Of a stretch of 64,000 nucleotides of DNA, positions 1 to 64,000 are shown in pieces (the stretch's first letter is position 1; the number at the start of each line of letters is the position of its first letter). The stretch comes from Muribaculaceae bacterium (lineage in GTDB: Bacteria > Bacteroidota > Bacteroidia > Bacteroidales > Muribaculaceae). Under the pieces are notes generated by a model. The model did not search any database. It was not told where the DNA came from and was given only the letters and a program-made list of their open reading frames with translations. The translations under genes and the position numbers were made by a program. The stretch is taken from contig JAIDTL010000129.1 of the NCBI GenBank assembly GCA_029060725.1, positions 1 through 64,000 on the forward strand, read 5' to 3'.

Positions 1-258
1 ATGGTTGCCAAGTATGCCGAGAAAAAGGCTGCCCTCAAGAAGGCTGCTCTTGCTGATGCTGACGGCAATATCGATTACGAGGCACTTACCAAGCTTCAGA
101 AGCTCCCTAAGAATGCATCCAAAGTTCGTCTTCACAATCGTTGCATGATGACCGGTCGTCCTAAGGGCTACATCCGCCAGTTCGGTATTTCTCGTATCCA
201 GTTCCGCGAAATGGCTTCTGCTGGTCTCATCCCGGGAGTCAAGAAAGCAAGCTGGTAA
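1..258 (+). CDS. rpsN: 30S ribosomal protein S14, 5' truncated by window edge
   Basis: C-terminus [40 protein letters not shown] is typical S14; next gene is rpsH. Confidence 0.95.
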
Positions 259-301
259 TCCGGCTGCAATTTTTGCGACAACTCATACGCATATTATTTA
301 G

Positions 302-328
302 AGAGTCTGCTCCCCAAGCAGACTCTTT
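302..328 (+). terminator. intrinsic-type terminator hairpin between rpsN and rpsH
   Basis: AGAGTCTGCT-cccca-AGCAGACTCT followed by TTTTC: 10 bp perfect stem. Confidence 0.7.
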
Positions 329-458
329 TCTTGTTTATGGTGCAATCGCAGTGTGCATGAGTCAAAGCCTATATATGTTTTTTGTTCGATTTGAATTCTT
401 AAATAAAGTTAAATAATCTTAAATAGACTCGTATCTCTCTATTTTACAACATTTCGCA

Positions 459-490
459 TTTGCACATTACAAGCTTTTTTACTAATTTTG
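459..490 (+). promoter_or_regulatory. Bacteroidetes-type promoter upstream of rpsH
   Basis: -33 TTTG (459-462), 20 nt spacer, -7 TAATTTTG (483-490) matches TTTG/TAnnTTTG. Confidence 0.7.
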
Positions 491-595
491 CACCGTCTTT
501 CGCGGATTGTGCTCCGGCTCAGTCCGTCGTCTGACACTGAGAGTATTAAATATTGTTCGGTATATCTGAATCAATTTAAACAAATTTCAACACAA

Positions 596-994
596 ATGAC
601 TGATCCAATTGCAGATTATTTGACAAGACTGCGCAACGCTATCCATGCGGGTCACCGCGTGGTAGAGGTGCCTTCTTCGAAAATGAAGAAAGAGATCACA
701 AAGATCCTTTTCGAACAGGGCTACATCCTGAACTACAAGTTCGTGGAAGGTCCTACTCCTTCGGGCACAATCAAGATCGCCCTCAAGTATGATCCGGTCG
801 ACAAAGTGAACGCTATCAAAGCTCTTAAGCGCGTTTCTCGTCCCGGTCTCCGTCAGTACACTGGCTACAAAGACATGCCTCGCGTACTCAACGGTCTCGG
901 TATCGCCATCATCTCCACTTCCAAGGGCGTGATGACCAACAAAGAAGCAGCCGACCTCAAAGTAGGTGGCGAAGTATTGTGCTACGTTTATTAA
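596..994 (+). CDS. rpsH: 30S ribosomal protein S8
   Basis: MTDPIADYLTRLRNAIHAGHRVVEVPSSKMKKEI; start moved from ORF-track 488 to ATG 596. Confidence 0.97.
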   Translation: MTDPIADYLTRLRNAIHAGHRVVEVPSSKMKKEITKILFEQGYILNYKFVEGPTPSGTIKIALKYDPVDKVNAIKALKRVSRPGLRQYTGYKDMPRVLNGLGIAIISTSKGVMTNKEAADLKVGGEVLCYVY

Positions 995-1012
995 TCTTTG
1001 GAGGATTTAATT

Positions 1013-1567
1013 ATGTCAAGAATAGGTAAAGCTCCCATTGAAATCCCCGCTAAGGTGGAGGTGTCTGTAAAAGACAACGTAGTGACTGTGAAAGGTCCTA
1101 AAGGAACTCTCTCACAAGAAATCAATCCCGATATTAAGGTTGAAGTAGCCGACGGTCACATCCACGTGACTCGCCCCGACGACGAACGCGAACACCGCGC
1201 TATGCACGGTCTTTACCGCGCTCTTATCCACAATATGGTCGTTGGCGTTTCTGAAGGCTACAAGAAAGAAATGGAACTCGTCGGCGTCGGCTACCGTGCC
1301 ACTGCTACAGGTCAGGTTCTCGAACTTTCTCTCGGTTATTCTCACGCTATCTTCATCAAACTCCCTCAGGAGATCAAAGTTGAGGCTAAGTCTGAGCGTA
1401 ACAAAAACCCTCTCATCATCCTTGAGTCAAGCGATAAGCAGCTCCTTGGCCAGGTATGCGCCAAGATCCGCTCGCTCCGTAAGCCTGAACCTTACAAGGG
1501 CAAGGGTATTAAGTTCGTAGGTGAAATCATCCGCCGCAAGTCCGGCAAGTCTGCCAACGCTAAATAA
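1013..1567 (+). CDS. rplF: 50S ribosomal protein L6
   Basis: MSRIGKAPIEIPAKVEV...; GGAGG-type SD just upstream of ATG 1013. Confidence 0.97.
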   Translation: MSRIGKAPIEIPAKVEVSVKDNVVTVKGPKGTLSQEINPDIKVEVADGHIHVTRPDDEREHRAMHGLYRALIHNMVVGVSEGYKKEMELVGVGYRATATGQVLELSLGYSHAIFIKLPQEIKVEAKSERNKNPLIILESSDKQLLGQVCAKIRSLRKPEPYKGKGIKFVGEIIRRKSGKSANAK

Positions 1568-1580
1568 TCCTTAGGAAGTT

Positions 1581-1922
1581 ATGGTAACTAAGAAAGACAG
1601 AAGAAATAAAATCAAAACCCGCATCCGCGGTAAAATCTCCGGTACTGCTCAGCGTCCCCGCATGAGCGTGTTCCGCTCAAATAAGGCGATATACGTCCAG
1701 GTTATCGACGACCTCGCCGGCAATACTCTCGTTGCCGCATCTTCTAAAGGCATCACTGAAGGCACTAAGACAGAGATCGCTGCCAAGGTTGGCAAGGATA
1801 TCGCTGCTAAGGCCCAGGAAAAGGGTATAACTGAAGTTGTTTTTGACCGTAACGGATATCTTTTCCACGGTCGTGTTAAATCATTGGCCGATGCAGCTCG
1901 CGAGGCCGGTCTTAAATTTTAA
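1581..1922 (+). CDS. rplR: 50S ribosomal protein L18
   Basis: [20 protein letters not shown]...[26 protein letters not shown]. Confidence 0.97.
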
Positions 1923-1931
1923 TCGTAAGTC

Positions 1932-2450
1932 ATGGCAAAGAATAATAGAGTTAAATCTACCAATGATCTCGACCTCAAAGACCGCCTGGTTGCAATCAAC
2001 CGCGTCACTAAGGTCACTAAAGGTGGTCGCGCTTTCAGCTTCGCTGCTATCGTCGTTGTTGGTAACGAAAACGGCGTAATCGGTTGGGGCCTTGGCAAAG
2101 CCAACGAAGTTCAGGCTGCTATCGCTAAAGGCGTTGAGGCTGCTAAGAAAAACCTTATCCGTGTCCCTGTACACAAAGGTACTATCCCTCACGAACAGGC
2201 TGCTAAATTCGGCGGCTCCAGAATATATCTCCGTCCTGCATCTGAAGGTACCGGTGTGAAGGCTGGTGGCGCTATGCGTGCCGTTCTCGAAAGTGTTGGT
2301 ATCACCGACGTCCTCGCTAAGTCTAAGGGCTCTTCCAACCCTCACAACCTCGTGAAGGCTACTATCGCTGCTCTCGCTGAGCTCCGTAGCCCGGCTCAGG
2401 TGGCTCAAAACCGTGGCGTCTCTGTAGAAAAAGTGTTTAACGGAAAATAA
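1932..2450 (+). CDS. rpsE: 30S ribosomal protein S5
   Basis: [31 protein letters not shown]. Confidence 0.97.
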
Positions 2451-2458
2451 TCATCCTT

Positions 2459-2638
2459 ATGGCACAGATAGCAATCAAGCAAATCAAAAGCCGCATCAAC
2501 TGCCCCGCAGTCCAGAAGCGTACTCTCGATGCACTCGGCCTCCGCAAGATGAACCATACTGTAGTTAAGGAAGATAATCCTGCTATCATGGGTATGGTGA
2601 AGGCTGTTCATCACCTCGTAGAAGTAACAAAACTCTAA
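2459..2638 (+). CDS. rpmD: 50S ribosomal protein L30 (59 aa, below ORF-track cutoff)
   Basis: [59 protein letters not shown], between rpsE and rplO. Confidence 0.95.
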
Positions 2639-2652
2639 ATTGTATTTTTCCA

Positions 2653-3099
2653 ATGGAACTACATAATCTTAAACCAGCACCCGGTAGCAACAAGGGTGAC
2701 AAGAGAATCGGCCGCGGTCCAGGCTCCGGTTATGGTGGCACTTCTACTCGTGGCCACAAAGGTGCTAAGTCTCGCTCAGGCTACAAACGTAAAATCGGTT
2801 TCGAAGGTGGCCAGATGCCTCTTCAGCGCCGTGTGCCTAAATTCGGTTTCCAGAACATCAACAGAGTCGAATATAAAGCTCTCAACATTGATGCCCTCGA
2901 AGCTCTGGCCACAGCTCAGAATCTCGAGAAGATTACAGTTGCCGATCTTCGCGCTGCCGGTCTCGTTCCCAAGAATGTTCTCGTGAAGATCCTTGGCAAC
3001 GGTGCCCTTACCCGCAAAATCGAGGTGGAGGCTGACGCCTTCTCCAAATCTGCTGAAGCTGCTATTACAGCTGCAGGTGGCTCTGTAATCAAAAAATAA
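2653..3099 (+). CDS. rplO: 50S ribosomal protein L15
   Basis: [37 protein letters not shown]. Confidence 0.97.
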
Positions 3100-3110
3100 C
3101 TTTCTGTCAA

Positions 3111-4445
3111 ATGGGATTTACACAAACAATTAAAGATATCTGGAGTGTCGAAGATCTTCGCAAGAGAATCGGTATCACCCTTCTTCTTGTGATCATCTAT
3201 CGCTTCGGATGCTATGTGGTCCTTCCGGGCATCAACCCCGACGACCTTATGGCGCTTAAGAATTTCACTTCCGGCGGCCTTATGCAGCTCCTCGATATGT
3301 TCTCGGGTGGTGCATTCTCTCAGGCTTCTATTTTCGCCCTCGGTATCATGCCCTACATTACGGCTTCTATCGTAATCCAGCTTCTTGGCATGGTGCTCCC
3401 TTCTTTCCAGAAGATGCAACGTGAAGGTGAAAGCGGAAGAATGAAACTCAATCAGTACACTCGCTACCTTACTGTACTGATTCTGCTCCTTCAAGGTCCG
3501 GCTTACCTCGTCAACCTCAAATATCAGGTGCAGGCTGCAGGTGGTGTCGTAGAAATGACTGCATGGACCATGGCGTTTATGACTATCGTGCTTGCCGCTG
3601 GCTCTATGTTTATCATGTGGCTCGGTGAGCGTATCGATCAGAAAGGTGTCGGAAACGGTATTTCCTTCATCATCCTTATCGGTATCATAGCTCGTCTTCC
3701 GGAAGCTTTCTTCCAGGAATTCACTGGCCGTCTGCTTAACTCTGCAGGTGGTGGTCTCGTGCTCTTCCTTGTTGAAATCGTGATCCTTCTTGCTGTTATT
3801 GCAGGTGCTGTGCTCCTCGTCCAGGGTGTGCGCAAGGTGCCTGTGCAGTATGCTAAGAAGATCGTCGGAAACAAGCAGTATGGCGGTGTCCGTCAGTATA
3901 TCCCTCTGAAGGTGAATGCAGCCGGCGTTATGCCTATCATTTTCGCTCAGGCTATCATGTTCATTCCTATCACTCTTGCCGGTTTCTCCAACAAGCAGAC
4001 CGGCGTTTGGGGTGCCCTTACTGATATGTACGGATGGACATATAATATTATCTACTTCATTTTGATTGTGGCATTCACCTATTTCTACACTGCAATTACA
4101 GTGCGTCCCGCTCAGATGGCAGAAGATATGAAGCGCAACAACGGTTTCATCCCTGGCATCAAGCCCGGCAAACCAACTGTTGACTATCTTGACTCCATCA
4201 TGTCGAGAATCACTCTTCCGGGTTCTATTTTCCTCGGAATCGTGGCTATCATGCCTGCAATTGCGTATGTGTTCGGTATCAACCGCAGTTTCGCTTCATT
4301 CTTCGGCGGAACATCGCTTCTGATTATGGTAGGTGTTATCCTTGATACTCTGCGTATCGTAGAAGGTCACCTGCTTATGCGTCACTACGATGGTCTGATG
4401 AAGGGTACGAGAATTCAGGGTCGCGCTGGCGGTCCCGGATATTGA
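3111..4445 (+). CDS. secY: preprotein translocase subunit SecY
   Basis: Multi-TM SecY sequence (GVMPIIFAQAIM, HLLMRHYDGLMKG) in canonical position. Confidence 0.97.
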   Translation: MGFTQTIKDIWSVEDLRKRIGITLLLVIIYRFGCYVVLPGINPDDLMALKNFTSGGLMQLLDMFSGGAFSQASIFALGIMPYITASIVIQLLGMVLPSFQKMQREGESGRMKLNQYTRYLTVLILLLQGPAYLVNLKYQVQAAGGVVEMTAWTMAFMTIVLAAGSMFIMWLGERIDQKGVGNGISFIILIGIIARLPEAFFQEFTGRLLNSAGGGLVLFLVEIVILLAVIAGAVLLVQGVRKVPVQYAKKIVGNKQYGGVRQYIPLKVNAAGVMPIIFAQAIMFIPITLAGFSNKQTGVWGALTDMYGWTYNIIYFILIVAFTYFYTAITVRPAQMAEDMKRNNGFIPGIKPGKPTVDYLDSIMSRITLPGSIFLGIVAIMPAIAYVFGINRSFASFFGGTSLLIMVGVILDTLRIVEGHLLMRHYDGLMKGTRIQGRAGGPGY

Positions 4446-4475
4446 TTGCATTAATGTCTTCAATAGGAATTCAGA

Positions 4476-5258
4476 ATGATCTATATCAAAACTGAGGAAG
4501 AAATTGAAAAGGTACGTCGGGCTTCCGACCTCGTCAGCCGCACGCTTGGTGAAGTCGCTAAATGGGTAAAGCCCGGCACTACTACCGCTCGTCTCGACAC
4601 CATAGCTCGCGAGTTTATTCTCGACAATGGAGGTAAACCTGCTTGTCTTGGTTATCACGGTTTCCCCGGCACCCTCTGCATTGAGACTAATGAGACCGTG
4701 GTGCACGGCTTTCCGTCACAATATGTGCTCAAAGAAGGCGATATCGTCGGCACCGACTGCGTAGTCGAACTAGACGGATACAACGGCGATTCATGCTACA
4801 CTTTTGCCGTCGGCGATATTGATCCAAAAATCTATAAGTTCCTCGAGATCACCCGCCAGTCGCTCTACAAAGGTATTGAGGCTGCTAAGGCAGGCAAGAG
4901 GATTGGAGATATCGGCAACGCCGTGCAGTCATTCTGTGAGCATAATGGATATTCAGTGGTACGCGAAATGTGTGGCCATGGAATAGGTAAAAGCATGCAC
5001 GAGGATCCTGAGGTCCCTAACTACGGTCGTCGTGGTATCGGTCCGATTCTCAAGCCGGGCATGTGCATCTGCATAGAGCCGATGATAAATATGGGTTCTA
5101 AAAACATTGTCTTCGAAAAAGACGGTTGGCAGACTCGCACTAAAGACAGGAAACCATCTGCTCATTTTGAGCACACTATCCTCATCACCGAAGATCGCCC
5201 TGAGATTTTGACTACTTTCAAATACATCGAAGAGGCTCTCGGAGATAGACAATTCTGA
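4476..5258 (+). CDS. map: type I methionine aminopeptidase
   Basis: [40 protein letters not shown] metal/His motifs. Confidence 0.96.
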
Positions 5259-5284
5259 TTAATAATTCTATTGTATCAATATTT

Positions 5285-5503
5285 ATGGCAAAACAAGCTG
5301 CAATCGAACAAGACGGTGTGATTCTCGAAGCCCTGAGCAACGCTATGTTCAAGGTCGAACTTGAGAATGGTCACGAGATCACTGCACATATCTCAGGTAA
5401 GATGAGAATGCACTACATTAAGATTCTCCCAGGCGATAAGGTGAAAGTAGAAATGTCGCCTTACGACCTTACTAAAGGAAGAATCGCTTTCCGTTACAAA
5501 TAA
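5285..5503 (+). CDS. infA: translation initiation factor IF-1
   Basis: [53 protein letters not shown]. Confidence 0.97.
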
Positions 5504-5518
5504 AAACGAAACCAAGAT

Positions 5519-5635
5519 ATGAAAGTTAGAGCATCAATCAAAAAACGCACTGCCGACAGCAAGATAGTGCGTCGTAAAGGTAGATTGTACGTAATCAACA
5601 AAAAGAACCCTAAACTCAAACAGCGCCAAGGCTAA
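5519..5635 (+). CDS. rpmJ: 50S ribosomal protein L36 (38 aa, below ORF-track cutoff)
   Basis: [38 protein letters not shown] between infA and rpsM. Confidence 0.95.
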
Positions 5636-5671
5636 TTGCCCCACGCACTAACAACGTAATCACAAAATAGT

Positions 5672-6052
5672 ATGGCAGTACGTATAGTCGGCGTTGATTT
5701 GCCGCAAAACAAAAGAGGTTTTATAGCCCTCACATATATCTACGGTATCGGCCGTAGCGCAGCTAACACTATCCTCAAGAAGGCTGGTGTCGACGGTATG
5801 ATCAAGGTTCAGGACTGGACCGACGATCAGGCAGCTGCTGTCCGCGAAGTAATTCAATCTGAATATAAGGTAGAAGGTGATCTTCGCTCCGAAATTCAGC
5901 TTAATATCAAGCGCCTTATGGACATCGGTTGCTACCGTGGCATTCGTCACCGTCTTGGTCTTCCTGTTCGTGGTCAGAGCACTAAGAATAATGCTCGTAC
6001 TCGTAAAGGTCGTAAGAAAACAGTTGCTAACAAGAAGAAAGCTACTAAATAA
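5672..6052 (+). CDS. rpsM: 30S ribosomal protein S13
   Basis: [31 protein letters not shown]...[22 protein letters not shown]. Confidence 0.97.
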
Positions 6053-6061
6053 TCATAAGAT

Positions 6062-6451
6062 ATGGCAAAAAAGACAGTCGCAGCTAAGAAGAGAAACGTC
6101 AAGGTTGACGCTATGGGTCAGCTTCACGTTCACTCATCATTCAACAACATTATCGTGTGCTTAGCTAACTCTGAAGGTCAGGTGATCTCTTGGTCATCTG
6201 CCGGAAAGATGGGCTTCCGCGGTTCTAAGAAAAATACTCCATACGCTGCTCAAATGGCAGCTCAGGACTGTGCAAAAGTCGCTTACGACCTTGGCCTACG
6301 CAAAGTTAAGGCTTATGTGAAGGGTCCAGGTAACGGCCGTGAGTCTGCAATCCGTACTGTGCATGGCGCTGGTATAGAAGTAGTCGAGATCGTCGACGTT
6401 ACTCCGCTCCCGCACAACGGTTGTCGTCCTCCTAAGAGAAGAAGAGTATAA
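6062..6451 (+). CDS. rpsK: 30S ribosomal protein S11
   Basis: [44 protein letters not shown]. Confidence 0.97.
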
Positions 6452-6606
6452 TTATTCCATACCTTGTCCCTGAATGCGAATGACCCTCACAGTTTTTCTT
6501 TCTCTCGAGGGGTCGCGGCTGCGCTAAGGGGAACATGCTTTGGTGTAATCACTCTCTATTTGACACTCTTTTATTAAAGTCAAAACAATCTAAGATTTTT
6601 TTCAAA

Positions 6607-7212
6607 ATGGCAAGATACACAGGCCCTAAAACTAAAATCGCTCGTAAATTCGGCGAGGCCATCTATGGTGAAGATAAAGTTCTGACAAAAAAGAATTATC
6701 CTCCAGGCCAGCACGGCAACAACCGCCGTCGCAAAACTTCCGAATACGGCACTCAGCTTAAAGAAAAGCAGAAAGCTAAATACACTTACGGCGTTCTCGA
6801 ACGTCAGTTCCGCAACCTTTTCGAGCGTGCTGCCCGCACTAAAGGTATCACCGGTGAGGTGCTCCTACAGCTGCTCGAAAGCCGTCTCGACAATGTAGTT
6901 TATCGTCTCGGTATTGCTCCTACTCGCCCTGCTGCTCGCCAGCTCGTGCTTCACAAGCACATCACTGTTAATGGAGATGTAGTTAACATCCCTTCTTATC
7001 AGGTGAAACCCGGCGATGTCGTGGCTGTACGTGAGAAAGCTAAGTCTCTTGAAGTTATTGCTGACAACCTCGCAGGATTCAATCATAGCAAATATCCTTG
7101 GATTGAATGGGATGAATCCGTAAAAGGTGGTAAATTCCTGCATCTCCCACAGCGTGAGGATATCCCCGAGAACATCAAGGAGCAACTGATCGTCGAGCTC
7201 TATTCTAAATAA
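6607..7212 (+). CDS. rpsD: 30S ribosomal protein S4
   Basis: [21 protein letters not shown]; start moved from 6535 to ATG 6607. Confidence 0.96.
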
Positions 7213-7228
7213 TAAACTGTTGTAACCC

Positions 7229-8233
7229 ATGTCAATATTAGCATTTCAAAAACCCGATAAGGTCCTCATGCTTGAAGCGGATAATAAGTTCGGTAAATTC
7301 GAATTCCGTCCGCTTGAGCCCGGGTATGGCCAGACTATAGGAAACGCGCTCCGTAGAATCCTCCTCTCTTCACTCGGAGGCTTTGCTATCTGCTCCATCC
7401 GTATCGATGGTGTAGCACACGAGTTGGATTCTATCCCCGGTGTTAAGGAGGATGTCACCAACATCATCCTTAATCTCAAGCAGGTGCGCTTCAAACAGAT
7501 CACTGAAGACCACGACGAAGAGACTGGTAAGCTCCTCGTCTCGGGCACTGAGGTATTGAAAGCAGGAGACTTGGGTAAAGCTCTTTCGGGTTTTGAGGTA
7601 CTCAACCCTGAACTGGTCATCTGTCACATTGCGCCCGGCGCTTCCTTTAACTTGGAATTCTCCATCAATAAAGGTCGCGGTTGGGTCCCAGCTGATGAAA
7701 ACCGTGAAATGCTTCGTGCTCAGGGTGCTGACCCTGCTGTCATTGCTATCGACTCCATTTACACGCCTATCAAAAACGTGAAATATGCTGTTGAGAATTT
7801 CCGCGTTGAGCAGAAGACCGACTACGAGAAACTCATACTCGAAGTGACCACCGATGGCTCCATCCTTCCGAAAGATGCTCTTAAAGAGGCCGCTAAAATC
7901 CTTATCCACCACTTCATGCTCTTCAGCGACGAGAAAATTTCTCTCGAAGCTCCTGCTGATGAAGCTCCTGAGGAATTCGATGAAGAAGTTCTCAAGATGC
8001 GTCAGCTCCTCAAGAGCAAACTTGTCGATATGGATCTCAGCGTCCGTGCTCTCAACTGCTTGAAGAGCGCTGAAGTTGAAACTCTCGGAGAGCTCGTTCA
8101 GTTCCAGAAAAACGATCTGCTTAAGTTCCGCAACTTTGGTAAGAAATCGCTCACTGAGCTTGATGATCTTCTCCAGAACAACAACCTCTCGTTCGGCATG
8201 GATATTTCAAAGTATAAATTAGATAAAGAATAA
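7229..8233 (+). CDS. rpoA: DNA-directed RNA polymerase alpha subunit
   Basis: [25 protein letters not shown] and alpha[21 protein letters not shown]. Confidence 0.98.
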
Positions 8234-8241
8234 ACACTACG

Positions 8242-8766
8242 ATGAGACATAATAAGAAATTCAACCACCTGAGCCGTAAGAAAGGACACCGCGAAGCGTT
8301 GCTCTCAAATCTTGCCATCTCTCTCATCATGCACAAGAGAATCTTTACGACTCTGGCTAAGGCTAAGGCTCTTCGAGTCTATGCCGAGCCCCTTATCACT
8401 CGCTCTAAGAAAGACGACATGAACAATCGTCGTCTCGTCTTCAGCTATCTCCAGAATAAGGAGGCTATCAAAGAACTTTTCGGCGTGGTTGCTGAAAAGG
8501 TTGGCGATCGTCCCGGTGGATACACTCGTATCCTTAAGACTGGACACCGTCTTGGTGACAATGCTGAAATGGCTATGATCGAGCTCGTTGACTTCAACGA
8601 AAACATGCTTGCTGAAAAAGCTCCTAAGGCTAAGACTCGCCGCAGCCGCCGTGGCGGTAAGAAGGCTGCTGAAGCTCCTGTTGCTGAAGCTCCCGTTGCT
8701 GAAGCTCCCGTTGCTGAAGCACCTGCTACTGAAGCTCCTGCTGCCGAAGCTCCTGCTGCTGAGTAA
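8242..8766 (+). CDS. rplQ: 50S ribosomal protein L17 with Ala/Glu/Pro-rich C-terminal repeat tail
   Basis: [34 protein letters not shown]; tail (APVAE)n. Confidence 0.97.
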
Positions 8767-8807
8767 TCCTAAAATTATTATGGCAAGTGCCATAAAAATA
8801 TCATTCC

Positions 8808-8852
8808 CGACCCGCAGAGGCGGCATCTCCACCGATGTCTCTCTGCGGGTCG
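8808..8852 (+). terminator. inverted repeat downstream of rplQ, possible terminator
   Basis: CGACCCGCAGAG / CTCTGCGGGTCG 12 bp stem, 21 nt loop; weak T-tract. Confidence 0.4.
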
Positions 8853-8910
8853 CCCTTCATAATTAAGTGGTAATTCATAATTAGAGTGTTGAATTATATG
8901 GTCTTTTGAA

Positions 8911-9014
8911 GCTGACTTGACAGCTCGGAGAGCTGTTATCATGCAAAAACCCCAGGCTTCAGCCTGGGGTATTCAAACAAAAGTTCAGTAGCCTCGGAGA
9001 GGCGCTCTATGGTT
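8911..9014 (+). repeat. three-palindrome dispersed intergenic repeat, copy 1
   Basis: CAGCTCGGAGAGCTG + CCCCAGGCTTCAGCCTGGGG + GCCTCGGAGAGGC; same architecture as 10641, 43341 and 59343. Confidence 0.85.
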
Positions 9015-9090
9015 GATTTGTGGTATAGCACATAAAAATGATTACCCTAATTAATAATTCATAATTCATAGTTCATAATTCATAGTTATT

Positions 9091-10512
9091 TTGTACTTCT
9101 GGATTAATATCATATTACTTATAATCTACTTCGTAGTAGTTTTATCCTGCGTCGTAGTAGTAGTTTCGGAAAATAAAAATCCGATACGTGCACTTTCATG
9201 GACTCTCGCTTTGTTGTTCCTCCCGGTGATAGGGGTCATTTTCTATCTTTTCTTTGGCAGAAGCCTTAAAGGTAAAGCCATGATAAGTAAAAAAATGCGT
9301 CGTAAGCTCCTTGAGCGATCCCGTCCCAAACAAAATTCCTTCGATAATTCCAGGCTAAATGCCGATCAAATACAGAAAGTCAAGCTTGCCCACAATCTTT
9401 GCCACGCGCATCTTGACCGAAACAATTCCCTTGAAATCTTCACAAACGGCAAGTCTAAATTCGAAAGTCTAAAAAATGACATAAGAAATGCCGAAAAATT
9501 CATATTCATCCAATATTATATCTACGACGACGACCGCCTTGGAAATGAAATCCTCAATCTCCTTGCAGAAAAAGTGAGTCAAGGAGTGCGTGTAAAAGTA
9601 CTGTACGACCATGTGGGGTCTTTCTCAACTAAGAATAGCTTCTTTCGTCGAATGCGCGAATTAGGTATTGACTCACACCCATTCTTTAGAGTGACATTCC
9701 GTAAACTCGCAAACCGTATAAACTGGCGCAACCACCGTAAGATTGCAATCATCGACGGTCAAATTGGTTACATTGGAGGCATGAATATAGCCGACCGTTA
9801 TGTAGAAATATCCCCCGAAGGACGCCTGTGGCGCGACACTCATCTTCGAGTGCAAGGTCCGATTATTGAGTCAATGATGTATAGCTTCGCAATGGACTGG
9901 AATTTCCTCAGGCCGGATGAAGAAGTTAAGCCATTGGATGTCTTGAAATGCAAGGAAATGGGCGATGTTGATATGCAGCTCGTCACTTCGGGACCCTTGG
10001 ACACTTGGAATAATCTCGTATTATGCTTCCAGCAGGCCATAGCATCTTCTTGCAAAAGAATATATATTCAGACCCCATATTTCCTTCCTACAGATGCTTT
10101 GCTCAAAGCTCTCCAAGGGGCTGCCCTCTCAGGGGTGGATGTAAGAATAATGATTCCGGAAAAAACCGATTCCATTCTTCTTGGATTCGGAAGTCGCTCT
10201 TATATCTCAGACTGTCTGAAAGCCGGCGTGAAGATATATCAATACCAACCCGGTATGCTTCATGCTAAGACAATGATAGTAGACGATGATTTCGTCACTA
10301 CGGGGTCTGTCAACTTTGACTTCAGAAGCTTTGAAAACAACTTTGAGGCAAATCTGTTGATTTATTCCGAATCAGTAAATCGCCAAATGCGCGACATCTT
10401 CTTCGAAGATATCAAATTTTCCCGAAAGCTTACCCTCTCCCAATGGCGCAAGCGCCCCGCCTTCGAAAAAACGATGGAAGCCCTCGTCCGCCTCTTCTCC
10501 CCCCTCCTCTAA
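9091..10512 (+). CDS. cls: cardiolipin synthase / phospholipase D family (TTG start in ORF track)
   Basis: Two HKD motifs (NHRKIAIIDGQIGYIGG; HAKTMIVDDDFVTTGSVNFDFRSF) and N-terminal TM pair. Confidence 0.92.
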   Translation: MYFWINIILLIIYFVVVLSCVVVVVSENKNPIRALSWTLALLFLPVIGVIFYLFFGRSLKGKAMISKKMRRKLLERSRPKQNSFDNSRLNADQIQKVKLAHNLCHAHLDRNNSLEIFTNGKSKFESLKNDIRNAEKFIFIQYYIYDDDRLGNEILNLLAEKVSQGVRVKVLYDHVGSFSTKNSFFRRMRELGIDSHPFFRVTFRKLANRINWRNHRKIAIIDGQIGYIGGMNIADRYVEISPEGRLWRDTHLRVQGPIIESMMYSFAMDWNFLRPDEEVKPLDVLKCKEMGDVDMQLVTSGPLDTWNNLVLCFQQAIASSCKRIYIQTPYFLPTDALLKALQGAALSGVDVRIMIPEKTDSILLGFGSRSYISDCLKAGVKIYQYQPGMLHAKTMIVDDDFVTTGSVNFDFRSFENNFEANLLIYSESVNRQMRDIFFEDIKFSRKLTLSQWRKRPAFEKTMEALVRLFSPLL

Positions 10513-10640
10513 ATTACTATACTGACGAGTCAAGCAACGTAATCAAGCATGCTCCGCATGCGCCCCACCCAGTCATCATGGAAACCTGCAATGTAATTAT
10601 AAATTGGGCCCGCGAGCAGTCGCGAGCCCAATTCATTTTC

Positions 10641-10737
10641 CAGCTCGGAGAGCTGGCTTAATGCTAAAACCCCGGACTTCAGTCCGGGGTTTCCACGTCA
10701 AAAGCTTAGTAGCCTCGGAGAGGCGCTTTATGGTAGT
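10641..10737 (+). repeat. three-palindrome dispersed intergenic repeat, copy 2
   Basis: CAGCTCGGAGAGCTG + CCCCGGACTTCAGTCCGGGG + GCCTCGGAGAGGC. Confidence 0.85.
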
Positions 10738-10788
10738 TGAGATTTAGTACTAAGAATTGAACACTTATTCTAAATTCTAAATTCTAAA

Positions 10789-13700
10789 TTACTCCACAAC
10801 CTTTACAGCCTTAGTCGTTCCGTCAGAGTAAGTGATCACTTTGACGAGGGTGGTGGGCTCATTGCCCGGACGCGTTTCGATACCCTGAAGATTGTAGTAT
10901 TTCACATTGGCTATCTCTCCTTCAATCAATGTGTCTACACCGGTTGAACCAATTGTTACCATTTCGCCAAGGCCACCCATTTCGTTGAGTGCGCGTACGC
11001 CGTAAGATGTTGCTTTCACAGATGGAACATAGTTGCATTCTGTAGTGAATCCGAGGAGCTTACCGTCTGCGTAAACTGCCCAGCAGAGTGCATACTTGCT
11101 GTCGTCCCAAGAAAGGACATCATTTGCCATAGCGAGAGAAGTTGCAGCCGGAGCCTGCTCGCAGTCCATTGCCGGATCCCAATCGTCGTCACTGCCCATT
11201 ACAGTTGCATAGTCATGAGCGTCTGCCTCTTCCTTGGTCAGTACAGGATTGTTAGGATGGTTGCCGGGACCAAAGCTCTTCTTACGCTCTGAGAGATCTA
11301 TTACAGTGCCGGAAGCTGTCATTGAATTATATTCAGCAAAGCGTGCCGGGAAACCATCGGTACCCATATCATTCCAGCCGATTGCGGAAGGTTTCACAGT
11401 CATCTTAGTGTCGATGTAGAGAGCGATAGGAGTGCCGCTGCCCCAAGGACGACCCAAAGTATAGTTGCCATCGATAGTGCTGTTTTCGCCTACAATCTCG
11501 CAATCCTTGAATATGTAGCCATATTGCTTGGGCACAGATGGAACTGCGAGGTAGCCGCCGCTTGCGCACATCTGAAGTTTCACTCCATTGTAGTATGCGT
11601 CACCCTTACCGCAGAGGAAGTCGGTGCGACCGCGAAGTACGCCTCCTTCAAAGTAGTAGCGTGCGTTCTGGTTGTTGGAAGTGTAAGTGTCCTGATATCC
11701 CCAGAGGCAAGCATCTTTCATGATGGTCTTGTCTCCCTTGTCCTGGAGTACGATGTTGCGACCACGGTTGTCAGAGATACCATGCTTGAGGGTGATGTTC
11801 TGGAAGTAAGTGCCGCTTACGCCTGATTGGATCTGGAGAAGGTCGGCATTGCCGATACCCTCCATCGGGTGGCTGCCGATGCCGTCCATGTCAGGCACCT
11901 CGTTGATGATGACTGTGCCTTCCATGCTTTCGCCGATGATGGAGACGTTGGAAGCATTCAGTCTGAGAGTCACGTCAGGGAATGTACCGCCATTGACATT
12001 GACAGTGTGGTTTGCATCCATCGGTATCATATATTCACCGTTTCTTACGAAGATGCGGTATCTGCGCGTCTTGTCTTCGCGTGAATTGGCAGCTTCGATT
12101 GCAGCGCGGAAGTCGCCGTCGTCAGGCACGATGAAGTCAGGAGTAGCCTTAGCCACTTCCGGACGGTTGCGTGTAGTGAATGCAATCTTCACAGGAGTGT
12201 CAAGATAGTTGTCTGTAAGGTCGGCCACGCTGTTGGCGGCAAGTGTAAATTCGTAAGGAGTGTTGAATGCAAGATTCTTGTAAGTAAAGATTACAGATTT
12301 GCCACTGGTTTCTCCTTTCAAGGTCTTGTCGCCGAGTGTAGCGGTAGCTTCCTCTGCAAGCTTGACCTTCTCATCAAAGTTGAGCACGATCTTGCCGTTG
12401 ATTGAAGCTGATGTAGCTCCTTCTGCGGGCACTGTTGAAACGAGCACCGGTGCCTTGCCGTCGTTGATAAGCTCCATCTCTCCGTAGATAAACGATGCGC
12501 CCAGGCAGATGCCATCGTTGTCGCTCTTTGTGCCGTCTATCTTAGAGCTCTTGTCTGCGATCCAGCGGAGGTAGACTTCTGCCTGATTGTCTGCAGAAGC
12601 AGGGAATGCGAATTCTGCGTCAGCCCAGTTCTTGGATCCTTCAAGAGTAATGGTGCCGATAGTCTCCCAGTTTTCACCATCAAGAGAGTATTCTACGTTC
12701 TGCTTTGTGTAGGCATTGTAATTGAAGACCATTGAGGTCACCACCTTCAGGTTCTTGAATGCCGAAGCGTTAAACTTAGTCTGCCAGTAATAGTTTCCGA
12801 GGCCTGTAGTGCGCCAGTTGACAGCACCTGGGCGTCCTTCATAGCCGCCTGCGCCAAGCTGGCTCTTATCAAGCCATGCCGATGTCTCGCCGTCTGCAGT
12901 GCGCAGGTTGAGAGTCACAGCATCGTTCTCTTCGTATGCGAAGTCTGCCGGACGTCCGTTGGCTCCCTGGCGGTAGAAGTCCCAGCCTACGATGAAGTCG
13001 AGAGCAGAGTATTCAGCAGTGAGCTCGATATCATCATCCATAGTCACCATGATTTCTGAAGAAGTCTGTCCGTCACTCCAGTTGGTGAAGGTGAGGATGG
13101 GGTTGGATGCAGCTTTAAGAGTCACAACTGTGCCTTCTTCATACATATTTTTACCATCAATCACTGTAGGAGCCGGAGTGTAGCTTACCATATATTCATT
13201 GGCTCCTGAAGTCACGCTTGTGGCGAGCGAATAGGTGTTTACAGCCTTGAAGTTGGCAGTAAGGTTTTCAGCCTTGTTGATTACGTATTTGAATTCCGGA
13301 GTCTCTGAAAGCACATTGCCTTCAACGTCTGTCCAGTTCACGAAGTCATAACCGAATTTTTCAGTGGCAACAAGAGTCACCTCTGTACCCTCGTCATATT
13401 CATCTGCCAGTGGCTTGATGGCAACTGATCCGGCTTCTTCGGGATTCGTGGCAATAGTGACGGGGCATTTCGATACGTCTTCTGCCTGTCCGTCAATGAT
13501 ACCCTTGATGCGTACTTGGCTGAAGCCACCTTGCTTTGCATTGTTTGTGCCCACCGTCATCTCGAGGGTAAAGCCTCCGGTGGTGGCAAGTTCTTGCTGT
13601 TGTTCAGGGGTCAGGGATATGCTGAAGTGCTGTGCATAGTCACTTTCCTTGCCGTATTTGTCATCTGCCTGCTGGCGGTTGTTGCGTGCCGAGGTGTATG

Positions 13701-14721
13701 TCCCGAGCACTAACTGCTTTCCTTCTTCAGTCTTTGCGGTCACTATTATGTTGTGGGCGGCAGCGTCTGTGCCGAATTTCGCGCAGTAAGCCGATACTTC
13801 AGTCGGAGTGAAGGTAAGTCCCTTTGTGGGTTTGAGAGTCCACTTCACAGCATCGTTGGCATCTACAGCAGGCTGGAGCTTTATGAATTTGTAATCACAC
13901 CAGTTGACGCCTTCAGCGCCTACAGCCTGCACGCCGTTAAGATCAAGCGAAGCGACTGAGAAAGCGCCTTCCGGACTGAGGACACCTGGAATTTCGAAGT
14001 CTTCCATCGATTCCATGCCCCAGAAAGCTTCAGTGGGTTCGTTGCTGAATGATGGTGCGGTATAAACCTGTCCGTTGAATACACCCTCAATCGATACCTG
14101 GCTGAAACCTCCCTGCTTAGATGAGTTTGTGCCTACAGTCATCTCAAGGGTGAACCCTTCGGTAGAGGAAAGTTCCTGCTGCTGTTCTGCCGTCAGTTCG
14201 ATTGTGAAATGTTGGGCATAGTCATCCTCATTGCCGCGGGCATCATCTTCCTTGTCGCGATTATTTCGCGCAGAAGTATAAGTGCCAAGCAAGATAGATT
14301 TCCCTTCAGCAGTCTTTCCTGTCACGAGGATGTTGTGAGCGATGGCATCCGTGCCAAATTTTGCTATGTAGGCAGAGATTTTGGTCGGAGTGAACGTAAG
14401 GCCCTTGGTTGGCTTTATAAACCATTTTACGGCGTCGTTCTCATCATTTGGAGTCTGGAGCTTGATAAACTGGTAGTCGCACCAGTTCACGCCGCTTGTG
14501 CCTACAGGTGTCACGCCGTTGAGGTCGAGAGAAGCGATCGAGAAAGCCCCTTCCGGGCTCAGGATAGTCGGCAATTCGTAGTCGTCCATGCTGTCCATGG
14601 ACCAGAACGCTTTTGCCGGTTCATTAGTGTAGGTCTGTGCCTTCATCGACAGGCCACAGACCAAGGCGACAATCGCAATCAATGCGATGATAGCCTTCGG
14701 AATAAATCGGTTGATGTTCAT
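10789..14721 (-). CDS. large exported pectinesterase-like (CE8) protein with duplicated N-terminal modules, InlB-B-like repeat and Ig-like domain
   Basis: Signal peptide MNINRFIPKAIIALIAIVALVCGLSMKAQ; GYQDTYTS, GRTDFLCG and LGRPWG motifs; start moved from 14793. Confidence 0.85.
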   Translation of the reverse strand: MNINRFIPKAIIALIAIVALVCGLSMKAQTYTNEPAKAFWSMDSMDDYELPTILSPEGAFSIASLDLNGVTPVGTSGVNWCDYQFIKLQTPNDENDAVKWFIKPTKGLTFTPTKISAYIAKFGTDAIAHNILVTGKTAEGKSILLGTYTSARNNRDKEDDARGNEDDYAQHFTIELTAEQQQELSSTEGFTLEMTVGTNSSKQGGFSQVSIEGVFNGQVYTAPSFSNEPTEAFWGMESMEDFEIPGVLSPEGAFSVASLDLNGVQAVGAEGVNWCDYKFIKLQPAVDANDAVKWTLKPTKGLTFTPTEVSAYCAKFGTDAAAHNIIVTAKTEEGKQLVLGTYTSARNNRQQADDKYGKESDYAQHFSISLTPEQQQELATTGGFTLEMTVGTNNAKQGGFSQVRIKGIIDGQAEDVSKCPVTIATNPEEAGSVAIKPLADEYDEGTEVTLVATEKFGYDFVNWTDVEGNVLSETPEFKYVINKAENLTANFKAVNTYSLATSVTSGANEYMVSYTPAPTVIDGKNMYEEGTVVTLKAASNPILTFTNWSDGQTSSEIMVTMDDDIELTAEYSALDFIVGWDFYRQGANGRPADFAYEENDAVTLNLRTADGETSAWLDKSQLGAGGYEGRPGAVNWRTTGLGNYYWQTKFNASAFKNLKVVTSMVFNYNAYTKQNVEYSLDGENWETIGTITLEGSKNWADAEFAFPASADNQAEVYLRWIADKSSKIDGTKSDNDGICLGASFIYGEMELINDGKAPVLVSTVPAEGATSASINGKIVLNFDEKVKLAEEATATLGDKTLKGETSGKSVIFTYKNLAFNTPYEFTLAANSVADLTDNYLDTPVKIAFTTRNRPEVAKATPDFIVPDDGDFRAAIEAANSREDKTRRYRIFVRNGEYMIPMDANHTVNVNGGTFPDVTLRLNASNVSIIGESMEGTVIINEVPDMDGIGSHPMEGIGNADLLQIQSGVSGTYFQNITLKHGISDNRGRNIVLQDKGDKTIMKDACLWGYQDTYTSNNQNARYYFEGGVLRGRTDFLCGKGDAYYNGVKLQMCASGGYLAVPSVPKQYGYIFKDCEIVGENSTIDGNYTLGRPWGSGTPIALYIDTKMTVKPSAIGWNDMGTDGFPARFAEYNSMTASGTVIDLSERKKSFGPGNHPNNPVLTKEEADAHDYATVMGSDDDWDPAMDCEQAPAATSLAMANDVLSWDDSKYALCWAVYADGKLLGFTTECNYVPSVKATSYGVRALNEMGGLGEMVTIGSTGVDTLIEGEIANVKYYNLQGIETRPGNEPTTLVKVITYSDGTTKAVKVVE

Positions 14722-14938
14722 CATTAGGTTAATTATTATGTTGATTAGGTATTCTTGATTGATTGTTAGGTAAGTCCGAAGAAGTCGCGGCAACTTCGTC
14801 GTTTTACTTTACAAAATTACAAAAAATATTCCTATTATTCAGCATTCCCCGATATGTTATATAGCATGATAAGTAAGAATTACCAATTCCCAATTACCAA
14901 TTCTCAATTATTAAAAATAAATTTACTATCTTTGCATC

Positions 14939-16888
14939 ATGAATTCGCCTATCCAGTCACTTCAGGAGCAACGTCGGCTCCTTCAAATCGAATACGAGGA
15001 AGAGAAACGAGTTTTCTCGGAGCTTTCAGCCCAAATGGGATTCTCTCGTCTTGCCGAGCGTGGCAACGCTTGGCTTGGAATTTCTGTAGAAAGATCTTTC
15101 TACAATTCCCTCAACCAAAGAGTTCTTGAAATCACCCGTTCTGATTCCGAATCGGATGACGACCATAATTTTGAATATGGAAAACCTGTAGCCTTTTTTA
15201 CGTTGTCTGAGAAAACGTCCGGCAACCCGTCATTTCCATTTACGGGAACCGTAAGCTACGTGGATGGGGATCGCATGGTGGTGGCTATACCTGAGAATGC
15301 GGATATATCCTCCCTTTCTTCATCACATTCTGCAGGCGTCATGCTCTCTTTTGATGAGACATCATATAGAATGATGTTTGATGCAATCGACCGCACCATT
15401 AAAGCAAAAGGGCGACTCGCCGAGCTCCGTGATCTATTCTATTCACGTAGAAAAGTCGCTGAATTGACTTTTGCTCCACTCGGGTTCCCTTATCTAAATA
15501 AGACTCAGGAAGCAGCTGTCAACAAAGTGCTGTGTGCTAAAGATGTGGCTATTGTGCATGGTCCTCCCGGCACGGGCAAGACCACCACTCTCGTAGAAGC
15601 TATAGTCGAGACTTTGCGTCGCGAACCGCAGGTCCTTGTATGCGCCCAAAGCAATATGGCAGTAGATTGGATTTGCGAAAAACTTGTCGATAGGGGAGTG
15701 CATGTGCTCCGTCTCGGCAATCCTTCTCGCGTCAACGACAAGATGCTCTCTTTCACATACGAACGCAGATTTGAATCTCATCCCGATTATCCCGATCTAT
15801 GGAGTATCCGAAAGGCAATCCGCGAACTTCGAAGTGCCAAGCGTCGTGGCTCCGACCAGTGGCATCAGAAGTTGGATCGCCTGCGCAGCCGTGCCACAGA
15901 ACTTGAAATCCGTATCAATCAAGACCTATTCAATTCCGCGCACGTCATAGCTTCTACCCTTGTGGGGAGTTCCAACCGTCTGCTCGACGGCATGAAGTTT
16001 TCCACACTTTTCATTGATGAAGCAGCCCAGGCACTTGAAGCAGCGTGTTGGATTCCTATAAGGAGAGCGGGTAGGGTAGTGCTTGCGGGCGACCATTGTC
16101 AGCTTCCTCCTACAGTCAAGTCGTATGAAGCCATGAAAGCGGGTCTTGACAAGTCGCTAATGGAACGCTTGGTGGAAAATCACCCGGAGGCAGTTTCCCT
16201 GCTTACGATGCAATACCGTATGAACCATGAGATAATGCGTTTCTCCAACGAATGGTTCTACGGTGGCGCCATGACCGCCGCTCCTGAAGTGCGACACCGT
16301 GGCATCCTCGACTTCGACACCCCCATCGAATGGATCGACCCCATGGAGAGGAGGCTTTCCAGCCTCCCAAGCGAGTCAGACCCCATTGAAGGGAGACTTC
16401 CCAGCCTCCCCGAATCGCCGGATTCTGACCTTCCCACCTTTAAGGAAGCCCTCGCCGGCGAAAGCCATGGGCGTGTCAACCGTGACGAAGCCGAATTTTC
16501 CGTCCGTACCCTGTGGGCATACATCGAAAAAATTGGCAAGCAACGTTTCCTCGACGAACGTATCGACGTAGGTCTGATCTCCCCTTACCGGGCACAGGTC
16601 CAGTATTTACGTGGTCTAATCAAACGAACACCCTTCTTCAAGCCCTTCCGCCACCTCATCTCCGTCAACACCGTCGACGGCTTTCAAGGACAGGAACGGG
16701 ATGTGATTATGATATCTCTTGTAAGAAGCAACGACGAAGGCAACATCGGTTTCCTCCGCGACCTCCGCCGCATGAACGTAGCTATGACCCGCGCCCGCAT
16801 GAAGCTCATCATCATCGGCAGCGTCGCCACCCTCACCCGCCATCCCTTCTACCGCCGCCTCCACGACTCACTAAGTCTTGATGTTTAG
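14939..16888 (+). CDS. SF1 DNA/RNA helicase, UPF1/IGHMBP2-like
   Basis: Walker A GPPGTGKTTTL, DEAAQALEA, QYRMNHEIM, TVDGFQGQERDVIMISLVRSN, NVAMTRAR. Confidence 0.93.
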   Translation: MNSPIQSLQEQRRLLQIEYEEEKRVFSELSAQMGFSRLAERGNAWLGISVERSFYNSLNQRVLEITRSDSESDDDHNFEYGKPVAFFTLSEKTSGNPSFPFTGTVSYVDGDRMVVAIPENADISSLSSSHSAGVMLSFDETSYRMMFDAIDRTIKAKGRLAELRDLFYSRRKVAELTFAPLGFPYLNKTQEAAVNKVLCAKDVAIVHGPPGTGKTTTLVEAIVETLRREPQVLVCAQSNMAVDWICEKLVDRGVHVLRLGNPSRVNDKMLSFTYERRFESHPDYPDLWSIRKAIRELRSAKRRGSDQWHQKLDRLRSRATELEIRINQDLFNSAHVIASTLVGSSNRLLDGMKFSTLFIDEAAQALEAACWIPIRRAGRVVLAGDHCQLPPTVKSYEAMKAGLDKSLMERLVENHPEAVSLLTMQYRMNHEIMRFSNEWFYGGAMTAAPEVRHRGILDFDTPIEWIDPMERRLSSLPSESDPIEGRLPSLPESPDSDLPTFKEALAGESHGRVNRDEAEFSVRTLWAYIEKIGKQRFLDERIDVGLISPYRAQVQYLRGLIKRTPFFKPFRHLISVNTVDGFQGQERDVIMISLVRSNDEGNIGFLRDLRRMNVAMTRARMKLIIIGSVATLTRHPFYRRLHDSLSLDV

Positions 16889-16982
16889 TGACAAAGTCAT
16901 AAAAATTGGATGGTAAGCATGCGTAGTATCTGATAATAACTGCTTGAATAAAAATGAGTAGGAGGAGACTGCTAAGATAATA

Positions 16983-17840
16983 TCAGATTAGTAGGGAAAT
17001 TTCATTTAAAGAAAGACCTGTTAATGATGAGATTACATCAGTGGCGTAGCCCTCGGAAAGCATTTTTCTTGCAATGTCTTTTTTCTCTTCCGCTCTTCCT
17101 TCTGCTCTTCCTTCTGCTCTTTCAGTCTCGGCAATAGCATAACTATCCCTGTATGCTTTCAGGGAAGCTTTGTAAGCTTGTTTATCCTTCTCATTTAAAG
17201 CTGCATATCTTGCAACTTTCCCAAGTCTCCGGAAAACCGGTTCTTTCATAAATGTCTGCGGTATTGTTTCCATCTTCTCCATGTTTTTAAGTAAATAAAG
17301 CCACCTCTCGAGCGTAGTCTTGCATTCATCTGCATCCTTGTCCAACATTGGTATCTTCAAAAATGTCATTCCCATCTTGTCAGAGAATACTTGCTGGGTC
17401 TGCATATTATATAAACACACATCTTCCCTAAGATGTTGTTCCTTGTATCCTTTCCATTCGAAGTTCATCAGGAATACTCCATATACAGGTGTAAGCTTAT
17501 AATCCCAACCTTCTCCCTTTTCTCCTTGAGCATAGATATCTGCAGCCAAATAGAATACAGCTCTATCGTCGAAATGTGTCTGATATCGGTTTTGCATCTC
17601 CACTATTATCTTTCTGCCATCTTCCAATTCACAATGAAGGTCATAGATTAGAGCACGATCGTCTTTAGACTCTCCTTTCTTTTCTTTATCAATGAATGTC
17701 ACATTGGTGATAGGAGTATCACCACCAATCACAGCATTTAGGAATGACAAGATGAATTCCTTGTCAGCATATCTTCCGAAAATATATTTAAATCCAAAAT
17801 CAGTAAGAGGATTTATATAAGTTGAGATAGATTCACACAT
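16983..17840 (-). CDS. Rpn family recombination-promoting nuclease / PD-(D/E)XK transposase-like
   Basis: INPLTDFGFKYIFG N-terminus; D..C.LEDGRKIIVEMQ nuclease core; ERAEGRAEGRAEEKKDIA tail. Confidence 0.88.
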   Translation of the reverse strand: MCESISTYINPLTDFGFKYIFGRYADKEFILSFLNAVIGGDTPITNVTFIDKEKKGESKDDRALIYDLHCELEDGRKIIVEMQNRYQTHFDDRAVFYLAADIYAQGEKGEGWDYKLTPVYGVFLMNFEWKGYKEQHLREDVCLYNMQTQQVFSDKMGMTFLKIPMLDKDADECKTTLERWLYLLKNMEKMETIPQTFMKEPVFRRLGKVARYAALNEKDKQAYKASLKAYRDSYAIAETERAEGRAEGRAEEKKDIARKMLSEGYATDVISSLTGLSLNEISLLI

Positions 17841-17870
17841 GTAGTTGCGTATTATTTACTATTCTTTTTG

Positions 17871-17878
17871 CAAAGATA
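17871..17878 (-). promoter_or_regulatory. putative -7 box (TATCTTTG) for the Rpn gene
   Basis: Minus-strand TATCTTTG upstream of start at 17840. Confidence 0.4.
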
Positions 17879-18047
17879 ATAAATTTTTGTCGATATTCGA
17901 TATTTTGGTAGTCTTTTTATGATTTTTCGAGTGAGAATGAAAAGGCAGAATGAATATGCTTTAGATATAATACTTATAGGAATAAGGGGAATTGGGACGA
18001 GAGGACATATATATTTGCAGTATGAATAGCAAATATAGTTACAAATT

Positions 18048-19250
18048 ATGGCATCTGTAAAAATAAAATTCAAGGCATCTTCTTTGCCGGAGCATGAAGG
18101 AACCATTTACTATCAGATTCTTCATGAGAGAAAACAACGTCAACTTTACTCCGATTATCATGTGTTCCCTACAGAATGGGATGATAACCGCTCGATGGTT
18201 ATTACAACTCATTCCAGTGAGCGCAAGTCCCTTATCCTTTCAATCAGGGAACGGATCCGTTGGGACTTGGAACGTCTCAACAAGATTATCCGCAAACTTA
18301 ATAACGATGGAATAACTTACACTGCAGATGATATCATTGAAGAGTTTAACCGTCACGTCAATGAATATTCACTATTCAATTTCATGGAGAGTCTCATTAT
18401 TAAATTAAAGCAGAATGGCAAGATCAGAACAGCAGAAACATATATTTCAACGCTCAATAGTTTCAAGAAGTTCCGTAGGGGCGAGGACATTATGCTTGAC
18501 TGTCTCAATTCGGATCTGATGGAAGCATACGAAGCATGGCATCGGCAGAGAGGGTTGACACCAAATACAATATCCTTCTATACTCGTATTCTTCGGGCTG
18601 TATACAACCGGGCGGTTGAAGATGAAATCATTGAGAACCGCAATCCATTCCGGCACGTATATACTGGAGTTGACAAGACAGTAAAACGAGCCCTTCCTCT
18701 TTCAGCCATCAAGAAAATAAAGGCCCTTGACCTGTCACTGATACCGGAACTCGATTATGCGCGAGATATGTTTATGATGAGCTTTATGCTTCGGGGAATG
18801 AGCTTCATTGACATGGCATATCTCCGTAAGACGGACCTCGCAAATGGATATGTCACATACCGTCGACGCAAGACAGGCCAACAACTTATCATCGAATGGA
18901 CGAAGGAAATGCAGATGATCCTCGACAAGTATCCTGAGAATTCGAGCGATTACCTTCTTCCGATAATAAGGAATAAGGGAGTCAACGACCGGACTACTTA
19001 TCGCAATGTAGGATACAACATAAACCACAATTTAAAACGTATAGCAATGAAAGCCGGAATCAGCATTCCCTTGACGCTATATGTAGCCCGTCACAGCTGG
19101 GCATCAGTAGCGAAAGCAAAAGGCATCCCACTCTCTGTAATCAGCGAAGGAATGGGACACGACAGCGAAACCACTACCCAAATTTACCTCGCCAGCCTCG
19201 ACACCTCCGTCGTCGACCGAGCCAACTCCATAATCCTGAAAAGTCTTTAG
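18048..19250 (+). CDS. tyrosine recombinase / integrase (Bacteroidetes type, SAM-like N-domain)
   Basis: C-terminal catalytic HxxW..Y: ARHSWASVAKAKGIPLSVISEGMGHDSETTTQIYLASLD; ~400 aa. Confidence 0.93.
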   Translation: MASVKIKFKASSLPEHEGTIYYQILHERKQRQLYSDYHVFPTEWDDNRSMVITTHSSERKSLILSIRERIRWDLERLNKIIRKLNNDGITYTADDIIEEFNRHVNEYSLFNFMESLIIKLKQNGKIRTAETYISTLNSFKKFRRGEDIMLDCLNSDLMEAYEAWHRQRGLTPNTISFYTRILRAVYNRAVEDEIIENRNPFRHVYTGVDKTVKRALPLSAIKKIKALDLSLIPELDYARDMFMMSFMLRGMSFIDMAYLRKTDLANGYVTYRRRKTGQQLIIEWTKEMQMILDKYPENSSDYLLPIIRNKGVNDRTTYRNVGYNINHNLKRIAMKAGISIPLTLYVARHSWASVAKAKGIPLSVISEGMGHDSETTTQIYLASLDTSVVDRANSIILKSL

Positions 19251-19297
19251 CGCCAACACCCGTATCTTTCGGATATCGGGCTTTTATTGTTTGTCAC

Positions 19298-19323
19298 TCA
19301 TCCAAATCTCTAAATTAGAGATA
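19298..19323 (+). repeat. palindrome-cored repeat, left copy
   Basis: TCATCCAAATCTCTAAATTAGAGATA; 25/26 identical to 19483-19508. Confidence 0.9.
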
Positions 19324-19463
19324 CTTATTTATTTTGCAAAGATAGTTAAAATTAGTAAAATTAGAAACTTTTTTAAGATAAAAATTGCTCTATTATCGAA
19401 TTTTCAGTTCTTAAAGTATCTTTTGTTTGGCGAAAATAATAAATATCCATGCATAGATTATTA

Positions 19464-19471
19464 TAAATTTG
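19464..19471 (+). promoter_or_regulatory. putative -7 box TAAATTTG upstream of UpxY-like gene
   Basis: TAnnTTTG match; no properly spaced -33 TTTG seen. Confidence 0.4.
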
Positions 19472-19482
19472 CACAATAGCTG

Positions 19483-19508
19483 TCATCCAAATCTCTAATT
19501 TAGAGATA
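19483..19508 (+). repeat. palindrome-cored repeat, right copy
   Basis: TCATCCAAATCTCTAATTTAGAGATA; core is exact reverse complement of left copy core. Confidence 0.9.
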
Positions 19509-19534
19509 ACAAAAAATTGTCATTATCTTACGAT

Positions 19535-20101
19535 ATGGCTGACTTTCAAGAATCACGAGGTGTTACGCCAGTCAATGGGACTGACGACCGCGAAGCGTAT
19601 CCGAAATTTTGGATTGCTGCATATACTAAGCCTCGTTCTGAGAAAAAAGCGGCCTCCGAATTGACAAAATTGGGTATTGAAACTTATGTGGCAACTCAAT
19701 ATCAAATTCGTCAGTGGAGTGATCGCAAAAAGAAAGTAGAAATTGTGGTTATTCCTTCAATCATATTTGCTCAGATATTCGAAGAGCAACTTACAAGTAT
19801 ATTATTTCACCGAAACATACTGAAGGTTATTACCCGTCCTGGAGAGAAGAAGGCAGCAAAAATACCTTCAGTTCAAATAGATAAACTCAAATTCATTCTT
19901 GGACAAACAGAAATCCCGGTATTATTTGATCCTAATCTTTTTTCCGTTCATAATACAGTTAGAGTAGTTCGAGGACCACTGAACGGATTGGAAGGTGAAG
20001 TAATACATTGTAATAATGACTCATCAGAACTAATTGTGCAAATAGATTTGCTTGGAGGTGCTCGTATGACTATTGATAAGAAAGAACTGGAACTAATATG
20101 A
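19535..20101 (+). CDS. UpxY-like transcription antiterminator (NusG paralog)
   Basis: WIAAYTKPRSEKKAASELTKLGIETYVATQYQIRQWSDRKKK N-domain and KOW VRVVRGPLNGLEGEV; ATG 19535. Confidence 0.9.
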   Translation: MADFQESRGVTPVNGTDDREAYPKFWIAAYTKPRSEKKAASELTKLGIETYVATQYQIRQWSDRKKKVEIVVIPSIIFAQIFEEQLTSILFHRNILKVITRPGEKKAAKIPSVQIDKLKFILGQTEIPVLFDPNLFSVHNTVRVVRGPLNGLEGEVIHCNNDSSELIVQIDLLGGARMTIDKKELELI

Positions 20102-21201
20102 TGATCAATATGTCCGTCAGAGACATTCTGGTTAAATTGAGCGAAATCACGTCGCCATCCTCCAATGAAGAGATGATGAGACAATATATTATGTCTAATT
20201 TTGGTGCGATGGTTGACAAGTTCTCAACTGATGCTCATGGCAATTTATTTCTCATGAAATGTGGCAGAAATAAAGTCAAAAAGACATTAATGATAGTTGC
20301 CCATATGGATGATATTGGAATTATTGTCACATATATTGAAGAAAATGGTCTTGCTAGATTTGACAAGATTGGTGGATTAGATGTCAATACCTTAATAGGA
20401 CAAAGGGTTAATTTGTTGACAAGCCATGGGATAATACAAGGGGTTATTGGAGCCGTTCCTCCTCATGTTAAGAAGGAAAACGGCCAAAAGACAGAAATCT
20501 CTGACCTGTGGATTGATATAGGTGCAACTAACAAACACGAAACTTCCACTATTTTAAGTATTGGGGATGTTGGAGTTATGAAATATGAATTTTCTGAATT
20601 ATTGGGAAATCGAGTAACTTTAAGTGCTGCCGACAATAAAGTAGGTATAACTATATTGATGTCGGCTCTAAGCAATTTGAGGGTAAAGGAGTTGGATAAT
20701 TTAGATATTATTTACATCGCAACCTCTCAGGAAGAAATCGGACTTCGTGGTGCATCTGCTCTATGTCAGGAATATCAACCTGATTATGCAATAGTTTTAG
20801 ATGTTACACATTCATCTGATTATCCGGGCATAAAAAAGGCCATATATGGTGATGTAAAACTTGGTAATGGCCCAGTAATTCCGATTAGTGCAGATTCCTC
20901 AAAAGTTCTACAGTCGTTTATTCGAGGTATCGCAACACGCAATCGCATACCTCATCAGATTCAAGCATTTGCCCGACCGACTGGAACGGACTTAAATGCA
21001 ATTCAGTTAAGACAACAACATACTCTAACAGGTTTAATTTGTGTTCCGTGTAGATACATGCACTCACCCAATGAAGTTGTTTCGATAAAGGATATTGAAG
21101 ACGCTTTAGATATTCTTACACGCTCAATAGAAGAATTAAATTCGGTAATATTGGATGAGCCGAATGCTTATTGTCCAATCGGTACTATTCCTGAAGAATA
21201 G
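20098..21201 (+). CDS. M42 family glutamyl aminopeptidase/endoglucanase-like metallopeptidase
   Basis: AHMDDIGIIVTYI, SQEEIGLRGA, PTGTDLNAIQ; ATGA overlap with upstream gene. Confidence 0.85.
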   Translation: MMINMSVRDILVKLSEITSPSSNEEMMRQYIMSNFGAMVDKFSTDAHGNLFLMKCGRNKVKKTLMIVAHMDDIGIIVTYIEENGLARFDKIGGLDVNTLIGQRVNLLTSHGIIQGVIGAVPPHVKKENGQKTEISDLWIDIGATNKHETSTILSIGDVGVMKYEFSELLGNRVTLSAADNKVGITILMSALSNLRVKELDNLDIIYIATSQEEIGLRGASALCQEYQPDYAIVLDVTHSSDYPGIKKAIYGDVKLGNGPVIPISADSSKVLQSFIRGIATRNRIPHQIQAFARPTGTDLNAIQLRQQHTLTGLICVPCRYMHSPNEVVSIKDIEDALDILTRSIEELNSVILDEPNAYCPIGTIPEE

Positions 21202-21223
21202 GATTTTTAATGGTTTAATCACA

Positions 21224-21340
21224 ATGGAAACCGGAAAATGCAAGTGGTGTGGTAAAGAGGTTCATGTTAGCATACTTATAAAGTTGGGAGGTTATTGCTG
21301 TCCAGCTTGTGCTATGGCTGGACGTCAACGTGAACGTTAA
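21224..21340 (+). CDS. 38-aa zinc-ribbon-like small protein
   Basis: METGKCKWCGKEVHVSILIKLGGYCCPACAMAGRQRER; CxxC...CCxxC. Confidence 0.6.
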   Translation: METGKCKWCGKEVHVSILIKLGGYCCPACAMAGRQRER

Positions 21341-21397
21341 AAAAAGGAGAAGCCGAAAGCCTAAAAAGTGGAGGCATAATGCATAATCAGTTTCAAA

Positions 21398-21589
21398 ATG
21401 TTTGATTTACTTAAACTATTTGAAGTAAAGCAAAAGCTACAGCTTTCACTTGCTGGTACAAACGCTTCTGCTCAAAGTTTTGCTTATTTTGAGAGCACCT
21501 GTACCGGCTGTGATGGCAATTGTTCCGGATCATGTGATGACACATGTGAAGGTTACTGCTCCGGTTGTGGTGATTGCGGAAGTAATTAA
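21398..21589 (+). CDS. candidate RiPP precursor, Cys-rich CXXX-repeat peptide (63 aa)
   Basis: Leader MFDLLKLFEVKQKLQLSLAGTNASAQSFAYFEST, core CTGCDGNCSGSCDDTCEGYCSGCGDCGSN; next to radical SAM gene. Confidence 0.75.
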   Translation: MFDLLKLFEVKQKLQLSLAGTNASAQSFAYFESTCTGCDGNCSGSCDDTCEGYCSGCGDCGSN

Positions 21590-21593
21590 CCGT

Positions 21594-21638
21594 GAGGCAA
21601 ATTCAGATATAATATATTTGAATTTGCCTCTTATTCTT
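21594..21638 (+). terminator. hairpin/attenuator between precursor peptide and radical SAM gene
   Basis: GAGGCAAATTCA (21594-21605) / TGAATTTGCCTC (21619-21630) perfect 12 bp stem, then TTATTCTTT. Confidence 0.65.
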
Positions 21639-21644
21639 TGTACT

Positions 21645-22757
21645 ATGGTAAATAAATCAAATCTTACAAGAGGCATTTATATTACAACAAATGTAACATG
21701 TAATCTGAATTGTGTCTATTGTTATGAGAAGGACAAAACATCAAAAGAAACGTTTTCTGTTGAGGCAGCGAAATCGGTTCTTAAAACCACACTGTCAACT
21801 ATTACTCCACGAGGTACATTAATTAACTTTCATGGTGGTGAACCATTTCTCTCCTTTGAAAAAATTAAGACTCTTTGTGAATGGGCGTGGCAACAAAATT
21901 TCCCTGAAAAGTTTACTTTTTTTGCGACATCCAACGGAACATTAATCCATGGAGCAATTAAGGATTGGTTATTTGAACATAGAAAAGAATTCATTGTAAG
22001 CCTCAGTTTGGATGGTACCCGTGAAATGCATAATGCTAACAGGTCAAATTCATTTGACAAGATTGATTTGGACTTTTTTATCAGCGCATGGCCACGACAA
22101 GGAGTAAAAGTCACGGTAAGTCCTTTGACTATTCATTCGTTAGCCGAGGGTATAAAATTTATACATGAAATAGGATTTACCGATGTTAGAGCTAATTTAG
22201 CTCAAATGACAGAATGGAATATCAATTATAAAGAAACATATGAACGTCAATTGAATATTCTATCCGAATACTATCTTGCAAATCCTCAGATAGAACGGTG
22301 TTCATTATTTAAAGTCCCGTTTCATGCTTTAAAGTCCAAGGTAATCAGGAAATGGTGTGGAGCAGGGACAGAGATGGAGGCAATTGATATTGACGGAAAG
22401 ACTTATCCATGTCATCTCTTTTTCCCATCAGTCTGCGGTAAAGAGAAAGCACAGAATTGCTTGGATTTTACTGATTATCGTAATTATACATCTTCATTTT
22501 GTATAAGTTGTCCTTTTTTAGCAATATGTCCCACTTGTTATGGAAGTAATTTCATTGAAAGAGGAGATATCTGTTTACGTGATATGAATCTATGCGAACT
22601 TGAGAAAATACGGTTTAAGGTTGTTGCACAATTTGAATACAAAAGAATTGTAGAATCTAGTTACGACCTTAATGCTCTCTCAATTGAAGAAAGGCACAAG
22701 AGATTAGCTACTTTAGAAGGTATTGAATTGATATCTGATCATTTATCCGCTATTTAA
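21645..22757 (+). CDS. radical SAM/SPASM peptide maturase
   Basis: CNLNCVYCYEK (CX3CX2C); GGEPFLSF; SPASM C-terminus CISCPFLAICPTCYGSN...C; start moved from 21450 to ATG 21645. Confidence 0.85.
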   Translation: MVNKSNLTRGIYITTNVTCNLNCVYCYEKDKTSKETFSVEAAKSVLKTTLSTITPRGTLINFHGGEPFLSFEKIKTLCEWAWQQNFPEKFTFFATSNGTLIHGAIKDWLFEHRKEFIVSLSLDGTREMHNANRSNSFDKIDLDFFISAWPRQGVKVTVSPLTIHSLAEGIKFIHEIGFTDVRANLAQMTEWNINYKETYERQLNILSEYYLANPQIERCSLFKVPFHALKSKVIRKWCGAGTEMEAIDIDGKTYPCHLFFPSVCGKEKAQNCLDFTDYRNYTSSFCISCPFLAICPTCYGSNFIERGDICLRDMNLCELEKIRFKVVAQFEYKRIVESSYDLNALSIEERHKRLATLEGIELISDHLSAI

Positions 22758-22764
22758 GTTCTCT

Positions 22765-23292
22765 ATGGATTTATTTATTCGACGCCAACAAACATCAGAC
22801 ATAGAGCTATTAGGCAGTTGCTTAAGTGATTCTGAATTCATCTCAAATATATGGGGTCATAAAAGCATAACTTTGGATGAGTTTTTAGACAGATATTCTT
22901 ATCTCAATTACGTTATAGGAGAGTTATCAAATATTGAGAGACCTCTTGGTTTTTTTATTATAAAACCATATAATTTTGAAGAAGATGAATTAAATCCACA
23001 TTCTAATTTTTTCTTTTATGGAGGGATTAGGCCTTGTCTTTTTAACAGTGGGTGTGGAATCTATTTATGCTCTACAATGCTTCATTTCTTTTTCGATATA
23101 TATCCAGCGTCTAATTTATATGCCAATGTTTTTGTAGCTAATAATAGATCTCGAAGAATGCTTTTGGCACTTGGATTTAAAATTCTACGAGAAAACTGTG
23201 ACTCGACATCTCTCCGTATTTGTCGCGATGAATATCTCTCTTCTTTTCTAAATCAATGGATAAATAAAAAAATATCATATATAGTGATGTAA
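22765..23292 (+). CDS. GNAT-like acetyltransferase
   Basis: LYANVFVANNRSRRMLLALGFKILREN typical GNAT motif. Confidence 0.6.
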   Translation: MDLFIRRQQTSDIELLGSCLSDSEFISNIWGHKSITLDEFLDRYSYLNYVIGELSNIERPLGFFIIKPYNFEEDELNPHSNFFFYGGIRPCLFNSGCGIYLCSTMLHFFFDIYPASNLYANVFVANNRSRRMLLALGFKILRENCDSTSLRICRDEYLSSFLNQWINKKISYIVM

Positions 23293-23320
23293 CGATGCCC
23301 CATTGTAGTTATCAAACAAA

Positions 23321-23488
23321 ATGTTGCCCCCAGAGCGGATTAATAAAATTATAGACTTAGTTGCCGACTTAAGACGTATAATTCTTCTTAATCATATATG
23401 CGGATATGCGGAGAAAGTCGGCAAAGCGGAAAAGGTTTCTATCCTGATTGATGAAATTTTGTATACTTTCGAGGAATCGTTTGAGTAA
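23321..23488 (+). CDS. hypothetical 55-aa protein
   Basis: MLPPERINKIIDLVADLRRIILLNHICGYAEKVGKAEKVSILIDEILYTFEESFE; fills a gap in the tightly packed operon. Confidence 0.45.
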   Translation: MLPPERINKIIDLVADLRRIILLNHICGYAEKVGKAEKVSILIDEILYTFEESFE

Positions 23489-23539
23489 ATATTAACGATT
23501 CGAACTTGCTAAATAAGATCACATAATTAACAATACATT

Positions 23540-24532
23540 ATGATAAAGCAATTTTTTAATAAAGTTATATCAGCGTTACTTCCTAATGTGTCTCAAGAAG
23601 AACAAACATCTTTTGATCAGAAAAAAGGAGTTGTGGCACCTCGCCAACGTGTACTCAATAAACTCAAGGAACAATTCTTGACTGAGATGGCCAATGAAAC
23701 AACCACAGAAAGTCTTTTATATCACACGTCATTTACCGTATATATTAGAGAGACAGAGTACGATAGACTTTCACCCAGTTTTGCGCAAACTGTTCGTGAT
23801 GCCATAAATATATTTATAAGGGAATTGCGTAAAGTTGTTAAGAATTATCCGGACTATCAAAATCACTCAAAATACTGGGAGATGCAACTTGTAGCAATTC
23901 CAGAAGACTCGGAGATAGATGGAATCAGTACGGAAATATTAGCTGAAAATCCCATCATCATACGGTCAAAATTGTTTGCAGATAATCAATATGATTTCCG
24001 TATACAAGATGATATTCATTGTGTAACAACAATTCATACGAAAGATTCATCAAAAGAAATGCCCAATGCTTTTAACCTTGCATCTTTGAAAGGATTAACA
24101 GAATTGGCAAAAGACAAATATCGAGTCGAGTTTAATCTGAAAGATGCAGTAAGTGAAACTCCTAAAAGCGAGGCTGACAAGTCAAGCAATAAAAAGGATG
24201 TTCATGCAACTCTTCATATCGTTGACGGAGATTTTATTCTCGGAGAACGAAAATATCGCGTTTACAACATGACCGGCGATAAGTTGCTTGTATCCGGTAA
24301 AAATGGTTCTGCATCAAACATTAACGATGAAATCCATATAAATGATGAATCTGTCTTAAATCCCACATTGGAAATAATCCGAGATAAGAAAACAGGACTA
24401 TTTTCCATGAAGATATGGGGCGATGTTAAGATGGGTGGCAAACGTATTGAACCCGGTACGGTAGTTACATTGCCTCACAATTCGAGCATTATGATAAATG
24501 ATGATTACCAGATAGATTTTACAACCAGATAA
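23540..24532 (+). CDS. FhaA-like protein: DUF3662-like N-domain plus FHA-like C-domain
   Basis: FTVYIRETEYDRLSPSFAQTVRDAINIFI resembles FhaA N-domain; C-terminus LLVSGKNG..NDEIHINDESVLNPTLEII FHA-like. Confidence 0.6.
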   Translation: MIKQFFNKVISALLPNVSQEEQTSFDQKKGVVAPRQRVLNKLKEQFLTEMANETTTESLLYHTSFTVYIRETEYDRLSPSFAQTVRDAINIFIRELRKVVKNYPDYQNHSKYWEMQLVAIPEDSEIDGISTEILAENPIIIRSKLFADNQYDFRIQDDIHCVTTIHTKDSSKEMPNAFNLASLKGLTELAKDKYRVEFNLKDAVSETPKSEADKSSNKKDVHATLHIVDGDFILGERKYRVYNMTGDKLLVSGKNGSASNINDEIHINDESVLNPTLEIIRDKKTGLFSMKIWGDVKMGGKRIEPGTVVTLPHNSSIMINDDYQIDFTTR

Positions 24533-24534
24533 TT

Positions 24535-24615
24535 ATGAATTTTCTGTTTATCATAGGACTATGTTGCTTGGTGGGCTACTTGTTTTATTCTCATTTTAAG
24601 TCATTACCCAAATGA
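24535..24615 (+). CDS. 26-aa single-TM micropeptide
   Basis: MNFLFIIGLCCLVGYLFYSHFKSLPK; stop overlaps ATG of PP2C gene (ATGA). Confidence 0.5.
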   Translation: MNFLFIIGLCCLVGYLFYSHFKSLPK

Positions 24616-25712
24616 CAGAAAGCAAATACTCCGCTAAGTATTTTGGTGCAACCAATCAGGGTATGGTACGTATCAATAATGAGGATACCTATATTTGTCA
24701 AAAGATATGGGATGAGAGTCATATACTCTGTGCTGCAATTGACGGATTAGGAGGATATGAAGGAGGAGAGATCGCAGCTGAACTGGCACGCACTACTATA
24801 ATAAAACATCTAGAAGATTTTGCATCTAAGAAGACCGGAGAGTTATTGAAAGCTTCACTCATAGCTGCGAATAACGAAATTATACGCCAACATGAGGCTC
24901 GGCCGAGAGTATCTCAGATGGGATGCGTTGCTTCGGTTGGAATTATTGACCTGTCGCAAGGGGTTATAACTATTGCGCATGTTGGAGATTCTCGTATATA
25001 CCAATTTGTAAAAGGAGAGTTGAAAAAACTGACCCATGACCATTCATTAGTTGGTTATAGAGAAGAAACCGGTGAATTATCGGAAGAGGATGCAATGAAT
25101 CATCCCAAAAGAAATGTTATAGATAAATTCCTTGGGGAACAACATTTGAACTTTGATTCTGAAAGCTATGTGGAAGTTTCTGTCTGGCCAATAACAGGAG
25201 ATACACAATACCTATTTTGCTCTGACGGTTTAACAGATTTAGTAACAAGTACGCAGATTTCCAACATCCTCTCTTCTGAAGAATCTATCAAAGAAAAAGT
25301 GGGAAACCTCATATCCTCTGCGAACGAAGCTGGAGGCAAGGATAACATTACTGTGGTATTATCAGATATAAAAGTGAATGTGGACAATACAACAATAATG
25401 AGTCCTGAAGATGAATGTCATATTATAGAACCCACAATCAATAAAGCCTCGTTTCATCATAAGAGTTTTATATGTGGTGGATTTTTAGGTATGATACTTG
25501 GTGTGAGTGGAATGTACACCTTTCAACGAGTTGTTCATGAAGCAACCGAATTGGAAACTCATACACAAACATACACTGGCAAACAATGGTTCGATTCCCA
25601 AGAAAATATAGAGCTTAAACGTGAAATTGCGATTCTGAAGGACTCTATTGCAAAATTCTCAGTAACATATAAGAACAATCAGACTGATTCAAAAGAAGAT
25701 AAAAACTATTGA
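24612..25712 (+). CDS. PP2C family Ser/Thr phosphatase with C-terminal TM helix
   Basis: DGLGGYEGGEIAAELA, AHVGDSRIYQF, FCSDGLTDLV, GGKDNITVVL. Confidence 0.93.
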   Translation: MTESKYSAKYFGATNQGMVRINNEDTYICQKIWDESHILCAAIDGLGGYEGGEIAAELARTTIIKHLEDFASKKTGELLKASLIAANNEIIRQHEARPRVSQMGCVASVGIIDLSQGVITIAHVGDSRIYQFVKGELKKLTHDHSLVGYREETGELSEEDAMNHPKRNVIDKFLGEQHLNFDSESYVEVSVWPITGDTQYLFCSDGLTDLVTSTQISNILSSEESIKEKVGNLISSANEAGGKDNITVVLSDIKVNVDNTTIMSPEDECHIIEPTINKASFHHKSFICGGFLGMILGVSGMYTFQRVVHEATELETHTQTYTGKQWFDSQENIELKREIAILKDSIAKFSVTYKNNQTDSKEDKNY

Positions 25713-25766
25713 TAATCATAGTTAGGACTAACAAAGTTCTCAATATTATTTTCAATATAACTTGCC

Positions 25767-28700
25767 ATGACACCGAAAAAAGCCATAGCAGCGTATATAC
25801 TGGCGGTATGCGTATTTATTTTAGGAGTTTTCTCCTTATATCATAATCTCGAGCCTCAATTAGATGGGGTTGCAAAAGCTATCGATCAAGGTTCTACCTT
25901 AGTTTTGAAGAAAGGTTTGGATCAAAAAAAACTGGTCGATATATTATATAAAGGTGGGTATATAGATAATCAGTCGGATGCAGATTTTGTAGCTTCGCGA
26001 ATCAAAAAAATAGTGGATGAGAAAGGGTCTATCCCTAACTTAGGTTCCCTGTTAAAACAAGAGTTCAAAATCACAGCAGATACCGCTGCGATTATGGGTG
26101 GCGAAGACTTCCAGAGCCGCATTCGAAGCGACCATTATAAACTCGGTGTCACCGATGATGACAATAACATTATCAAATACAGAGAGTATGCGGATGCCCA
26201 ACTGCCAGATTCTGCTTCGGCACTAATCTCAGTAAACGTGAAAAATGCGAAGGGGGTAAATGATACGATAGCTGGGATTCCTGTAAGAATAAGGCAATAC
26301 ACTGTTCTTAAGGATGTCAAAGGGAACGACAGCATTGCAACGGATACCTTGGGAATCAGTCTCACCGATGCCTCCGGGATGGTATCGTTTAAGGTTAGGA
26401 AAAGGGGCTTTTACAGTGTGCTCCCCATTAAAAAGGGATTCCAATATGGGCGCGAGAAAGGTACTACCAAAGGTGAATTGACCGGAAATATGGATATTTC
26501 GTTCGCCCAAAGGCCTCATGTGATTTCGCTGTTGTCTCCGCAGGCCTTTTCGAATCTAAAATACGATAGGACTTTAGTTGTTCGTACTCCTGCTGAGTTT
26601 AAAGACTCTCTCATCAGTATGGTAGCAATATTTATATTGGGATGGGGCGTTTTCTTACTTTTCATTTTTCAGCTTGATAAGAAATTATGTACTCGCAGTG
26701 ATTATCTTCTGATTATTGCCCTTATGATAATCTCCGGTATTGGATTATTGACCAGTTATGGTATATGGAATCCACTTACAGATACATTGTATGGTTCTGT
26801 TATGACCAGTGGTCTTCTTATAGGGTTGGTAGCAATGGCAGCAATTACTCTTGTCAACTATGCAAAACTTGATGCGCGTCTTTCATCAAGTAAATGGTGG
26901 ATTCTTAGAAATTACGGATGGACAGTATTAGCAGGAGCATTCGGATTGCTCTGTATGTTATATCTTTTCGGTACCGGGCCGGAAGGAAGTGATGCAAAAG
27001 TTAATCTTTTTGGATTTCAGCCCAGTGAGATTTCACGTGTTTTGATTGTAATTTTCATTGCATGGTTCTTTGCGCGTAAAGCTACTCTTATTCAGGATTT
27101 CAGCCAACGACTTACGTGGCTAACACTCAAGCGGCAGCTTTCAATCATCTCTTTGATAATTCTCGGAATGATGGTGCTGATGATGGTCTATCTTATTTTA
27201 AGTGATATGGGACCGGCATTAGTAGTGCTTGTTTCGTTTATCCTGATATATTCAATGGCACGTCGAGATTTCGCACAATTATTGTTAGGGTTAATTACTT
27301 TCATAGTGTTGATGCTTGGAACACGATGGCTTATTTCCTCGCCAGATTACCGATTGCCTTCCCTATTATTAGCAGCCGCTATATGGTTTATAGTATGGAT
27401 TGGTTATTGGTATTGGAAGAAAAAACAGATATATGAGAGTGCGATTTTTCTCAACCTGGTTATAGTAGTATTTTCACTCGCCGGTCTAATTTTGGAGTCA
27501 ATTGGACAACATGGGTTAGCAGCCCGATTGACAAACAGAACTGATATGTCATGGGAAGGCGTTTGGGATAACGAGGTATTAGGTGGAGATCAAGTTGTAC
27601 AAGGAATATGGAGCCTGGCTACCGGCGGTTTCTCCGGCTTAGGACTCGGTAATGGTAGTCCGGCAATAGTTCCGGCAGGTCATACCGATATGATTTTTAC
27701 CACTATCGGCGAAATGCTTGGACTGGTCGGGCTGGCACTTGTTGTACTCTGTTTCTTTGTAATTATTCATCGCACCCTCTTAATAGGTCGAAGAGCCGGA
27801 TATGCGTTTCCATTTTATTTAGCCACGGGTCTAGGCATTGTTACTGGTATTCAATTCTTGGTTATTGTTGCCGGTTCTATTGGATTGCTCCCTCTTACAG
27901 GTGTAACATTACCATTCCTAAGTTATGGACGTGTTAGTTTTATCATATCGTTGGCATCTTTCGGATTTGTGGTCTCAATATCAAGATTAAGAGCTAATGA
28001 AGTTCAACGAGAATATACCAACTCATTTAATGGCTCCATCGCCGCCTGCTCGGGTCTCTTCCTATTGGGAGGTGTAATATTATTGTGCACCGCAGCCAAA
28101 TATCAGATATTCTCAAAAGGGGATACACTGATACGGCCGGCTTATGTCACCAATGTGGAAGGTGCGCGTGTTGTCGAATATAATCCGCGTATCGGGCTTG
28201 TACTCCGCAAGCTCAAGGCCGGCAATATATATGACTGCAACGGTCTGCTTTTGGCGACAAGCAATATAAAAGAACTTGAGGCCGCTAAAGACTGCTTAGA
28301 AAACGCCGGAGTGACAGAGGAAATGTATGATAAAGAGCATAGTAAACGCAAACGCCGCTACTATCCTTTCGGCGACCACACCCTCTTTATGCTCGGCGAT
28401 TACAACACCCTTAAAGTCTTTGGGTACTCCTTAGGTAACCCAACCGGATATTTGGCCGAGTCAAGGCATTTGGGCGATCTTCGCGGTATCGAAATTAGAA
28501 CTTTCCCTATAGAAAAGCCGGCAAAAAGTTATAAACAGAATAGGTTTGCTGCTGAAGAAAAAGGGCATAAATTCAATCTTTTGGAACATGACTACAGCAA
28601 TCTACTGAAAGCCGGTTTCCTTAATTATGGCATAGAGCGCAATCCCGTGATCAAGGCGCATAATGCCCGCAAGGAAAAGAGGGATATGAAGCTAACTCTT

Positions 28701-29915
28701 GATGCAAGATTGCAGATGGCGCTTCAAAATGAATTAGCAGACAAAATCACCAACGGAGATCTTAAAAATAATAAATATGTAAGGGCATCGGTTGTCGTAC
28801 TTGATGCAAAGAATGGCGATCTGCTCTGCTCCGCTAATTACCCACTTCCAAGTCAGGATTCAATCTTTATGTTGAATGACAAAAGGATCTTCGGAGATGT
28901 GCCGTTTGAAAGGATTCCGGGACATCTTCCGATAACGGAGCGTGATTTAGGAATGACTTTCCAGTCATATCCCGGCTCCACTGCCAAGGTCATGTCTGCA
29001 ATGGCGGGATTCAAGAATATGGGTGAGGCAGCGGGAAAGGTAAAATATGAAATTTTAGCTGAGGAGCTTGTACACAAGGAAAATGGTAGAGAACCTTCCG
29101 GAACCGTTGATATGAGAAAAGCTATTGTGGAATCATCAAACTGCTATTTTATTGATTTAGTACACGACAAGAAACTTTATCCGGAGTTGGATAGCATATA
29201 TTCAACAGTGGGAATCAGACTTGATCCAACCGAGGCACTCCAACTTAATGACAGTACTATTACGGCGTATTTCTTTTATCCTGAAAATGAATTTACTGAT
29301 AAAAAATCCGGAAAATATCACCCGCTGTTACGCCAAATTGCAAATGGAGGCTACAACATGTTTAATCAGTACTTTCAAAAAGAGCGTCCTGTGCGCCCGA
29401 GGTCAATGAATTTCTCATTAACCGCTTCCGCTTGGGGGCAAGGTTCCATTAAAGCCACCCCTTTAAATATGGCCAGGGTGGTATCGATTGTAGCTAATGA
29501 GGGTAAATTCACTCCCACGAGATATATTTTGGAAGAAGGGGGTAAAACTTTAAAGCCTCTCAAATCTAAAGAGATTATCTCACCTTCATCTGCGGAGTTG
29601 TTAAAATCATATATGCAAGACCAATCCAAGAAGGGATTCCCTTCTTATAATGGAAAAATGGGTGGAAAAACCGGTACGCCCACTCGTGATGTTAGAAATA
29701 AGCATATTCTTAAATCCTTTGGCTTGGGGAAACCGGCTCAAATCAATGATGCCTGGTACATATTTTTTATAGACTCCCCGAAACAAGATGGTCCTTTGGC
29801 TGTGGCATTGCGTATCGAACGTTCCCGCAGAAACTCCGGCATCGCGATGTCATTAGTCCGCTCTGCAGTAATACCGACACTGGAAAGATTAGGTTATATT
29901 GATTCTTCAAAATAA
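25767..29915 (+). CDS. SEDS (RodA/FtsW)-class B PBP transpeptidase fusion (1382 aa)
   Basis: SEDS motifs FGFQPSEISRVLIVIFIAWFFA, SDMGPALVVLVSFI, PFLSYGRVSFI; PBP motifs STAK (PGSTAKVMSA), SSN, KTG (GGKTGTP). Confidence 0.92.
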   Translation: MTPKKAIAAYILAVCVFILGVFSLYHNLEPQLDGVAKAIDQGSTLVLKKGLDQKKLVDILYKGGYIDNQSDADFVASRIKKIVDEKGSIPNLGSLLKQEFKITADTAAIMGGEDFQSRIRSDHYKLGVTDDDNNIIKYREYADAQLPDSASALISVNVKNAKGVNDTIAGIPVRIRQYTVLKDVKGNDSIATDTLGISLTDASGMVSFKVRKRGFYSVLPIKKGFQYGREKGTTKGELTGNMDISFAQRPHVISLLSPQAFSNLKYDRTLVVRTPAEFKDSLISMVAIFILGWGVFLLFIFQLDKKLCTRSDYLLIIALMIISGIGLLTSYGIWNPLTDTLYGSVMTSGLLIGLVAMAAITLVNYAKLDARLSSSKWWILRNYGWTVLAGAFGLLCMLYLFGTGPEGSDAKVNLFGFQPSEISRVLIVIFIAWFFARKATLIQDFSQRLTWLTLKRQLSIISLIILGMMVLMMVYLILSDMGPALVVLVSFILIYSMARRDFAQLLLGLITFIVLMLGTRWLISSPDYRLPSLLLAAAIWFIVWIGYWYWKKKQIYESAIFLNLVIVVFSLAGLILESIGQHGLAARLTNRTDMSWEGVWDNEVLGGDQVVQGIWSLATGGFSGLGLGNGSPAIVPAGHTDMIFTTIGEMLGLVGLALVVLCFFVIIHRTLLIGRRAGYAFPFYLATGLGIVTGIQFLVIVAGSIGLLPLTGVTLPFLSYGRVSFIISLASFGFVVSISRLRANEVQREYTNSFNGSIAACSGLFLLGGVILLCTAAKYQIFSKGDTLIRPAYVTNVEGARVVEYNPRIGLVLRKLKAGNIYDCNGLLLATSNIKELEAAKDCLENAGVTEEMYDKEHSKRKRRYYPFGDHTLFMLGDYNTLKVFGYSLGNPTGYLAESRHLGDLRGIEIRTFPIEKPAKSYKQNRFAAEEKGHKFNLLEHDYSNLLKAGFLNYGIERNPVIKAHNARKEKRDMKLTLDARLQMALQNELADKITNGDLKNNKYVRASVVVLDAKNGDLLCSANYPLPSQDSIFMLNDKRIFGDVPFERIPGHLPITERDLGMTFQSYPGSTAKVMSAMAGFKNMGEAAGKVKYEILAEELVHKENGREPSGTVDMRKAIVESSNCYFIDLVHDKKLYPELDSIYSTVGIRLDPTEALQLNDSTITAYFFYPENEFTDKKSGKYHPLLRQIANGGYNMFNQYFQKERPVRPRSMNFSLTASAWGQGSIKATPLNMARVVSIVANEGKFTPTRYILEEGGKTLKPLKSKEIISPSSAELLKSYMQDQSKKGFPSYNGKMGGKTGTPTRDVRNKHILKSFGLGKPAQINDAWYIFFIDSPKQDGPLAVALRIERSRRNSGIAMSLVRSAVIPTLERLGYIDSSK

Positions 29916-29919
29916 GGAT

Positions 29920-31851
29920 ATGAAGCTGTTCTACGAAAAATATATAAAACTCGCTCACATAGGGAAAGGTGCAAATGCACATGTCTATAAAGTTAGACAT
30001 GCCGAATTAGGCTATGTCCGTGCAATCAAGATTCTTAATGAAGATATTGAAAGTAAAGGAGAACGGGCATATCAGTCCTTTCTGAAGGAGTGCAAGACAT
30101 TACTTGCAATTGGGAATGGTGCTCATCCGAATATTATCAGAATATATGGACCTGATTTGATTGACAACCACGCTATTGTGGAAATGGACTATGTGCAAGG
30201 AACAACCTTAGATTCATATATTAAGAACAAAGGCTTTTTAGATTATGAAGAAGTCAAAATCTTTATACATGATATAGTCGGCGCTCTGGCATATACGCAT
30301 CACGATATTTACAAATTCTTGATGAATCCGGAAGAAGATGATTTACAGCCGGATCCCAATGATGGACACAAGTATGTTATAACATCTGAAAAAGAAGCCG
30401 AGCTTGTAAAAAAATATGGCATTGCGCACAACGACCTTCATTCCAACAATGTAATGCGTCGTGATTATGATGGTAGTTTCGTCCTTTTGGATTTCGGTCT
30501 GGCTGTACAAGACGGAGAGTGTATCAAGAGCAGTCGAAAGTCGGATGGTCACCCTGAATACATGGCTCCGGAAAAGTTTGACTCAGGCGATATTACTCCT
30601 CGAAGCGATGTGTATTCGTTCGGTGTTCTTATTTATGAGGCATTAACCGGGCGTCCACCTTTTATCTTAGATTATGATACCGATGGAAAGGTATCTTACC
30701 CTGCTTTGTCCAAAATATGTAATGAACACCATAACCAGACTCCTCCTCCGATAATTTCATTAAGGAAATCTGCTTTTGAGAAACAGATACCCGGTGCAGT
30801 CTATGAACGTGATTATCCTGAGTGGCTAGATAATATAGTGATGAAGTGCCTTGCTAAAAATCCGGAAGACCGATATTCTGATGCAAAGGAACTTTTTGAT
30901 GACCTTAATTGGCATATTTCTCACGATACACTTAGGCATGAACCTCCCCATCGCTCACCCGATATAGTAATTGACGAAGAAACCGTATCCGAGGTATATC
31001 CTCCTGACACCAATAATGATGGCGAAGAAACTTCAAGAAAATCGAAACAAAAGACTAATAAAACGAAACTGATATTTTTAGCTGGATGCTGCGTAGTTTT
31101 AATGGTTGGGATACTTTACTGGACACTTTCATTAGGTAAGAAATCGCATAGTTATATCCCAGTACAAGAGATTATTATTCCCCAAATGGAGTATTCTCTG
31201 AATGTAGGTGATTCTATCTATATAAAACCGAAGATTATCCCGACTGACGCAACTGATTCCATCGTTAATTGGGTCTCAACAAATCCAAACGTTGTCAAAG
31301 TATTAGACAATGATTGTTTTAAGGCTATAAAAAGTGGTTCTGCTAATCTAAAAGCAACAAGTAAGGACGGAAAAGTTTCAACACTGGTTTCAGTACAAGT
31401 TATTGAAAAAAATCCAAATCACTTGGACAAATCAAATCAATCTGGAAAAGTTGAAATAGAGTCATCAAAAGACAATCAACCGAAAGAATCTGCTTATAAT
31501 AAAAATGAGCTTAACCCTAATGAAAAAATAAAAAGACCTACAGACCAAACTGTTCGACATGATAATATTCCAGTTCCGGGAACTATTCAAGAAGCATTAA
31601 ATATCTTAATCGATGGAAATATCTCACGAGAAACTCGATTGAATAGTATACCAGAGATAATGAATAAGTTTTTCGACCATGGTGCTATGATACGTACTGT
31701 AAGTGATTCTGATTTAATCTTAGATAATGAAAATGCAGAGGACTTTTTACGTAGAATAGTACTTTCTAGAAGAATATCTCGAATCATTATTTCCGGGACA
31801 GAAAAACAGAATAAAATTACAGAATTAAGAATTAAAGAAATAGACAAATAA
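29920..31851 (+). CDS. Ser/Thr protein kinase with TM and extracytoplasmic Big_2-like domain
   Basis: GKGANAHVYKV, RAIKIL, HNDLHSNNV, LLDFGLAV, PEYMAPEK; TM LIFLAGCCVVLMVGILYWTL; Big_2 PTDATDSIVNWVSTNPNVVKVLDNDCFKAIKSGSANLKA; ATG 29920. Confidence 0.9.
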   Translation: MKLFYEKYIKLAHIGKGANAHVYKVRHAELGYVRAIKILNEDIESKGERAYQSFLKECKTLLAIGNGAHPNIIRIYGPDLIDNHAIVEMDYVQGTTLDSYIKNKGFLDYEEVKIFIHDIVGALAYTHHDIYKFLMNPEEDDLQPDPNDGHKYVITSEKEAELVKKYGIAHNDLHSNNVMRRDYDGSFVLLDFGLAVQDGECIKSSRKSDGHPEYMAPEKFDSGDITPRSDVYSFGVLIYEALTGRPPFILDYDTDGKVSYPALSKICNEHHNQTPPPIISLRKSAFEKQIPGAVYERDYPEWLDNIVMKCLAKNPEDRYSDAKELFDDLNWHISHDTLRHEPPHRSPDIVIDEETVSEVYPPDTNNDGEETSRKSKQKTNKTKLIFLAGCCVVLMVGILYWTLSLGKKSHSYIPVQEIIIPQMEYSLNVGDSIYIKPKIIPTDATDSIVNWVSTNPNVVKVLDNDCFKAIKSGSANLKATSKDGKVSTLVSVQVIEKNPNHLDKSNQSGKVEIESSKDNQPKESAYNKNELNPNEKIKRPTDQTVRHDNIPVPGTIQEALNILIDGNISRETRLNSIPEIMNKFFDHGAMIRTVSDSDLILDNENAEDFLRRIVLSRRISRIIISGTEKQNKITELRIKEIDK

Positions 31852-31863
31852 ACAATTAAACTT

Positions 31864-32520
31864 ATGATGAGAGTAATAGCATTACTTATTCTTTCTATCT
31901 GTGTGAGCATTAATGTCAGTGCTCTCTCAAGCTACATCCTCACAGAGGAAGATAAGGAACAAGTAAAAGAACGTATAATAGATAAACTCGAAGATTTTCA
32001 ATTTTGGCTTGGAGAAATTGCAAACAAGAAGAACTCTCAGAAAGTTCGAACAGACGCACTCAAGTCTAATATCGTGCTTTTTATCGGAAAATGTGACCCT
32101 TATACTGTTACTAATCATAAAACTGGAGAGCTTGAGGTAAAAGAAGCTGTTAAAATGCAGACATCCTCAGTGCGAAATGGAAAGGAAGTTAAAAATCCAC
32201 CTCAACGGATGAAACAGTACCTCTACAATATTTTAAATAATGAGACCTACAGTAATATTAAAATAGAACAAGCTGATGCGGTACGAGTCGATAATATAAG
32301 ACAAGTAGGAGACGGCGAATATGAGGCTGTGGCTTACTTTTGTCAGTATTTTACCGGCTATCGAGGTGAAGAAAATTATGTAGCATATAGCGATTACACT
32401 GAAAAGGCTGTAAGAATTTCAATTGGTCTTGAGGAGGTTAGACATGCGGGCAAAACTGAAAAAATAATAAAAATTAAATTAGGCGACATGAAAGTTGCCC
32501 TTACTGAACGGTTAAGGTAA
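31864..32520 (+). CDS. exported hypothetical protein
   Basis: Signal peptide MMRVIALLILSICVSINVSA; no family recognised. Confidence 0.7.
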   Translation: MMRVIALLILSICVSINVSALSSYILTEEDKEQVKERIIDKLEDFQFWLGEIANKKNSQKVRTDALKSNIVLFIGKCDPYTVTNHKTGELEVKEAVKMQTSSVRNGKEVKNPPQRMKQYLYNILNNETYSNIKIEQADAVRVDNIRQVGDGEYEAVAYFCQYFTGYRGEENYVAYSDYTEKAVRISIGLEEVRHAGKTEKIIKIKLGDMKVALTERLR

Positions 32521-32524
32521 CTAT

Positions 32525-33337
32525 ATGAAAACCACTTATTTATTTTATATGCGGTTAATAGGTATCTTGATAATTATCTTAATACCATTTAATAATGCAA
32601 AAGCTCAACTTCTATTGGGTTCTCATGAATTCGAGGATCAACTGTATGATTCACATGTGAAAAGTTTAGATGAATTTATTCAACGCTTTAACGGACGAGA
32701 GATTAACCAGCTAGCTTCTCAGAATCAAATAAATAAAGTAAGAGCAACTAGATTTTCATTATTTGATTATGAATTATTAAAGGATATTGATAGAAACGAT
32801 TCTATCCCAAGCATATATGAGAAGTTTATTTTCGATATTGAAGCTGATTCAATATCTATAGCAATTGAGGACTCCCTTAATTGGGTAGAAGCTAAATGTG
32901 ATTTTAGTTGGAAAAACGCTCCAAAATCATTATCACTTAAATTGCAACTTGAGGAAGATGGCAATCATTGTTGGCGGTGGTGCATTATCGGAGTAAATGG
33001 ACTTAAAGACTGTAGTCTTCTTGATGAAGAAGGCACATTACAAATTAGTCCGGTAGATCATGAATTAAACTTTATAGGGTTAGAAAGTCTTTTCTTGCAC
33101 GACTCAATGAAATTTGCTAAAACAAGGAAAGACGGAATACCAATTGATGAACTATCATATTTCTATGGTCTGGTTTATTCAGGTTTGCTAAAATATAATA
33201 GATGTGATAGTGTTGAATTTCATTGTAACCAAATTCCAGGATATTCTTTCATCGTAAAGGAAATAAATCGATTGAAATCATCAAATTCAGGCTGGTTGAT
33301 AGTATCTCTCAAAAAAACAATAACTGCAAACACTTGA
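32525..33337 (+). CDS. exported hypothetical protein
   Basis: Signal-like MRLIGILIIILIPFNNAKA. Confidence 0.65.
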   Translation: MKTTYLFYMRLIGILIIILIPFNNAKAQLLLGSHEFEDQLYDSHVKSLDEFIQRFNGREINQLASQNQINKVRATRFSLFDYELLKDIDRNDSIPSIYEKFIFDIEADSISIAIEDSLNWVEAKCDFSWKNAPKSLSLKLQLEEDGNHCWRWCIIGVNGLKDCSLLDEEGTLQISPVDHELNFIGLESLFLHDSMKFAKTRKDGIPIDELSYFYGLVYSGLLKYNRCDSVEFHCNQIPGYSFIVKEINRLKSSNSGWLIVSLKKTITANT

Positions 33338-33342
33338 CCATT

Positions 33343-34131
33343 ATGAAAAAAATAATCAGTATTGTCACGATTCTTTTAGTATTAATGTCTTCGTTGACCA
33401 CAAAGTCAGAGACATATCTAAAGGGTGAATTTGCATCCAGTAATATATGGATCGATCTATTAGGAATTTTGGCTACTTATGCCATAAATAAACCCAAGAA
33501 AAACATTGTAGTTGATAGCTACCTGACATTTTCGGGTATAGGGATTGATGTTGACCCGTATATAAACAAAACTATTATCTCTACTTCTTCTGACAATATT
33601 ATTAAACCTTTGTATGGTTTTAAATTGCAGGAGCTTTTCAATGGATTCGGAACAGGAATAAAGTATGGATACCGCAACGATTATGAATACTTTCTTAAAT
33701 CTTGGGCAGTATATGGATCACTGCACGAAACGTATAATTATTATCTCATTGATGTAAATATTATAGGAGAAGGAAATAAAACATACGGCAATTCTGTTTT
33801 AAGACTATCTCCGGGAATTGGAACAAATATTACTTTGGGTAAATATACTTCTCCGGTGTATGTATTATTGGATTTTAATCTAAAATATGATATCCCTATA
33901 ATATATAAAGGGTATTTTGGAAGTGGCCCCGGATGTCTGAAGTCTGGGTATTCTCCTCGCATAACTGCGATAGTTGGGGGACCTCATTTGCGTAAACTTG
34001 GGTTGAATGTAGGTGTCTTTTACGAATGGATGAATTATAATTTATTCAAACCGAGCGAATATTTCATTGAACCTTACAAAAGTAAAGGCATGACGTTTGG
34101 TATGAACGTTACAATGTACCCATGGAACTGA
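33343..34131 (+). CDS. exported hypothetical, possible outer-membrane beta-barrel
   Basis: MKKIISIVTILLVLMSSLTTKSE signal; alternating aromatic/Gly-rich strands; ATG 33343 chosen over TTG 33334. Confidence 0.6.
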   Translation: MKKIISIVTILLVLMSSLTTKSETYLKGEFASSNIWIDLLGILATYAINKPKKNIVVDSYLTFSGIGIDVDPYINKTIISTSSDNIIKPLYGFKLQELFNGFGTGIKYGYRNDYEYFLKSWAVYGSLHETYNYYLIDVNIIGEGNKTYGNSVLRLSPGIGTNITLGKYTSPVYVLLDFNLKYDIPIIYKGYFGSGPGCLKSGYSPRITAIVGGPHLRKLGLNVGVFYEWMNYNLFKPSEYFIEPYKSKGMTFGMNVTMYPWN

Positions 34132-35063
34132 GAATCTATACGTTTTTTATAATATTTACCCTGAATTGCATCCCTGCAGCAGCGTCTACTAAAAATTCAG
34201 CTACCCCGGCTCCAGTTAGGACATTCTTAAATAATTTGGAAAGACTACAGCTGCTGTCAGATGATCAATCAGATGAAGCATCAAGGTTAAATTACGAGAA
34301 CCGAGATTGCTTTGCAGGTGGAACTGCTGAGGGAAATGGGGTGAAAATTCATAATAGTGAACTTTACTTTTTAAATATTAGCATAAGTTATGGTGCCAGT
34401 CAATATTGTAACAATCTTTTTACTTTATTGTACAGGAATCGGGACTTAAAACTTTCACATGATATTGTAAGTACCGAACCTATTGTTTTCGCTGATGCCA
34501 ATGGTAAAGATGAGATACGTTTTTATGATACTAAAGTAAAGAAAACGTGTATTTACAATGGTGAAGAAAAAGTGTTTTGGCAAAAATTTGGAGTTGATGC
34601 CGAGGATGAATTAATTGATACATTGGAGGGATATGATAGCAAGCCATCCAATTGGGAAGGTAACATTTCAGATAAATCTAATAAAAAAACTAATATAGAG
34701 CGTGGAGGATCCCAGCAATCAGAACAAGGAAATAAACTATATACTCCACCCATTCAAGAGACGCTGCCACAAACAGAAAAGGAATTGCTCCGATTGGCGG
34801 CCCGGTATTATACATCGAAAGACTATTCTTCGGCAACTAAAACACTTCATCAACTAACAGCCAAATATCCTAATAATGCTGAAGCCTGGTATAGGTTGGC
34901 GACCATAATCAGGTTTAAAAATAAATGGAGTAAAAATGTATATGCTAAACCTAAAGAGACTGCTATCGAATATATGAGAAAAGCTGTAAACTTGGCAACA
35001 GGTAGCCTAAAAACGAAAGCTGAAAGAGCACTGTTTGATTGGGAACATCCATACAGCATGTAA
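34122..35063 (+). CDS. exported TPR-containing hypothetical protein
   Basis: C-terminal TPR-like LRLAARYYTSKDYSSATKTLHQLTAKYPNNAEAWYRLA; overlaps upstream stop. Confidence 0.65.
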   Translation: MELRIYTFFIIFTLNCIPAAASTKNSATPAPVRTFLNNLERLQLLSDDQSDEASRLNYENRDCFAGGTAEGNGVKIHNSELYFLNISISYGASQYCNNLFTLLYRNRDLKLSHDIVSTEPIVFADANGKDEIRFYDTKVKKTCIYNGEEKVFWQKFGVDAEDELIDTLEGYDSKPSNWEGNISDKSNKKTNIERGGSQQSEQGNKLYTPPIQETLPQTEKELLRLAARYYTSKDYSSATKTLHQLTAKYPNNAEAWYRLATIIRFKNKWSKNVYAKPKETAIEYMRKAVNLATGSLKTKAERALFDWEHPYSM

Positions 35064-35082
35064 TATCAATTATATTTAAACA

Positions 35083-36480
35083 ATGAGCTTCTTAAGAAAA
35101 ATAGCGGAATTAATAAACGGGACTTCATCTAATACCACAAATATTGATGGAGAAGCGGATAGTGGAAAGGTTACTCCAAATACACATGAAGAAGAGGCGT
35201 CCTTTCTCGAAAATGACGACGCGTCTCAAAAGTCTAAATCAATCGAGGTGCAAAAGGATTTAGGGACTTCATTTGATAAACGTATATTAAATTCTGAGGC
35301 TCTCTCAGAGCAACGTTACGGGTGGCATCTCTACTTATTAGAGATTCTTTCGTCCCTGTCGGAAAGTAAACCTGAAAATCTCAAATATCTTTCTATCTAT
35401 ATTCTGAAAGACAACAGGGACTATAGGTGGAATGATGATGCTTTCAGGGGTGAGCTTCGTCAAGCCCTTGATAAAAGAAACCTTGCTCACATTGGTTCTT
35501 CGTCAATCGTTATAGAGGCAGTTTCAGAAAAAACGTTTAAACAACTTACCGAGAAAACAGTTACAGACACTCAGTATAAGCGGCAGATTGATAATCTAAT
35601 CCTTTTTGGAAGCAAAAAAGAAACTACTGAACAAAAGTTTGCAACAGCTATTGATAAGCGTGCTTTTGTAATTAACGAACTGCTGAAAAAGTTCCGCAGT
35701 TCTACCGGTACTGATACTAATCTTATGGAGAATCTTGTCATAATAGTCATTCGTAATGAAGAAGATGATGACATGGCTAAATATGATTGGATTGGCAAGC
35801 GTTTTGAAGATGATCTGAAGCGAGAACTCACAAATGCCTTTCTCGAACAGATTGGAAGTAAATCGTTGCAGATAATTCTTAAACCGAAATCAGAAACAGA
35901 AGATTGTATCAGTCTTATTGACAACCAAGTCTATTATAAATGGGGCAAAGCTGATACATCTGAGGACGATAAGCCGAAAGAAATTCCCTACGAGCGAGTT
36001 ATTGCATCTATTTCAATTATTGAAGGCACCGGGTCAATGATGCAACCTTCTTATGTACTTGATTCTGACCGTAAGAAAATATTCCATATAGGACGTGGTG
36101 TAACATCACGTAAAGGTGGCAAATATCGAGTAAACGATATTGTTATTAAAGACAAAGAAGCAGATCATGATCTTCTTGAATACAATGCGCATGTCAGCAG
36201 CACACATGCAGATATTGTATTCAAAAACAATAAGTTCTATATTAAGGCGGCCATCGGTGGTTGTCGTGCGATTGGAGGAAGTCCCACTAAGTTAGTTCGT
36301 GACGAAAAAGCTATAGAATTAAGAGACACAAATCTTCTCTATCCTTTGGAAGACGGAGATATTATTGAGTTAGGGAAAAATGTCCTGTTAGTCTTTTCTC
36401 TTACAGATGATGGCTCTTTGCCAATGAATTTTGAAAAAGAGAGGCCTAATAATGCAATGTCGATAGACGATTCTTTCTAA
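35083..36480 (+). CDS. FHA domain protein with two related N-terminal modules
   Basis: FHA: HIGRGVTSR..YRVNDIVIKD..NAHVSSTHADIVFKNNKFYIKA..LEDGDIIELG. Confidence 0.8.
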   Translation: MSFLRKIAELINGTSSNTTNIDGEADSGKVTPNTHEEEASFLENDDASQKSKSIEVQKDLGTSFDKRILNSEALSEQRYGWHLYLLEILSSLSESKPENLKYLSIYILKDNRDYRWNDDAFRGELRQALDKRNLAHIGSSSIVIEAVSEKTFKQLTEKTVTDTQYKRQIDNLILFGSKKETTEQKFATAIDKRAFVINELLKKFRSSTGTDTNLMENLVIIVIRNEEDDDMAKYDWIGKRFEDDLKRELTNAFLEQIGSKSLQIILKPKSETEDCISLIDNQVYYKWGKADTSEDDKPKEIPYERVIASISIIEGTGSMMQPSYVLDSDRKKIFHIGRGVTSRKGGKYRVNDIVIKDKEADHDLLEYNAHVSSTHADIVFKNNKFYIKAAIGGCRAIGGSPTKLVRDEKAIELRDTNLLYPLEDGDIIELGKNVLLVFSLTDDGSLPMNFEKERPNNAMSIDDSF

Positions 36481-36491
36481 TCCTTTATTTT

Positions 36492-37928
36492 ATGGAAGAT
36501 AAGATAAAACAAGTATTTCCGGATGCTTCGGTAATGAAGTCTGGTATAACTGACACCCTGTTTGCAGGTAGAAATCTCCCCGTTTTTGTCCGTGATTACA
36601 TTCTCAGACGTTTTTCTGACGAACATGGCAACGTTGATAAAGAAGCTTTATCAAACTACTTCGATGAGAAAATGGGAGTAGAGGGTCAGATTCTTAAGAA
36701 TCGGTTATTCAGCGGAAGAGAACGAGTGAACGTAACTTCTCGTGTTGTTTTTAGGACTGAATTGGACAAAGGCACAGTGTGGTTTGACCTGCCTGATGCC
36801 GGGATTACTAAAGACGCACGTGTTTCGCCCCAACTTATTCAAGAACAGCCGGAATGGTTTTGTGATGGCGAACATTGGGGTAATATGACGATGAGATATG
36901 TAGAACCTCAAGGTAAAGAGAAAGGTCATATACTTATGATTTCCTTCAAACCCTTTGAACCATATTCAGTTAATTTTGATTACTATCTTAATGCACGTTG
37001 CAAATTCGATACAATAGAATGGATTGACACACTTGTAAAGATAATGGGGTATAATCCAGATTCGTTTGAGAATACTGATGTGAAATTAGAACTTATCAGT
37101 CGCTTACTTCCGTTTGTTGAACCACGATTGAATATCATTGAACTTGGTCCCAAAGGTACTGGTAAGTCATATCTCTATAACAATTTCAGCAAACGGGGAT
37201 GGATTATCAGTGGTGGAAAGATTACTCGTGCTAAACTATTCTTCAATAAACAGAACCGTCAGTTCGGACTTCTAAAGCATTATGACGCCCTCGCTATTGA
37301 TGAGATAGCATCTTTCTCTTTTGAAAATCCGGCTGAAATGCAGTCCATATTTAAGTCTTATTTAGAAGATGGAAGAGCAACAGTAGATAACACTGTATTT
37401 CAATCAGATTGTGGTTTAACGCTAATGGGTAATATTCCGGTTGATGGAGAAACTCGACAACCTTTAGATTCTGCCTATTACAAAGTCCTTCCCGCAATGC
37501 TTCAGGAATCTGCCACTCTTGATCGTTTTCATGGATTTATAGAAGGTTGGAAACTTCCTCGTCTTGAATCAGGGACAATTCTTAATGGCTGGACACTGGA
37601 TGCGGAGTATTTCTCCAATATCCTTCATCTACTACGCACCCGAACAGAATATACTTCAATTTTTGATGAATTGATTGAGGAATCTTCAAGTGATATAAGA
37701 GACCGGAAAGCAGTTAAGCGTCTTTCAACAGCATACCACAAACTACTCTTCCCTCAAATACGGAATCTGAATGATTTGAGTGATGAAACGCTTGAACGCT
37801 TCAAAGCTACATATAAGAAATATTGCTTAGATCCAGCTATATCACGCCGTGGTATTATTCGTAAGCAATGCTATGCAATTGATAAAGAGTTCTCTGAATC
37901 AATGTCCGAATTCCGAATAAAATGTTGA
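36492..37928 (+). CDS. BrxL-like (Lon-related) AAA+ ATPase, short form
   Basis: ELGPKGTGKSYLYNNFSKRGWIISGGKITRAKLFFN; YDALAIDEIASFSF; LMGNIPVDGETRQPL; LPAMLQESATLDRFHGFIEGWKLPRL. Confidence 0.8.
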   Translation: MEDKIKQVFPDASVMKSGITDTLFAGRNLPVFVRDYILRRFSDEHGNVDKEALSNYFDEKMGVEGQILKNRLFSGRERVNVTSRVVFRTELDKGTVWFDLPDAGITKDARVSPQLIQEQPEWFCDGEHWGNMTMRYVEPQGKEKGHILMISFKPFEPYSVNFDYYLNARCKFDTIEWIDTLVKIMGYNPDSFENTDVKLELISRLLPFVEPRLNIIELGPKGTGKSYLYNNFSKRGWIISGGKITRAKLFFNKQNRQFGLLKHYDALAIDEIASFSFENPAEMQSIFKSYLEDGRATVDNTVFQSDCGLTLMGNIPVDGETRQPLDSAYYKVLPAMLQESATLDRFHGFIEGWKLPRLESGTILNGWTLDAEYFSNILHLLRTRTEYTSIFDELIEESSSDIRDRKAVKRLSTAYHKLLFPQIRNLNDLSDETLERFKATYKKYCLDPAISRRGIIRKQCYAIDKEFSESMSEFRIKC

Positions 37929-38098
37929 GATAGATATTTATGAAGAAATCATAAGTTATTTGAAGTACAATCTAAATTTTAGTAAACGTTATAACATTAT
38001 CTTACGCAAGCCGATTACTCAAAATCAAATTTTTCCCGATAATGCTCAGGAGTAGCAGTAAATTTTTTATGGCATATTAGGTTATTGGAATTATTAGT

Positions 38099-39232
38099 AT
38101 GAATTATAAATTATTAAGCATCTATTGCCTTATTGGTTTAATGTTCATAAGCTGTTCAAGGAATCACAGTTATGAAGATCAAATTTCCAGAATCCTTGTC
38201 TACGATGACGAGGTTGGAGAATATACAGATGGACAGATAGAGAAGGTTTTTAAACTGATTGAAGACAATCCAGAGACATTGGATTATGATTTTTCCGAAG
38301 AATTACCGATGATTGTTGTAACTTCTGATGATGGGAAAGTGAGAGCCTATGTGATTGAAAAATATGATTTCGGTGGCAATCCATCGGCTGGATTTGAAAC
38401 AAGTACATTAATTCAGTACAAAGTTGGCAACGAGATTTATACAACTCATTTAGATGAAGAATTTCCAATAGTTAAATCGATTGCGCATCTTTCTGACAAT
38501 TTTTATCTCATTATAGATTGGTGGGGATTCATTGCTCAGGGCGAACACAATCATAACAGGGCAAGAGTATTTAAGATAGACGAATGGGATTTAAAAATGT
38601 GCTCTAATATATTCAGAGATAATGAAAATAACAAAAATCAAATAGAAATATATTGGAATGATGATGATTTCTTGGATGATTCTATGCCTAATTATTATGA
38701 ACTTCAGGAAAAGCTTATAGATGAAGCAAATGCAGATTTTGATTTAGGTATAGTTTATAATAAGAATTTGAAAGATTTATATATTCCAAATATTATCCAT
38801 ACTCCTCACCAATATGAAATTATGGATGGAACGTTCAGCCGATTCTATTGGACTGGCAAATATTTTATAGATGCAACTCTTATGGATCCTTTGGAAAGGA
38901 TGAATAATGATTATTTTATTCGCATAGAACAGGAATCGGATGGTTCATGTACCTATAGATGTTGGAATGGAGGAGTAATAATTGGGAAACCGGCTTTAAC
39001 TATTAGAAACGGTAATAGACAAGTTTGGGGAGAATATGGTATCTATGATTACAATAAATGGATTTCATTAGATGAATCATACATATTGGGTGAGACATAT
39101 TCTTTCGAAAATAAAGGTTATAGATATATTTATAGAATTGGACGGGATAGAGGATATAAAATAGAGGACTTAGAAGTATATGATCCTAAGGGAGAATTGG
39201 TATACTCAGGTCGTTTTGAACCGGTTCATTGA
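38099..39232 (+). CDS. lipoprotein, unknown function
   Basis: Lipobox IGLMFISC near N-terminus. Confidence 0.65.
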   Translation: MNYKLLSIYCLIGLMFISCSRNHSYEDQISRILVYDDEVGEYTDGQIEKVFKLIEDNPETLDYDFSEELPMIVVTSDDGKVRAYVIEKYDFGGNPSAGFETSTLIQYKVGNEIYTTHLDEEFPIVKSIAHLSDNFYLIIDWWGFIAQGEHNHNRARVFKIDEWDLKMCSNIFRDNENNKNQIEIYWNDDDFLDDSMPNYYELQEKLIDEANADFDLGIVYNKNLKDLYIPNIIHTPHQYEIMDGTFSRFYWTGKYFIDATLMDPLERMNNDYFIRIEQESDGSCTYRCWNGGVIIGKPALTIRNGNRQVWGEYGIYDYNKWISLDESYILGETYSFENKGYRYIYRIGRDRGYKIEDLEVYDPKGELVYSGRFEPVH

Positions 39233-39244
39233 GCTATTCTGTGT

Positions 39245-39769
39245 ATGCCCATTATGAGGACTTTAAACTCCAATAAAAGCAAACAGTTAGCATATCTTCT
39301 TCGACACGATCGTAATTATGATTTTGAGATTGGAGGCTGGAGAGAGTTAACTGATTTATGTCAACGTTATTCCTTTACGACGGAGGATATTGTTGATATT
39401 GTGTCAAATGATAGCAAAGGTAGGTTTGAGTTTAATCCTGATAAGACCAAGGTTCGAGCATTGTATGGACACTCGGTTAAAATAGATTTATTGTTACGCC
39501 AACAAGAACCACCTCTACGATTATATCATGGAACTGCGTTAAAATACGTTGAGTCAATCCGAAATAATGGACTTATATCCAAATCCCGACAATATGTTCA
39601 TCTAACAGAAGACAAGTACTTGGCAATAATGACCGGCTCCCGACATGGACAGGCTGTTTTACTTGAGATTAATTCTCTGGCAATGTTCAACGATGGATAT
39701 AACTTTTACCACACTAATAATGGAACGTGGTTAACAGCAGAAGTCCCTATTCAATATATATTATTTTAA
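39245..39769 (+). CDS. KptA/Tpt1-like RNA 2'-phosphotransferase
   Basis: KSKQLAYLLRHD, WRELTDL, VRALYGHSV, LYHGTALKYVESIRNNGL, RQYVHLTED, GTWLTAEVPIQYI. Confidence 0.82.
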   Translation: MPIMRTLNSNKSKQLAYLLRHDRNYDFEIGGWRELTDLCQRYSFTTEDIVDIVSNDSKGRFEFNPDKTKVRALYGHSVKIDLLLRQQEPPLRLYHGTALKYVESIRNNGLISKSRQYVHLTEDKYLAIMTGSRHGQAVLLEINSLAMFNDGYNFYHTNNGTWLTAEVPIQYILF

Positions 39770-39787
39770 ATCTACATTCTTAATAAT

Positions 39788-41044
39788 ATGCTTCTACCAA
39801 TTTTTGAATGGCTCAATGAACTTGGAATGCCCGGTGCCAATGTAATGGAATATATTACATTCCGTGCTGTTATGGCTTTTGTATTTGCTCTCGTTGTCAC
39901 AATGTTGATAGGCGGAAGAATCATACGCTATCTACGCCGAAAGAAAATTGGGGATGAGCCACGGGACCTTGGAATAGATGGTCTCGAAAGTAAAAAAGGT
40001 GTGCCGACGATGGGTGGTATCATCATATTTATGTCAATACTTATCCCTGTTCTTCTTTTTTGCAGGTTATCAAATATATATGTTTTACTACTGATTGGAA
40101 CTACACTTGTCCTAACCGGCTTGGGATTTATTGATGATTATATAAAGACATTCAAGCATAATAAGGAAGGGCTATCCGGACGATGGAAAATTGTAGTTCA
40201 GGTTCTTCTTGGGGTTTTCATAGGTGCTACTCTATATTTTAGTTCAGATACAGTTATTAGAGAGAATACTGAAACTTATTCGGGAGAGACGGTAGTAGTT
40301 AATATTAGCTCGGATGAGGTTAAATCAACTAAAACTACAATACCGTTTATAAAAGAGAATAATTTTGACTATAGCTGGATAGCTAAGCCCCTTCCGGTTG
40401 ATTGGCAACAAACGGCGGGATGGATAATATTTGTTATTGCCACAATTCTAATTGTAACAGGGACGTCTAACGGAGCTAACCTTACTGACGGTCTTGATGG
40501 GTTGACCGCTGGTATCAGTGCAATTATTGGTGTTGGATTAATGATACTTTCTTATGTCTCAAGCCATATCGTTTTTGCTTCATATCTAAATATTATGTAC
40601 GTTCCCGGGACTGAAGAAGTATTTATATATACAGCGGCTTTTACCGGGGCTTGTATGGGATTTCTCTGGTATAACGGTTTTCCTGCCAAAGTATTCATGG
40701 GGGATACCGGAAGTTTGATGCTTGGAGGTGTAATTGCAGTAGTAGCAATCATACTTCACAAAGAAATTTTACTTATACTACTATGTGGTATATTCCTCGC
40801 AGAAGCTTTAAGTGTAATATTACAGACCGGTTATTACAAGTTTACAAAGAGGAAGGGAGTCCCAATGAGAATATTCAAGAAGACTCCACTGCATCATCAC
40901 TTTCAGCATAACGCTGGAGAGATTAAAAGTCTTTTAGATAATGTGCCTTCTCGTAAATGGCATGAACAGACAATTGTACTACGTTTTTGGCTCATATCTA
41001 TAATCCTCTGTGCATTAGCCATTCTAACACTTAAGATCAGATAA
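39788..41044 (+). CDS. mraY: phospho-N-acetylmuramoyl-pentapeptide-transferase (isolated copy)
   Basis: KKGVPTMGGIIIF, NLTDGLDGLTAG, FMGDTGSLMLGG, KKTPLHHHFQ. Confidence 0.93.
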   Translation: MLLPIFEWLNELGMPGANVMEYITFRAVMAFVFALVVTMLIGGRIIRYLRRKKIGDEPRDLGIDGLESKKGVPTMGGIIIFMSILIPVLLFCRLSNIYVLLLIGTTLVLTGLGFIDDYIKTFKHNKEGLSGRWKIVVQVLLGVFIGATLYFSSDTVIRENTETYSGETVVVNISSDEVKSTKTTIPFIKENNFDYSWIAKPLPVDWQQTAGWIIFVIATILIVTGTSNGANLTDGLDGLTAGISAIIGVGLMILSYVSSHIVFASYLNIMYVPGTEEVFIYTAAFTGACMGFLWYNGFPAKVFMGDTGSLMLGGVIAVVAIILHKEILLILLCGIFLAEALSVILQTGYYKFTKRKGVPMRIFKKTPLHHHFQHNAGEIKSLLDNVPSRKWHEQTIVLRFWLISIILCALAILTLKIR

Positions 41045-41129
41045 ACATGGAAGAAGATTATGTTATCTTGAAGTAATATATTCTGAACTTAAATTTGGTG
41101 CTCAGCATGTAAAGTTTTTGGGAAAATGC

Positions 41130-41160
41130 TTGGCGGTGTGGGGGAATTTAGCTAACTTTG
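41130..41160 (+). promoter_or_regulatory. promoter for typA
   Basis: -33 TTG (41130-41132), 20 nt, -7 TAACTTTG (41153-41160). Confidence 0.6.
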
Positions 41161-41205
41161 CAGTTTGAAACGAACCGGACTTTTTCCGGGCTATCAGTAT
41201 ACACT

Positions 41206-43011
41206 ATGCAAGACATCCGCAATATAGCTATTATCGCTCACGTCGACCACGGTAAAACTACTCTTGTCGACAAGATGCTCCTCGCCGGAAATCTCTTCCG
41301 CGAAAACCAGAATGCAGGTGAACTCATTCTCGACAATAACGACCTTGAGCGCGAAAGAGGTATTACTATCCTTTCTAAAAACGTAAGTATCAACTATAAG
41401 GGTACTAAAATCAATATTATTGACACTCCGGGACACGCCGATTTCGGTGGTGAGGTAGAGCGTGTGCTAAATATGGCAGACGGTTGCTTGCTTCTCGTCG
41501 ATGCTTTTGAGGGTCCGATGCCTCAGACTCGTTTCGTGCTCCAAAAGGCTATTCAGATGGGTTTGAAGCCTGTCGTGGTGATCAATAAGGTGGATAAACC
41601 GAACTGCCGTCCTGATGAGGTCAATGAAATGGTCTTTGATCTGATGTTTAACCTCAATGCAACTGAAGACCAGCTTGATTTCCCTACTGTTTATGGCAGT
41701 GCCAAGGAAAATTGGATGAGTACCGATTGGAAAGTCCGCACCAATGATATCACTGCTGTTTTGGATGCTATCATTGATAATATTCCGGCTCCTACGCAGC
41801 TTGAGGGTGATCCTCAGATGCTGATCACGAGTCTTGACTATTCAAGCTATGTAGGACGTATTGCTGTAGGTAGGGTACACCGTGGCACTCTTCGCGAAGG
41901 GATGGACATCGCTCTATGCAAGAAAGATGGCAGCGTGAAGAAGCAGCGCGTCAAAGAACTTCATACTTTTGAGGGTATGGGACGCAAGAAGGTGTCGGAA
42001 GTTAGTTCCGGTGATATTTGTGCTATTGTGGGTCTTGAAGATTTCGAAATCGGCGATACCGTCTCATCGGTAGAGAATCCGGAGCCACTACCGCGTATAG
42101 CTATTGACGAGCCAACAATGTCGATGACCTTCACCATCAATAATTCTCCCTTCTTTGGAAAGGATGGTAAATATGTGACGTCGCGACATATTCACGACCG
42201 ACTTATGAAAGAGCTTGACCGGAATCTTGCTCTGCGTGTAAGCAAGGGGGATTCCGAAGATAAATGGACTGTCTATGGTCGCGGTGTGCTTCATCTTTCT
42301 ATCCTCATCGAGACAATGCGCCGTGAGGGTTATGAACTCCAGGTGGGTCAACCACAGGTCATCATAAAGGAAATCGATGGCGTGAAGTGCGAGCCTATCG
42401 AGGCTCTGACTATCAATGTGCCGGAAGAGTACAGTTCTAAGGTGATAGATATGGTGACCCGGCGCAAGGGGGAAATCATCAGCATGGATACGCAAAACGA
42501 TCGTATCAACATCGAATTTCATATCCCATCGCGTGGCATCATCGGTCTGCGCAACAATGTGCTGACGGGCACTGCCGGAGAAGCGATTATGGCTCACCGT
42601 TTCCTTGAATATCAACCTTGGAAGGGTGAAATAGAGCGTCGCACCAACGGCTCTCTCATTGCAATGGAAGCCGGAACAGCATACGCTTACGCAATTGACA
42701 AACTCCAAGATCGCGGTCGCTTCTTCATCTTCCCACAGGATGAGGTATACGCCGGTCAGGTGGTAGGGGAGAACGCTAAAGATAAAGATATAGTGGTCAA
42801 TGTCACCAAGTCGAAGAAACTGACCAATATGCGAGCGTCGGGTGCCGACGATAAGGCTAAGATTGTCCCTCCTGTAGTCTTTTCTCTCGAGGAGGCTCTC
42901 GAATATATTAAGGAAGACGAGTATGTTGAGGTGACTCCAAATCATCTGCGTCTGCGCAAGATCATTCTCGATGAGCACGAGCGTAAACGCGCCAACCGCA
43001 ACGAAGACTAA
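41206..43011 (+). CDS. typA: translational GTPase TypA/BipA
   Basis: [43 protein letters not shown]; start moved from TTG 41158 to ATG 41206. Confidence 0.97.
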
Positions 43012-43334
43012 TGAAGAATCCTCTCACATCTAAGGAACGAAGAGGGCTGCTGGCAGTCGCTGCCGCAGCCCTCTTGTGCATATCTTCGGCATTCATCTTT
43101 CGCAATTGCTCGTCGCATAGCCATCAGCCAGACAATCATCCTTCAGAAATCGGGGTGTCTCAGGACTCTACCATCGTCAACGCCCTTCCGGAGGATACGA
43201 CTGACTTCAAAGCAATAAATAAGCAAAAGAATAAAAAAGGCAATAAGCAATCGAAAGCGAAAAGAAAGAGAATAAAAAAAGCTCCGAAAGCTTACCCGGT
43301 CAGGGATCCGCTTTCAGAGCCATGTGATCAGTAG
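43011..43334 (+). CDS. small membrane-anchored hypothetical protein
   Basis: N-terminal TM LLAVAAAALLCISSAFIF, Lys-rich tail. Confidence 0.5.
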   Translation: MKNPLTSKERRGLLAVAAAALLCISSAFIFRNCSSHSHQPDNHPSEIGVSQDSTIVNALPEDTTDFKAINKQKNKKGNKQSKAKRKRIKKAPKAYPVRDPLSEPCDQ

Positions 43335-43340
43335 CTAATA

Positions 43341-43446
43341 TCATAAAGCGCCTCTCCGAGGCTACTGAGCTTTTGTAAGGGATGCCCCGGACTGAAGTCC
43401 GGGGTTTTTGCATGATATCAGCTCTCCGAGCTGAGAAGTCAGCTTT
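43341..43446 (-). repeat. three-palindrome dispersed repeat, copy 3 (opposite orientation)
   Basis: GCCTCTCCGAGGC + CCCCGGACTGAAGTCCGGGG + CAGCTCTCCGAGCTG. Confidence 0.85.
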
Positions 43447-43584
43447 ATGGGGGATGATAATGCCTGCTCTCCGAGCTGAGAAGTCAGCTTTATGGGGGAT
43501 GATAATGCCTGCTCTCCGAGCTGAGAAGTCAGCTTTATGGGGGATGATAATGCCTGCTCTCCGAGCTGAGAAGTCAGCTTTTAT
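43421..43584. repeat. 45-bp tandem repeat, about 3.6 units
   Basis: gctctccgagctgagaagtcagctttatgggggatgataatgcct at 43421, 43466, 43511, 43556. Confidence 0.95.
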
Positions 43585-43605
43585 GGGAGAGGCTTTGGAT
43601 TGGTG

Positions 43606-45408
43606 TTACTTATATTGCTTGTCGACGGTGGGAGTGGTTGACTTGAAAGCGCTCATCACCATTCCTACTGAGCTGCCGATATAAGTTGGATCCGAGCTAT
43701 AGTATTTCTGCCCGTCAGTATTATAGTAATAGCCGGAAATGTCCTCATCCAAAGCTACAGTGGCGCTTTCATGTCCGGGATACTGTACGAGCTGACATGG
43801 AAGCCCAAGTGCATTCCAAAGCAGATAGGAGAAGAAGATCGCACGGTCTTCGCAGTCGTTCTTGTCATAGATAAAATTCTCTTCCAAGAAATATGGCTTT
43901 TCGAATCCATGGAAATCCTGATCGGTAGAATAATTGAATCCTTTGTGGAAAAGAGACATCAGAGAGTTGACTGCTTCGCGTTTGCTCATTCCTGAAAGTT
44001 GATCCTTGAGTTGATCTACAATGTCTTCACGAAGACGGCTGTCGATCCATGACGATGCAAAGTCGCCAGTCGGCATCTGAGGATAATGATGGAGCAATTT
44101 CTGGATATTCTCATTCACCTCACCCTTGACAGACAATTTGCCATTTGTAAAAGTGAATGGCTTTGCCTTCATCGGGAGGCTAAGACCTGTAAGACGAAGG
44201 TCGGAAGTCTTGCCAAGTGAGTTTGCCGGAAGATTGCAAGTCATCAGGCGCATTGAAACTCCGGGCTTGGGCGATGGATAACCATCAGGATAAATTATGG
44301 TATATTTTCTTCCATCGATAGTCTGGGACATAGTTCCGTAGACCACTTTTTGGTCGAAAGGCATCATTACCATAAATGTATCGTTGAGCTTAAGCAATCG
44401 AGCATCATATCCCATGTTGGAAAGAAGGAAATGCACAGCTGCAATTCTTGCAGAGGGACTTGAATCCTTAAATCTTTGGTTTACGTATGCTTCTGCCAAA
44501 CGATAAGTGAGGTAGCCATTCAGACCAAGCTGCTGTGCAAGCCCAAAGAGCTGGCGAGATGTCTCAACTCCACCTTCCTGGGCAGCCATCTTGCTCCAAT
44601 TAGCACCGGTTTCCTCCGGACCATTTAGGGTAGATGCAATATTGAAGTCTATTTGAGGGATAAATGCCTCCATTCCATAGAAATCAAACAAAAAATTGTT
44701 CTGATTCTTCGGTATGGTGAAGGTCTCTTCTGTAGCATATCCACTTTCATCAATTGCTCTTTGGAGATCTTCCGGTTTCATCCTGCGGTCAGACATGTCG
44801 ATGTTGACAATTCCAGACTCTCCGGGATTAGGTGCGGCTGTCTGTCCGGACAGGGATCCGAATGTGAATCCGGGGTCGGGGAGACGAAGTACGGCACGCT
44901 CATAGTTGCTCTTGCCGGCAGCATCAGCTGTCTTTAGTGACGCTGCATTAGGACTTTGAGCCATAGTAGAAGGGAAGGAGCCACCTCCACCCTTGCCCGG
45001 AACATCTATCTTCATAGAAGGGTAGTCAAAGTCTGTGATCGAGCCCTTTGCCAATTCCCTGCCGGGTTTTGCCGCAAGCACACCACCAGTAGATGCTTCT
45101 CCAAATTTTGGATCCGGCAGCTTTGCCACAGAGGGTTGGGGAGCCGGTTCGGGCTCCGGGGGAGTCTCGGGAAGCGCCTTGGGTTTAGGTTCGGTATATG
45201 GGCTTTCTTCTTCCCAAAGAGGCTCAAACTCATGCCATTCTCCATTCAGGAAGTCGGCATAGTGTTCGAGTATCCTTGATTTGAAGTCGTTGTAGTCGCT
45301 AAATATCTGCTCACGGAATTTGTTGAATTCCGAAGATGGGGATTGCGACACGCCGGATATTCCGCCTAACAAGAGTGACGCTGATAATAGTACGAAGCCT
45401 TTTTTCAT
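43606..45408 (-). CDS. exported transglutaminase-like protein (paralog A)
   Basis: Signal peptide; C-terminal NDCEDRAIFFSYLLWNALGLPCQLVQYPGHESATVAL...DPTY, candidate Cys-His-Asp. Confidence 0.7.
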   Translation of the reverse strand: MKKGFVLLSASLLLGGISGVSQSPSSEFNKFREQIFSDYNDFKSRILEHYADFLNGEWHEFEPLWEEESPYTEPKPKALPETPPEPEPAPQPSVAKLPDPKFGEASTGGVLAAKPGRELAKGSITDFDYPSMKIDVPGKGGGGSFPSTMAQSPNAASLKTADAAGKSNYERAVLRLPDPGFTFGSLSGQTAAPNPGESGIVNIDMSDRRMKPEDLQRAIDESGYATEETFTIPKNQNNFLFDFYGMEAFIPQIDFNIASTLNGPEETGANWSKMAAQEGGVETSRQLFGLAQQLGLNGYLTYRLAEAYVNQRFKDSSPSARIAAVHFLLSNMGYDARLLKLNDTFMVMMPFDQKVVYGTMSQTIDGRKYTIIYPDGYPSPKPGVSMRLMTCNLPANSLGKTSDLRLTGLSLPMKAKPFTFTNGKLSVKGEVNENIQKLLHHYPQMPTGDFASSWIDSRLREDIVDQLKDQLSGMSKREAVNSLMSLFHKGFNYSTDQDFHGFEKPYFLEENFIYDKNDCEDRAIFFSYLLWNALGLPCQLVQYPGHESATVALDEDISGYYYNTDGQKYYSSDPTYIGSSVGMVMSAFKSTTPTVDKQYK

Positions 45409-45433
45409 TTATTATCTATTGAATTATTATTTC

Positions 45434-47245
45434 TTATTTGTAATGCTTATCGATTTTCGGGGTTGCCTCTTTGAATGATGGCATCACCTGACCGATTCCA
45501 CTACCTCTATACGTCGGATCTGAACTGTAATATTTAGTGCCCTCAGTGTCATAGTAGCACCCGTCAATTTCAGATAAAGCTGCTATGGCTACACTTTCAT
45601 GTCCGGGATATTGGATCAGCTGGCATGGGAGTCCGAGAGCATTCCATACGAGATAGGAGAAAAATATAGCTCTGTCTTCACAATCATTGTAATCATACAA
45701 GAAATTCTCTTCGAAGAAATAGGGCTTCTCGAATCCATGATACTTTTGATCAGTGGCATATTGGAATCCATAGTGGCATAGAGACATCAAAGTGTTGATA
45801 GCCTGTTTTTCGGTCATCCCTTCCACTTGAGACTTCAGCTGCGCTACAATGTCTTCGCGCAGACTCTGATCAATCCAAGAGGAAGCAAAGTCGCCGGTGG
45901 GCATCTGAGGATACCGGTGGAGAAGATTCTTCAGGTTTTCGTTGACGACTCCTTTGATTGTGAGCCCATTTCTTGAGATTTCAAATTCCTTAGGCTTAAA
46001 GGGGAGGCTGAGTCCGGTCAGTCTTAGATCAGAGGCTTTGCCGCGTGCATCTGAAGGAAGCCCGTATGTGGATATGGTAGATCCCGATTTTGGAAGAGTC
46101 GCTTTGTCAAATCCTTCCGGGAACATCGCATAATATTTTGTGCCGTCGTAGGTCTTTGCAAATAGACCGTATACAGCCTTTTGATCGAATGGAAGCATGA
46201 CGGAAAAAGTGTCGTTGATCGTACAGAGTCTTGCGTCATATCCCATATTTGAAATGAGGAAGTGGACAGCTGCCATACGGGAATTCGGATTGCAGTCTTT
46301 AAACTTCTGATTGACGTATGATTCAGTCAATCTGAAGGTCAAATAGCCGTTGAGCCCGAGTTGCTGTGCTAATCCGAATAGCTGACGAGCCGTCTCTACT
46401 CCACCTTTCTGCTCAGCCATCTTTTTCCAGTTTGATCCGGTTTCGCCTGTCGAAGTGATGGTCTCGGCTATCGTGAAGTCTATCTGAGGAATAAATGCTT
46501 CCATTCCATAGAAGTCGAATTTGAATTTTTCGTCCTCATTAGGTCTGGTGAAAGTAGCTTCAGATGCGTATCCGCTGCCTGTGACAGCTCGATTGAGCTC
46601 ATCTTTCGACATTTCAGCACCGGAGTTTCCTGAATTGGTGATTCCTGATTCTCCGGGAGCCGGAGCCTTGGTTTGACCCGGAAAAGATCCGAACGCGAAT
46701 CCAGGGTCTGGTATGCGCATCACTGCCAACTCGTAATTGGTCTTTCCTTCTGCGTCAGAAGGAGTAGAAAACATCATTTTTCCGAGACCGGCTACTTGAG
46801 TTTTAGGAGCAGCGGATGGTCCGAAGTTGTCAGGGACATCTATTTTCTTAGATTCATACTCAGAGTCCATGTCGAGTCCAAGCGAAAGGTTTCGTCCGGG
46901 TATTGCCGAAAGGACACCATTGAGCGATTTATCGCTTATCACGGCATCAGGAAGGCGAGTCATTATCATGTTGGTGACCAGAGTGTCCATCTCAGCTTCC
47001 ACGTCGGGAATAGATTCCGGTTTTGGCTGGGTATATGGACTCTCATCTTCCATGATAGCTTCAAACTCATGCCATTCTCCGTCGAGAAAATCGGCATAAT
47101 GCTCTAAGATGCGCGTTTTGAATTTCTTATAGTCGTTTAGAATTCCTTTTCGAAATTCATTATAAGCGGTAAAGCGGGACTGTGAGTTACCCATAGTCCC
47201 GCCAAGAATTAGAAATGTTGTGAGTAATGTTATGCTTTTACGCAT
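45434..47245 (-). CDS. exported transglutaminase-like protein (paralog B)
   Basis: Extensive similarity to 43606-45408 product; same NDCEDRAIFFSYLVWNALGLPCQLIQYPGHESVAI. Confidence 0.7.
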   Translation of the reverse strand: MRKSITLLTTFLILGGTMGNSQSRFTAYNEFRKGILNDYKKFKTRILEHYADFLDGEWHEFEAIMEDESPYTQPKPESIPDVEAEMDTLVTNMIMTRLPDAVISDKSLNGVLSAIPGRNLSLGLDMDSEYESKKIDVPDNFGPSAAPKTQVAGLGKMMFSTPSDAEGKTNYELAVMRIPDPGFAFGSFPGQTKAPAPGESGITNSGNSGAEMSKDELNRAVTGSGYASEATFTRPNEDEKFKFDFYGMEAFIPQIDFTIAETITSTGETGSNWKKMAEQKGGVETARQLFGLAQQLGLNGYLTFRLTESYVNQKFKDCNPNSRMAAVHFLISNMGYDARLCTINDTFSVMLPFDQKAVYGLFAKTYDGTKYYAMFPEGFDKATLPKSGSTISTYGLPSDARGKASDLRLTGLSLPFKPKEFEISRNGLTIKGVVNENLKNLLHRYPQMPTGDFASSWIDQSLREDIVAQLKSQVEGMTEKQAINTLMSLCHYGFQYATDQKYHGFEKPYFFEENFLYDYNDCEDRAIFFSYLVWNALGLPCQLIQYPGHESVAIAALSEIDGCYYDTEGTKYYSSDPTYRGSGIGQVMPSFKEATPKIDKHYK

Positions 47246-47258
47246 TTCTGAAATTTTT

Positions 47259-47882
47259 TTACTTTACAGGTTCATTAACGAACTCCGAAACTTGGCGAGC
47301 GTAATTTTGAGCAAGATTAGTTTCGGCAGCTGCATCTTTAAGAGCTTTCTGGCGGCGAGCCAAAGCCTTGTCTTCGTCTACAAGGAAGAACATGCGGAAT
47401 TCAGTAGTGCCGTCAGCATTCTTCTTCATGACAGTGTAAGACTCCTGGAGCTCACCTTTGATTTCTTTCTGGGTAAGGCGCTCGTATGCAGCATAGAAAC
47501 GAGCAAATTCAGGATCGTTTTCAGTGTCTATTTCGTTTCCGTAGCTGTCAGTCACGCTGCGGCCCTTGATCTGGGAAGCAGCCTTAGAAGCATATTCCGA
47601 CATTGCGTATGTAAGACACATCTGGCGGCCGTTGTTGAGCGACTTGGCGTGGCCGTTGCCCATTTGTTCAGTAGCGCCAAGTTCCATCTTAGCGAAGTGT
47701 TTGTATAGAGCATCCTGAAGAGGAAGGCTACCCATCACTTCATAGCCATCTTTTTTGTATTGCTTAGCGCGGTCCTTGGCATTCTTGTTGATAAGTTTTT
47801 CCTGCTTCGGAGTGAGAGCCTGCGAGAAAGCAGCCGGGGCGACGAGGCATAGCGCCATCAGAATCATGATGATCTTTTTCAT
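47259..47882 (-). CDS. exported hypothetical protein
   Basis: Signal peptide MKKIIMILMALCLVAPAAFSQA. Confidence 0.65.
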   Translation of the reverse strand: MKKIIMILMALCLVAPAAFSQALTPKQEKLINKNAKDRAKQYKKDGYEVMGSLPLQDALYKHFAKMELGATEQMGNGHAKSLNNGRQMCLTYAMSEYASKAASQIKGRSVTDSYGNEIDTENDPEFARFYAAYERLTQKEIKGELQESYTVMKKNADGTTEFRMFFLVDEDKALARRQKALKDAAAETNLAQNYARQVSEFVNEPVK

Positions 47883-47968
47883 TGCTTTAAGTGTTTTTTG
47901 TTATTATTAATTATTTGATTTTTGTAGTTAGAAATTTACTTGATTAGACTAAAAATTATAAAAAGGGT

Positions 47969-48904
47969 TTACTCGTAATCAAAATTCTTATCGCCATTAG
48001 GCTTAACGCTAAGATTGATCACTTTCATGCCCATCTCTTCGTCGGCTCTTCGAAGTTCAATCATCAGCTTGTTGAAGTCGCGAGTCGACATTGTGTCGAG
48101 CTCTGCATCCTGATTGAATTTCCATGATCCTTTCCTGAAATAGTTGGGAGAGTAGACTATATACAGGCGATTGAGAGCCAACTTGTCGGTCGTGATCATA
48201 AGTCCATCACTATTAGCCGGCATTTCTCCAAGATCCCCGCCGGGTCGGTTCGGGTCGAAGAGAATGTAGTCAAATGACTTTTTTAGAGTAGCTTGTGCCG
48301 GAGTGCTTTCGAAAGGAAACATCTTATAGACCATTCCATCTTCATCTTCGAGACAAACCATAGCAAAAACATCTCTTTCAGGACTTTTAATATACACAAA
48401 GATTTCTTGCGAGTCGGAAAAGTCGGAGCAAACAGCTCTTTTATCGGGTGCAGAAAGAGCATTCGCAATAAGTTCCGGAGCCTTATTAGAGAGTTTACGG
48501 CCGCGACCTGACACTTTGCATGTGACTACCGGCACGCCATTCTCATATCTTTCTTCATATTGGGGAGTCCCGGTGGTAGCGATCCACTCTCCGCGAACGG
48601 TGCTTTGTGTGCTGGAGAGAAAAGCCATCTTTTCCTTGTCGTTGATGATCTCGCTTGTCTGCACGATGTCTTGGCTCACGAGAGTACCAAACTCATTACG
48701 CAGAGCTTCGTTTTGAGCTCCTTCCAAAGCTTTTTCTTTTGCTTCAATCATCGACATGCCCGGGTGTCCATAATATGTGTAGGAGCCGGAAACGGCCTTG
48801 TCGTCGGCAGCCAGAATATTTGCAGGCATAGCTGCCATCACTATGATGGCAGCTATTAGTGTAAGAATTCTGCAGTTTATGGTCTTAATTTCTTTGATTT
48901 CCAT
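47969..48904 (-). CDS. exported DUF4384-like protein
   Basis: EIFVYIKSPERDVFAMVCLEDEDGMVYKMFPFE resembles DUF4384; TM/signal near N-terminus. Confidence 0.6.
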   Translation of the reverse strand: MEIKEIKTINCRILTLIAAIIVMAAMPANILAADDKAVSGSYTYYGHPGMSMIEAKEKALEGAQNEALRNEFGTLVSQDIVQTSEIINDKEKMAFLSSTQSTVRGEWIATTGTPQYEERYENGVPVVTCKVSGRGRKLSNKAPELIANALSAPDKRAVCSDFSDSQEIFVYIKSPERDVFAMVCLEDEDGMVYKMFPFESTPAQATLKKSFDYILFDPNRPGGDLGEMPANSDGLMITTDKLALNRLYIVYSPNYFRKGSWKFNQDAELDTMSTRDFNKLMIELRRADEEMGMKVINLSVKPNGDKNFDYE

Positions 48905-51516
48905 GTTCCGGAAAGTTTTCCTGTTGCTTTATGTGTCGGCGTCTGAGCTCTACGGTTGATTTCCTGTGATGTGCCTGACACTTTGTCGGTCACGAATGTA
49001 GTGATATCTTCAAGGTTTGCTCCACCCTTAGAATCTTGAAGTTTCTTAAGGAGCCAGTAGGTGAACATACCGTGGTCCTTCTCTTCGTAAGGGAATGCTG
49101 TCTGCTGAGCTGATGCGGCGGAAAGCACGAATACGTTGCCGGCCGGCTCTACATCCTTATGCTTTAGAGCAACGCCTCTGGCAGCCACTACAGGAGTGTC
49201 TTTCTGTCCTGATTCACGAGAGGAACCTGAGAAACAAGCATCCATAAACGCATATACTGAAGCATTTGGAAGCTTGCCGAGACCGTCATACACTTCCTGA
49301 AGCTTGATCATGGTCCTTGAGTGCTGAGGCTGAGCATCGACAGGCATCAGGTAGGCCTCTTTAGTGTTGTCGTCGGGAAGACCATGGCCTGAATAATACA
49401 GGATTACGTCTATATCTTCCGGTCGGTTGGTGATTCTACCCTTAAGATTTTCAAATTCGCTCCAGAAGTCGCCAAATGTCGCGTCTGTCAGGAATATGAT
49501 CTGCGACTTTGGTATGCCAAGAGTCTTTTCGCAATATTCGCTGAAAGTCTGTCCATCATGAAGAGCAGATGCTACATTTGCCACATTCTTATAGTTTTCA
49601 TTGGCTACGATGAAAGCGAAAGTATTGTTGTTTTTCTTTCCAGTCTCAGGAATATCCTTGTCTACGTCGGAAGTCTTGGCAATGATTTTAGCATTGCCGG
49701 GTTTGCTTGATGTGGTCTGTGTCGATGCGGTCTGCTTAAGATAGTTGTCAAGATTGATCTTGACGTCAGGAGTCTGATATGTGGATGCCTTGCTTGAGTC
49801 GTAGGAATAAGATTTGCCGTTGGCTGTCTTGAAAGTGATTGAAGCGATGGCAAGCTTATCATTGTCGATCATATAGCGGGGAGCACGAATTTCAACGTTA
49901 TTGTTGGTCCATGCGCTTTTGAACATCTCAGCTTCCTTATTTTTTAGAGGCACCTTAATTGTAGCGTCACCGTATGGAGTAGTGATAAGGTAGGTCTCAT
50001 TAGTGGCGTCGTAGGGTTGAAGCTCAAGGTCGCGAGGCACAAAAGAGAACGCGTATTTGTCAAGATATTCTTTTTCAGCTTGAGCCTTGAGCTTTTGATA
50101 CTCAGATTGCAAGCCACCTTCAGTCACACGTTTCTGATAGTCGTCGATCTTTTCAAATTCACCTTTCTTAGCCCAGTCGCCAAGCTTCCCTTCGATGAAA
50201 TTTTTCGCAAATTCCTGATAGGAAGGAGCTGCAATGGCTGAAGTGGTGCCTTGTCCACCGCCACTGACAGCCAAAGGACCATTCATGACTTCCGGCACTT
50301 CACCCATAGCGAGAGGTTTCTCACCGAGAGCACCTAAACGAATGTTGATGTCATCGAATTTATCTTTATTGTCAAGATATCCGTATGTGATGCCAAGTGC
50401 GCGTAGATATTGCTTGTCGTTAGGTTTTGTGGCAATAATCTGCTCAAGATACTGAGCGGCAGACTCGAAATAAGCGCGGCTCTGACGGCGGTTTTTCTTC
50501 GCAGTCTTCTCATCTTCCTCCATGATCGACTTATTGTAGAAGTCTGCACCGAGGTTGTAGTAGCAAGTCGCGATGCGCTGTGTATTTTCGAGGCTATTCG
50601 GGTGGAGCTCAGCGATCTGATTGTAGATGTCGAGAGCTTTTTTATAGTCGTGGGTTGACTCATACACCTGAGCTTGAACATTTAGGAGCTGCTCATCGCC
50701 TGGCTTCATAAGGAGTGCGCGGTCGAGGAGCGGCTGGATGCGGTCGGCATATCCACCATCGATACAGCACTGGATGCCCATAGCTACGAGCTGATAATCG
50801 TCCGGATAAAGAATAGCTGCATTGCTCAGTGTATTGATACCCTTAAGATAGTCTTTGGTATTGATACAGGCCTGGCCCATGAACGTGCTGACCTGATGGC
50901 GCATCTTCTCTTCTCCGGTGGCAAGATAAATGTCGAAATAATCTTTAGCAAGTTCGAAGTTGCCTGCATTGTAAGTGTCAGATGCGGCTACGTAGACGAG
51001 AGTAGGGTAGACGCGAGGATCACGCTTGAAGTCTCCGTCGGAGAAGATTGGCAGACGCTGAGAGTCTATGTAAGCTCTTGCAAAGTTGGCGAGTTGTCTC
51101 TGATCGCCTGAATTAGAATAGTAAAATGCTCCTTTGAAAAGCATTCCGTTGATATCAAGGAGAACATTCTTGATTTGCATCTTTTGCTCCTCTGTCTCGG
51201 CAAGTTCGAGAGCTTTTGTGGCAGTAAGATACATGTTCATGACGCGAGGATAAAAAGTAGATTCATCCTCTCCATCATATTGAAGTTCCTTGAGAATCTT
51301 ATACTCATCAGTCATTGCATTCATAGCAATCTCTGCGGGCGAAAGCAGCTCGCCGTCTTCAGAAGTGGCAGTTTGGTTTTCTTCAGTTGGCATCTGATTT
51401 ACTGATTCAGATTGCTCTTCCGGAGCTTCCGGTGATTGACCAGAAGCATAAATAAATCCTGCAGCTATCAATGCAGCAAAGGTGAAGATTGTCTTTAGTC
51501 TATGTTGCTTATTCAT
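48877..51516 (-). CDS. exported caspase-like (C14) protease with TPR repeats
   Basis: VILYYSGHGLPDD (His) and SVYAFMDACFSGSSRESG (Cys); TPR-like N-terminal half; signal peptide. Confidence 0.85.
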   Translation of the reverse strand: MNKQHRLKTIFTFAALIAAGFIYASGQSPEAPEEQSESVNQMPTEENQTATSEDGELLSPAEIAMNAMTDEYKILKELQYDGEDESTFYPRVMNMYLTATKALELAETEEQKMQIKNVLLDINGMLFKGAFYYSNSGDQRQLANFARAYIDSQRLPIFSDGDFKRDPRVYPTLVYVAASDTYNAGNFELAKDYFDIYLATGEEKMRHQVSTFMGQACINTKDYLKGINTLSNAAILYPDDYQLVAMGIQCCIDGGYADRIQPLLDRALLMKPGDEQLLNVQAQVYESTHDYKKALDIYNQIAELHPNSLENTQRIATCYYNLGADFYNKSIMEEDEKTAKKNRRQSRAYFESAAQYLEQIIATKPNDKQYLRALGITYGYLDNKDKFDDINIRLGALGEKPLAMGEVPEVMNGPLAVSGGGQGTTSAIAAPSYQEFAKNFIEGKLGDWAKKGEFEKIDDYQKRVTEGGLQSEYQKLKAQAEKEYLDKYAFSFVPRDLELQPYDATNETYLITTPYGDATIKVPLKNKEAEMFKSAWTNNNVEIRAPRYMIDNDKLAIASITFKTANGKSYSYDSSKASTYQTPDVKINLDNYLKQTASTQTTSSKPGNAKIIAKTSDVDKDIPETGKKNNNTFAFIVANENYKNVANVASALHDGQTFSEYCEKTLGIPKSQIIFLTDATFGDFWSEFENLKGRITNRPEDIDVILYYSGHGLPDDNTKEAYLMPVDAQPQHSRTMIKLQEVYDGLGKLPNASVYAFMDACFSGSSRESGQKDTPVVAARGVALKHKDVEPAGNVFVLSAASAQQTAFPYEEKDHGMFTYWLLKKLQDSKGGANLEDITTFVTDKVSGTSQEINRRAQTPTHKATGKLSGTWKSKKLRP

Positions 51517-51616
51517 TTTTAAGTGATTTTTTTTATTAGGTTATAGAGTCGAGAGTTAGTAAAATGGTTTCCAGATCGGGTATCAAGCCGATCTGGAATA
51601 TATTAGGGATGTATGC

Positions 51617-53701
51617 TTAGAAAGCGTCGACGAATGTAAATTCGATATTGATGCGGCGGAACTCGCTGCCAGTGCCTTCGCTAACACCGATATTATAGGT
51701 GTAGTTAGTGTCCATGTCTTTTAGACCTTGAACATTGTTGTCAAGAAACTCTTTCACGCCGTAAGCACGGAGGAATGCAAGCTGTTCGTTAGATTTGATG
51801 CCTTCTTTCTGAGTGACAGTGATAGCACTCATTTTGTTGTCTTGATAAATAGGCTCGTTTTCGATATCTCCGTAAGCACCGTCGTAGGCGATAGTGTTGC
51901 GGATTGGGCTTGCATCGGCAGTTCCGGAGATTTTCACGTTAAGGCGTTTGCCAGACTTGACATAGTTAGCGAAGTCTCCCTCGAAAGCATTCTTCACAAT
52001 ATTCAGCATAGAAGAAGCAGCACCGGATTGCTCAGCGCGATACTTGCCAGGAGCAAAGTCTTCCTGAGCAGAGAACTCAGGATCCACCTGATACTGGAAG
52101 TTGACATTGTAGTTGAGGATTTTGTTGCCATTGGCATCATAATCGGGTATCACTTCCGAGTTAACAGCAATCTGAGTGTGGTCGGAGATGATATTGTCTT
52201 TCTTAGCCTCCTGCATCACTTGCTCTTTAAGCTCCTCAAGTTTGATTTCTTCCATCATCTGTTGCTGCACGAGTTCAATCGAAACGATGTTGTCGTTGTT
52301 CATGAAGTCCATGGGCTTGCGGTTGACGTTGTCGTAGATATATTCAGCGCCGGTCTTCTTATTGGTGAACTTGGCGTAGATAAGTTCGAATGAGTCGTCG
52401 CCGAGAAGACCATACTGCTGCTCGCTGATGGAAAGGTCGTCGGCAGAATTGATACCACCGAGGTCTTCACGCGGCATGGGGAGGAAGATGGTCGGCATAT
52501 TGTCGAAGTTCACGGCAAGAACCTCATTCTCTGCGTCATACTGGCCGAGGCTAACGGTCGACATCGCAGTCATATTTCCTGCAAGGCGAGTTGATATTTC
52601 ATCTTCAAAGAGTCGACGCTGTTTAGCCCTTGTCTCGTCGTTGACACGGAGTTGATACTCTTCCATGGTTTCGTTAGGCATTTTCTTCAACCATTCGCTC
52701 ATCTTCATGTCAACTTCGTCGCTCACAAGCTTAGCGTAGTAAGGTTCAAGTTGAAGGCGGCGAGCGCGAATACCGGAATTGGTAGCGGCTGCCAGCACCG
52801 GGTTGTCGTTGGCATCAACTATGAAGAGAACGTCGCTTACAGTCGCGTCAGGCACTTCCATTATGATTCTGTCTTCCGGCTTCAGAAGGTTGACCACAGT
52901 CACCTTATCATTGTCGGCTGCAATGGCAAGATATTTACCGTCGAAGTTGAAGTCGCAGGCATATCCGTTGTCAAGGTCTTCAACCATAAGCTTCACATTG
53001 AATGTCCTTGTGTCATAGATCTCCACCATACCGTCGGCTGTCAAGACAGCCATGTCTTCGCTTGACTTTGAAAAGACCACGTCGGTCACTTCTTCGCCGG
53101 GATTGATGGTGCGGCGCATAGTCTTGTCTTGGAAGTTCATCACTTCCACCTTGTCTCCACCTGCGGCTGCCAAGAAATATGCGTTGGGGCTGAAGACGAG
53201 CATATCAGGATTGCAAGAGAATGCCGGAGCCTCACCAATTGGCTTGAACTTTTTAGTCTCGAAAAGGTAGGTGCCTTTATCAGTGGCTACGGCGAGCTGA
53301 CGAGCATCGGGAGTGAAGGCAGCAGCAAACGGAATTCCATAGTGCTTAGCATCAAAGCTCATAAGCTTCGAAGCTTCTCCGTCGGTCGTAATAGTCTCAA
53401 GATAGAACTTTCCCTTTTTGTCTTTTTTCACGAGGGCGACATTGATACCAGTGGGGTTAAGAGCCATCCGGCTGATGCTGTCTTTGCTGGAAATCAATTC
53501 GAGTCCAAGGGTGTTTTGTATTCCCTTCGGAGTTGCAGCCATGATTGCAGAATACAGTGATTCAATTTGTTTCAGCGGTTTGGCTGATTTAAAGTTGTAG
53601 TCTTTTTTCACTACAGTTTCTTCTGCTTGATCCTGAGCGTAAGCTGCCGCCGGACTGAGCAATGCGCATATTAGCGCGGGCATTAAGAAAATCTTTTTCA
53701 T
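51617..53701 (-). CDS. exported beta-propeller protein with OmpA-like C-terminus
   Basis: WD-like repeats (VFSPNAYFLAAAGGDKVEVMNF); C-terminal NEQLAFLRAYGVKEFLDNN...FRRINIEFTFVDAF OmpA-like; start moved from 53785. Confidence 0.6.
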   Translation of the reverse strand: MKKIFLMPALICALLSPAAAYAQDQAEETVVKKDYNFKSAKPLKQIESLYSAIMAATPKGIQNTLGLELISSKDSISRMALNPTGINVALVKKDKKGKFYLETITTDGEASKLMSFDAKHYGIPFAAAFTPDARQLAVATDKGTYLFETKKFKPIGEAPAFSCNPDMLVFSPNAYFLAAAGGDKVEVMNFQDKTMRRTINPGEEVTDVVFSKSSEDMAVLTADGMVEIYDTRTFNVKLMVEDLDNGYACDFNFDGKYLAIAADNDKVTVVNLLKPEDRIIMEVPDATVSDVLFIVDANDNPVLAAATNSGIRARRLQLEPYYAKLVSDEVDMKMSEWLKKMPNETMEEYQLRVNDETRAKQRRLFEDEISTRLAGNMTAMSTVSLGQYDAENEVLAVNFDNMPTIFLPMPREDLGGINSADDLSISEQQYGLLGDDSFELIYAKFTNKKTGAEYIYDNVNRKPMDFMNNDNIVSIELVQQQMMEEIKLEELKEQVMQEAKKDNIISDHTQIAVNSEVIPDYDANGNKILNYNVNFQYQVDPEFSAQEDFAPGKYRAEQSGAASSMLNIVKNAFEGDFANYVKSGKRLNVKISGTADASPIRNTIAYDGAYGDIENEPIYQDNKMSAITVTQKEGIKSNEQLAFLRAYGVKEFLDNNVQGLKDMDTNYTYNIGVSEGTGSEFRRINIEFTFVDAF

Positions 53702-53894
53702 AACAAGTGGTACGACAAGTCTTGAATTTGCTTTATGAAACAATTCTTTTGGCGCAAAGTTACAAAAAAAATGAGGAATATGCAATTTTTATGAGGTGTT
53801 TTTGACAATTTTTTGTATAAATGTGCTAAAAAAGAGAGAAGCCATCATGTCAGAGACATCATGGCTTCAATTAGTTGGTTTTTTGTGTGATGAG

Positions 53895-55919
53895 TCAGCG
53901 TTTTAAAATAAGGGCACTTCTCGGACCGATCGTCACATTGCCACTCATTTCTCCTAATCCTGCTTGGGGATCGATTTTGCCGTCTTTGACTACTGCATTC
54001 CAGACACCACCGGGTAGCTTCACGGTCCTTGACTCGTCGCTGCCGTTGAATATTACTTTGATGTCTTTCCATGTGTCTCCGTTAGCATTATCCTTAAGGG
54101 TATAAGAGATTAGATTAGGTGTCTTTTCAGAATCTATTTTATCGAATACCAAATGCTTGGCAATCTGATCGGCGGAAGTCATTCTAAAAGCAGGATGCTC
54201 CTTGCGAAGCGCAATGAGGCCTTTGTAGTAGTCCATCTGGTCGCGGTTGGCAGCTTTGAGACTCCAGTCAATTGCATTTATGGAGTCAGGACTCTTGTAG
54301 GAATTGTGCACACCTTTCTTATCGCGGAAAATTTCTTCTCCAGCAAACATAAACGGAGTGCCCTGCGATGTGAATACAATAGTCTGAGCCAACTTAGCGG
54401 CAGCCATACGCTCTTCGTCGGTGGCATCAGGCATCGACTTACGCAGTTTGTCGGTCAGAGTAAGGTCGTCGTGGCAACTGACGTAGTTGACGATCATTTC
54501 CGGAGATGTAGCGTAAGGAAATTTAGAATTATTGCCTTTTTTGTAATTCACCTGAGGATGCGCTGTGGCAGCTACTATACCAATCTTAACGGTTTCTTCA
54601 TTACCCGGTTTGCCGGTGGCAAACCCACGGTCTTCAGCATTAGAATAATGACCCTTCACAGCATCGCGGATATCGTCGGAAAACACAGCTACATTCGACA
54701 TTTGCGCTACGTTTTCTTTCAGTGCTCTCTGATCAGCAGGAAGGGGAGAGTCGCCTGCTGTCCAGCCTTCGCCGTAGACGAAAATCGAAGGATTTATCTT
54801 CTTCAGCTCCGCAGCCACCTGATTCATCGTCTCAGTGTCATGAATAGCCATAAGGTCGAATCTGAAACCATCGATATGATACTCTTTTGCCCAGTATTTC
54901 ACAGAATTTATAATATAATCGCGCATCTGTTGCAAGTCAGATGCAGTCTCGTTGCCGCATCCTGACGCGTCGGAGTATTTTCCATCGTCCCAGTGCCTGT
55001 GATAGTATCCCGGAGCGGTCAGCTCAAAATTTGATCCATCGTTCTCAGCAGTATGATTGTATACCACATCCATAATGACTCCAATGCCGGCATCATGAAG
55101 CGCCTTGACCATCTCTTTCATTTCCTTGACTCTTGTGCTTGGGTCAGACGGATTGGTGGAATAGCTTCCTTCGGGAGCATTGTAGTTTTGCGGATCATAT
55201 CCCCAGTTGTAAGTATTGTCCTGTAGATTTGTTTCGTCGACAGAATTATAGTCGTAGCTGGGAAGAATATGGACGTGGGTCACACCAAGCTCCTTAAGAT
55301 GGTCAATGCCGGTCTTCTCGCCCTCCGGCGAAGTGGTGCCCTTTTCTGTTAAAGCCAAAAACTTTCCTTTATTGGCAATCCCGGATGTAGGAGACATAGA
55401 GAAGTCTCTATGGTGCATTTCATAGACGATCACATCAGTGAAATTATCCACTTTCGGACCCTTGTCTTCATTCCAACCTTCAGGGTTAGTCTTTGCGAAA
55501 TCGATAATTGCAGCTCTCTTTCCATTTGCACCCACCGCTTTTGCCCAAACGCCGGGAGTCTCAGAAAGCCACTTTCCATCTTGTTTGACCTTAAAAGTAT
55601 AGAACTTTCCGTATAACTGCCCGTCAACGCTTGCAGTCCAAGTGCCATTTTCTGCATGGAATGTCATAGGAATGCTTTCATACGGGGCTCCATTAAGGCC
55701 TGAAGAGTAGAGGCATAGCACTACCTCCTCAGCTTTCGGGCTCCAAAGGCGGAAATGAGTGCCTTTTGCATCAATGCTGAGCTCAAGGTCTTCTCCATTG
55801 TAGGTAGGATAATCAGCAAACTTCTGGTCGTATGCACTCCTTGCAGAAGCAGTCTGGCATATTCCTCCGATCCCGCTCACTAAAAGAGCGGCAGAAAGTA
55901 TTGTCATTGTCTTATTCAT
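53895..55919 (-). CDS. pulA: type I pullulanase (GH13)
   Basis: YNWGYDPQNYNAPEGSYSTNP, MDVVYNHTAENDGSNFE, DGFRFDLMAIHD. Confidence 0.92.
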   Translation of the reverse strand: MNKTMTILSAALLVSGIGGICQTASARSAYDQKFADYPTYNGEDLELSIDAKGTHFRLWSPKAEEVVLCLYSSGLNGAPYESIPMTFHAENGTWTASVDGQLYGKFYTFKVKQDGKWLSETPGVWAKAVGANGKRAAIIDFAKTNPEGWNEDKGPKVDNFTDVIVYEMHHRDFSMSPTSGIANKGKFLALTEKGTTSPEGEKTGIDHLKELGVTHVHILPSYDYNSVDETNLQDNTYNWGYDPQNYNAPEGSYSTNPSDPSTRVKEMKEMVKALHDAGIGVIMDVVYNHTAENDGSNFELTAPGYYHRHWDDGKYSDASGCGNETASDLQQMRDYIINSVKYWAKEYHIDGFRFDLMAIHDTETMNQVAAELKKINPSIFVYGEGWTAGDSPLPADQRALKENVAQMSNVAVFSDDIRDAVKGHYSNAEDRGFATGKPGNEETVKIGIVAATAHPQVNYKKGNNSKFPYATSPEMIVNYVSCHDDLTLTDKLRKSMPDATDEERMAAAKLAQTIVFTSQGTPFMFAGEEIFRDKKGVHNSYKSPDSINAIDWSLKAANRDQMDYYKGLIALRKEHPAFRMTSADQIAKHLVFDKIDSEKTPNLISYTLKDNANGDTWKDIKVIFNGSDESRTVKLPGGVWNAVVKDGKIDPQAGLGEMSGNVTIGPRSALILKR

Positions 55920-55948
55920 CGTTCAATTATTATGTGAAAATTTATATT

Positions 55949-56004
55949 GCGTGATGCGTATTGCGTGGTGCGTGGTGCGTGATGCGTATTGCGTGGTGCG
56001 TGAT
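55949..56004. repeat. 28-bp tandem repeat, 2 units
   Basis: gcgtgatgcgtattgcgtggtgcgtg at 55949 and 55977. Confidence 0.85.
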
Positions 56005-56023
56005 TTTAGCATTTGGAAGTCTT

Positions 56024-57016
56024 CTATCCATTTCCTTTACGATATTTATCGGAGTTCCCGGCCTCCACTTCCTCTAAAATATTAAGATAAGAGGCATATC
56101 GTGATTGCGAAATGCGATTCTCTTCCAAAGCTTCCTTCACAGCGCATCCGGGTTCATTAATATGGCGGCAGTCGCCATATTTGCAGCCATTTGCAGCCTT
56201 GAATATCTCCGGAAAGAAATGTCCTACGTCTTCAGTAGTGAAGTCGATTGTCCCGAAACTCCTTACGCCTGGGATGTCGATGATTTCTCCTCCGTAAGGA
56301 AGGTCGATCATCTCAGAAAAGGTAGTAGTATGTGTCCCCGTGTGATATAGTCCGGAAATCTCCCCGGTGCGAAGATTCAGTCCGGGTATCAAGGCGTTGA
56401 TGAGCGAAGACTTGCCCACACCGCTGTTGCCGGCAAGAAGAGAGATTTTATCAGTAGTCTCTTTTATCAAGGTCTCGAGTCCGAATCCTGTGGCAGCCGA
56501 TACAATAATTGTAGGATATCCAAGAGAATCGTAGAGGTATTTCATAGCCTCTCCAAGTTCTTTGTCGTCATCGTCCCAAAGATCGCATTTATTTAGAATC
56601 AGACCTGCAGGAATGCGATATGCTTCAGCCGTAGCCAAAAATCTATCTATAAATGTCAGAGGGACTTCAGGCTCGCGCAGAGTCACTACAAGAAGAGCTT
56701 TGTCGATATTGGCGGCTAAAATATGCGATTCCTTAGAGAGATTGGAAGCTTTTCGGATGATATAATTTTGTCTGGGCAAAATCTCAGTGATATACCAAAC
56801 GTCGTCGGTAGCACGGACTGCTTTGATATGATCGCCGACAGCGACAGGATTAGTGGTGCGGATTCCTTTAATTCGAAAATTGCCTTTCACTCTGCAACTC
56901 ACAATGGATCCGTCGTTTAGGCGCACATCGTATGCGCTTCCGGTGTTTTTCACCACAAGCCCTTGTCGAGACTCTGCAGTCAGAGTCACAGTTTGTCTTT
57001 TCTCTTTCTTTGCCAT
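56024..57016 (-). CDS. rsgA: ribosome small subunit-dependent GTPase A
   Basis: Circularly permuted GTPase: LLVVTLREPEVPLTFIDRFL, NKCDLWDD, LAGNSGVGKSSLINAL, DIPGVRSFG. Confidence 0.95.
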   Translation of the reverse strand: MAKKEKRQTVTLTAESRQGLVVKNTGSAYDVRLNDGSIVSCRVKGNFRIKGIRTTNPVAVGDHIKAVRATDDVWYITEILPRQNYIIRKASNLSKESHILAANIDKALLVVTLREPEVPLTFIDRFLATAEAYRIPAGLILNKCDLWDDDDKELGEAMKYLYDSLGYPTIIVSAATGFGLETLIKETTDKISLLAGNSGVGKSSLINALIPGLNLRTGEISGLYHTGTHTTTFSEMIDLPYGGEIIDIPGVRSFGTIDFTTEDVGHFFPEIFKAANGCKYGDCRHINEPGCAVKEALEENRISQSRYASYLNILEEVEAGNSDKYRKGNG

Positions 57017-57074
57017 ACATTATAATAACAAAGAATGGGGTTGTGGGGTTTTGGAGTTGAGGAGTCAGGGAAAT

Positions 57075-57110
57075 TAAAAATCGGACGGAAAATATTTTCC
57101 ATCCGATTTT
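57075..57110 (-). terminator. intrinsic terminator of rplS (potentially bidirectional)
   Basis: AAAAATCGGAcGGAAAATATTTTCCaTCCGATTTTT near-perfect hairpin with A/T tracts. Confidence 0.85.
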
Positions 57111-57133
57111 TATTTTCAAAAGTCTCTCAAGGA

Positions 57134-57496
57134 TTATTTGTCTTTCTTTACGAAGCGTTCCTTGATACGAGCCTTCTTGCCGGTGAGGTTGCGCAGATAG
57201 TAAAGTTTAGCACGACGTACCTTACCAAGCTTGTTGACAGTGATTGATTCGATGAAGGGTGACTCCATTGGGAAGATACGCTCTACGCCAACGCCGTCAG
57301 AAATCTTACGTACTGTGAAGCGCTTCTTGTCCTCATGGCCTGAAATGCGGATCACGACGCCACGATACTGCTGGATACGTTCTTTGTTACCCTCTTTGAT
57401 TCGGTATGCGACAGTCACAGTGTCGCCGGGGCCGAATGAATCGAAATTCTTTTTGGGAGTTGCAAAAGCTTCCTCCACTACTTTAATTAAATCCAT
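57134..57496 (-). CDS. rplS: 50S ribosomal protein L19
   Basis: [30 protein letters not shown]...[20 protein letters not shown]. Confidence 0.97.
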
Positions 57497-57691
57497 TGTG
57501 GTTTAAATATTTAAATTATATTTGCAACATAACAGGTATCCTTTTCGCAGATGCCACTCTCGCATCCTTCCTGCCAGCGATTGCAAATCCGGATGCAAAA
57601 TTACAAAAAATTTTCTTAACTGCCAAAAAAATACTAACTTTGCAGTATGAAATGCATTCAAGACCTCACTATAAATATCGGAGGAAACCTA

Positions 57692-58498
57692 ATGAGTTTC
57701 CATCGCCCGTGGATTATGGGCATACTTAATGTCACTTCCGACTCGTTTTATGCCGGTTGTCGAGTAGAAAGCGATGAAGAAGTAAGATTGCGTGTCCGTG
57801 CCATTCGGGATGAGGGTGCCGACTGCATAGACGTAGGTGCTTGCAGCTCTCGCCCCGGGTCGGAGCCCATTGGCATGGAGCTTGAGGAGGCACGCCTTTT
57901 GAATGCCATTTCCATTATTAGAGACGAGTGGCCTGAAGCAGTGGTTTCGGTAGATACTTATCGCGCTTCCGTAGCCCGCAGTTGCATAGAAGCCGGGGCT
58001 AATATCATCAATGATATTTCAGGCGGGATTCTTGACCCGGAAATGTTTGATACGGTAGCAGACCTTCAGGTGCCATACATTTTGACACACATGCGGGGTA
58101 ATACTGCCACAATGTCTTCTTTCACGCAGTATGAAGACGTCGTGGCAGAAGTGATCAAAGAGCTTGCATATCGCATTCGCGATCTTCGTGAGCGTGGTGT
58201 CTGCGACATTATCGTCGACCCTGGGTTCGGGTTTGCAAAAGACGTAGAGCAAAACTACAGTCTAATCGAATCACTTGATGAATTTTGCAAGCTTGGGCTT
58301 CCCGTTCTTGTAGGCATCTCCCGCAAATCTATGATCTGGCGTCCGTTGGGGATTACCCCGGCAGATGCTCTTCCGGGGACTATTGCCCTCAATTCCTTCG
58401 CTCTCCTGCATGGAGCTTCCATCATTCGTGTCCACGATGTGGCACAGGCTGTACAAGCACGCGACACTCTGCTCCCTCTGATACATTTTTACCACTGA
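57692..58498 (+). CDS. folP: dihydropteroate synthase
   Basis: IMGILNVTSDSFYAG, DVGACSSRPGSEPI; ATG 57692 preceded by GGAGG; track start 57647 abuts a -7 box. Confidence 0.93.
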   Translation: MSFHRPWIMGILNVTSDSFYAGCRVESDEEVRLRVRAIRDEGADCIDVGACSSRPGSEPIGMELEEARLLNAISIIRDEWPEAVVSVDTYRASVARSCIEAGANIINDISGGILDPEMFDTVADLQVPYILTHMRGNTATMSSFTQYEDVVAEVIKELAYRIRDLRERGVCDIIVDPGFGFAKDVEQNYSLIESLDEFCKLGLPVLVGISRKSMIWRPLGITPADALPGTIALNSFALLHGASIIRVHDVAQAVQARDTLLPLIHFYH

Positions 58499-58510
58499 AC
58501 ATTGAAAATT

Positions 58511-59278
58511 ATGATAAGCTTCGGAATAAAAGATCTCTTAGACATACTCATTGTAGCAGCTATTCTCTACTATATATATAAGGTGATGAAGAGTTCAGGC
58601 ACCATCAGCCTTTTCTATGGTGTGCTCCTTTTCATCATGATTTGGGTGGTGGCGGCTGAAATCTTTGATATGAAACTCACCGGCACGATTCTCGACAAAT
58701 TCATGAGTATAGGGCTTATCGTGCTTGTCATTCTTTTCCAAGATCAGATAAAGAGATTTTTGATCGATATCGGTTCGCATAGCCACATAGATCAGCTAAA
58801 ACGCGTGTTTCACCATAGCGCTAAGGATACGAAATCATATCATAATCTGATTATGGCAATTGTGTATGCCTGCCTCTCAATGTCTAAGTCAAAGACCGGG
58901 GCTCTGATATGCCTTCAGAGGAAAGTGCCTCTCGGCGACTATGAGAAGACGGGCGATATCATAGATGCAGACATCAACACCCGACTCATAGAAAATATAT
59001 TCTTTAAAAATTCACCGCTTCACGATGGAGCTATGATCATAGCGCATCGGCGTATAGCTGCTGTGGGGTGTATCCTCCCGGTAAGCCATGACATGCACCT
59101 TCCAAAGCATCTCGGACTTCGACACCGGGCGGCACTTGGCATGAGCCAGGCATCCGACGCTCTATGCGTAGTGGTCAGCGAAGAAACCGGCAACATATCT
59201 GTTGCCAAGGATGGCATTATGACCACCAATATCACAAGTTCCGACCTCGAAAAGCAACTTTCCAATATATTTGGCTAA
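58511..59278 (+). CDS. cdaA: diadenylate cyclase CdaA
   Basis: N-terminal TMs; DGAMIIAHRRIAAVGCILP, LGLRHRAALGMSQASDALCVVVSEETG. Confidence 0.93.
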   Translation: MISFGIKDLLDILIVAAILYYIYKVMKSSGTISLFYGVLLFIMIWVVAAEIFDMKLTGTILDKFMSIGLIVLVILFQDQIKRFLIDIGSHSHIDQLKRVFHHSAKDTKSYHNLIMAIVYACLSMSKSKTGALICLQRKVPLGDYEKTGDIIDADINTRLIENIFFKNSPLHDGAMIIAHRRIAAVGCILPVSHDMHLPKHLGLRHRAALGMSQASDALCVVVSEETGNISVAKDGIMTTNITSSDLEKQLSNIFG

Positions 59279-59342
59279 GACTCGTCTTAATCTTATTTAA
59301 TTAATAGGGTATTCAGTTCTATACGCCAAAATCATGTCTATA

Positions 59343-59437
59343 TCATAAAGCGCCTCTCCGAGGCTACAGGGCTTTTGTCATGGCTGCCCCAGACTGAAGT
59401 CCGGGGTTTTGGCATAATGGCAGCTCTCCGAGCTGCT
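59343..59437 (-). repeat. three-palindrome dispersed repeat, copy 4
   Basis: GCCTCTCCGAGGC + CCCCAGACTGAAGTCCGGGG + CAGCTCTCCGAGCTG. Confidence 0.85.
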
Positions 59438-59495
59438 AATTAAAATTCTTAAATCCAAATTCAAAAAATGAGATCTAAAAATCGGAACATACATA

Positions 59496-60074
59496 TTATC
59501 CCATCTGCTTAAGCCATTCCTTGGCAGTAAGCTCCAGCTCTTCATACCATCTCTCACCAAACCTCCTGATGAGAGGCTCCTTCAAAAACTCATACACCCT
59601 TACACCATTCTTTCTCCCCAATATCTCTGCACATTTGCAAATCTTCCAGCGATGATAGTTGACAGCCGTCATCCCACCATAATCCTTAAGCCGGATAGGG
59701 TAGAGGCTACAGCTTATCGGCTTGAAAAATTCGGAGTGTCCTTCTCTCCTTAATTTCTCAAGAACACAGAGGCATTTCCCACCGGGAGCATAGCAAGTAA
59801 AAATACAGTCCTTCCCATTGACGATGCTCGTCACCAAATCTCCCTCTTCATCCACATACGAAGCCCCCTGCTCTCGAGCTACTTCCTGAGCTGCCGGAGA
59901 AAGATAAGGCATCACTTCCGGCAAAAGCTTATCAAGCTTCTCTTTTTCTTCGGGCAATAACGGCGCTCCGGCATCTCCTTCGATGCAGCATTCTCCCAAA
60001 CACATGTCGAGGTCGCACTCGAAATATTTCTCAACTACGTCAAGCGACACCAACGTATCATTTATCTGAATCAT
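59496..60074 (-). CDS. DUF3109 family protein
   Basis: Cys-rich CDLDMCLGECCIEGDAGAPL, CIFTCYAPGGKCLCVLE, SCSLYPIRL. Confidence 0.85.
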   Translation of the reverse strand: MIQINDTLVSLDVVEKYFECDLDMCLGECCIEGDAGAPLLPEEKEKLDKLLPEVMPYLSPAAQEVAREQGASYVDEEGDLVTSIVNGKDCIFTCYAPGGKCLCVLEKLRREGHSEFFKPISCSLYPIRLKDYGGMTAVNYHRWKICKCAEILGRKNGVRVYEFLKEPLIRRFGERWYEELELTAKEWLKQMG

Positions 60075-60100
60075 TAGCTATTTAATTAGGAATGCATTTA

Positions 60101-61360
60101 TTATTTTGTGTATAGTATCTGATCTCCGATGAGTCGGTCATATCTCGCTCCGATCGGACGATACCATACTTGAACCCGATATTCATTTCTCGTCTCATAC
60201 TTATTCCCCTCTATAAGGCTCGGATCTGCCTGACGGTTTCCCCTTCTCGGCACAGCTACATATCGGTAGTTGTAGCTTCCCTGCTTAAGTGGCATTTCAA
60301 GCATATAAGATCCTTGATTATAGTCGTAATGCATGCGGTTGGAATCATTATGATTGAATCCGGTGAATTCTCCTTCTACATACACGTCTGCATCCACAGC
60401 CTCCGGCGTATCGAGAATAAAATGCACGGTTACATAGTCCGCTCCAAGGTCTGAATCAGTAGAATTATACTCCCTTATCAGAAATCGTCCCTGTTGGGTC
60501 TGATCGTAGCTGTATTGCTTAGATGCTCTTTCCGTATCGGGTGTCAACCATGCGTGGTAGTTTTTGCTTAGGAAACGCATTGAGTCTACGTGCATGTCGT
60601 TGTAGTTAGTGCGGATTGTCTCAAATCTTCGGAATTCATTCCCTGCCTTGAATATCAAATCCGGCTGATGCGAATAGATGATATCTTTTCCTTCTACTCT
60701 TGATGGAGTTCGGAGGGTAGTGGTGGTATAAGGAGCGTTGTTTTGAGTAATGTCGACCCTTATCATTGAATAAGGGTCGTCTATGTTGACATCCGAAGGT
60801 CTTACCTTAAGCTCCAACTGCTGCCATTCCGTATTGAGACCACGGTCCGTCTGTGTGGTCACTCCTCCAAAGATATCGGCAGAATGCTCAGAGACCGAAA
60901 ACCTAACCTCTCCTAAAGTTTCTTCCGGATCATCACGCTCGAAAATCTGGAGTATATAATTTCCTGATAGGAGAGGATTCATATTCTCGTTTGGAATCTC
61001 AATCCTATAATTCACAAAGTGCACAAAAGTGTTGGAAGAGAAAGCCCAGTCTTCGATATCTGCGATATTGAATCCATCAAGATATTCCGATTCCAATAGT
61101 CCCGATGGTTTCCAGTCCGGACCGCAATGTATCAGCCTGTATTGCAGATCGCTATAGTCATCGCTCCATTCATCAAAGGTAATGATAAGGCGTTCGTCAC
61201 TATCAAGCCGTATTGAAGGAGCAGCCATAAAATCCCCATCTTTTGTTATTTTCATCGTCCGGAATCTCTCTGCAAAAGCAGAGAAACTGAGAATTGATGC
61301 AAATATCAAAACTATGCTGAGGGCGTATGTCTTAAAAGATTGCTTATAATACCTGATCAT
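60101..61360 (-). CDS. DUF5103 (type IX secretion plug-like) protein
   Basis: DLQYRLIHCGPDWKPSGLLESEYLDGFN; signal peptide. Confidence 0.82.
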   Translation of the reverse strand: MIRYYKQSFKTYALSIVLIFASILSFSAFAERFRTMKITKDGDFMAAPSIRLDSDERLIITFDEWSDDYSDLQYRLIHCGPDWKPSGLLESEYLDGFNIADIEDWAFSSNTFVHFVNYRIEIPNENMNPLLSGNYILQIFERDDPEETLGEVRFSVSEHSADIFGGVTTQTDRGLNTEWQQLELKVRPSDVNIDDPYSMIRVDITQNNAPYTTTTLRTPSRVEGKDIIYSHQPDLIFKAGNEFRRFETIRTNYNDMHVDSMRFLSKNYHAWLTPDTERASKQYSYDQTQQGRFLIREYNSTDSDLGADYVTVHFILDTPEAVDADVYVEGEFTGFNHNDSNRMHYDYNQGSYMLEMPLKQGSYNYRYVAVPRRGNRQADPSLIEGNKYETRNEYRVQVWYRPIGARYDRLIGDQILYTK

Positions 61361-63915
61361 TAGTAGTTAATATCTAATAACTTCGTGCGATCGGACGCAC
61401 CTCCTACTTCTACTTCATACACTCCCGGCAAAGCCTCCATCTCTCCCGACTGGGGATTATAGAAAGCAAAAGCCTCCGGTCCAAGCTCAAAGTTGACATC
61501 TTTGGCTTCCCCTTTCTTAAGGTGTATTCGCTTGAAAGCACGGAGCGTCTTATTAAGCGACTTGTCGGCTTTATTCTTAATATACACCTGCACCACTTCA
61601 TCTCCATCCATATCTCCACTGTTCTTTACATTCACACTGAGTTGGACGGGGCGACCCTTTCCTCCGGCGACCGTAGGTTCTGAATAGTCAAACGTAGTGT
61701 AGCTCAGTCCATGGCCAAATGCATATAGTGGTTTCTCAGTCATATATCTGTAAGTGCGGCCTTCCATATCGTAGTCTTCGAAATCGGGAAGCTGAGAATC
61801 ATTCTTGTAGAATGTCACAGGCAGGCGCCCGGCAGGATTGTTAATTCCGAACAGGGTCTCTGCTACAGCTTGACCCCCTGCTTCACCCGGATACCAAGCC
61901 TGAATTATAGCATCGCAAAGCTCATCTTCTGCTGCCAGCCCCATTGCACTTCCCGAGCAGTTGACGAAAACAATTTTCTTTCCCTGCTCCTTGAGCTGCT
62001 TGATCAATTCTCTTTGCACCGTTGGCAATTCAATAGTAGTCCTGTCGCCTCCACGGAAACCTTCTACGGTGACCGGCATCTCTTCTCCTTCAAGAGCTGC
62101 AGAGATTCCTCCTACAAATACTACGACATCGGCATCTCCGCAGTCTGTATCATATTCGATGCTTCGTCCTATATCAAATTTCAGTACTGCAATCCCCGGT
62201 CGGTCTTTTACCCAGTCAATCTCAATATCGTATGTCTTCCCCTTTTCTGCCTGTATTGCCCATGCATAGTCATTTGTAGGGTTCGACCCGTAAGATTTTG
62301 CTACCTGTTTCCCATCTATTTTCAATGCCTTAAGTCCTCTTGATGCGGTCATGTTGATGATGTATTCTCCGCTTTCTTCCGGTGTGAATTGAGTCTTGAA
62401 AGTGGCAGAGAAATCCTCAAGGTTTACTCCGGGAGCAAATACGGTGGCCCCGCCAGTGTTTTTGTTGATTGGGAAATTGATTATCTCTTTGGCTACCGGT
62501 TCTCCTTCTTTAGTCTTGTTGTTCCAGTATGTGGCTGAGATACCCTTTTGTCCGTTGATTGAAAGCATGTCGAAGGTGGATACGGTGTTGTTGTTCTTCA
62601 CATGGTCGCATCCCTTCAGATACTTTGCATTCGGCGCAATATTGCGGATTCCTTCAAGTATACTTGTAGTGCGCGTCGGAAAACCATTATAGTTGCCCCA
62701 TTGCATCACGGTGTCAGCTGCATTCGGTCCCATCACCATCACTTTCGCATCTATCTTCAAAGGCAGAATACCATTGTTTTTAAGCAGTGTCATTGATTCC
62801 CGAGCCGCTTCAAGCACCAATTCCTTGTGTGCCGGATTGCAGATGTCTGCCTGCCCAAGACCATCCCATTCAGTGTTTTCTCCAAAAAGTTCTCCAAGGC
62901 TTAGACGGGCTTCGATAAGGCGAAGAAGGCTTTTATCAATAGTCTCTTCCGAGATGAGCCCTTTGTCGTAAGCCTCACGCAGACCCATGAATGATGATCC
63001 GCACTCTAAGTCGGTGCCGGAAATGACGGCATCTGCACTTGCTTCTACATCCGATGGGTGAGTGGCATGTGCATTGGGCCGGTAAAAGTCGCGGATAGCC
63101 CAGCAGTCGGACACTACGATCTTGTCATATCCCCACTTGTTGCGCAGAATGTCGTGTAGAAGGCGCTTGTTGCTGCAGCAAGGTTCTCCTTCCACGCGAT
63201 TGTAGGCGCACATCACTTGCCCTACGTTTGCATCCACCAATGTCTTGAACGCCGGAAGATACGTTTCCCACAAGTCGCGAGGATCGATGTCGCGGGCATC
63301 AAAAGAGTGGCGGTTCCATTCCGGACCGCTGTGCACTGCATAATGCTTTGCGCAGGCTATAGTCTTGATATGCTTGGAGTCTGCCGGTCCTTGAAGTCCC
63401 TCTACGGCTGCCTTTCCGAGTTGCGACGACAGGTAGGGGTCTTCACCGTACGTTTCCTGTCCGCGTCCCCATCTCGGATCTCTGAAAATATTGACGTTGG
63501 GGGTCCAGAATGTCAGTCCCTTATATCTCGTTACATCTTCATCACCAAGAGTATTGAATTTAGCTCTTGCCTCGTCGCTGATGCAGCTGAATACATCATA
63601 GATCAGACTGTCGTCAAACGTTGCAGCCATGCCGATGGCTTGAGGAAAGACCGTGGCAAATCCGGCGCGTCCTACTCCATGAAGAGCCTCATTCCACCAA
63701 TTATATTTCTTGATGCCAAGTCTTTCAATTGCCGGACTGTCATCCATCATCAGGGATATCTTTTCATCGAGAGTGAGCTCGTTTAGCACTAAAGCTGCCC
63801 TTTCCTTATTTGATAGGTTTACATCTTTATAACTTTTGCCTGCAGCTTCCATCAGGCTTCCTGCTAATGCGATCCCAATAGCTAATGCAGATGCAAGAAT
63901 TTTATTTCGTTTCAT
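61360..63915 (-). CDS. glycoside hydrolase family 3 (beta-xylosidase/glucosidase type) with PA14-like insert
   Basis: NWWNEALHGVGRAGFATVFPQAIGMAATFD, KIVVSDCWAIRDFY; signal peptide from ATG 63915. Confidence 0.9.
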   Translation of the reverse strand: MKRNKILASALAIGIALAGSLMEAAGKSYKDVNLSNKERAALVLNELTLDEKISLMMDDSPAIERLGIKKYNWWNEALHGVGRAGFATVFPQAIGMAATFDDSLIYDVFSCISDEARAKFNTLGDEDVTRYKGLTFWTPNVNIFRDPRWGRGQETYGEDPYLSSQLGKAAVEGLQGPADSKHIKTIACAKHYAVHSGPEWNRHSFDARDIDPRDLWETYLPAFKTLVDANVGQVMCAYNRVEGEPCCSNKRLLHDILRNKWGYDKIVVSDCWAIRDFYRPNAHATHPSDVEASADAVISGTDLECGSSFMGLREAYDKGLISEETIDKSLLRLIEARLSLGELFGENTEWDGLGQADICNPAHKELVLEAARESMTLLKNNGILPLKIDAKVMVMGPNAADTVMQWGNYNGFPTRTTSILEGIRNIAPNAKYLKGCDHVKNNNTVSTFDMLSINGQKGISATYWNNKTKEGEPVAKEIINFPINKNTGGATVFAPGVNLEDFSATFKTQFTPEESGEYIINMTASRGLKALKIDGKQVAKSYGSNPTNDYAWAIQAEKGKTYDIEIDWVKDRPGIAVLKFDIGRSIEYDTDCGDADVVVFVGGISAALEGEEMPVTVEGFRGGDRTTIELPTVQRELIKQLKEQGKKIVFVNCSGSAMGLAAEDELCDAIIQAWYPGEAGGQAVAETLFGINNPAGRLPVTFYKNDSQLPDFEDYDMEGRTYRYMTEKPLYAFGHGLSYTTFDYSEPTVAGGKGRPVQLSVNVKNSGDMDGDEVVQVYIKNKADKSLNKTLRAFKRIHLKKGEAKDVNFELGPEAFAFYNPQSGEMEALPGVYEVEVGGASDRTKLLDINY

Positions 63916-64000
63916 AGAAGTTGGTTTTTTTTGTATCATCTTGTCGATGAAATAAGAATCAAATAAAAAACGCCGACACAAGACTTGCAGTCTTGTCCGG

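Follow-up and report, generated by a model that had tools for sequence, protein, structure and literature searches.

A mobile Muribaculaceae island carrying a predicted kinase-controlled peptidoglycan synthase operon behind a candidate invertible promoter

An inserted island in the 64,000-nucleotide window (the whole stretch of DNA analysed here) probably carries an operon, spread horizontally, phase-variable and dependent on UpxY, that encodes an auxiliary peptidoglycan synthase controlled by a Ser/Thr kinase. In the model that we favour, the tyrosine recombinase encoded at 18048 would flip a 168-bp promoter segment within 19306-19507. With the segment in the ON orientation, the transcript would begin with the gene of UpxY, which would load on RNA polymerase and carry transcription over about 21 kb. 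The operon would provide a spare late wall pathway, in which a second MraY (MraY2) would make lipid I and a SEDS-PBP fusion would polymerise and cross-link glycan in one polypeptide; a kinase/PP2C pair would set the phospho-state, and FHA proteins would read it and assemble or gate the synthase. The RiPP cassette, BrxL, the lipoprotein and KptA would be co-expressed cargo. The likely benefit would be that a subpopulation keeps wall synthesis going despite a block of the housekeeping MraY, FtsW, RodA or PBPs.

If this model is true, individual cells of these gut bacteria could each turn their wall-building machinery on or off. The phase variation known from gut Bacteroidales mostly affects surface sugars and outer-membrane proteins. 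The switch proposed here would act on core wall synthesis, which is a target of beta-lactams, bacteriocins and phage lysis proteins, and cell-to-cell heterogeneity in wall stress tolerance would therefore become directly testable. The island would also represent a Gram-negative system that pairs a PknB-type kinase, PP2C and FHA proteins with one natural SEDS-PBP polypeptide, a simple setting for studying how kinase signalling gates a wall synthase. We found no description of the operon or its switch in the literature.

Extent and composition of the island

16889-41091, no strand: island inserted between a helicase gene and bipA (about 24.2 kb); L166, L168 and L169 have the empty site
16983-17840, minus: PD-(D/E)XK nuclease family transposase, Rpn-like (PF12784, E=2e-55), at the left end of the island

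The AT-rich, one-strand island is a genuine insertion of about 24.2 kb. In three relatives of the same genus (L166, L168 and L169) the helicase gene and bipA are directly adjacent and the island is missing; the right end was placed at 41091 from homology to L224, which extends that far. The GC content is 0.373 across 16889-41091, versus 0.479 to the left and 0.460 to the right; along the window it is 0.33-0.45 within the island and mostly 0.43-0.52 beyond, and the tetranucleotide profile shifts clearly between the island and its flanks. The first-pass annotation had described an AT-rich block from 18048 to 41044 with all genes on the plus strand and had suggested a GC/k-mer profile as a check. 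Composition and strands agree with that description (every large ORF in this range is on the plus strand), but the insertion really runs from about 16.89 to about 41.09 kb and includes the PDDEXK_2 transposase gene, the sole minus-strand gene of the island, which is missing from the empty sites. The short gaps and overlaps noted earlier were also found: the UpxY and M42 genes overlap by 4 bp (at 20098), the 33343 and 34122 genes overlap by 10 bp, and 79 bp precede the 24612 gene, the biggest gap downstream of UpxY being 170 bp. No direct repeats longer than 10 bp were found at the island ends, nor any tRNA or Rfam landmarks.

Operon head and candidate invertible promoter

18048-19250, plus: tyrosine recombinase (PF13102, PF00589, PF17293)
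19306-19322, plus: left inverted repeat, ATCTC-TAAATTA-GAGAT (17 nt, 100% complementary to the right repeat)
19323-19490, no strand: candidate invertible promoter segment, 168 bp, with promoter-like sequences inside
19491-19507, plus: right inverted repeat, ATCTC-TAATTTA-GAGAT (17 nt)
19535-20101, plus: UpxY-type antiterminator (NF033644, 127 bits, cut-off 100)

The inverted arm-N7-arm repeats lie between the tyrosine recombinase and UpxY genes, and the genome as a whole has just two copies of the extended repeat site. The best promoter match in the 19323-19490 segment, TTTC-N19-TATCTTTG, is on the minus strand with its -7 box starting at 19344, so that the match points away from UpxY and the segment is probably in the OFF orientation. 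As a UpxY promoter in the present orientation we rejected TAAATTTG at 19464, which lacks a -33 partner; the better match is on the opposite strand. The arm-N7-arm element is present in four islands, and in the window, L054 and L196 its paired inverted sites adjoin the recombinase gene. Two details speak against promoter inversion: the outer arms (TCATCCAA) of the window and L196 are direct rather than inverted, and the best promoter match of L196 is at a different place.

The paired sites and the promoter-like segment are best read as an invertible, phase-variable promoter. The first-pass annotation had a tyrosine recombinase at the head of the island. Its identity holds (PF13102/PF00589), and the paired inverted sites recast it as a candidate promoter invertase: because of the inverted repeats, the promoter-like segment and the 7-nt spacers, which are reverse complements in all four islands, the 18048 "integrase" is most likely a local DNA invertase. 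Alternatively, it could be the integrase of the island and the repeats at 19298/19483 att-type direct repeats, with no switch. These positions do hold a 26-nt direct repeat with one mismatch, and the recombinase gene is close to the left end of a young insertion. However, the repeats lie inside the island with none found at its ends, those of L054 are inverted only, and the spacer relationship also argues against this explanation, which we regard as quite improbable.

For the invertible-promoter reading, recombinase-driven promoter inversion has precedent (PMC4747536). When compared with known UpxY operons, the island has both repeats flanking a promoter and a nearby recombinase. The UpxY-family protein is encoded by the first gene of the operon, as the first-pass annotation had it, and in L057 and L034 the wall module is immediately preceded by a UpxY-like gene or its remnant. 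The phase-variable UpxY polysaccharide operons and the Tsr19-controlled EPS promoter of Bacteroides (PMC4747536, PMC3090145) share with the island a tyrosine recombinase, inverted repeats around a promoter, a UpxY-family antiterminator and a long operon, but the cargo of the island is wall synthesis, a kinase circuit and a RiPP. Domain and profile searches recognised neither UpxZ nor polysaccharide genes (capsule export, polymerase, sugar assembly) among the island genes. The earlier statement that no glycosyltransferase or capsule genes follow UpxY thus stands for capsule enzymes but not for glycosyltransferases, as the second MraY is a glycosyltransferase-4 family protein.

The predicted kinase-regulated wall module

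23540-24532, plus: FHA1, FhaA-like, N-terminal alpha/beta domain and degenerate FHA domain (AF2 model)
24612-25712, plus: PP2C Ser/Thr phosphatase, PstP-like (PF13672; NF033484, 194 bits, below the cut-off of 230)
25767-29915, plus: SEDS polymerase fused to class B PBP transpeptidase, 1382 aa (PF01098, PF00905)
29920-31851, plus: PknB-type Ser/Thr kinase (PF00069, PF02368) with a TM helix and an extracellular Big_2 domain
31864-35063, plus: four exported-type proteins (31864, 32525, 33343 and 34122, the last with TPR), hydrophobic N-termini
35083-36480, plus: FHA2, canonical FHA domain (GR and S invariant, N conserved)

The main function of the island is predicted to be peptidoglycan synthesis under kinase control, with domain assignments based on homology. 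The catalytic residues of the SEDS-PBP protein (D641, S1071xxK, SSN and KTG) are invariant in 14 sequences. Its SEDS domain forms its own group apart from the native FtsW and RodA in a tree without actinobacterial sequences, and no SEDS-PBP fusion protein was found in phages. Natural and engineered SEDS-PBP fusions are already in the literature, and engineered versions are functional (PMC10449877, PMC6207328). In them, too, a single chain runs from SEDS to class B PBP; the island protein differs in its extra conserved N-terminal domain, its position inside an FHA/PP2C/kinase operon and its separate SEDS group.

The PP2C protein has one TM helix at about 286, and the best PDB matches of the kinase are StkP and PknB. 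FHA2 members match PF00498 in 15 of 17 cases. The FHA profile matched only 5 of 18 FHA1 members and not the window protein, and we therefore turned to structure prediction. The C-terminal part of the AF2 model matches FHA structures (E=4.5e-6); the N-terminal domain has 2LC0 as its best PDB match (rank 1), although weakly (E=0.13), and no match to FhaA_N in Pfam.

The wall core, in the order FHA, PP2C phosphatase, SEDS-class B PBP fusion, Ser/Thr kinase and FHA, is conserved in 79 Bacteroidota loci (FHA2 in 75, the kinase and PP2C in 72 each, FHA1 in 70) and is also present, as independently annotated, on a Spirosoma plasmid. It mirrors the content, and partly the order, of the actinobacterial fhaA-fhaB-pstP-rodA-pbpA-pknA-pknB locus, which clusters FHA, PP2C with a TM helix, SEDS, class B PBP and a PknB-type kinase (PMC6554272); the window keeps FHA-PP2C-SEDS/PBP-kinase. 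In contrast to the actinobacterial locus, SEDS and PBP are one 1382-aa ORF rather than separate rodA and pbpA, the extracellular part of the kinase has Big_2 only instead of PASTA domains, and the module is accessory and mobile rather than a conserved core, lying in the window under a candidate DNA-inversion switch and UpxY. We tentatively suggest, at somewhat less than even chance, that the Bacteroidota module and the mycobacterial FhaA-PstP-RodA-PbpA-PknB growth-control operon correspond through shared ancestry rather than convergence, the former being an accessory, mobile version with a bifunctional SEDS-PBP enzyme at its centre. Certain gut lineages would then have placed it under the control of a DNA-inversion switch and UpxY, and only part of the population would express this self-contained second peptidoglycan machine, complete with an MraY of its own.

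RiPP cassette and 3' genes

20098-21201, plus: M42 aminopeptidase (PF05343, E=2.6e-78), possibly a leader or product peptidase
21398-21589, plus: 63-aa Cys-rich RiPP precursor with C-x2/3-C repeats; homologues beside rSAM genes in L054, L196, L197 and L198
21645-22757, plus: radical SAM/SPASM-type peptide maturase (best profiles PapB, 130 bits, and CXXX-repeat maturase, 124 bits)
22765-23292, plus: GNAT acetyltransferase of the RiPP cassette (weak PF13302), retained in L054, L196, L197 and L198
36492-37928, plus: short BrxL-like AAA+ protein (TIGR02688, 388 bits, cut-off 329)
38099-39232, plus: lipoprotein
39245-39769, plus: KptA/Tpt1 RNA 2'-phosphotransferase family protein (PF01885, E=2.6e-33)
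39788-41044, plus: second MraY (TIGR00445, 288 bits, cut-off 192)

The RiPP cassette resembles CXXX-repeat/PapB-type radical SAM clusters in having a Cys-rich precursor followed directly by a radical SAM maturase. It differs in that the maturase scores below the equivalog cut-offs (130 of 340 bits for PapB, 124 of 350 for CXXX) and in being joined to GNAT and M42 peptidase genes, with UpxY at the head in three loci. The cassette is separable from the wall module because it stands alone in L197 and L198 and is absent from L057. It could be argued that the RiPP attacks wall synthesis and that MraY2 and SEDS-PBP give the producer a resistant bypass, which a single switch would turn on together with the toxin. 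Producers commonly protect themselves by duplicating the target, and in both the window and G062 a shared operon head precedes the RiPP and wall genes. We nevertheless consider this unlikely: L057 and nearly all module loci lack RiPP genes, the standalone cassettes have no wall genes, and no dedicated exporter was seen beside the precursor.

The full composite (recombinase, UpxY, M42, RiPP, rSAM, GNAT, FHA, PP2C, SEDS-PBP, kinase, secreted proteins, FHA ... BrxL, lipoprotein, KptA) was found again in another genus (L054/L225) at 26-69% protein identity, in line with the synteny check suggested earlier; homologues of the four exported-type proteins keep their order in L054. BrxL, the lipoprotein and KptA travel with the wall module: in the window, L057 and L076 the BrxL gene comes immediately after FHA2, the lipoprotein occurs in 5 of 297 genomes, 4 of them with the wall module (p=3.6e-5), and the KptA gene follows the lipoprotein gene in G007, G062 and G035. 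As judged from these comparisons, the island is not a random gene collection. A composite island, in which RiPP, wall-kinase module, BrxL and KptA were gathered behind one regulated promoter and have no common job, would fit the standalone cassettes and the fact that most module loci lack UpxY, RiPP, BrxL and KptA. The recurrence of the long order, the tie of the lipoprotein to the wall module and the constant place of BrxL speak against it, and we hold it to be doubtful, though the strongest of the rival explanations.

The first-pass annotation had proposed a UpxY regulon with another envelope or defence role. The wall genes bear out a non-capsule envelope role, whereas defence as the main function is unsupported because BrxL stands without BREX partners. 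BrxL itself scores strongly (PADLOC, 556 bits), with its N-domain and ATPase domain above cut-off as in BREX, and the kinase has a general similarity to PD-T4-6 and MADS kinases. However, domain and profile searches found no PglZ, BrxC/PglY, PglX or methyltransferase among the island genes, BrxL lies behind an FHA gene, the kinase matches are generic to the fold and the conserved neighbours are wall enzymes. An anti-phage island around BrxL, the kinase and KptA is thus highly improbable, and a BREX or MADS system was rejected. BrxL and KptA have no obvious wall role.

MraY2 is encoded by the last gene of the island. Its DD, NxxDG and HHH motifs are retained in an alignment with the native copy on C80, to which it is 49% identical; it is 96% identical to the island copy in G035.

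An insertion between the helicase gene and bipA

The helicase gene (ending at 16888) and bipA (41158) are direct neighbours in three relatives of the same genus (G314, contig L166; G344, contig L169; G333, contig L168), where only some 85-170 bp of non-aligning sequence separates the matching flanks, and therefore the island is an insertion of about 16.89-41.09 kb. Independent support for the right end came from L224, an island fragment of G035 (a genome from another genus): homology to it runs on to 41091 and covers the beginning of an ORF (134 aa in length) that the window carries in truncated form. No direct repeats longer than 10 bp were found at the island ends. The first-pass annotation had described an AT-rich, one-strand island headed by UpxY at 18048-41044. 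GC and k-mer profiles agreed, with a GC content of 0.373 in 16889-41091 vs 0.479 on the left and 0.460 on the right and a shift of tetranucleotide use over the same span, and the large ORFs of 18048-41044 indeed all lie on the plus strand.

Features of the insertion
left part, minus strand: PDDEXK_2 gene
18048-19250, plus strand: tyrosine recombinase gene
19535, plus strand: UpxY gene
25767, plus strand: SEDS polymerase followed by class B PBP transpeptidase in one protein (1382 aa, 14 predicted TM segments)
39788, plus strand, right part: second MraY gene

Downstream of UpxY the genes are tightly packed, with overlaps of 4 and 10 bp and remaining gaps below 80 bp, the exception being a 170-bp gap ahead of the lipoprotein gene. 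Scanning 23200-41200 for sigma-70-type promoter and terminator patterns, a search whose scope excludes Bacteroidota promoters, gave no matches above chance.

A REP-like dispersed repeat of about 110 nt, composed of three hairpins (CGCCTCTCCGAGGC, CCCCGGACTGAAGTCCGGGG, CAGCTCTCCGAGCTG), has four copies in the flanks (43325-43450, 59330-59445, and on the minus strand 10628-10745 and 8900-9020) and none in the island. At the last hairpin of one copy begins a 45-bp tandem repeat (43421-43587; 3.7 copies, 99%).

The SEDS-PBP fusion and its module

According to PMC10449877, natural single-ORF SEDS-PBP proteins exist. The catalytic motifs of the island fusion are intact: the SEDS Asp D641 (HTD motif), S1071xxK1074, S1123-S-N and K1301-T-G are invariant in 14 relatives. 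A conserved N-terminal domain (25767-26620, residues ~1-285) with no Pfam hit lies between the first two TM helices; it is probably periplasmic and a candidate sensor or activator domain.

A scan for the fusion that covered 84,980 species, each represented by one genome, gave 337 candidates; the best 79 loci, which we analysed, all belong to Bacteroidota (Bacteroidales, Spirosoma, Fibrella, Larkinella, Pedobacter, Mucilaginibacter and Chitinophagaceae). The module is conserved among these 79 loci, with an FHA2-type partner at 75, a Ser/Thr kinase (STK) at 72, PP2C at 72 and an FHA1-type partner at 70, and the independent annotation of a Spirosoma oryzicola plasmid (NZ_CP089545) reads FHA, PP2C, STK, STK, FtsW/RodA/SpoVE, FHA. 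In a tree with long branches and no actinobacterial outgroup, the fused SEDS domains grouped together (100/100), apart from the FtsW and RodA native to the genomes compared. The module is accessory: within the family 17 of 297 genomes carry it, and in the phylum-wide set 15 of 396 do (some of these 15 being part-length matches only), with neighbours that vary between genomes.

FHA2 is a canonical FHA protein (PF00498 matched by 15 of 17 members). In FHA1 the FHA domain was not recognised from the window sequence, but the structure model has an FHA fold at the C-terminus (Foldseek E=4.5e-6). Searched against the whole PDB, the model of its N-terminal domain gave as top match, a weak one (E=0.13, TM 0.47), 2LC0, the N-terminal domain of Mycobacterium tuberculosis Rv0020c (FhaA), the partner predicted in advance from gene order.

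The actinobacterial locus comprises pstP, rodA, pbpA, PASTA kinases, fhaA and fhaB (PMC6554272). The module has the same gene content, and the FHA-PP2C-SEDS/PBP-STK order is kept in the window; it differs in the fusion, in Big_2 in place of PASTA on the kinase and in its accessory distribution. We therefore liken it to that locus without classing it as a member, and by analogy it may work in the same way, with the FHA proteins mediating phospho-control of the synthase. In the open full-text literature (subscription papers were outside reach), we found no account of an FHA/PP2C/kinase operon in Bacteroidota, nor any of its being phase-variable or headed by UpxY. There is a real chance that this operon is a distinct system.

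A candidate promoter switch upstream of UpxY

Between the recombinase gene and UpxY lie perfect 17-nt inverted repeats spaced by 168 nt. Markov shuffles of this segment produced inverted repeats of at least 13 nt in 0.35% and at least 17 nt in 0.05%, and the extended site occurs twice genome-wide, both times at this element. The syntenic island L054 has inverted repeats at the same position (20 nt without mismatch, 29 nt at 90%; spacing 265 nt). Inverted repeats are also present in L196 (13 nt, spacing 171 nt) and in L034 (11 nt, spacing 161 nt), in the latter ahead of a UpxY remnant. All four loci share the layout arm-N7-arm, and at each of them one 7-nt spacer is the reverse complement of the other (TAAATTA/TAATTTA in the window; CACAAAA/TTTTGTG, TAGATAA/TTATCTA and TTGATAA/TTATCAA in the others). 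As the spacers are reverse-complementary yet different between loci, the pairing has been maintained. An oddity is that in the window and L196 the outer arms TCATCCAA run in direct rather than inverted orientation.

Within the window segment, the top promoter match of Bacteroidota type, TTTC-N19-TATCTTTG, is directed away from UpxY; that of L054 shares this strand, and L034 shows the same motif, CAAAGATA, just inside the left repeat. On this basis, the assembled copies are probably OFF. The B. fragilis tyrosine recombinase Tsr19 inverts an adjacent promoter (PMC4747536, PMC3090145), and with the paired inverted sites this precedent makes the 18048 gene best read as an invertase. Promoter inversion would permit UpxY antitermination across ~21 kb, and a subpopulation would thereby be equipped with a spare wall pathway.

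In L034 (genome G282, 2100-2530), the inverted-repeat element is kept, UpxY is cut to ~115 bp, the RiPP genes are missing and the wall module lies directly downstream, an arrangement that amounts to a natural deletion of the antiterminator.

Recurrence of the composite and its cargo

A synteny check, suggested by the first-pass annotation, showed that the long gene order recurs in G062, a genome of another genus (L054, L035, L225; 26-69% protein identity). The order there is recombinase, UpxY, M42, RiPP precursors and radical SAM proteins, GNAT, FHA1, PP2C, SEDS-PBP, STK, four secreted-type proteins, FHA2, additional genes, among them a glycosyltransferase and two radical SAM proteins, and lastly BrxL, lipoprotein and KptA. 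Parts of it are found elsewhere: L196 runs from the recombinase through GNAT to the contig end; L057, which lacks RiPP genes, has a UpxY-like gene, FHA1, PP2C, SEDS-PBP, STK, six ORFs, FHA2 and BrxL; a short contig of G077 carries BrxL (95%) and the lipoprotein; and L197 and L198 have the RiPP cassette alone. Five of 297 genomes have the lipoprotein, and four of these also carry the module (Fisher p=3.6e-5); in four, the lipoprotein is followed by KptA. The composite is one unit, made up of parts that can be separated.

The native MraY gene is on contig C80, between genes reading as murE and murD. The island MraY, a second copy, is 49% identical to it and 96% to the G035 island copy, a sign that the gene was transferred between genera recently. 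On L224 of G035 (3567-5450), which starts just upstream, KptA is 81% identical to that of the window; a search of G035 found no SEDS-PBP fusion.

A BREX reading of BrxL was rejected, as PglZ, BrxC and PglX are absent among the island genes. The RiPP maturase scores under the cut-offs of named families. A 38-aa CxxC...CxxC ORF (21224-21340), located after the M42 gene and before the RiPP precursor, may encode a second peptide or a small zinc protein.

Follow-up and report, generated by a model that had tools for sequence, protein, structure and literature searches.

An FHA protein (FHA2) encoded immediately upstream of a short BrxL, at a locus outside any BREX system, was examined computationally in a 64,000-nucleotide stretch of a Muribaculaceae genome (GenBank assembly GCA_029060725.1, contig JAIDTL010000129.1, positions 1 to 64,000; hereafter the window). 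We give slightly better than even odds (about 0.55) to the reading that the pair is a BrxL module outside BREX, in which BrxL is coupled to its partner by the partner's acidic-phenylalanine C-terminal tail. BrxL has so far been known from BREX anti-virus systems only, where a recent survey places it in Types 1 and 4 alone (PMC12839542); here it stands beside a phosphopeptide reader outside BREX, and the tail suggests how BrxL plugs into different control systems. No paper of the literature searched reports a BrxL set in a kinase/FHA operon, and the search, from which most subscription papers fell outside, found nothing joining BrxL with FHA domains, describing a PglZ-BrxL docking motif or peptide, or describing the Bacteroidetes operon. 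The main value of the analysis is a testable general claim about BREX, namely that the tail of PglZ tracks BrxL among the PglZs examined.

A short BrxL with no BREX neighbors

A sequence-only reading of the window had taken the 478-aa product for BrxL-like in its N-terminal and AAA+ regions, and profile searches bear this out. Pfam places BrxL_N (PF20442) and BrxL_ATPase (PF13337) above gathering, the N-terminal motif LFAGRNLPVFVRDYILRRF occupies residues 23-41, both Walker A (GPKGTGKS at 219) and Walker B (Asp at 270) are intact, and the best HMM matches are to BrxL rather than to unrelated AAA+ families. The same reading held that the C-terminal Lon-like domain was missing. That domain is indeed absent, since the match to the solved long BrxL 8EMC (679 aa) stops at residue 430 and the long model TIGR02653 (675 positions) is matched only to about the same residue, but nothing has been lost: BrxL of Type-4 BREX comprises N-terminal DNA-binding domains and an AAA+ region, naturally without a C-terminal extension (PMC12839542), and the shortness of the window protein is therefore ordinary. 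TIGR02688, which had been expected to map the missing domains, is itself a short-BrxL model of 449 positions and is matched over positions 1-448 (387.3-387.6 bits; cut-off 329.3); the PADLOC BrxL model (482 positions) covers 5-478 in its match, at 556 bits. A truncated or degenerate BrxL is ruled out by these full matches, by the intact Walker motifs, and by the short form of every member of the clade described below. Compared with BrxL of Type-4 BREX, the window protein has the same short architecture, 43-50% identity, and likewise an acidic-phenylalanine tail on the protein encoded directly upstream; with BrxL of Type-1 BREX (8EMC), whose directly upstream PglZ is also tailed, it shares the N-domain and AAA+ core at about 30% identity but not the Lon-like domain, which in long BrxL mediates ring dimerization (PMC10164562).

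As the first reading had proposed, the locus is not a BREX locus: on the window contig, tblastn found no match to BREX-1 PglZ, BREX-4 PglZ, or BREX-4 BrxC, nor, among DNA modification components, to BrxP or a partial PglX query. That BREX genes lie just outside the window is rejected for the contig and, on the evidence of PglZ, for the assembly (86.6% complete), whose sole PglZ-domain match is a PorX-like protein of 512 aa that joins a response regulator to PglZ.

Most loci in a neighborhood survey of short BrxL (one genome per species scanned, best 80 loci kept) are Type-4 BREX, with the gene order BrxP (PAPS-reductase-like), BrxC, PglZ, BrxL, an assignment confirmed by NF033445 for two PglZ. 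Related to the Type-4 proteins is a group of 14 BrxL loci, joined with 100/100 support and with no BREX gene seen nearby; this number takes in the window as well as loci retrieved afterwards from whole genomes, and L133 and some others lie on short contigs, so that their neighborhoods are incomplete. Unlike Type-4 BREX, the window has a BrxL of a separate clade, no BrxP, BrxC, or PglZ, and an FHA protein as partner (elsewhere in the clade, a small adaptor). The hosts are Bacteroidales or members of the window's own family, several with isolate names that point to the rumen. A strong short-BrxL match occurs in 6 of 393 genomes of the order and 14 of 397 of the family, few of them scoring at clade level. 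Three contig-end loci considered as further non-BREX cases (L028, L034, and L045) were rejected; they group with BREX-4.

Table 1. Features of the window and of the loci compared with it
Feature	Position or loci	Strand	Annotation
Tyrosine recombinase	18048-19250		upstream of operon
NusG-family gene	19517-20101		upstream of operon
FHA1, first FHA-like protein of operon	23540-24532	+	degenerate FHA-like C-terminus; conserved first/neighboring gene in relatives
PP2C-type Ser/Thr phosphatase	24612-25712	+	one transmembrane segment; Pfam PP2C_2; NF033484 194 bits
FtsW/RodA (SEDS)-PBP transpeptidase fusion, 1382 aa	25767-29915	+	Pfam FTSW_RODA_SPOVE and Transpeptidase
Membrane Ser/Thr kinase with Big_2 domain	29899-31851	+	Pfam Pkinase 130 bits, Big_2
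Four genes between kinase and FHA2	31864-35063	+	three with N-terminal hydrophobic signal-like segment, then TPR protein (TPR_14)
FHA2, 465 aa	35083-36480	+	predicted (AlphaFold2, Foldseek): disordered N-terminus, alpha/beta region, FHA domain (307-440), disordered C-terminal extension
FHA2 C-terminal tail, last 8 residues AMSIDDSF	36454-36477	+	proposed BrxL-docking motif
Short BrxL, 478 aa	36492-37928	+	TIGR02688, PADLOC BrxL, Pfam PF20442 and PF13337
g38099 and KptA/Tpt1-like RNA 2'-phosphotransferase	38099-39769	+	downstream of BrxL; module membership uncertain
KptA/Tpt1-like genes	window 39245-39769; L023:12577-13161; L138:1172-1708		PF01885 116 bits (window)
HExxH membrane proteins	L017:12820-13527; L021:8595-9302; L025:9283-9783; L026:9292-9984; L133:3241-3948; L134:10356-11162; L135:10013-10741; L138:6294-6932		
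Giant membrane proteins	L020:2925-8195; L021:1991-7567; L026:731-6562; L135:3305-9376		
FHA2 flanked by two Ser/Thr kinase genes	L147:8602-12397; L148:8149-11849		
PglZ C-termini	L160-L184, L195-L202, L014-L096		
BREX-4 BrxLs with own tail	L046, L050, L052-L054, L062, L063, L066, L073, L075, L077, L080, L088, L093, L094		

The FHA protein and its kinase operon

The FHA2 and BrxL ORFs lie on one strand, 11 nt apart, just as first described. Neither Pfam nor NCBIfam has a match for FHA2, and a PDB sequence search with it gave nothing useful. AlphaFold2, run with 15 homologues, confidently predicts residues 307-440 as a domain and residues 444-465, tail included, as disordered; the best Foldseek matches of the model are the solved FHA domains of ArnA, Dun1, GarA, and OdhI (E about 1e-5, probability 1.00), and phosphothreonine-contact motifs are present (GR at 337, SSTH at 372). 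Because the fold search matched solved FHA domains where sequence searches failed, the FHA identity that had been read from the letters is settled: by its predicted fold FHA2 is an FHA protein, with phosphothreonine binding predicted. FHA1 has no Pfam match, and its FHA label comes from inspection of its sequence.

Every gene from FHA1 through BrxL lies on one strand, and the kinase, PP2C, and FHA genes are conserved together as an operon, in keeping with the kinase-to-FHA connection suggested earlier. The kinase retains AIK, HND, and DFG motifs and has a transmembrane segment near residues 387-405. A profile search with FHA2 recovered the set of FHA1, PP2C, SEDS-PBP fusion, FHA2, and kinase, in varying order, from other genomes of the window's family; most of these relatives show no BrxL over the sequence read (L139-L142, L144-L148), so the kinase operon probably came first and BrxL joined it. 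Outside the window lineage, genes of the operon recur alongside BrxL in three loci (L024, L025, and L138), and L138 also has the same four genes between kinase and FHA2, in the same order.

The actinobacterial pknB operon, fhaA-fhaB-pstP-rodA-pbpA-pknA-pknB, likewise brings together FHA proteins, a PP2C phosphatase, a SEDS protein, a class B PBP, and a membrane Ser/Thr kinase. In the window, unlike that operon, SEDS and PBP form one chain, the kinase carries Big_2 rather than PASTA, and BrxL is added. The window kinase also recalls PglW of Type-2 BREX, both being protein kinases found in a BREX-related context, but the similarity is only that of generic kinase domains (NF033442 37.5 bits vs a cut-off of 990), and Type-2 BREX has no BrxL (PMC12839542).

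Distribution of the acidic-phenylalanine tail

In every clade locus with enough upstream sequence, the protein encoded just before BrxL has an acidic-phenylalanine tail, with an extra gene between the two in L025 and L026. Most clade members (11 loci) carry it on a small adaptor unrelated to FHA2, a protein of ~200 aa with no Pfam match, encoded one or two genes before BrxL, disordered and poorly conserved in its middle but conserved over its final 8 residues (GFEENDIF, GFDENDIF, GAEVDESF, GFDMDDSF, and GFDIDTSF). A fold search with the adaptor found no match (best E 0.46) that would explain its N-terminal domain, and its profile found nothing in the window's own genome or in 396 genomes of the phylum, sets that held no positive control. 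In the window lineage the tail is on FHA2 itself: FHA2 of the window and of L017 ends ...NNAMSIDDSF directly before BrxL (at a distance of 14 nt in L017), with no small adaptor beside BrxL there, and of the 197 ORFs in the window that encode 60 aa or more, FHA2 alone has such a tail. Homologues of FHA2 that have no BrxL in their operon, or that accompany a separate tailed protein (L024, L025, and L138), stop shortly beyond the FHA domain. The clearest contrast is L138, where the same operon and intervening genes include an untailed FHA2 and the tail is on a small protein directly before BrxL. The tail on FHA2 is a single evolutionary gain.

The specific link between FHA protein and BrxL that adjacency had suggested is strengthened by this distribution and by the resemblance of the FHA2 tail to those of PglZ in BREX. 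Type-4 PglZ encoded directly before BrxL ends in GFEEEELF, GIIEEDLF, GAQEDDLFGF, and similar sequences, and Type-1 PglZ in SFTSDFDF or TFTNDFDDF (Bacteroidota), AFQDDFF (E. coli), or AFTDDFF (Acinetobacter). A simple criterion, F or W among the last 5 residues together with two or more D/E among the last 10, describes 99 of the 110 PglZ encoded beside BrxL in BREX types 1 and 4, all 11 small adaptors, and both FHA2 proteins adjacent to BrxL, as against 7% of background ORFs and none of 13 FHA2 proteins not directly before BrxL, although this criterion was chosen after the data had been seen and the counts are inflated by related sequences. It describes none of the 6 PglZ without BrxL, a small control group of four close haloarchaeal BREX-5 proteins (...ITQE or ...ITQG), one cyanobacterial PglZ, and PorX. 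A PSSM built from the small-protein tails alone distinguishes PglZ tails from those of 1,107 other ORFs with an AUC of 0.97 (up to 3 trailing residues), and in the reverse direction 10 of 11 small-protein tails score well above background. The FHA2 tail of the window is outscored by 2 of the 1,107 background ORFs, at least one of which is a duplicate small adaptor (L033).

Docking model, alternatives, and neighboring genes

We infer that the tail binds BrxL, docking onto it whichever partner is tailed: PglZ in BREX, where docking would bring BrxL to PglZ, the small adaptor in the non-BREX clade, and FHA2 in the window lineage. A candidate site for the tail is the conserved N-terminal helical region of BrxL that holds LFAGRNLPVFVRDYILRRF. 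In the window, the membrane kinase may sense the envelope, the FHA domain of FHA2 would bind the phosphorylated kinase or a substrate of it, and the tail would hold or release BrxL under this phospho-control. BrxL, with its N-terminal domain and MCM-like AAA+ ring, would then assemble on DNA with ATP and might either block invading DNA in defense or act on host DNA under envelope stress. Long BrxL does assemble on dsDNA with ATP (PMC10164562), and in pull-downs BrxL associates with other proteins of type-1 BREX (PMC11974810). More tentatively, the tail may be a general connector plugging BrxL rings into sensors, used by PglZ throughout BrxL-containing BREX and moved to other proteins, an FHA reader among them, which would give Bacteroidales a kinase-controlled BrxL defense or DNA surveillance without BREX DNA modification.

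The neighbors of BrxL in the clade are envelope-related (FtsW-PBP fusions, a PBP1-like protein, and HExxH and giant membrane proteins), and fit an envelope-sensing defense or a circuit coordinating cell wall and DNA alike. It is conceivable, if rather unlikely, that the module serves housekeeping rather than defense, linking the chromosome to cell-wall synthesis or to envelope stress, a reading compatible with docking that also draws on the likeness of the FHA/PP2C/SEDS-PBP/kinase set to the pknB operon. Its sparse distribution even within the family and the close relationship of the clade to Type-4 BREX BrxL speak against this, and a defense system could equally well sense the envelope.

Acidic-phenylalanine tips also resemble those of SSB, whose DDDIPF recruits partners, and LF endings resemble clamp motifs of the QL[SD]LF type. 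The tail might accordingly bind the sliding clamp or another replication factor, so that BrxL and the tailed protein would meet only through shared DNA machinery. Some BREX-4 BrxLs themselves end in a similar tail (GFTENKLF, GMEENELF), which favors such a target and is left unexplained by docking; the one SSB found in the genome of the window (108 aa) lacks an acidic tip and so neither helps nor hurts the comparison. We nevertheless consider another target distinctly unlikely, in that the tail tracks BrxL, is lacking in BREX-5 PglZ, in PorX, and in those FHA2 homologues that do not immediately precede BrxL, and has SF-ending variants that do not look clamp-like. Very unlikely, in our judgment, is that BrxL is unrelated cargo lying by chance after the kinase operon and the FHA2 tail a coincidence: the operon usually has no BrxL, and a tyrosine recombinase gene lies ~17 kb upstream, but FHA2 and BrxL are closely spaced in both the window and L017, operon genes recur with BrxL in three other loci, and FHA2 is the only tailed ORF of the window.

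Several minor observations concern the neighboring genes. The tyrosine recombinase gene is followed by a NusG-family gene, both upstream of the operon, and may mark an island edge. Beside BrxL in 8 of the 14 clade loci is an HExxH membrane protein, not found on the window contig; by Pfam, the L134 protein is M50B-like in its L033 copy. The giant membrane proteins near non-BREX BrxL (1757-2024 aa) form one family, and one has a weak transpeptidase match. KptA/Tpt1-like genes occur near BrxL in three clade loci, and the g38099 family in four. A single chain of ~1400 aa uniting FtsW/RodA and PBP transpeptidase is conserved in the kinase/PP2C/FHA operon of the window and L139-L149, and in two genomes of one genus FHA2 is flanked by two Ser/Thr kinase genes.
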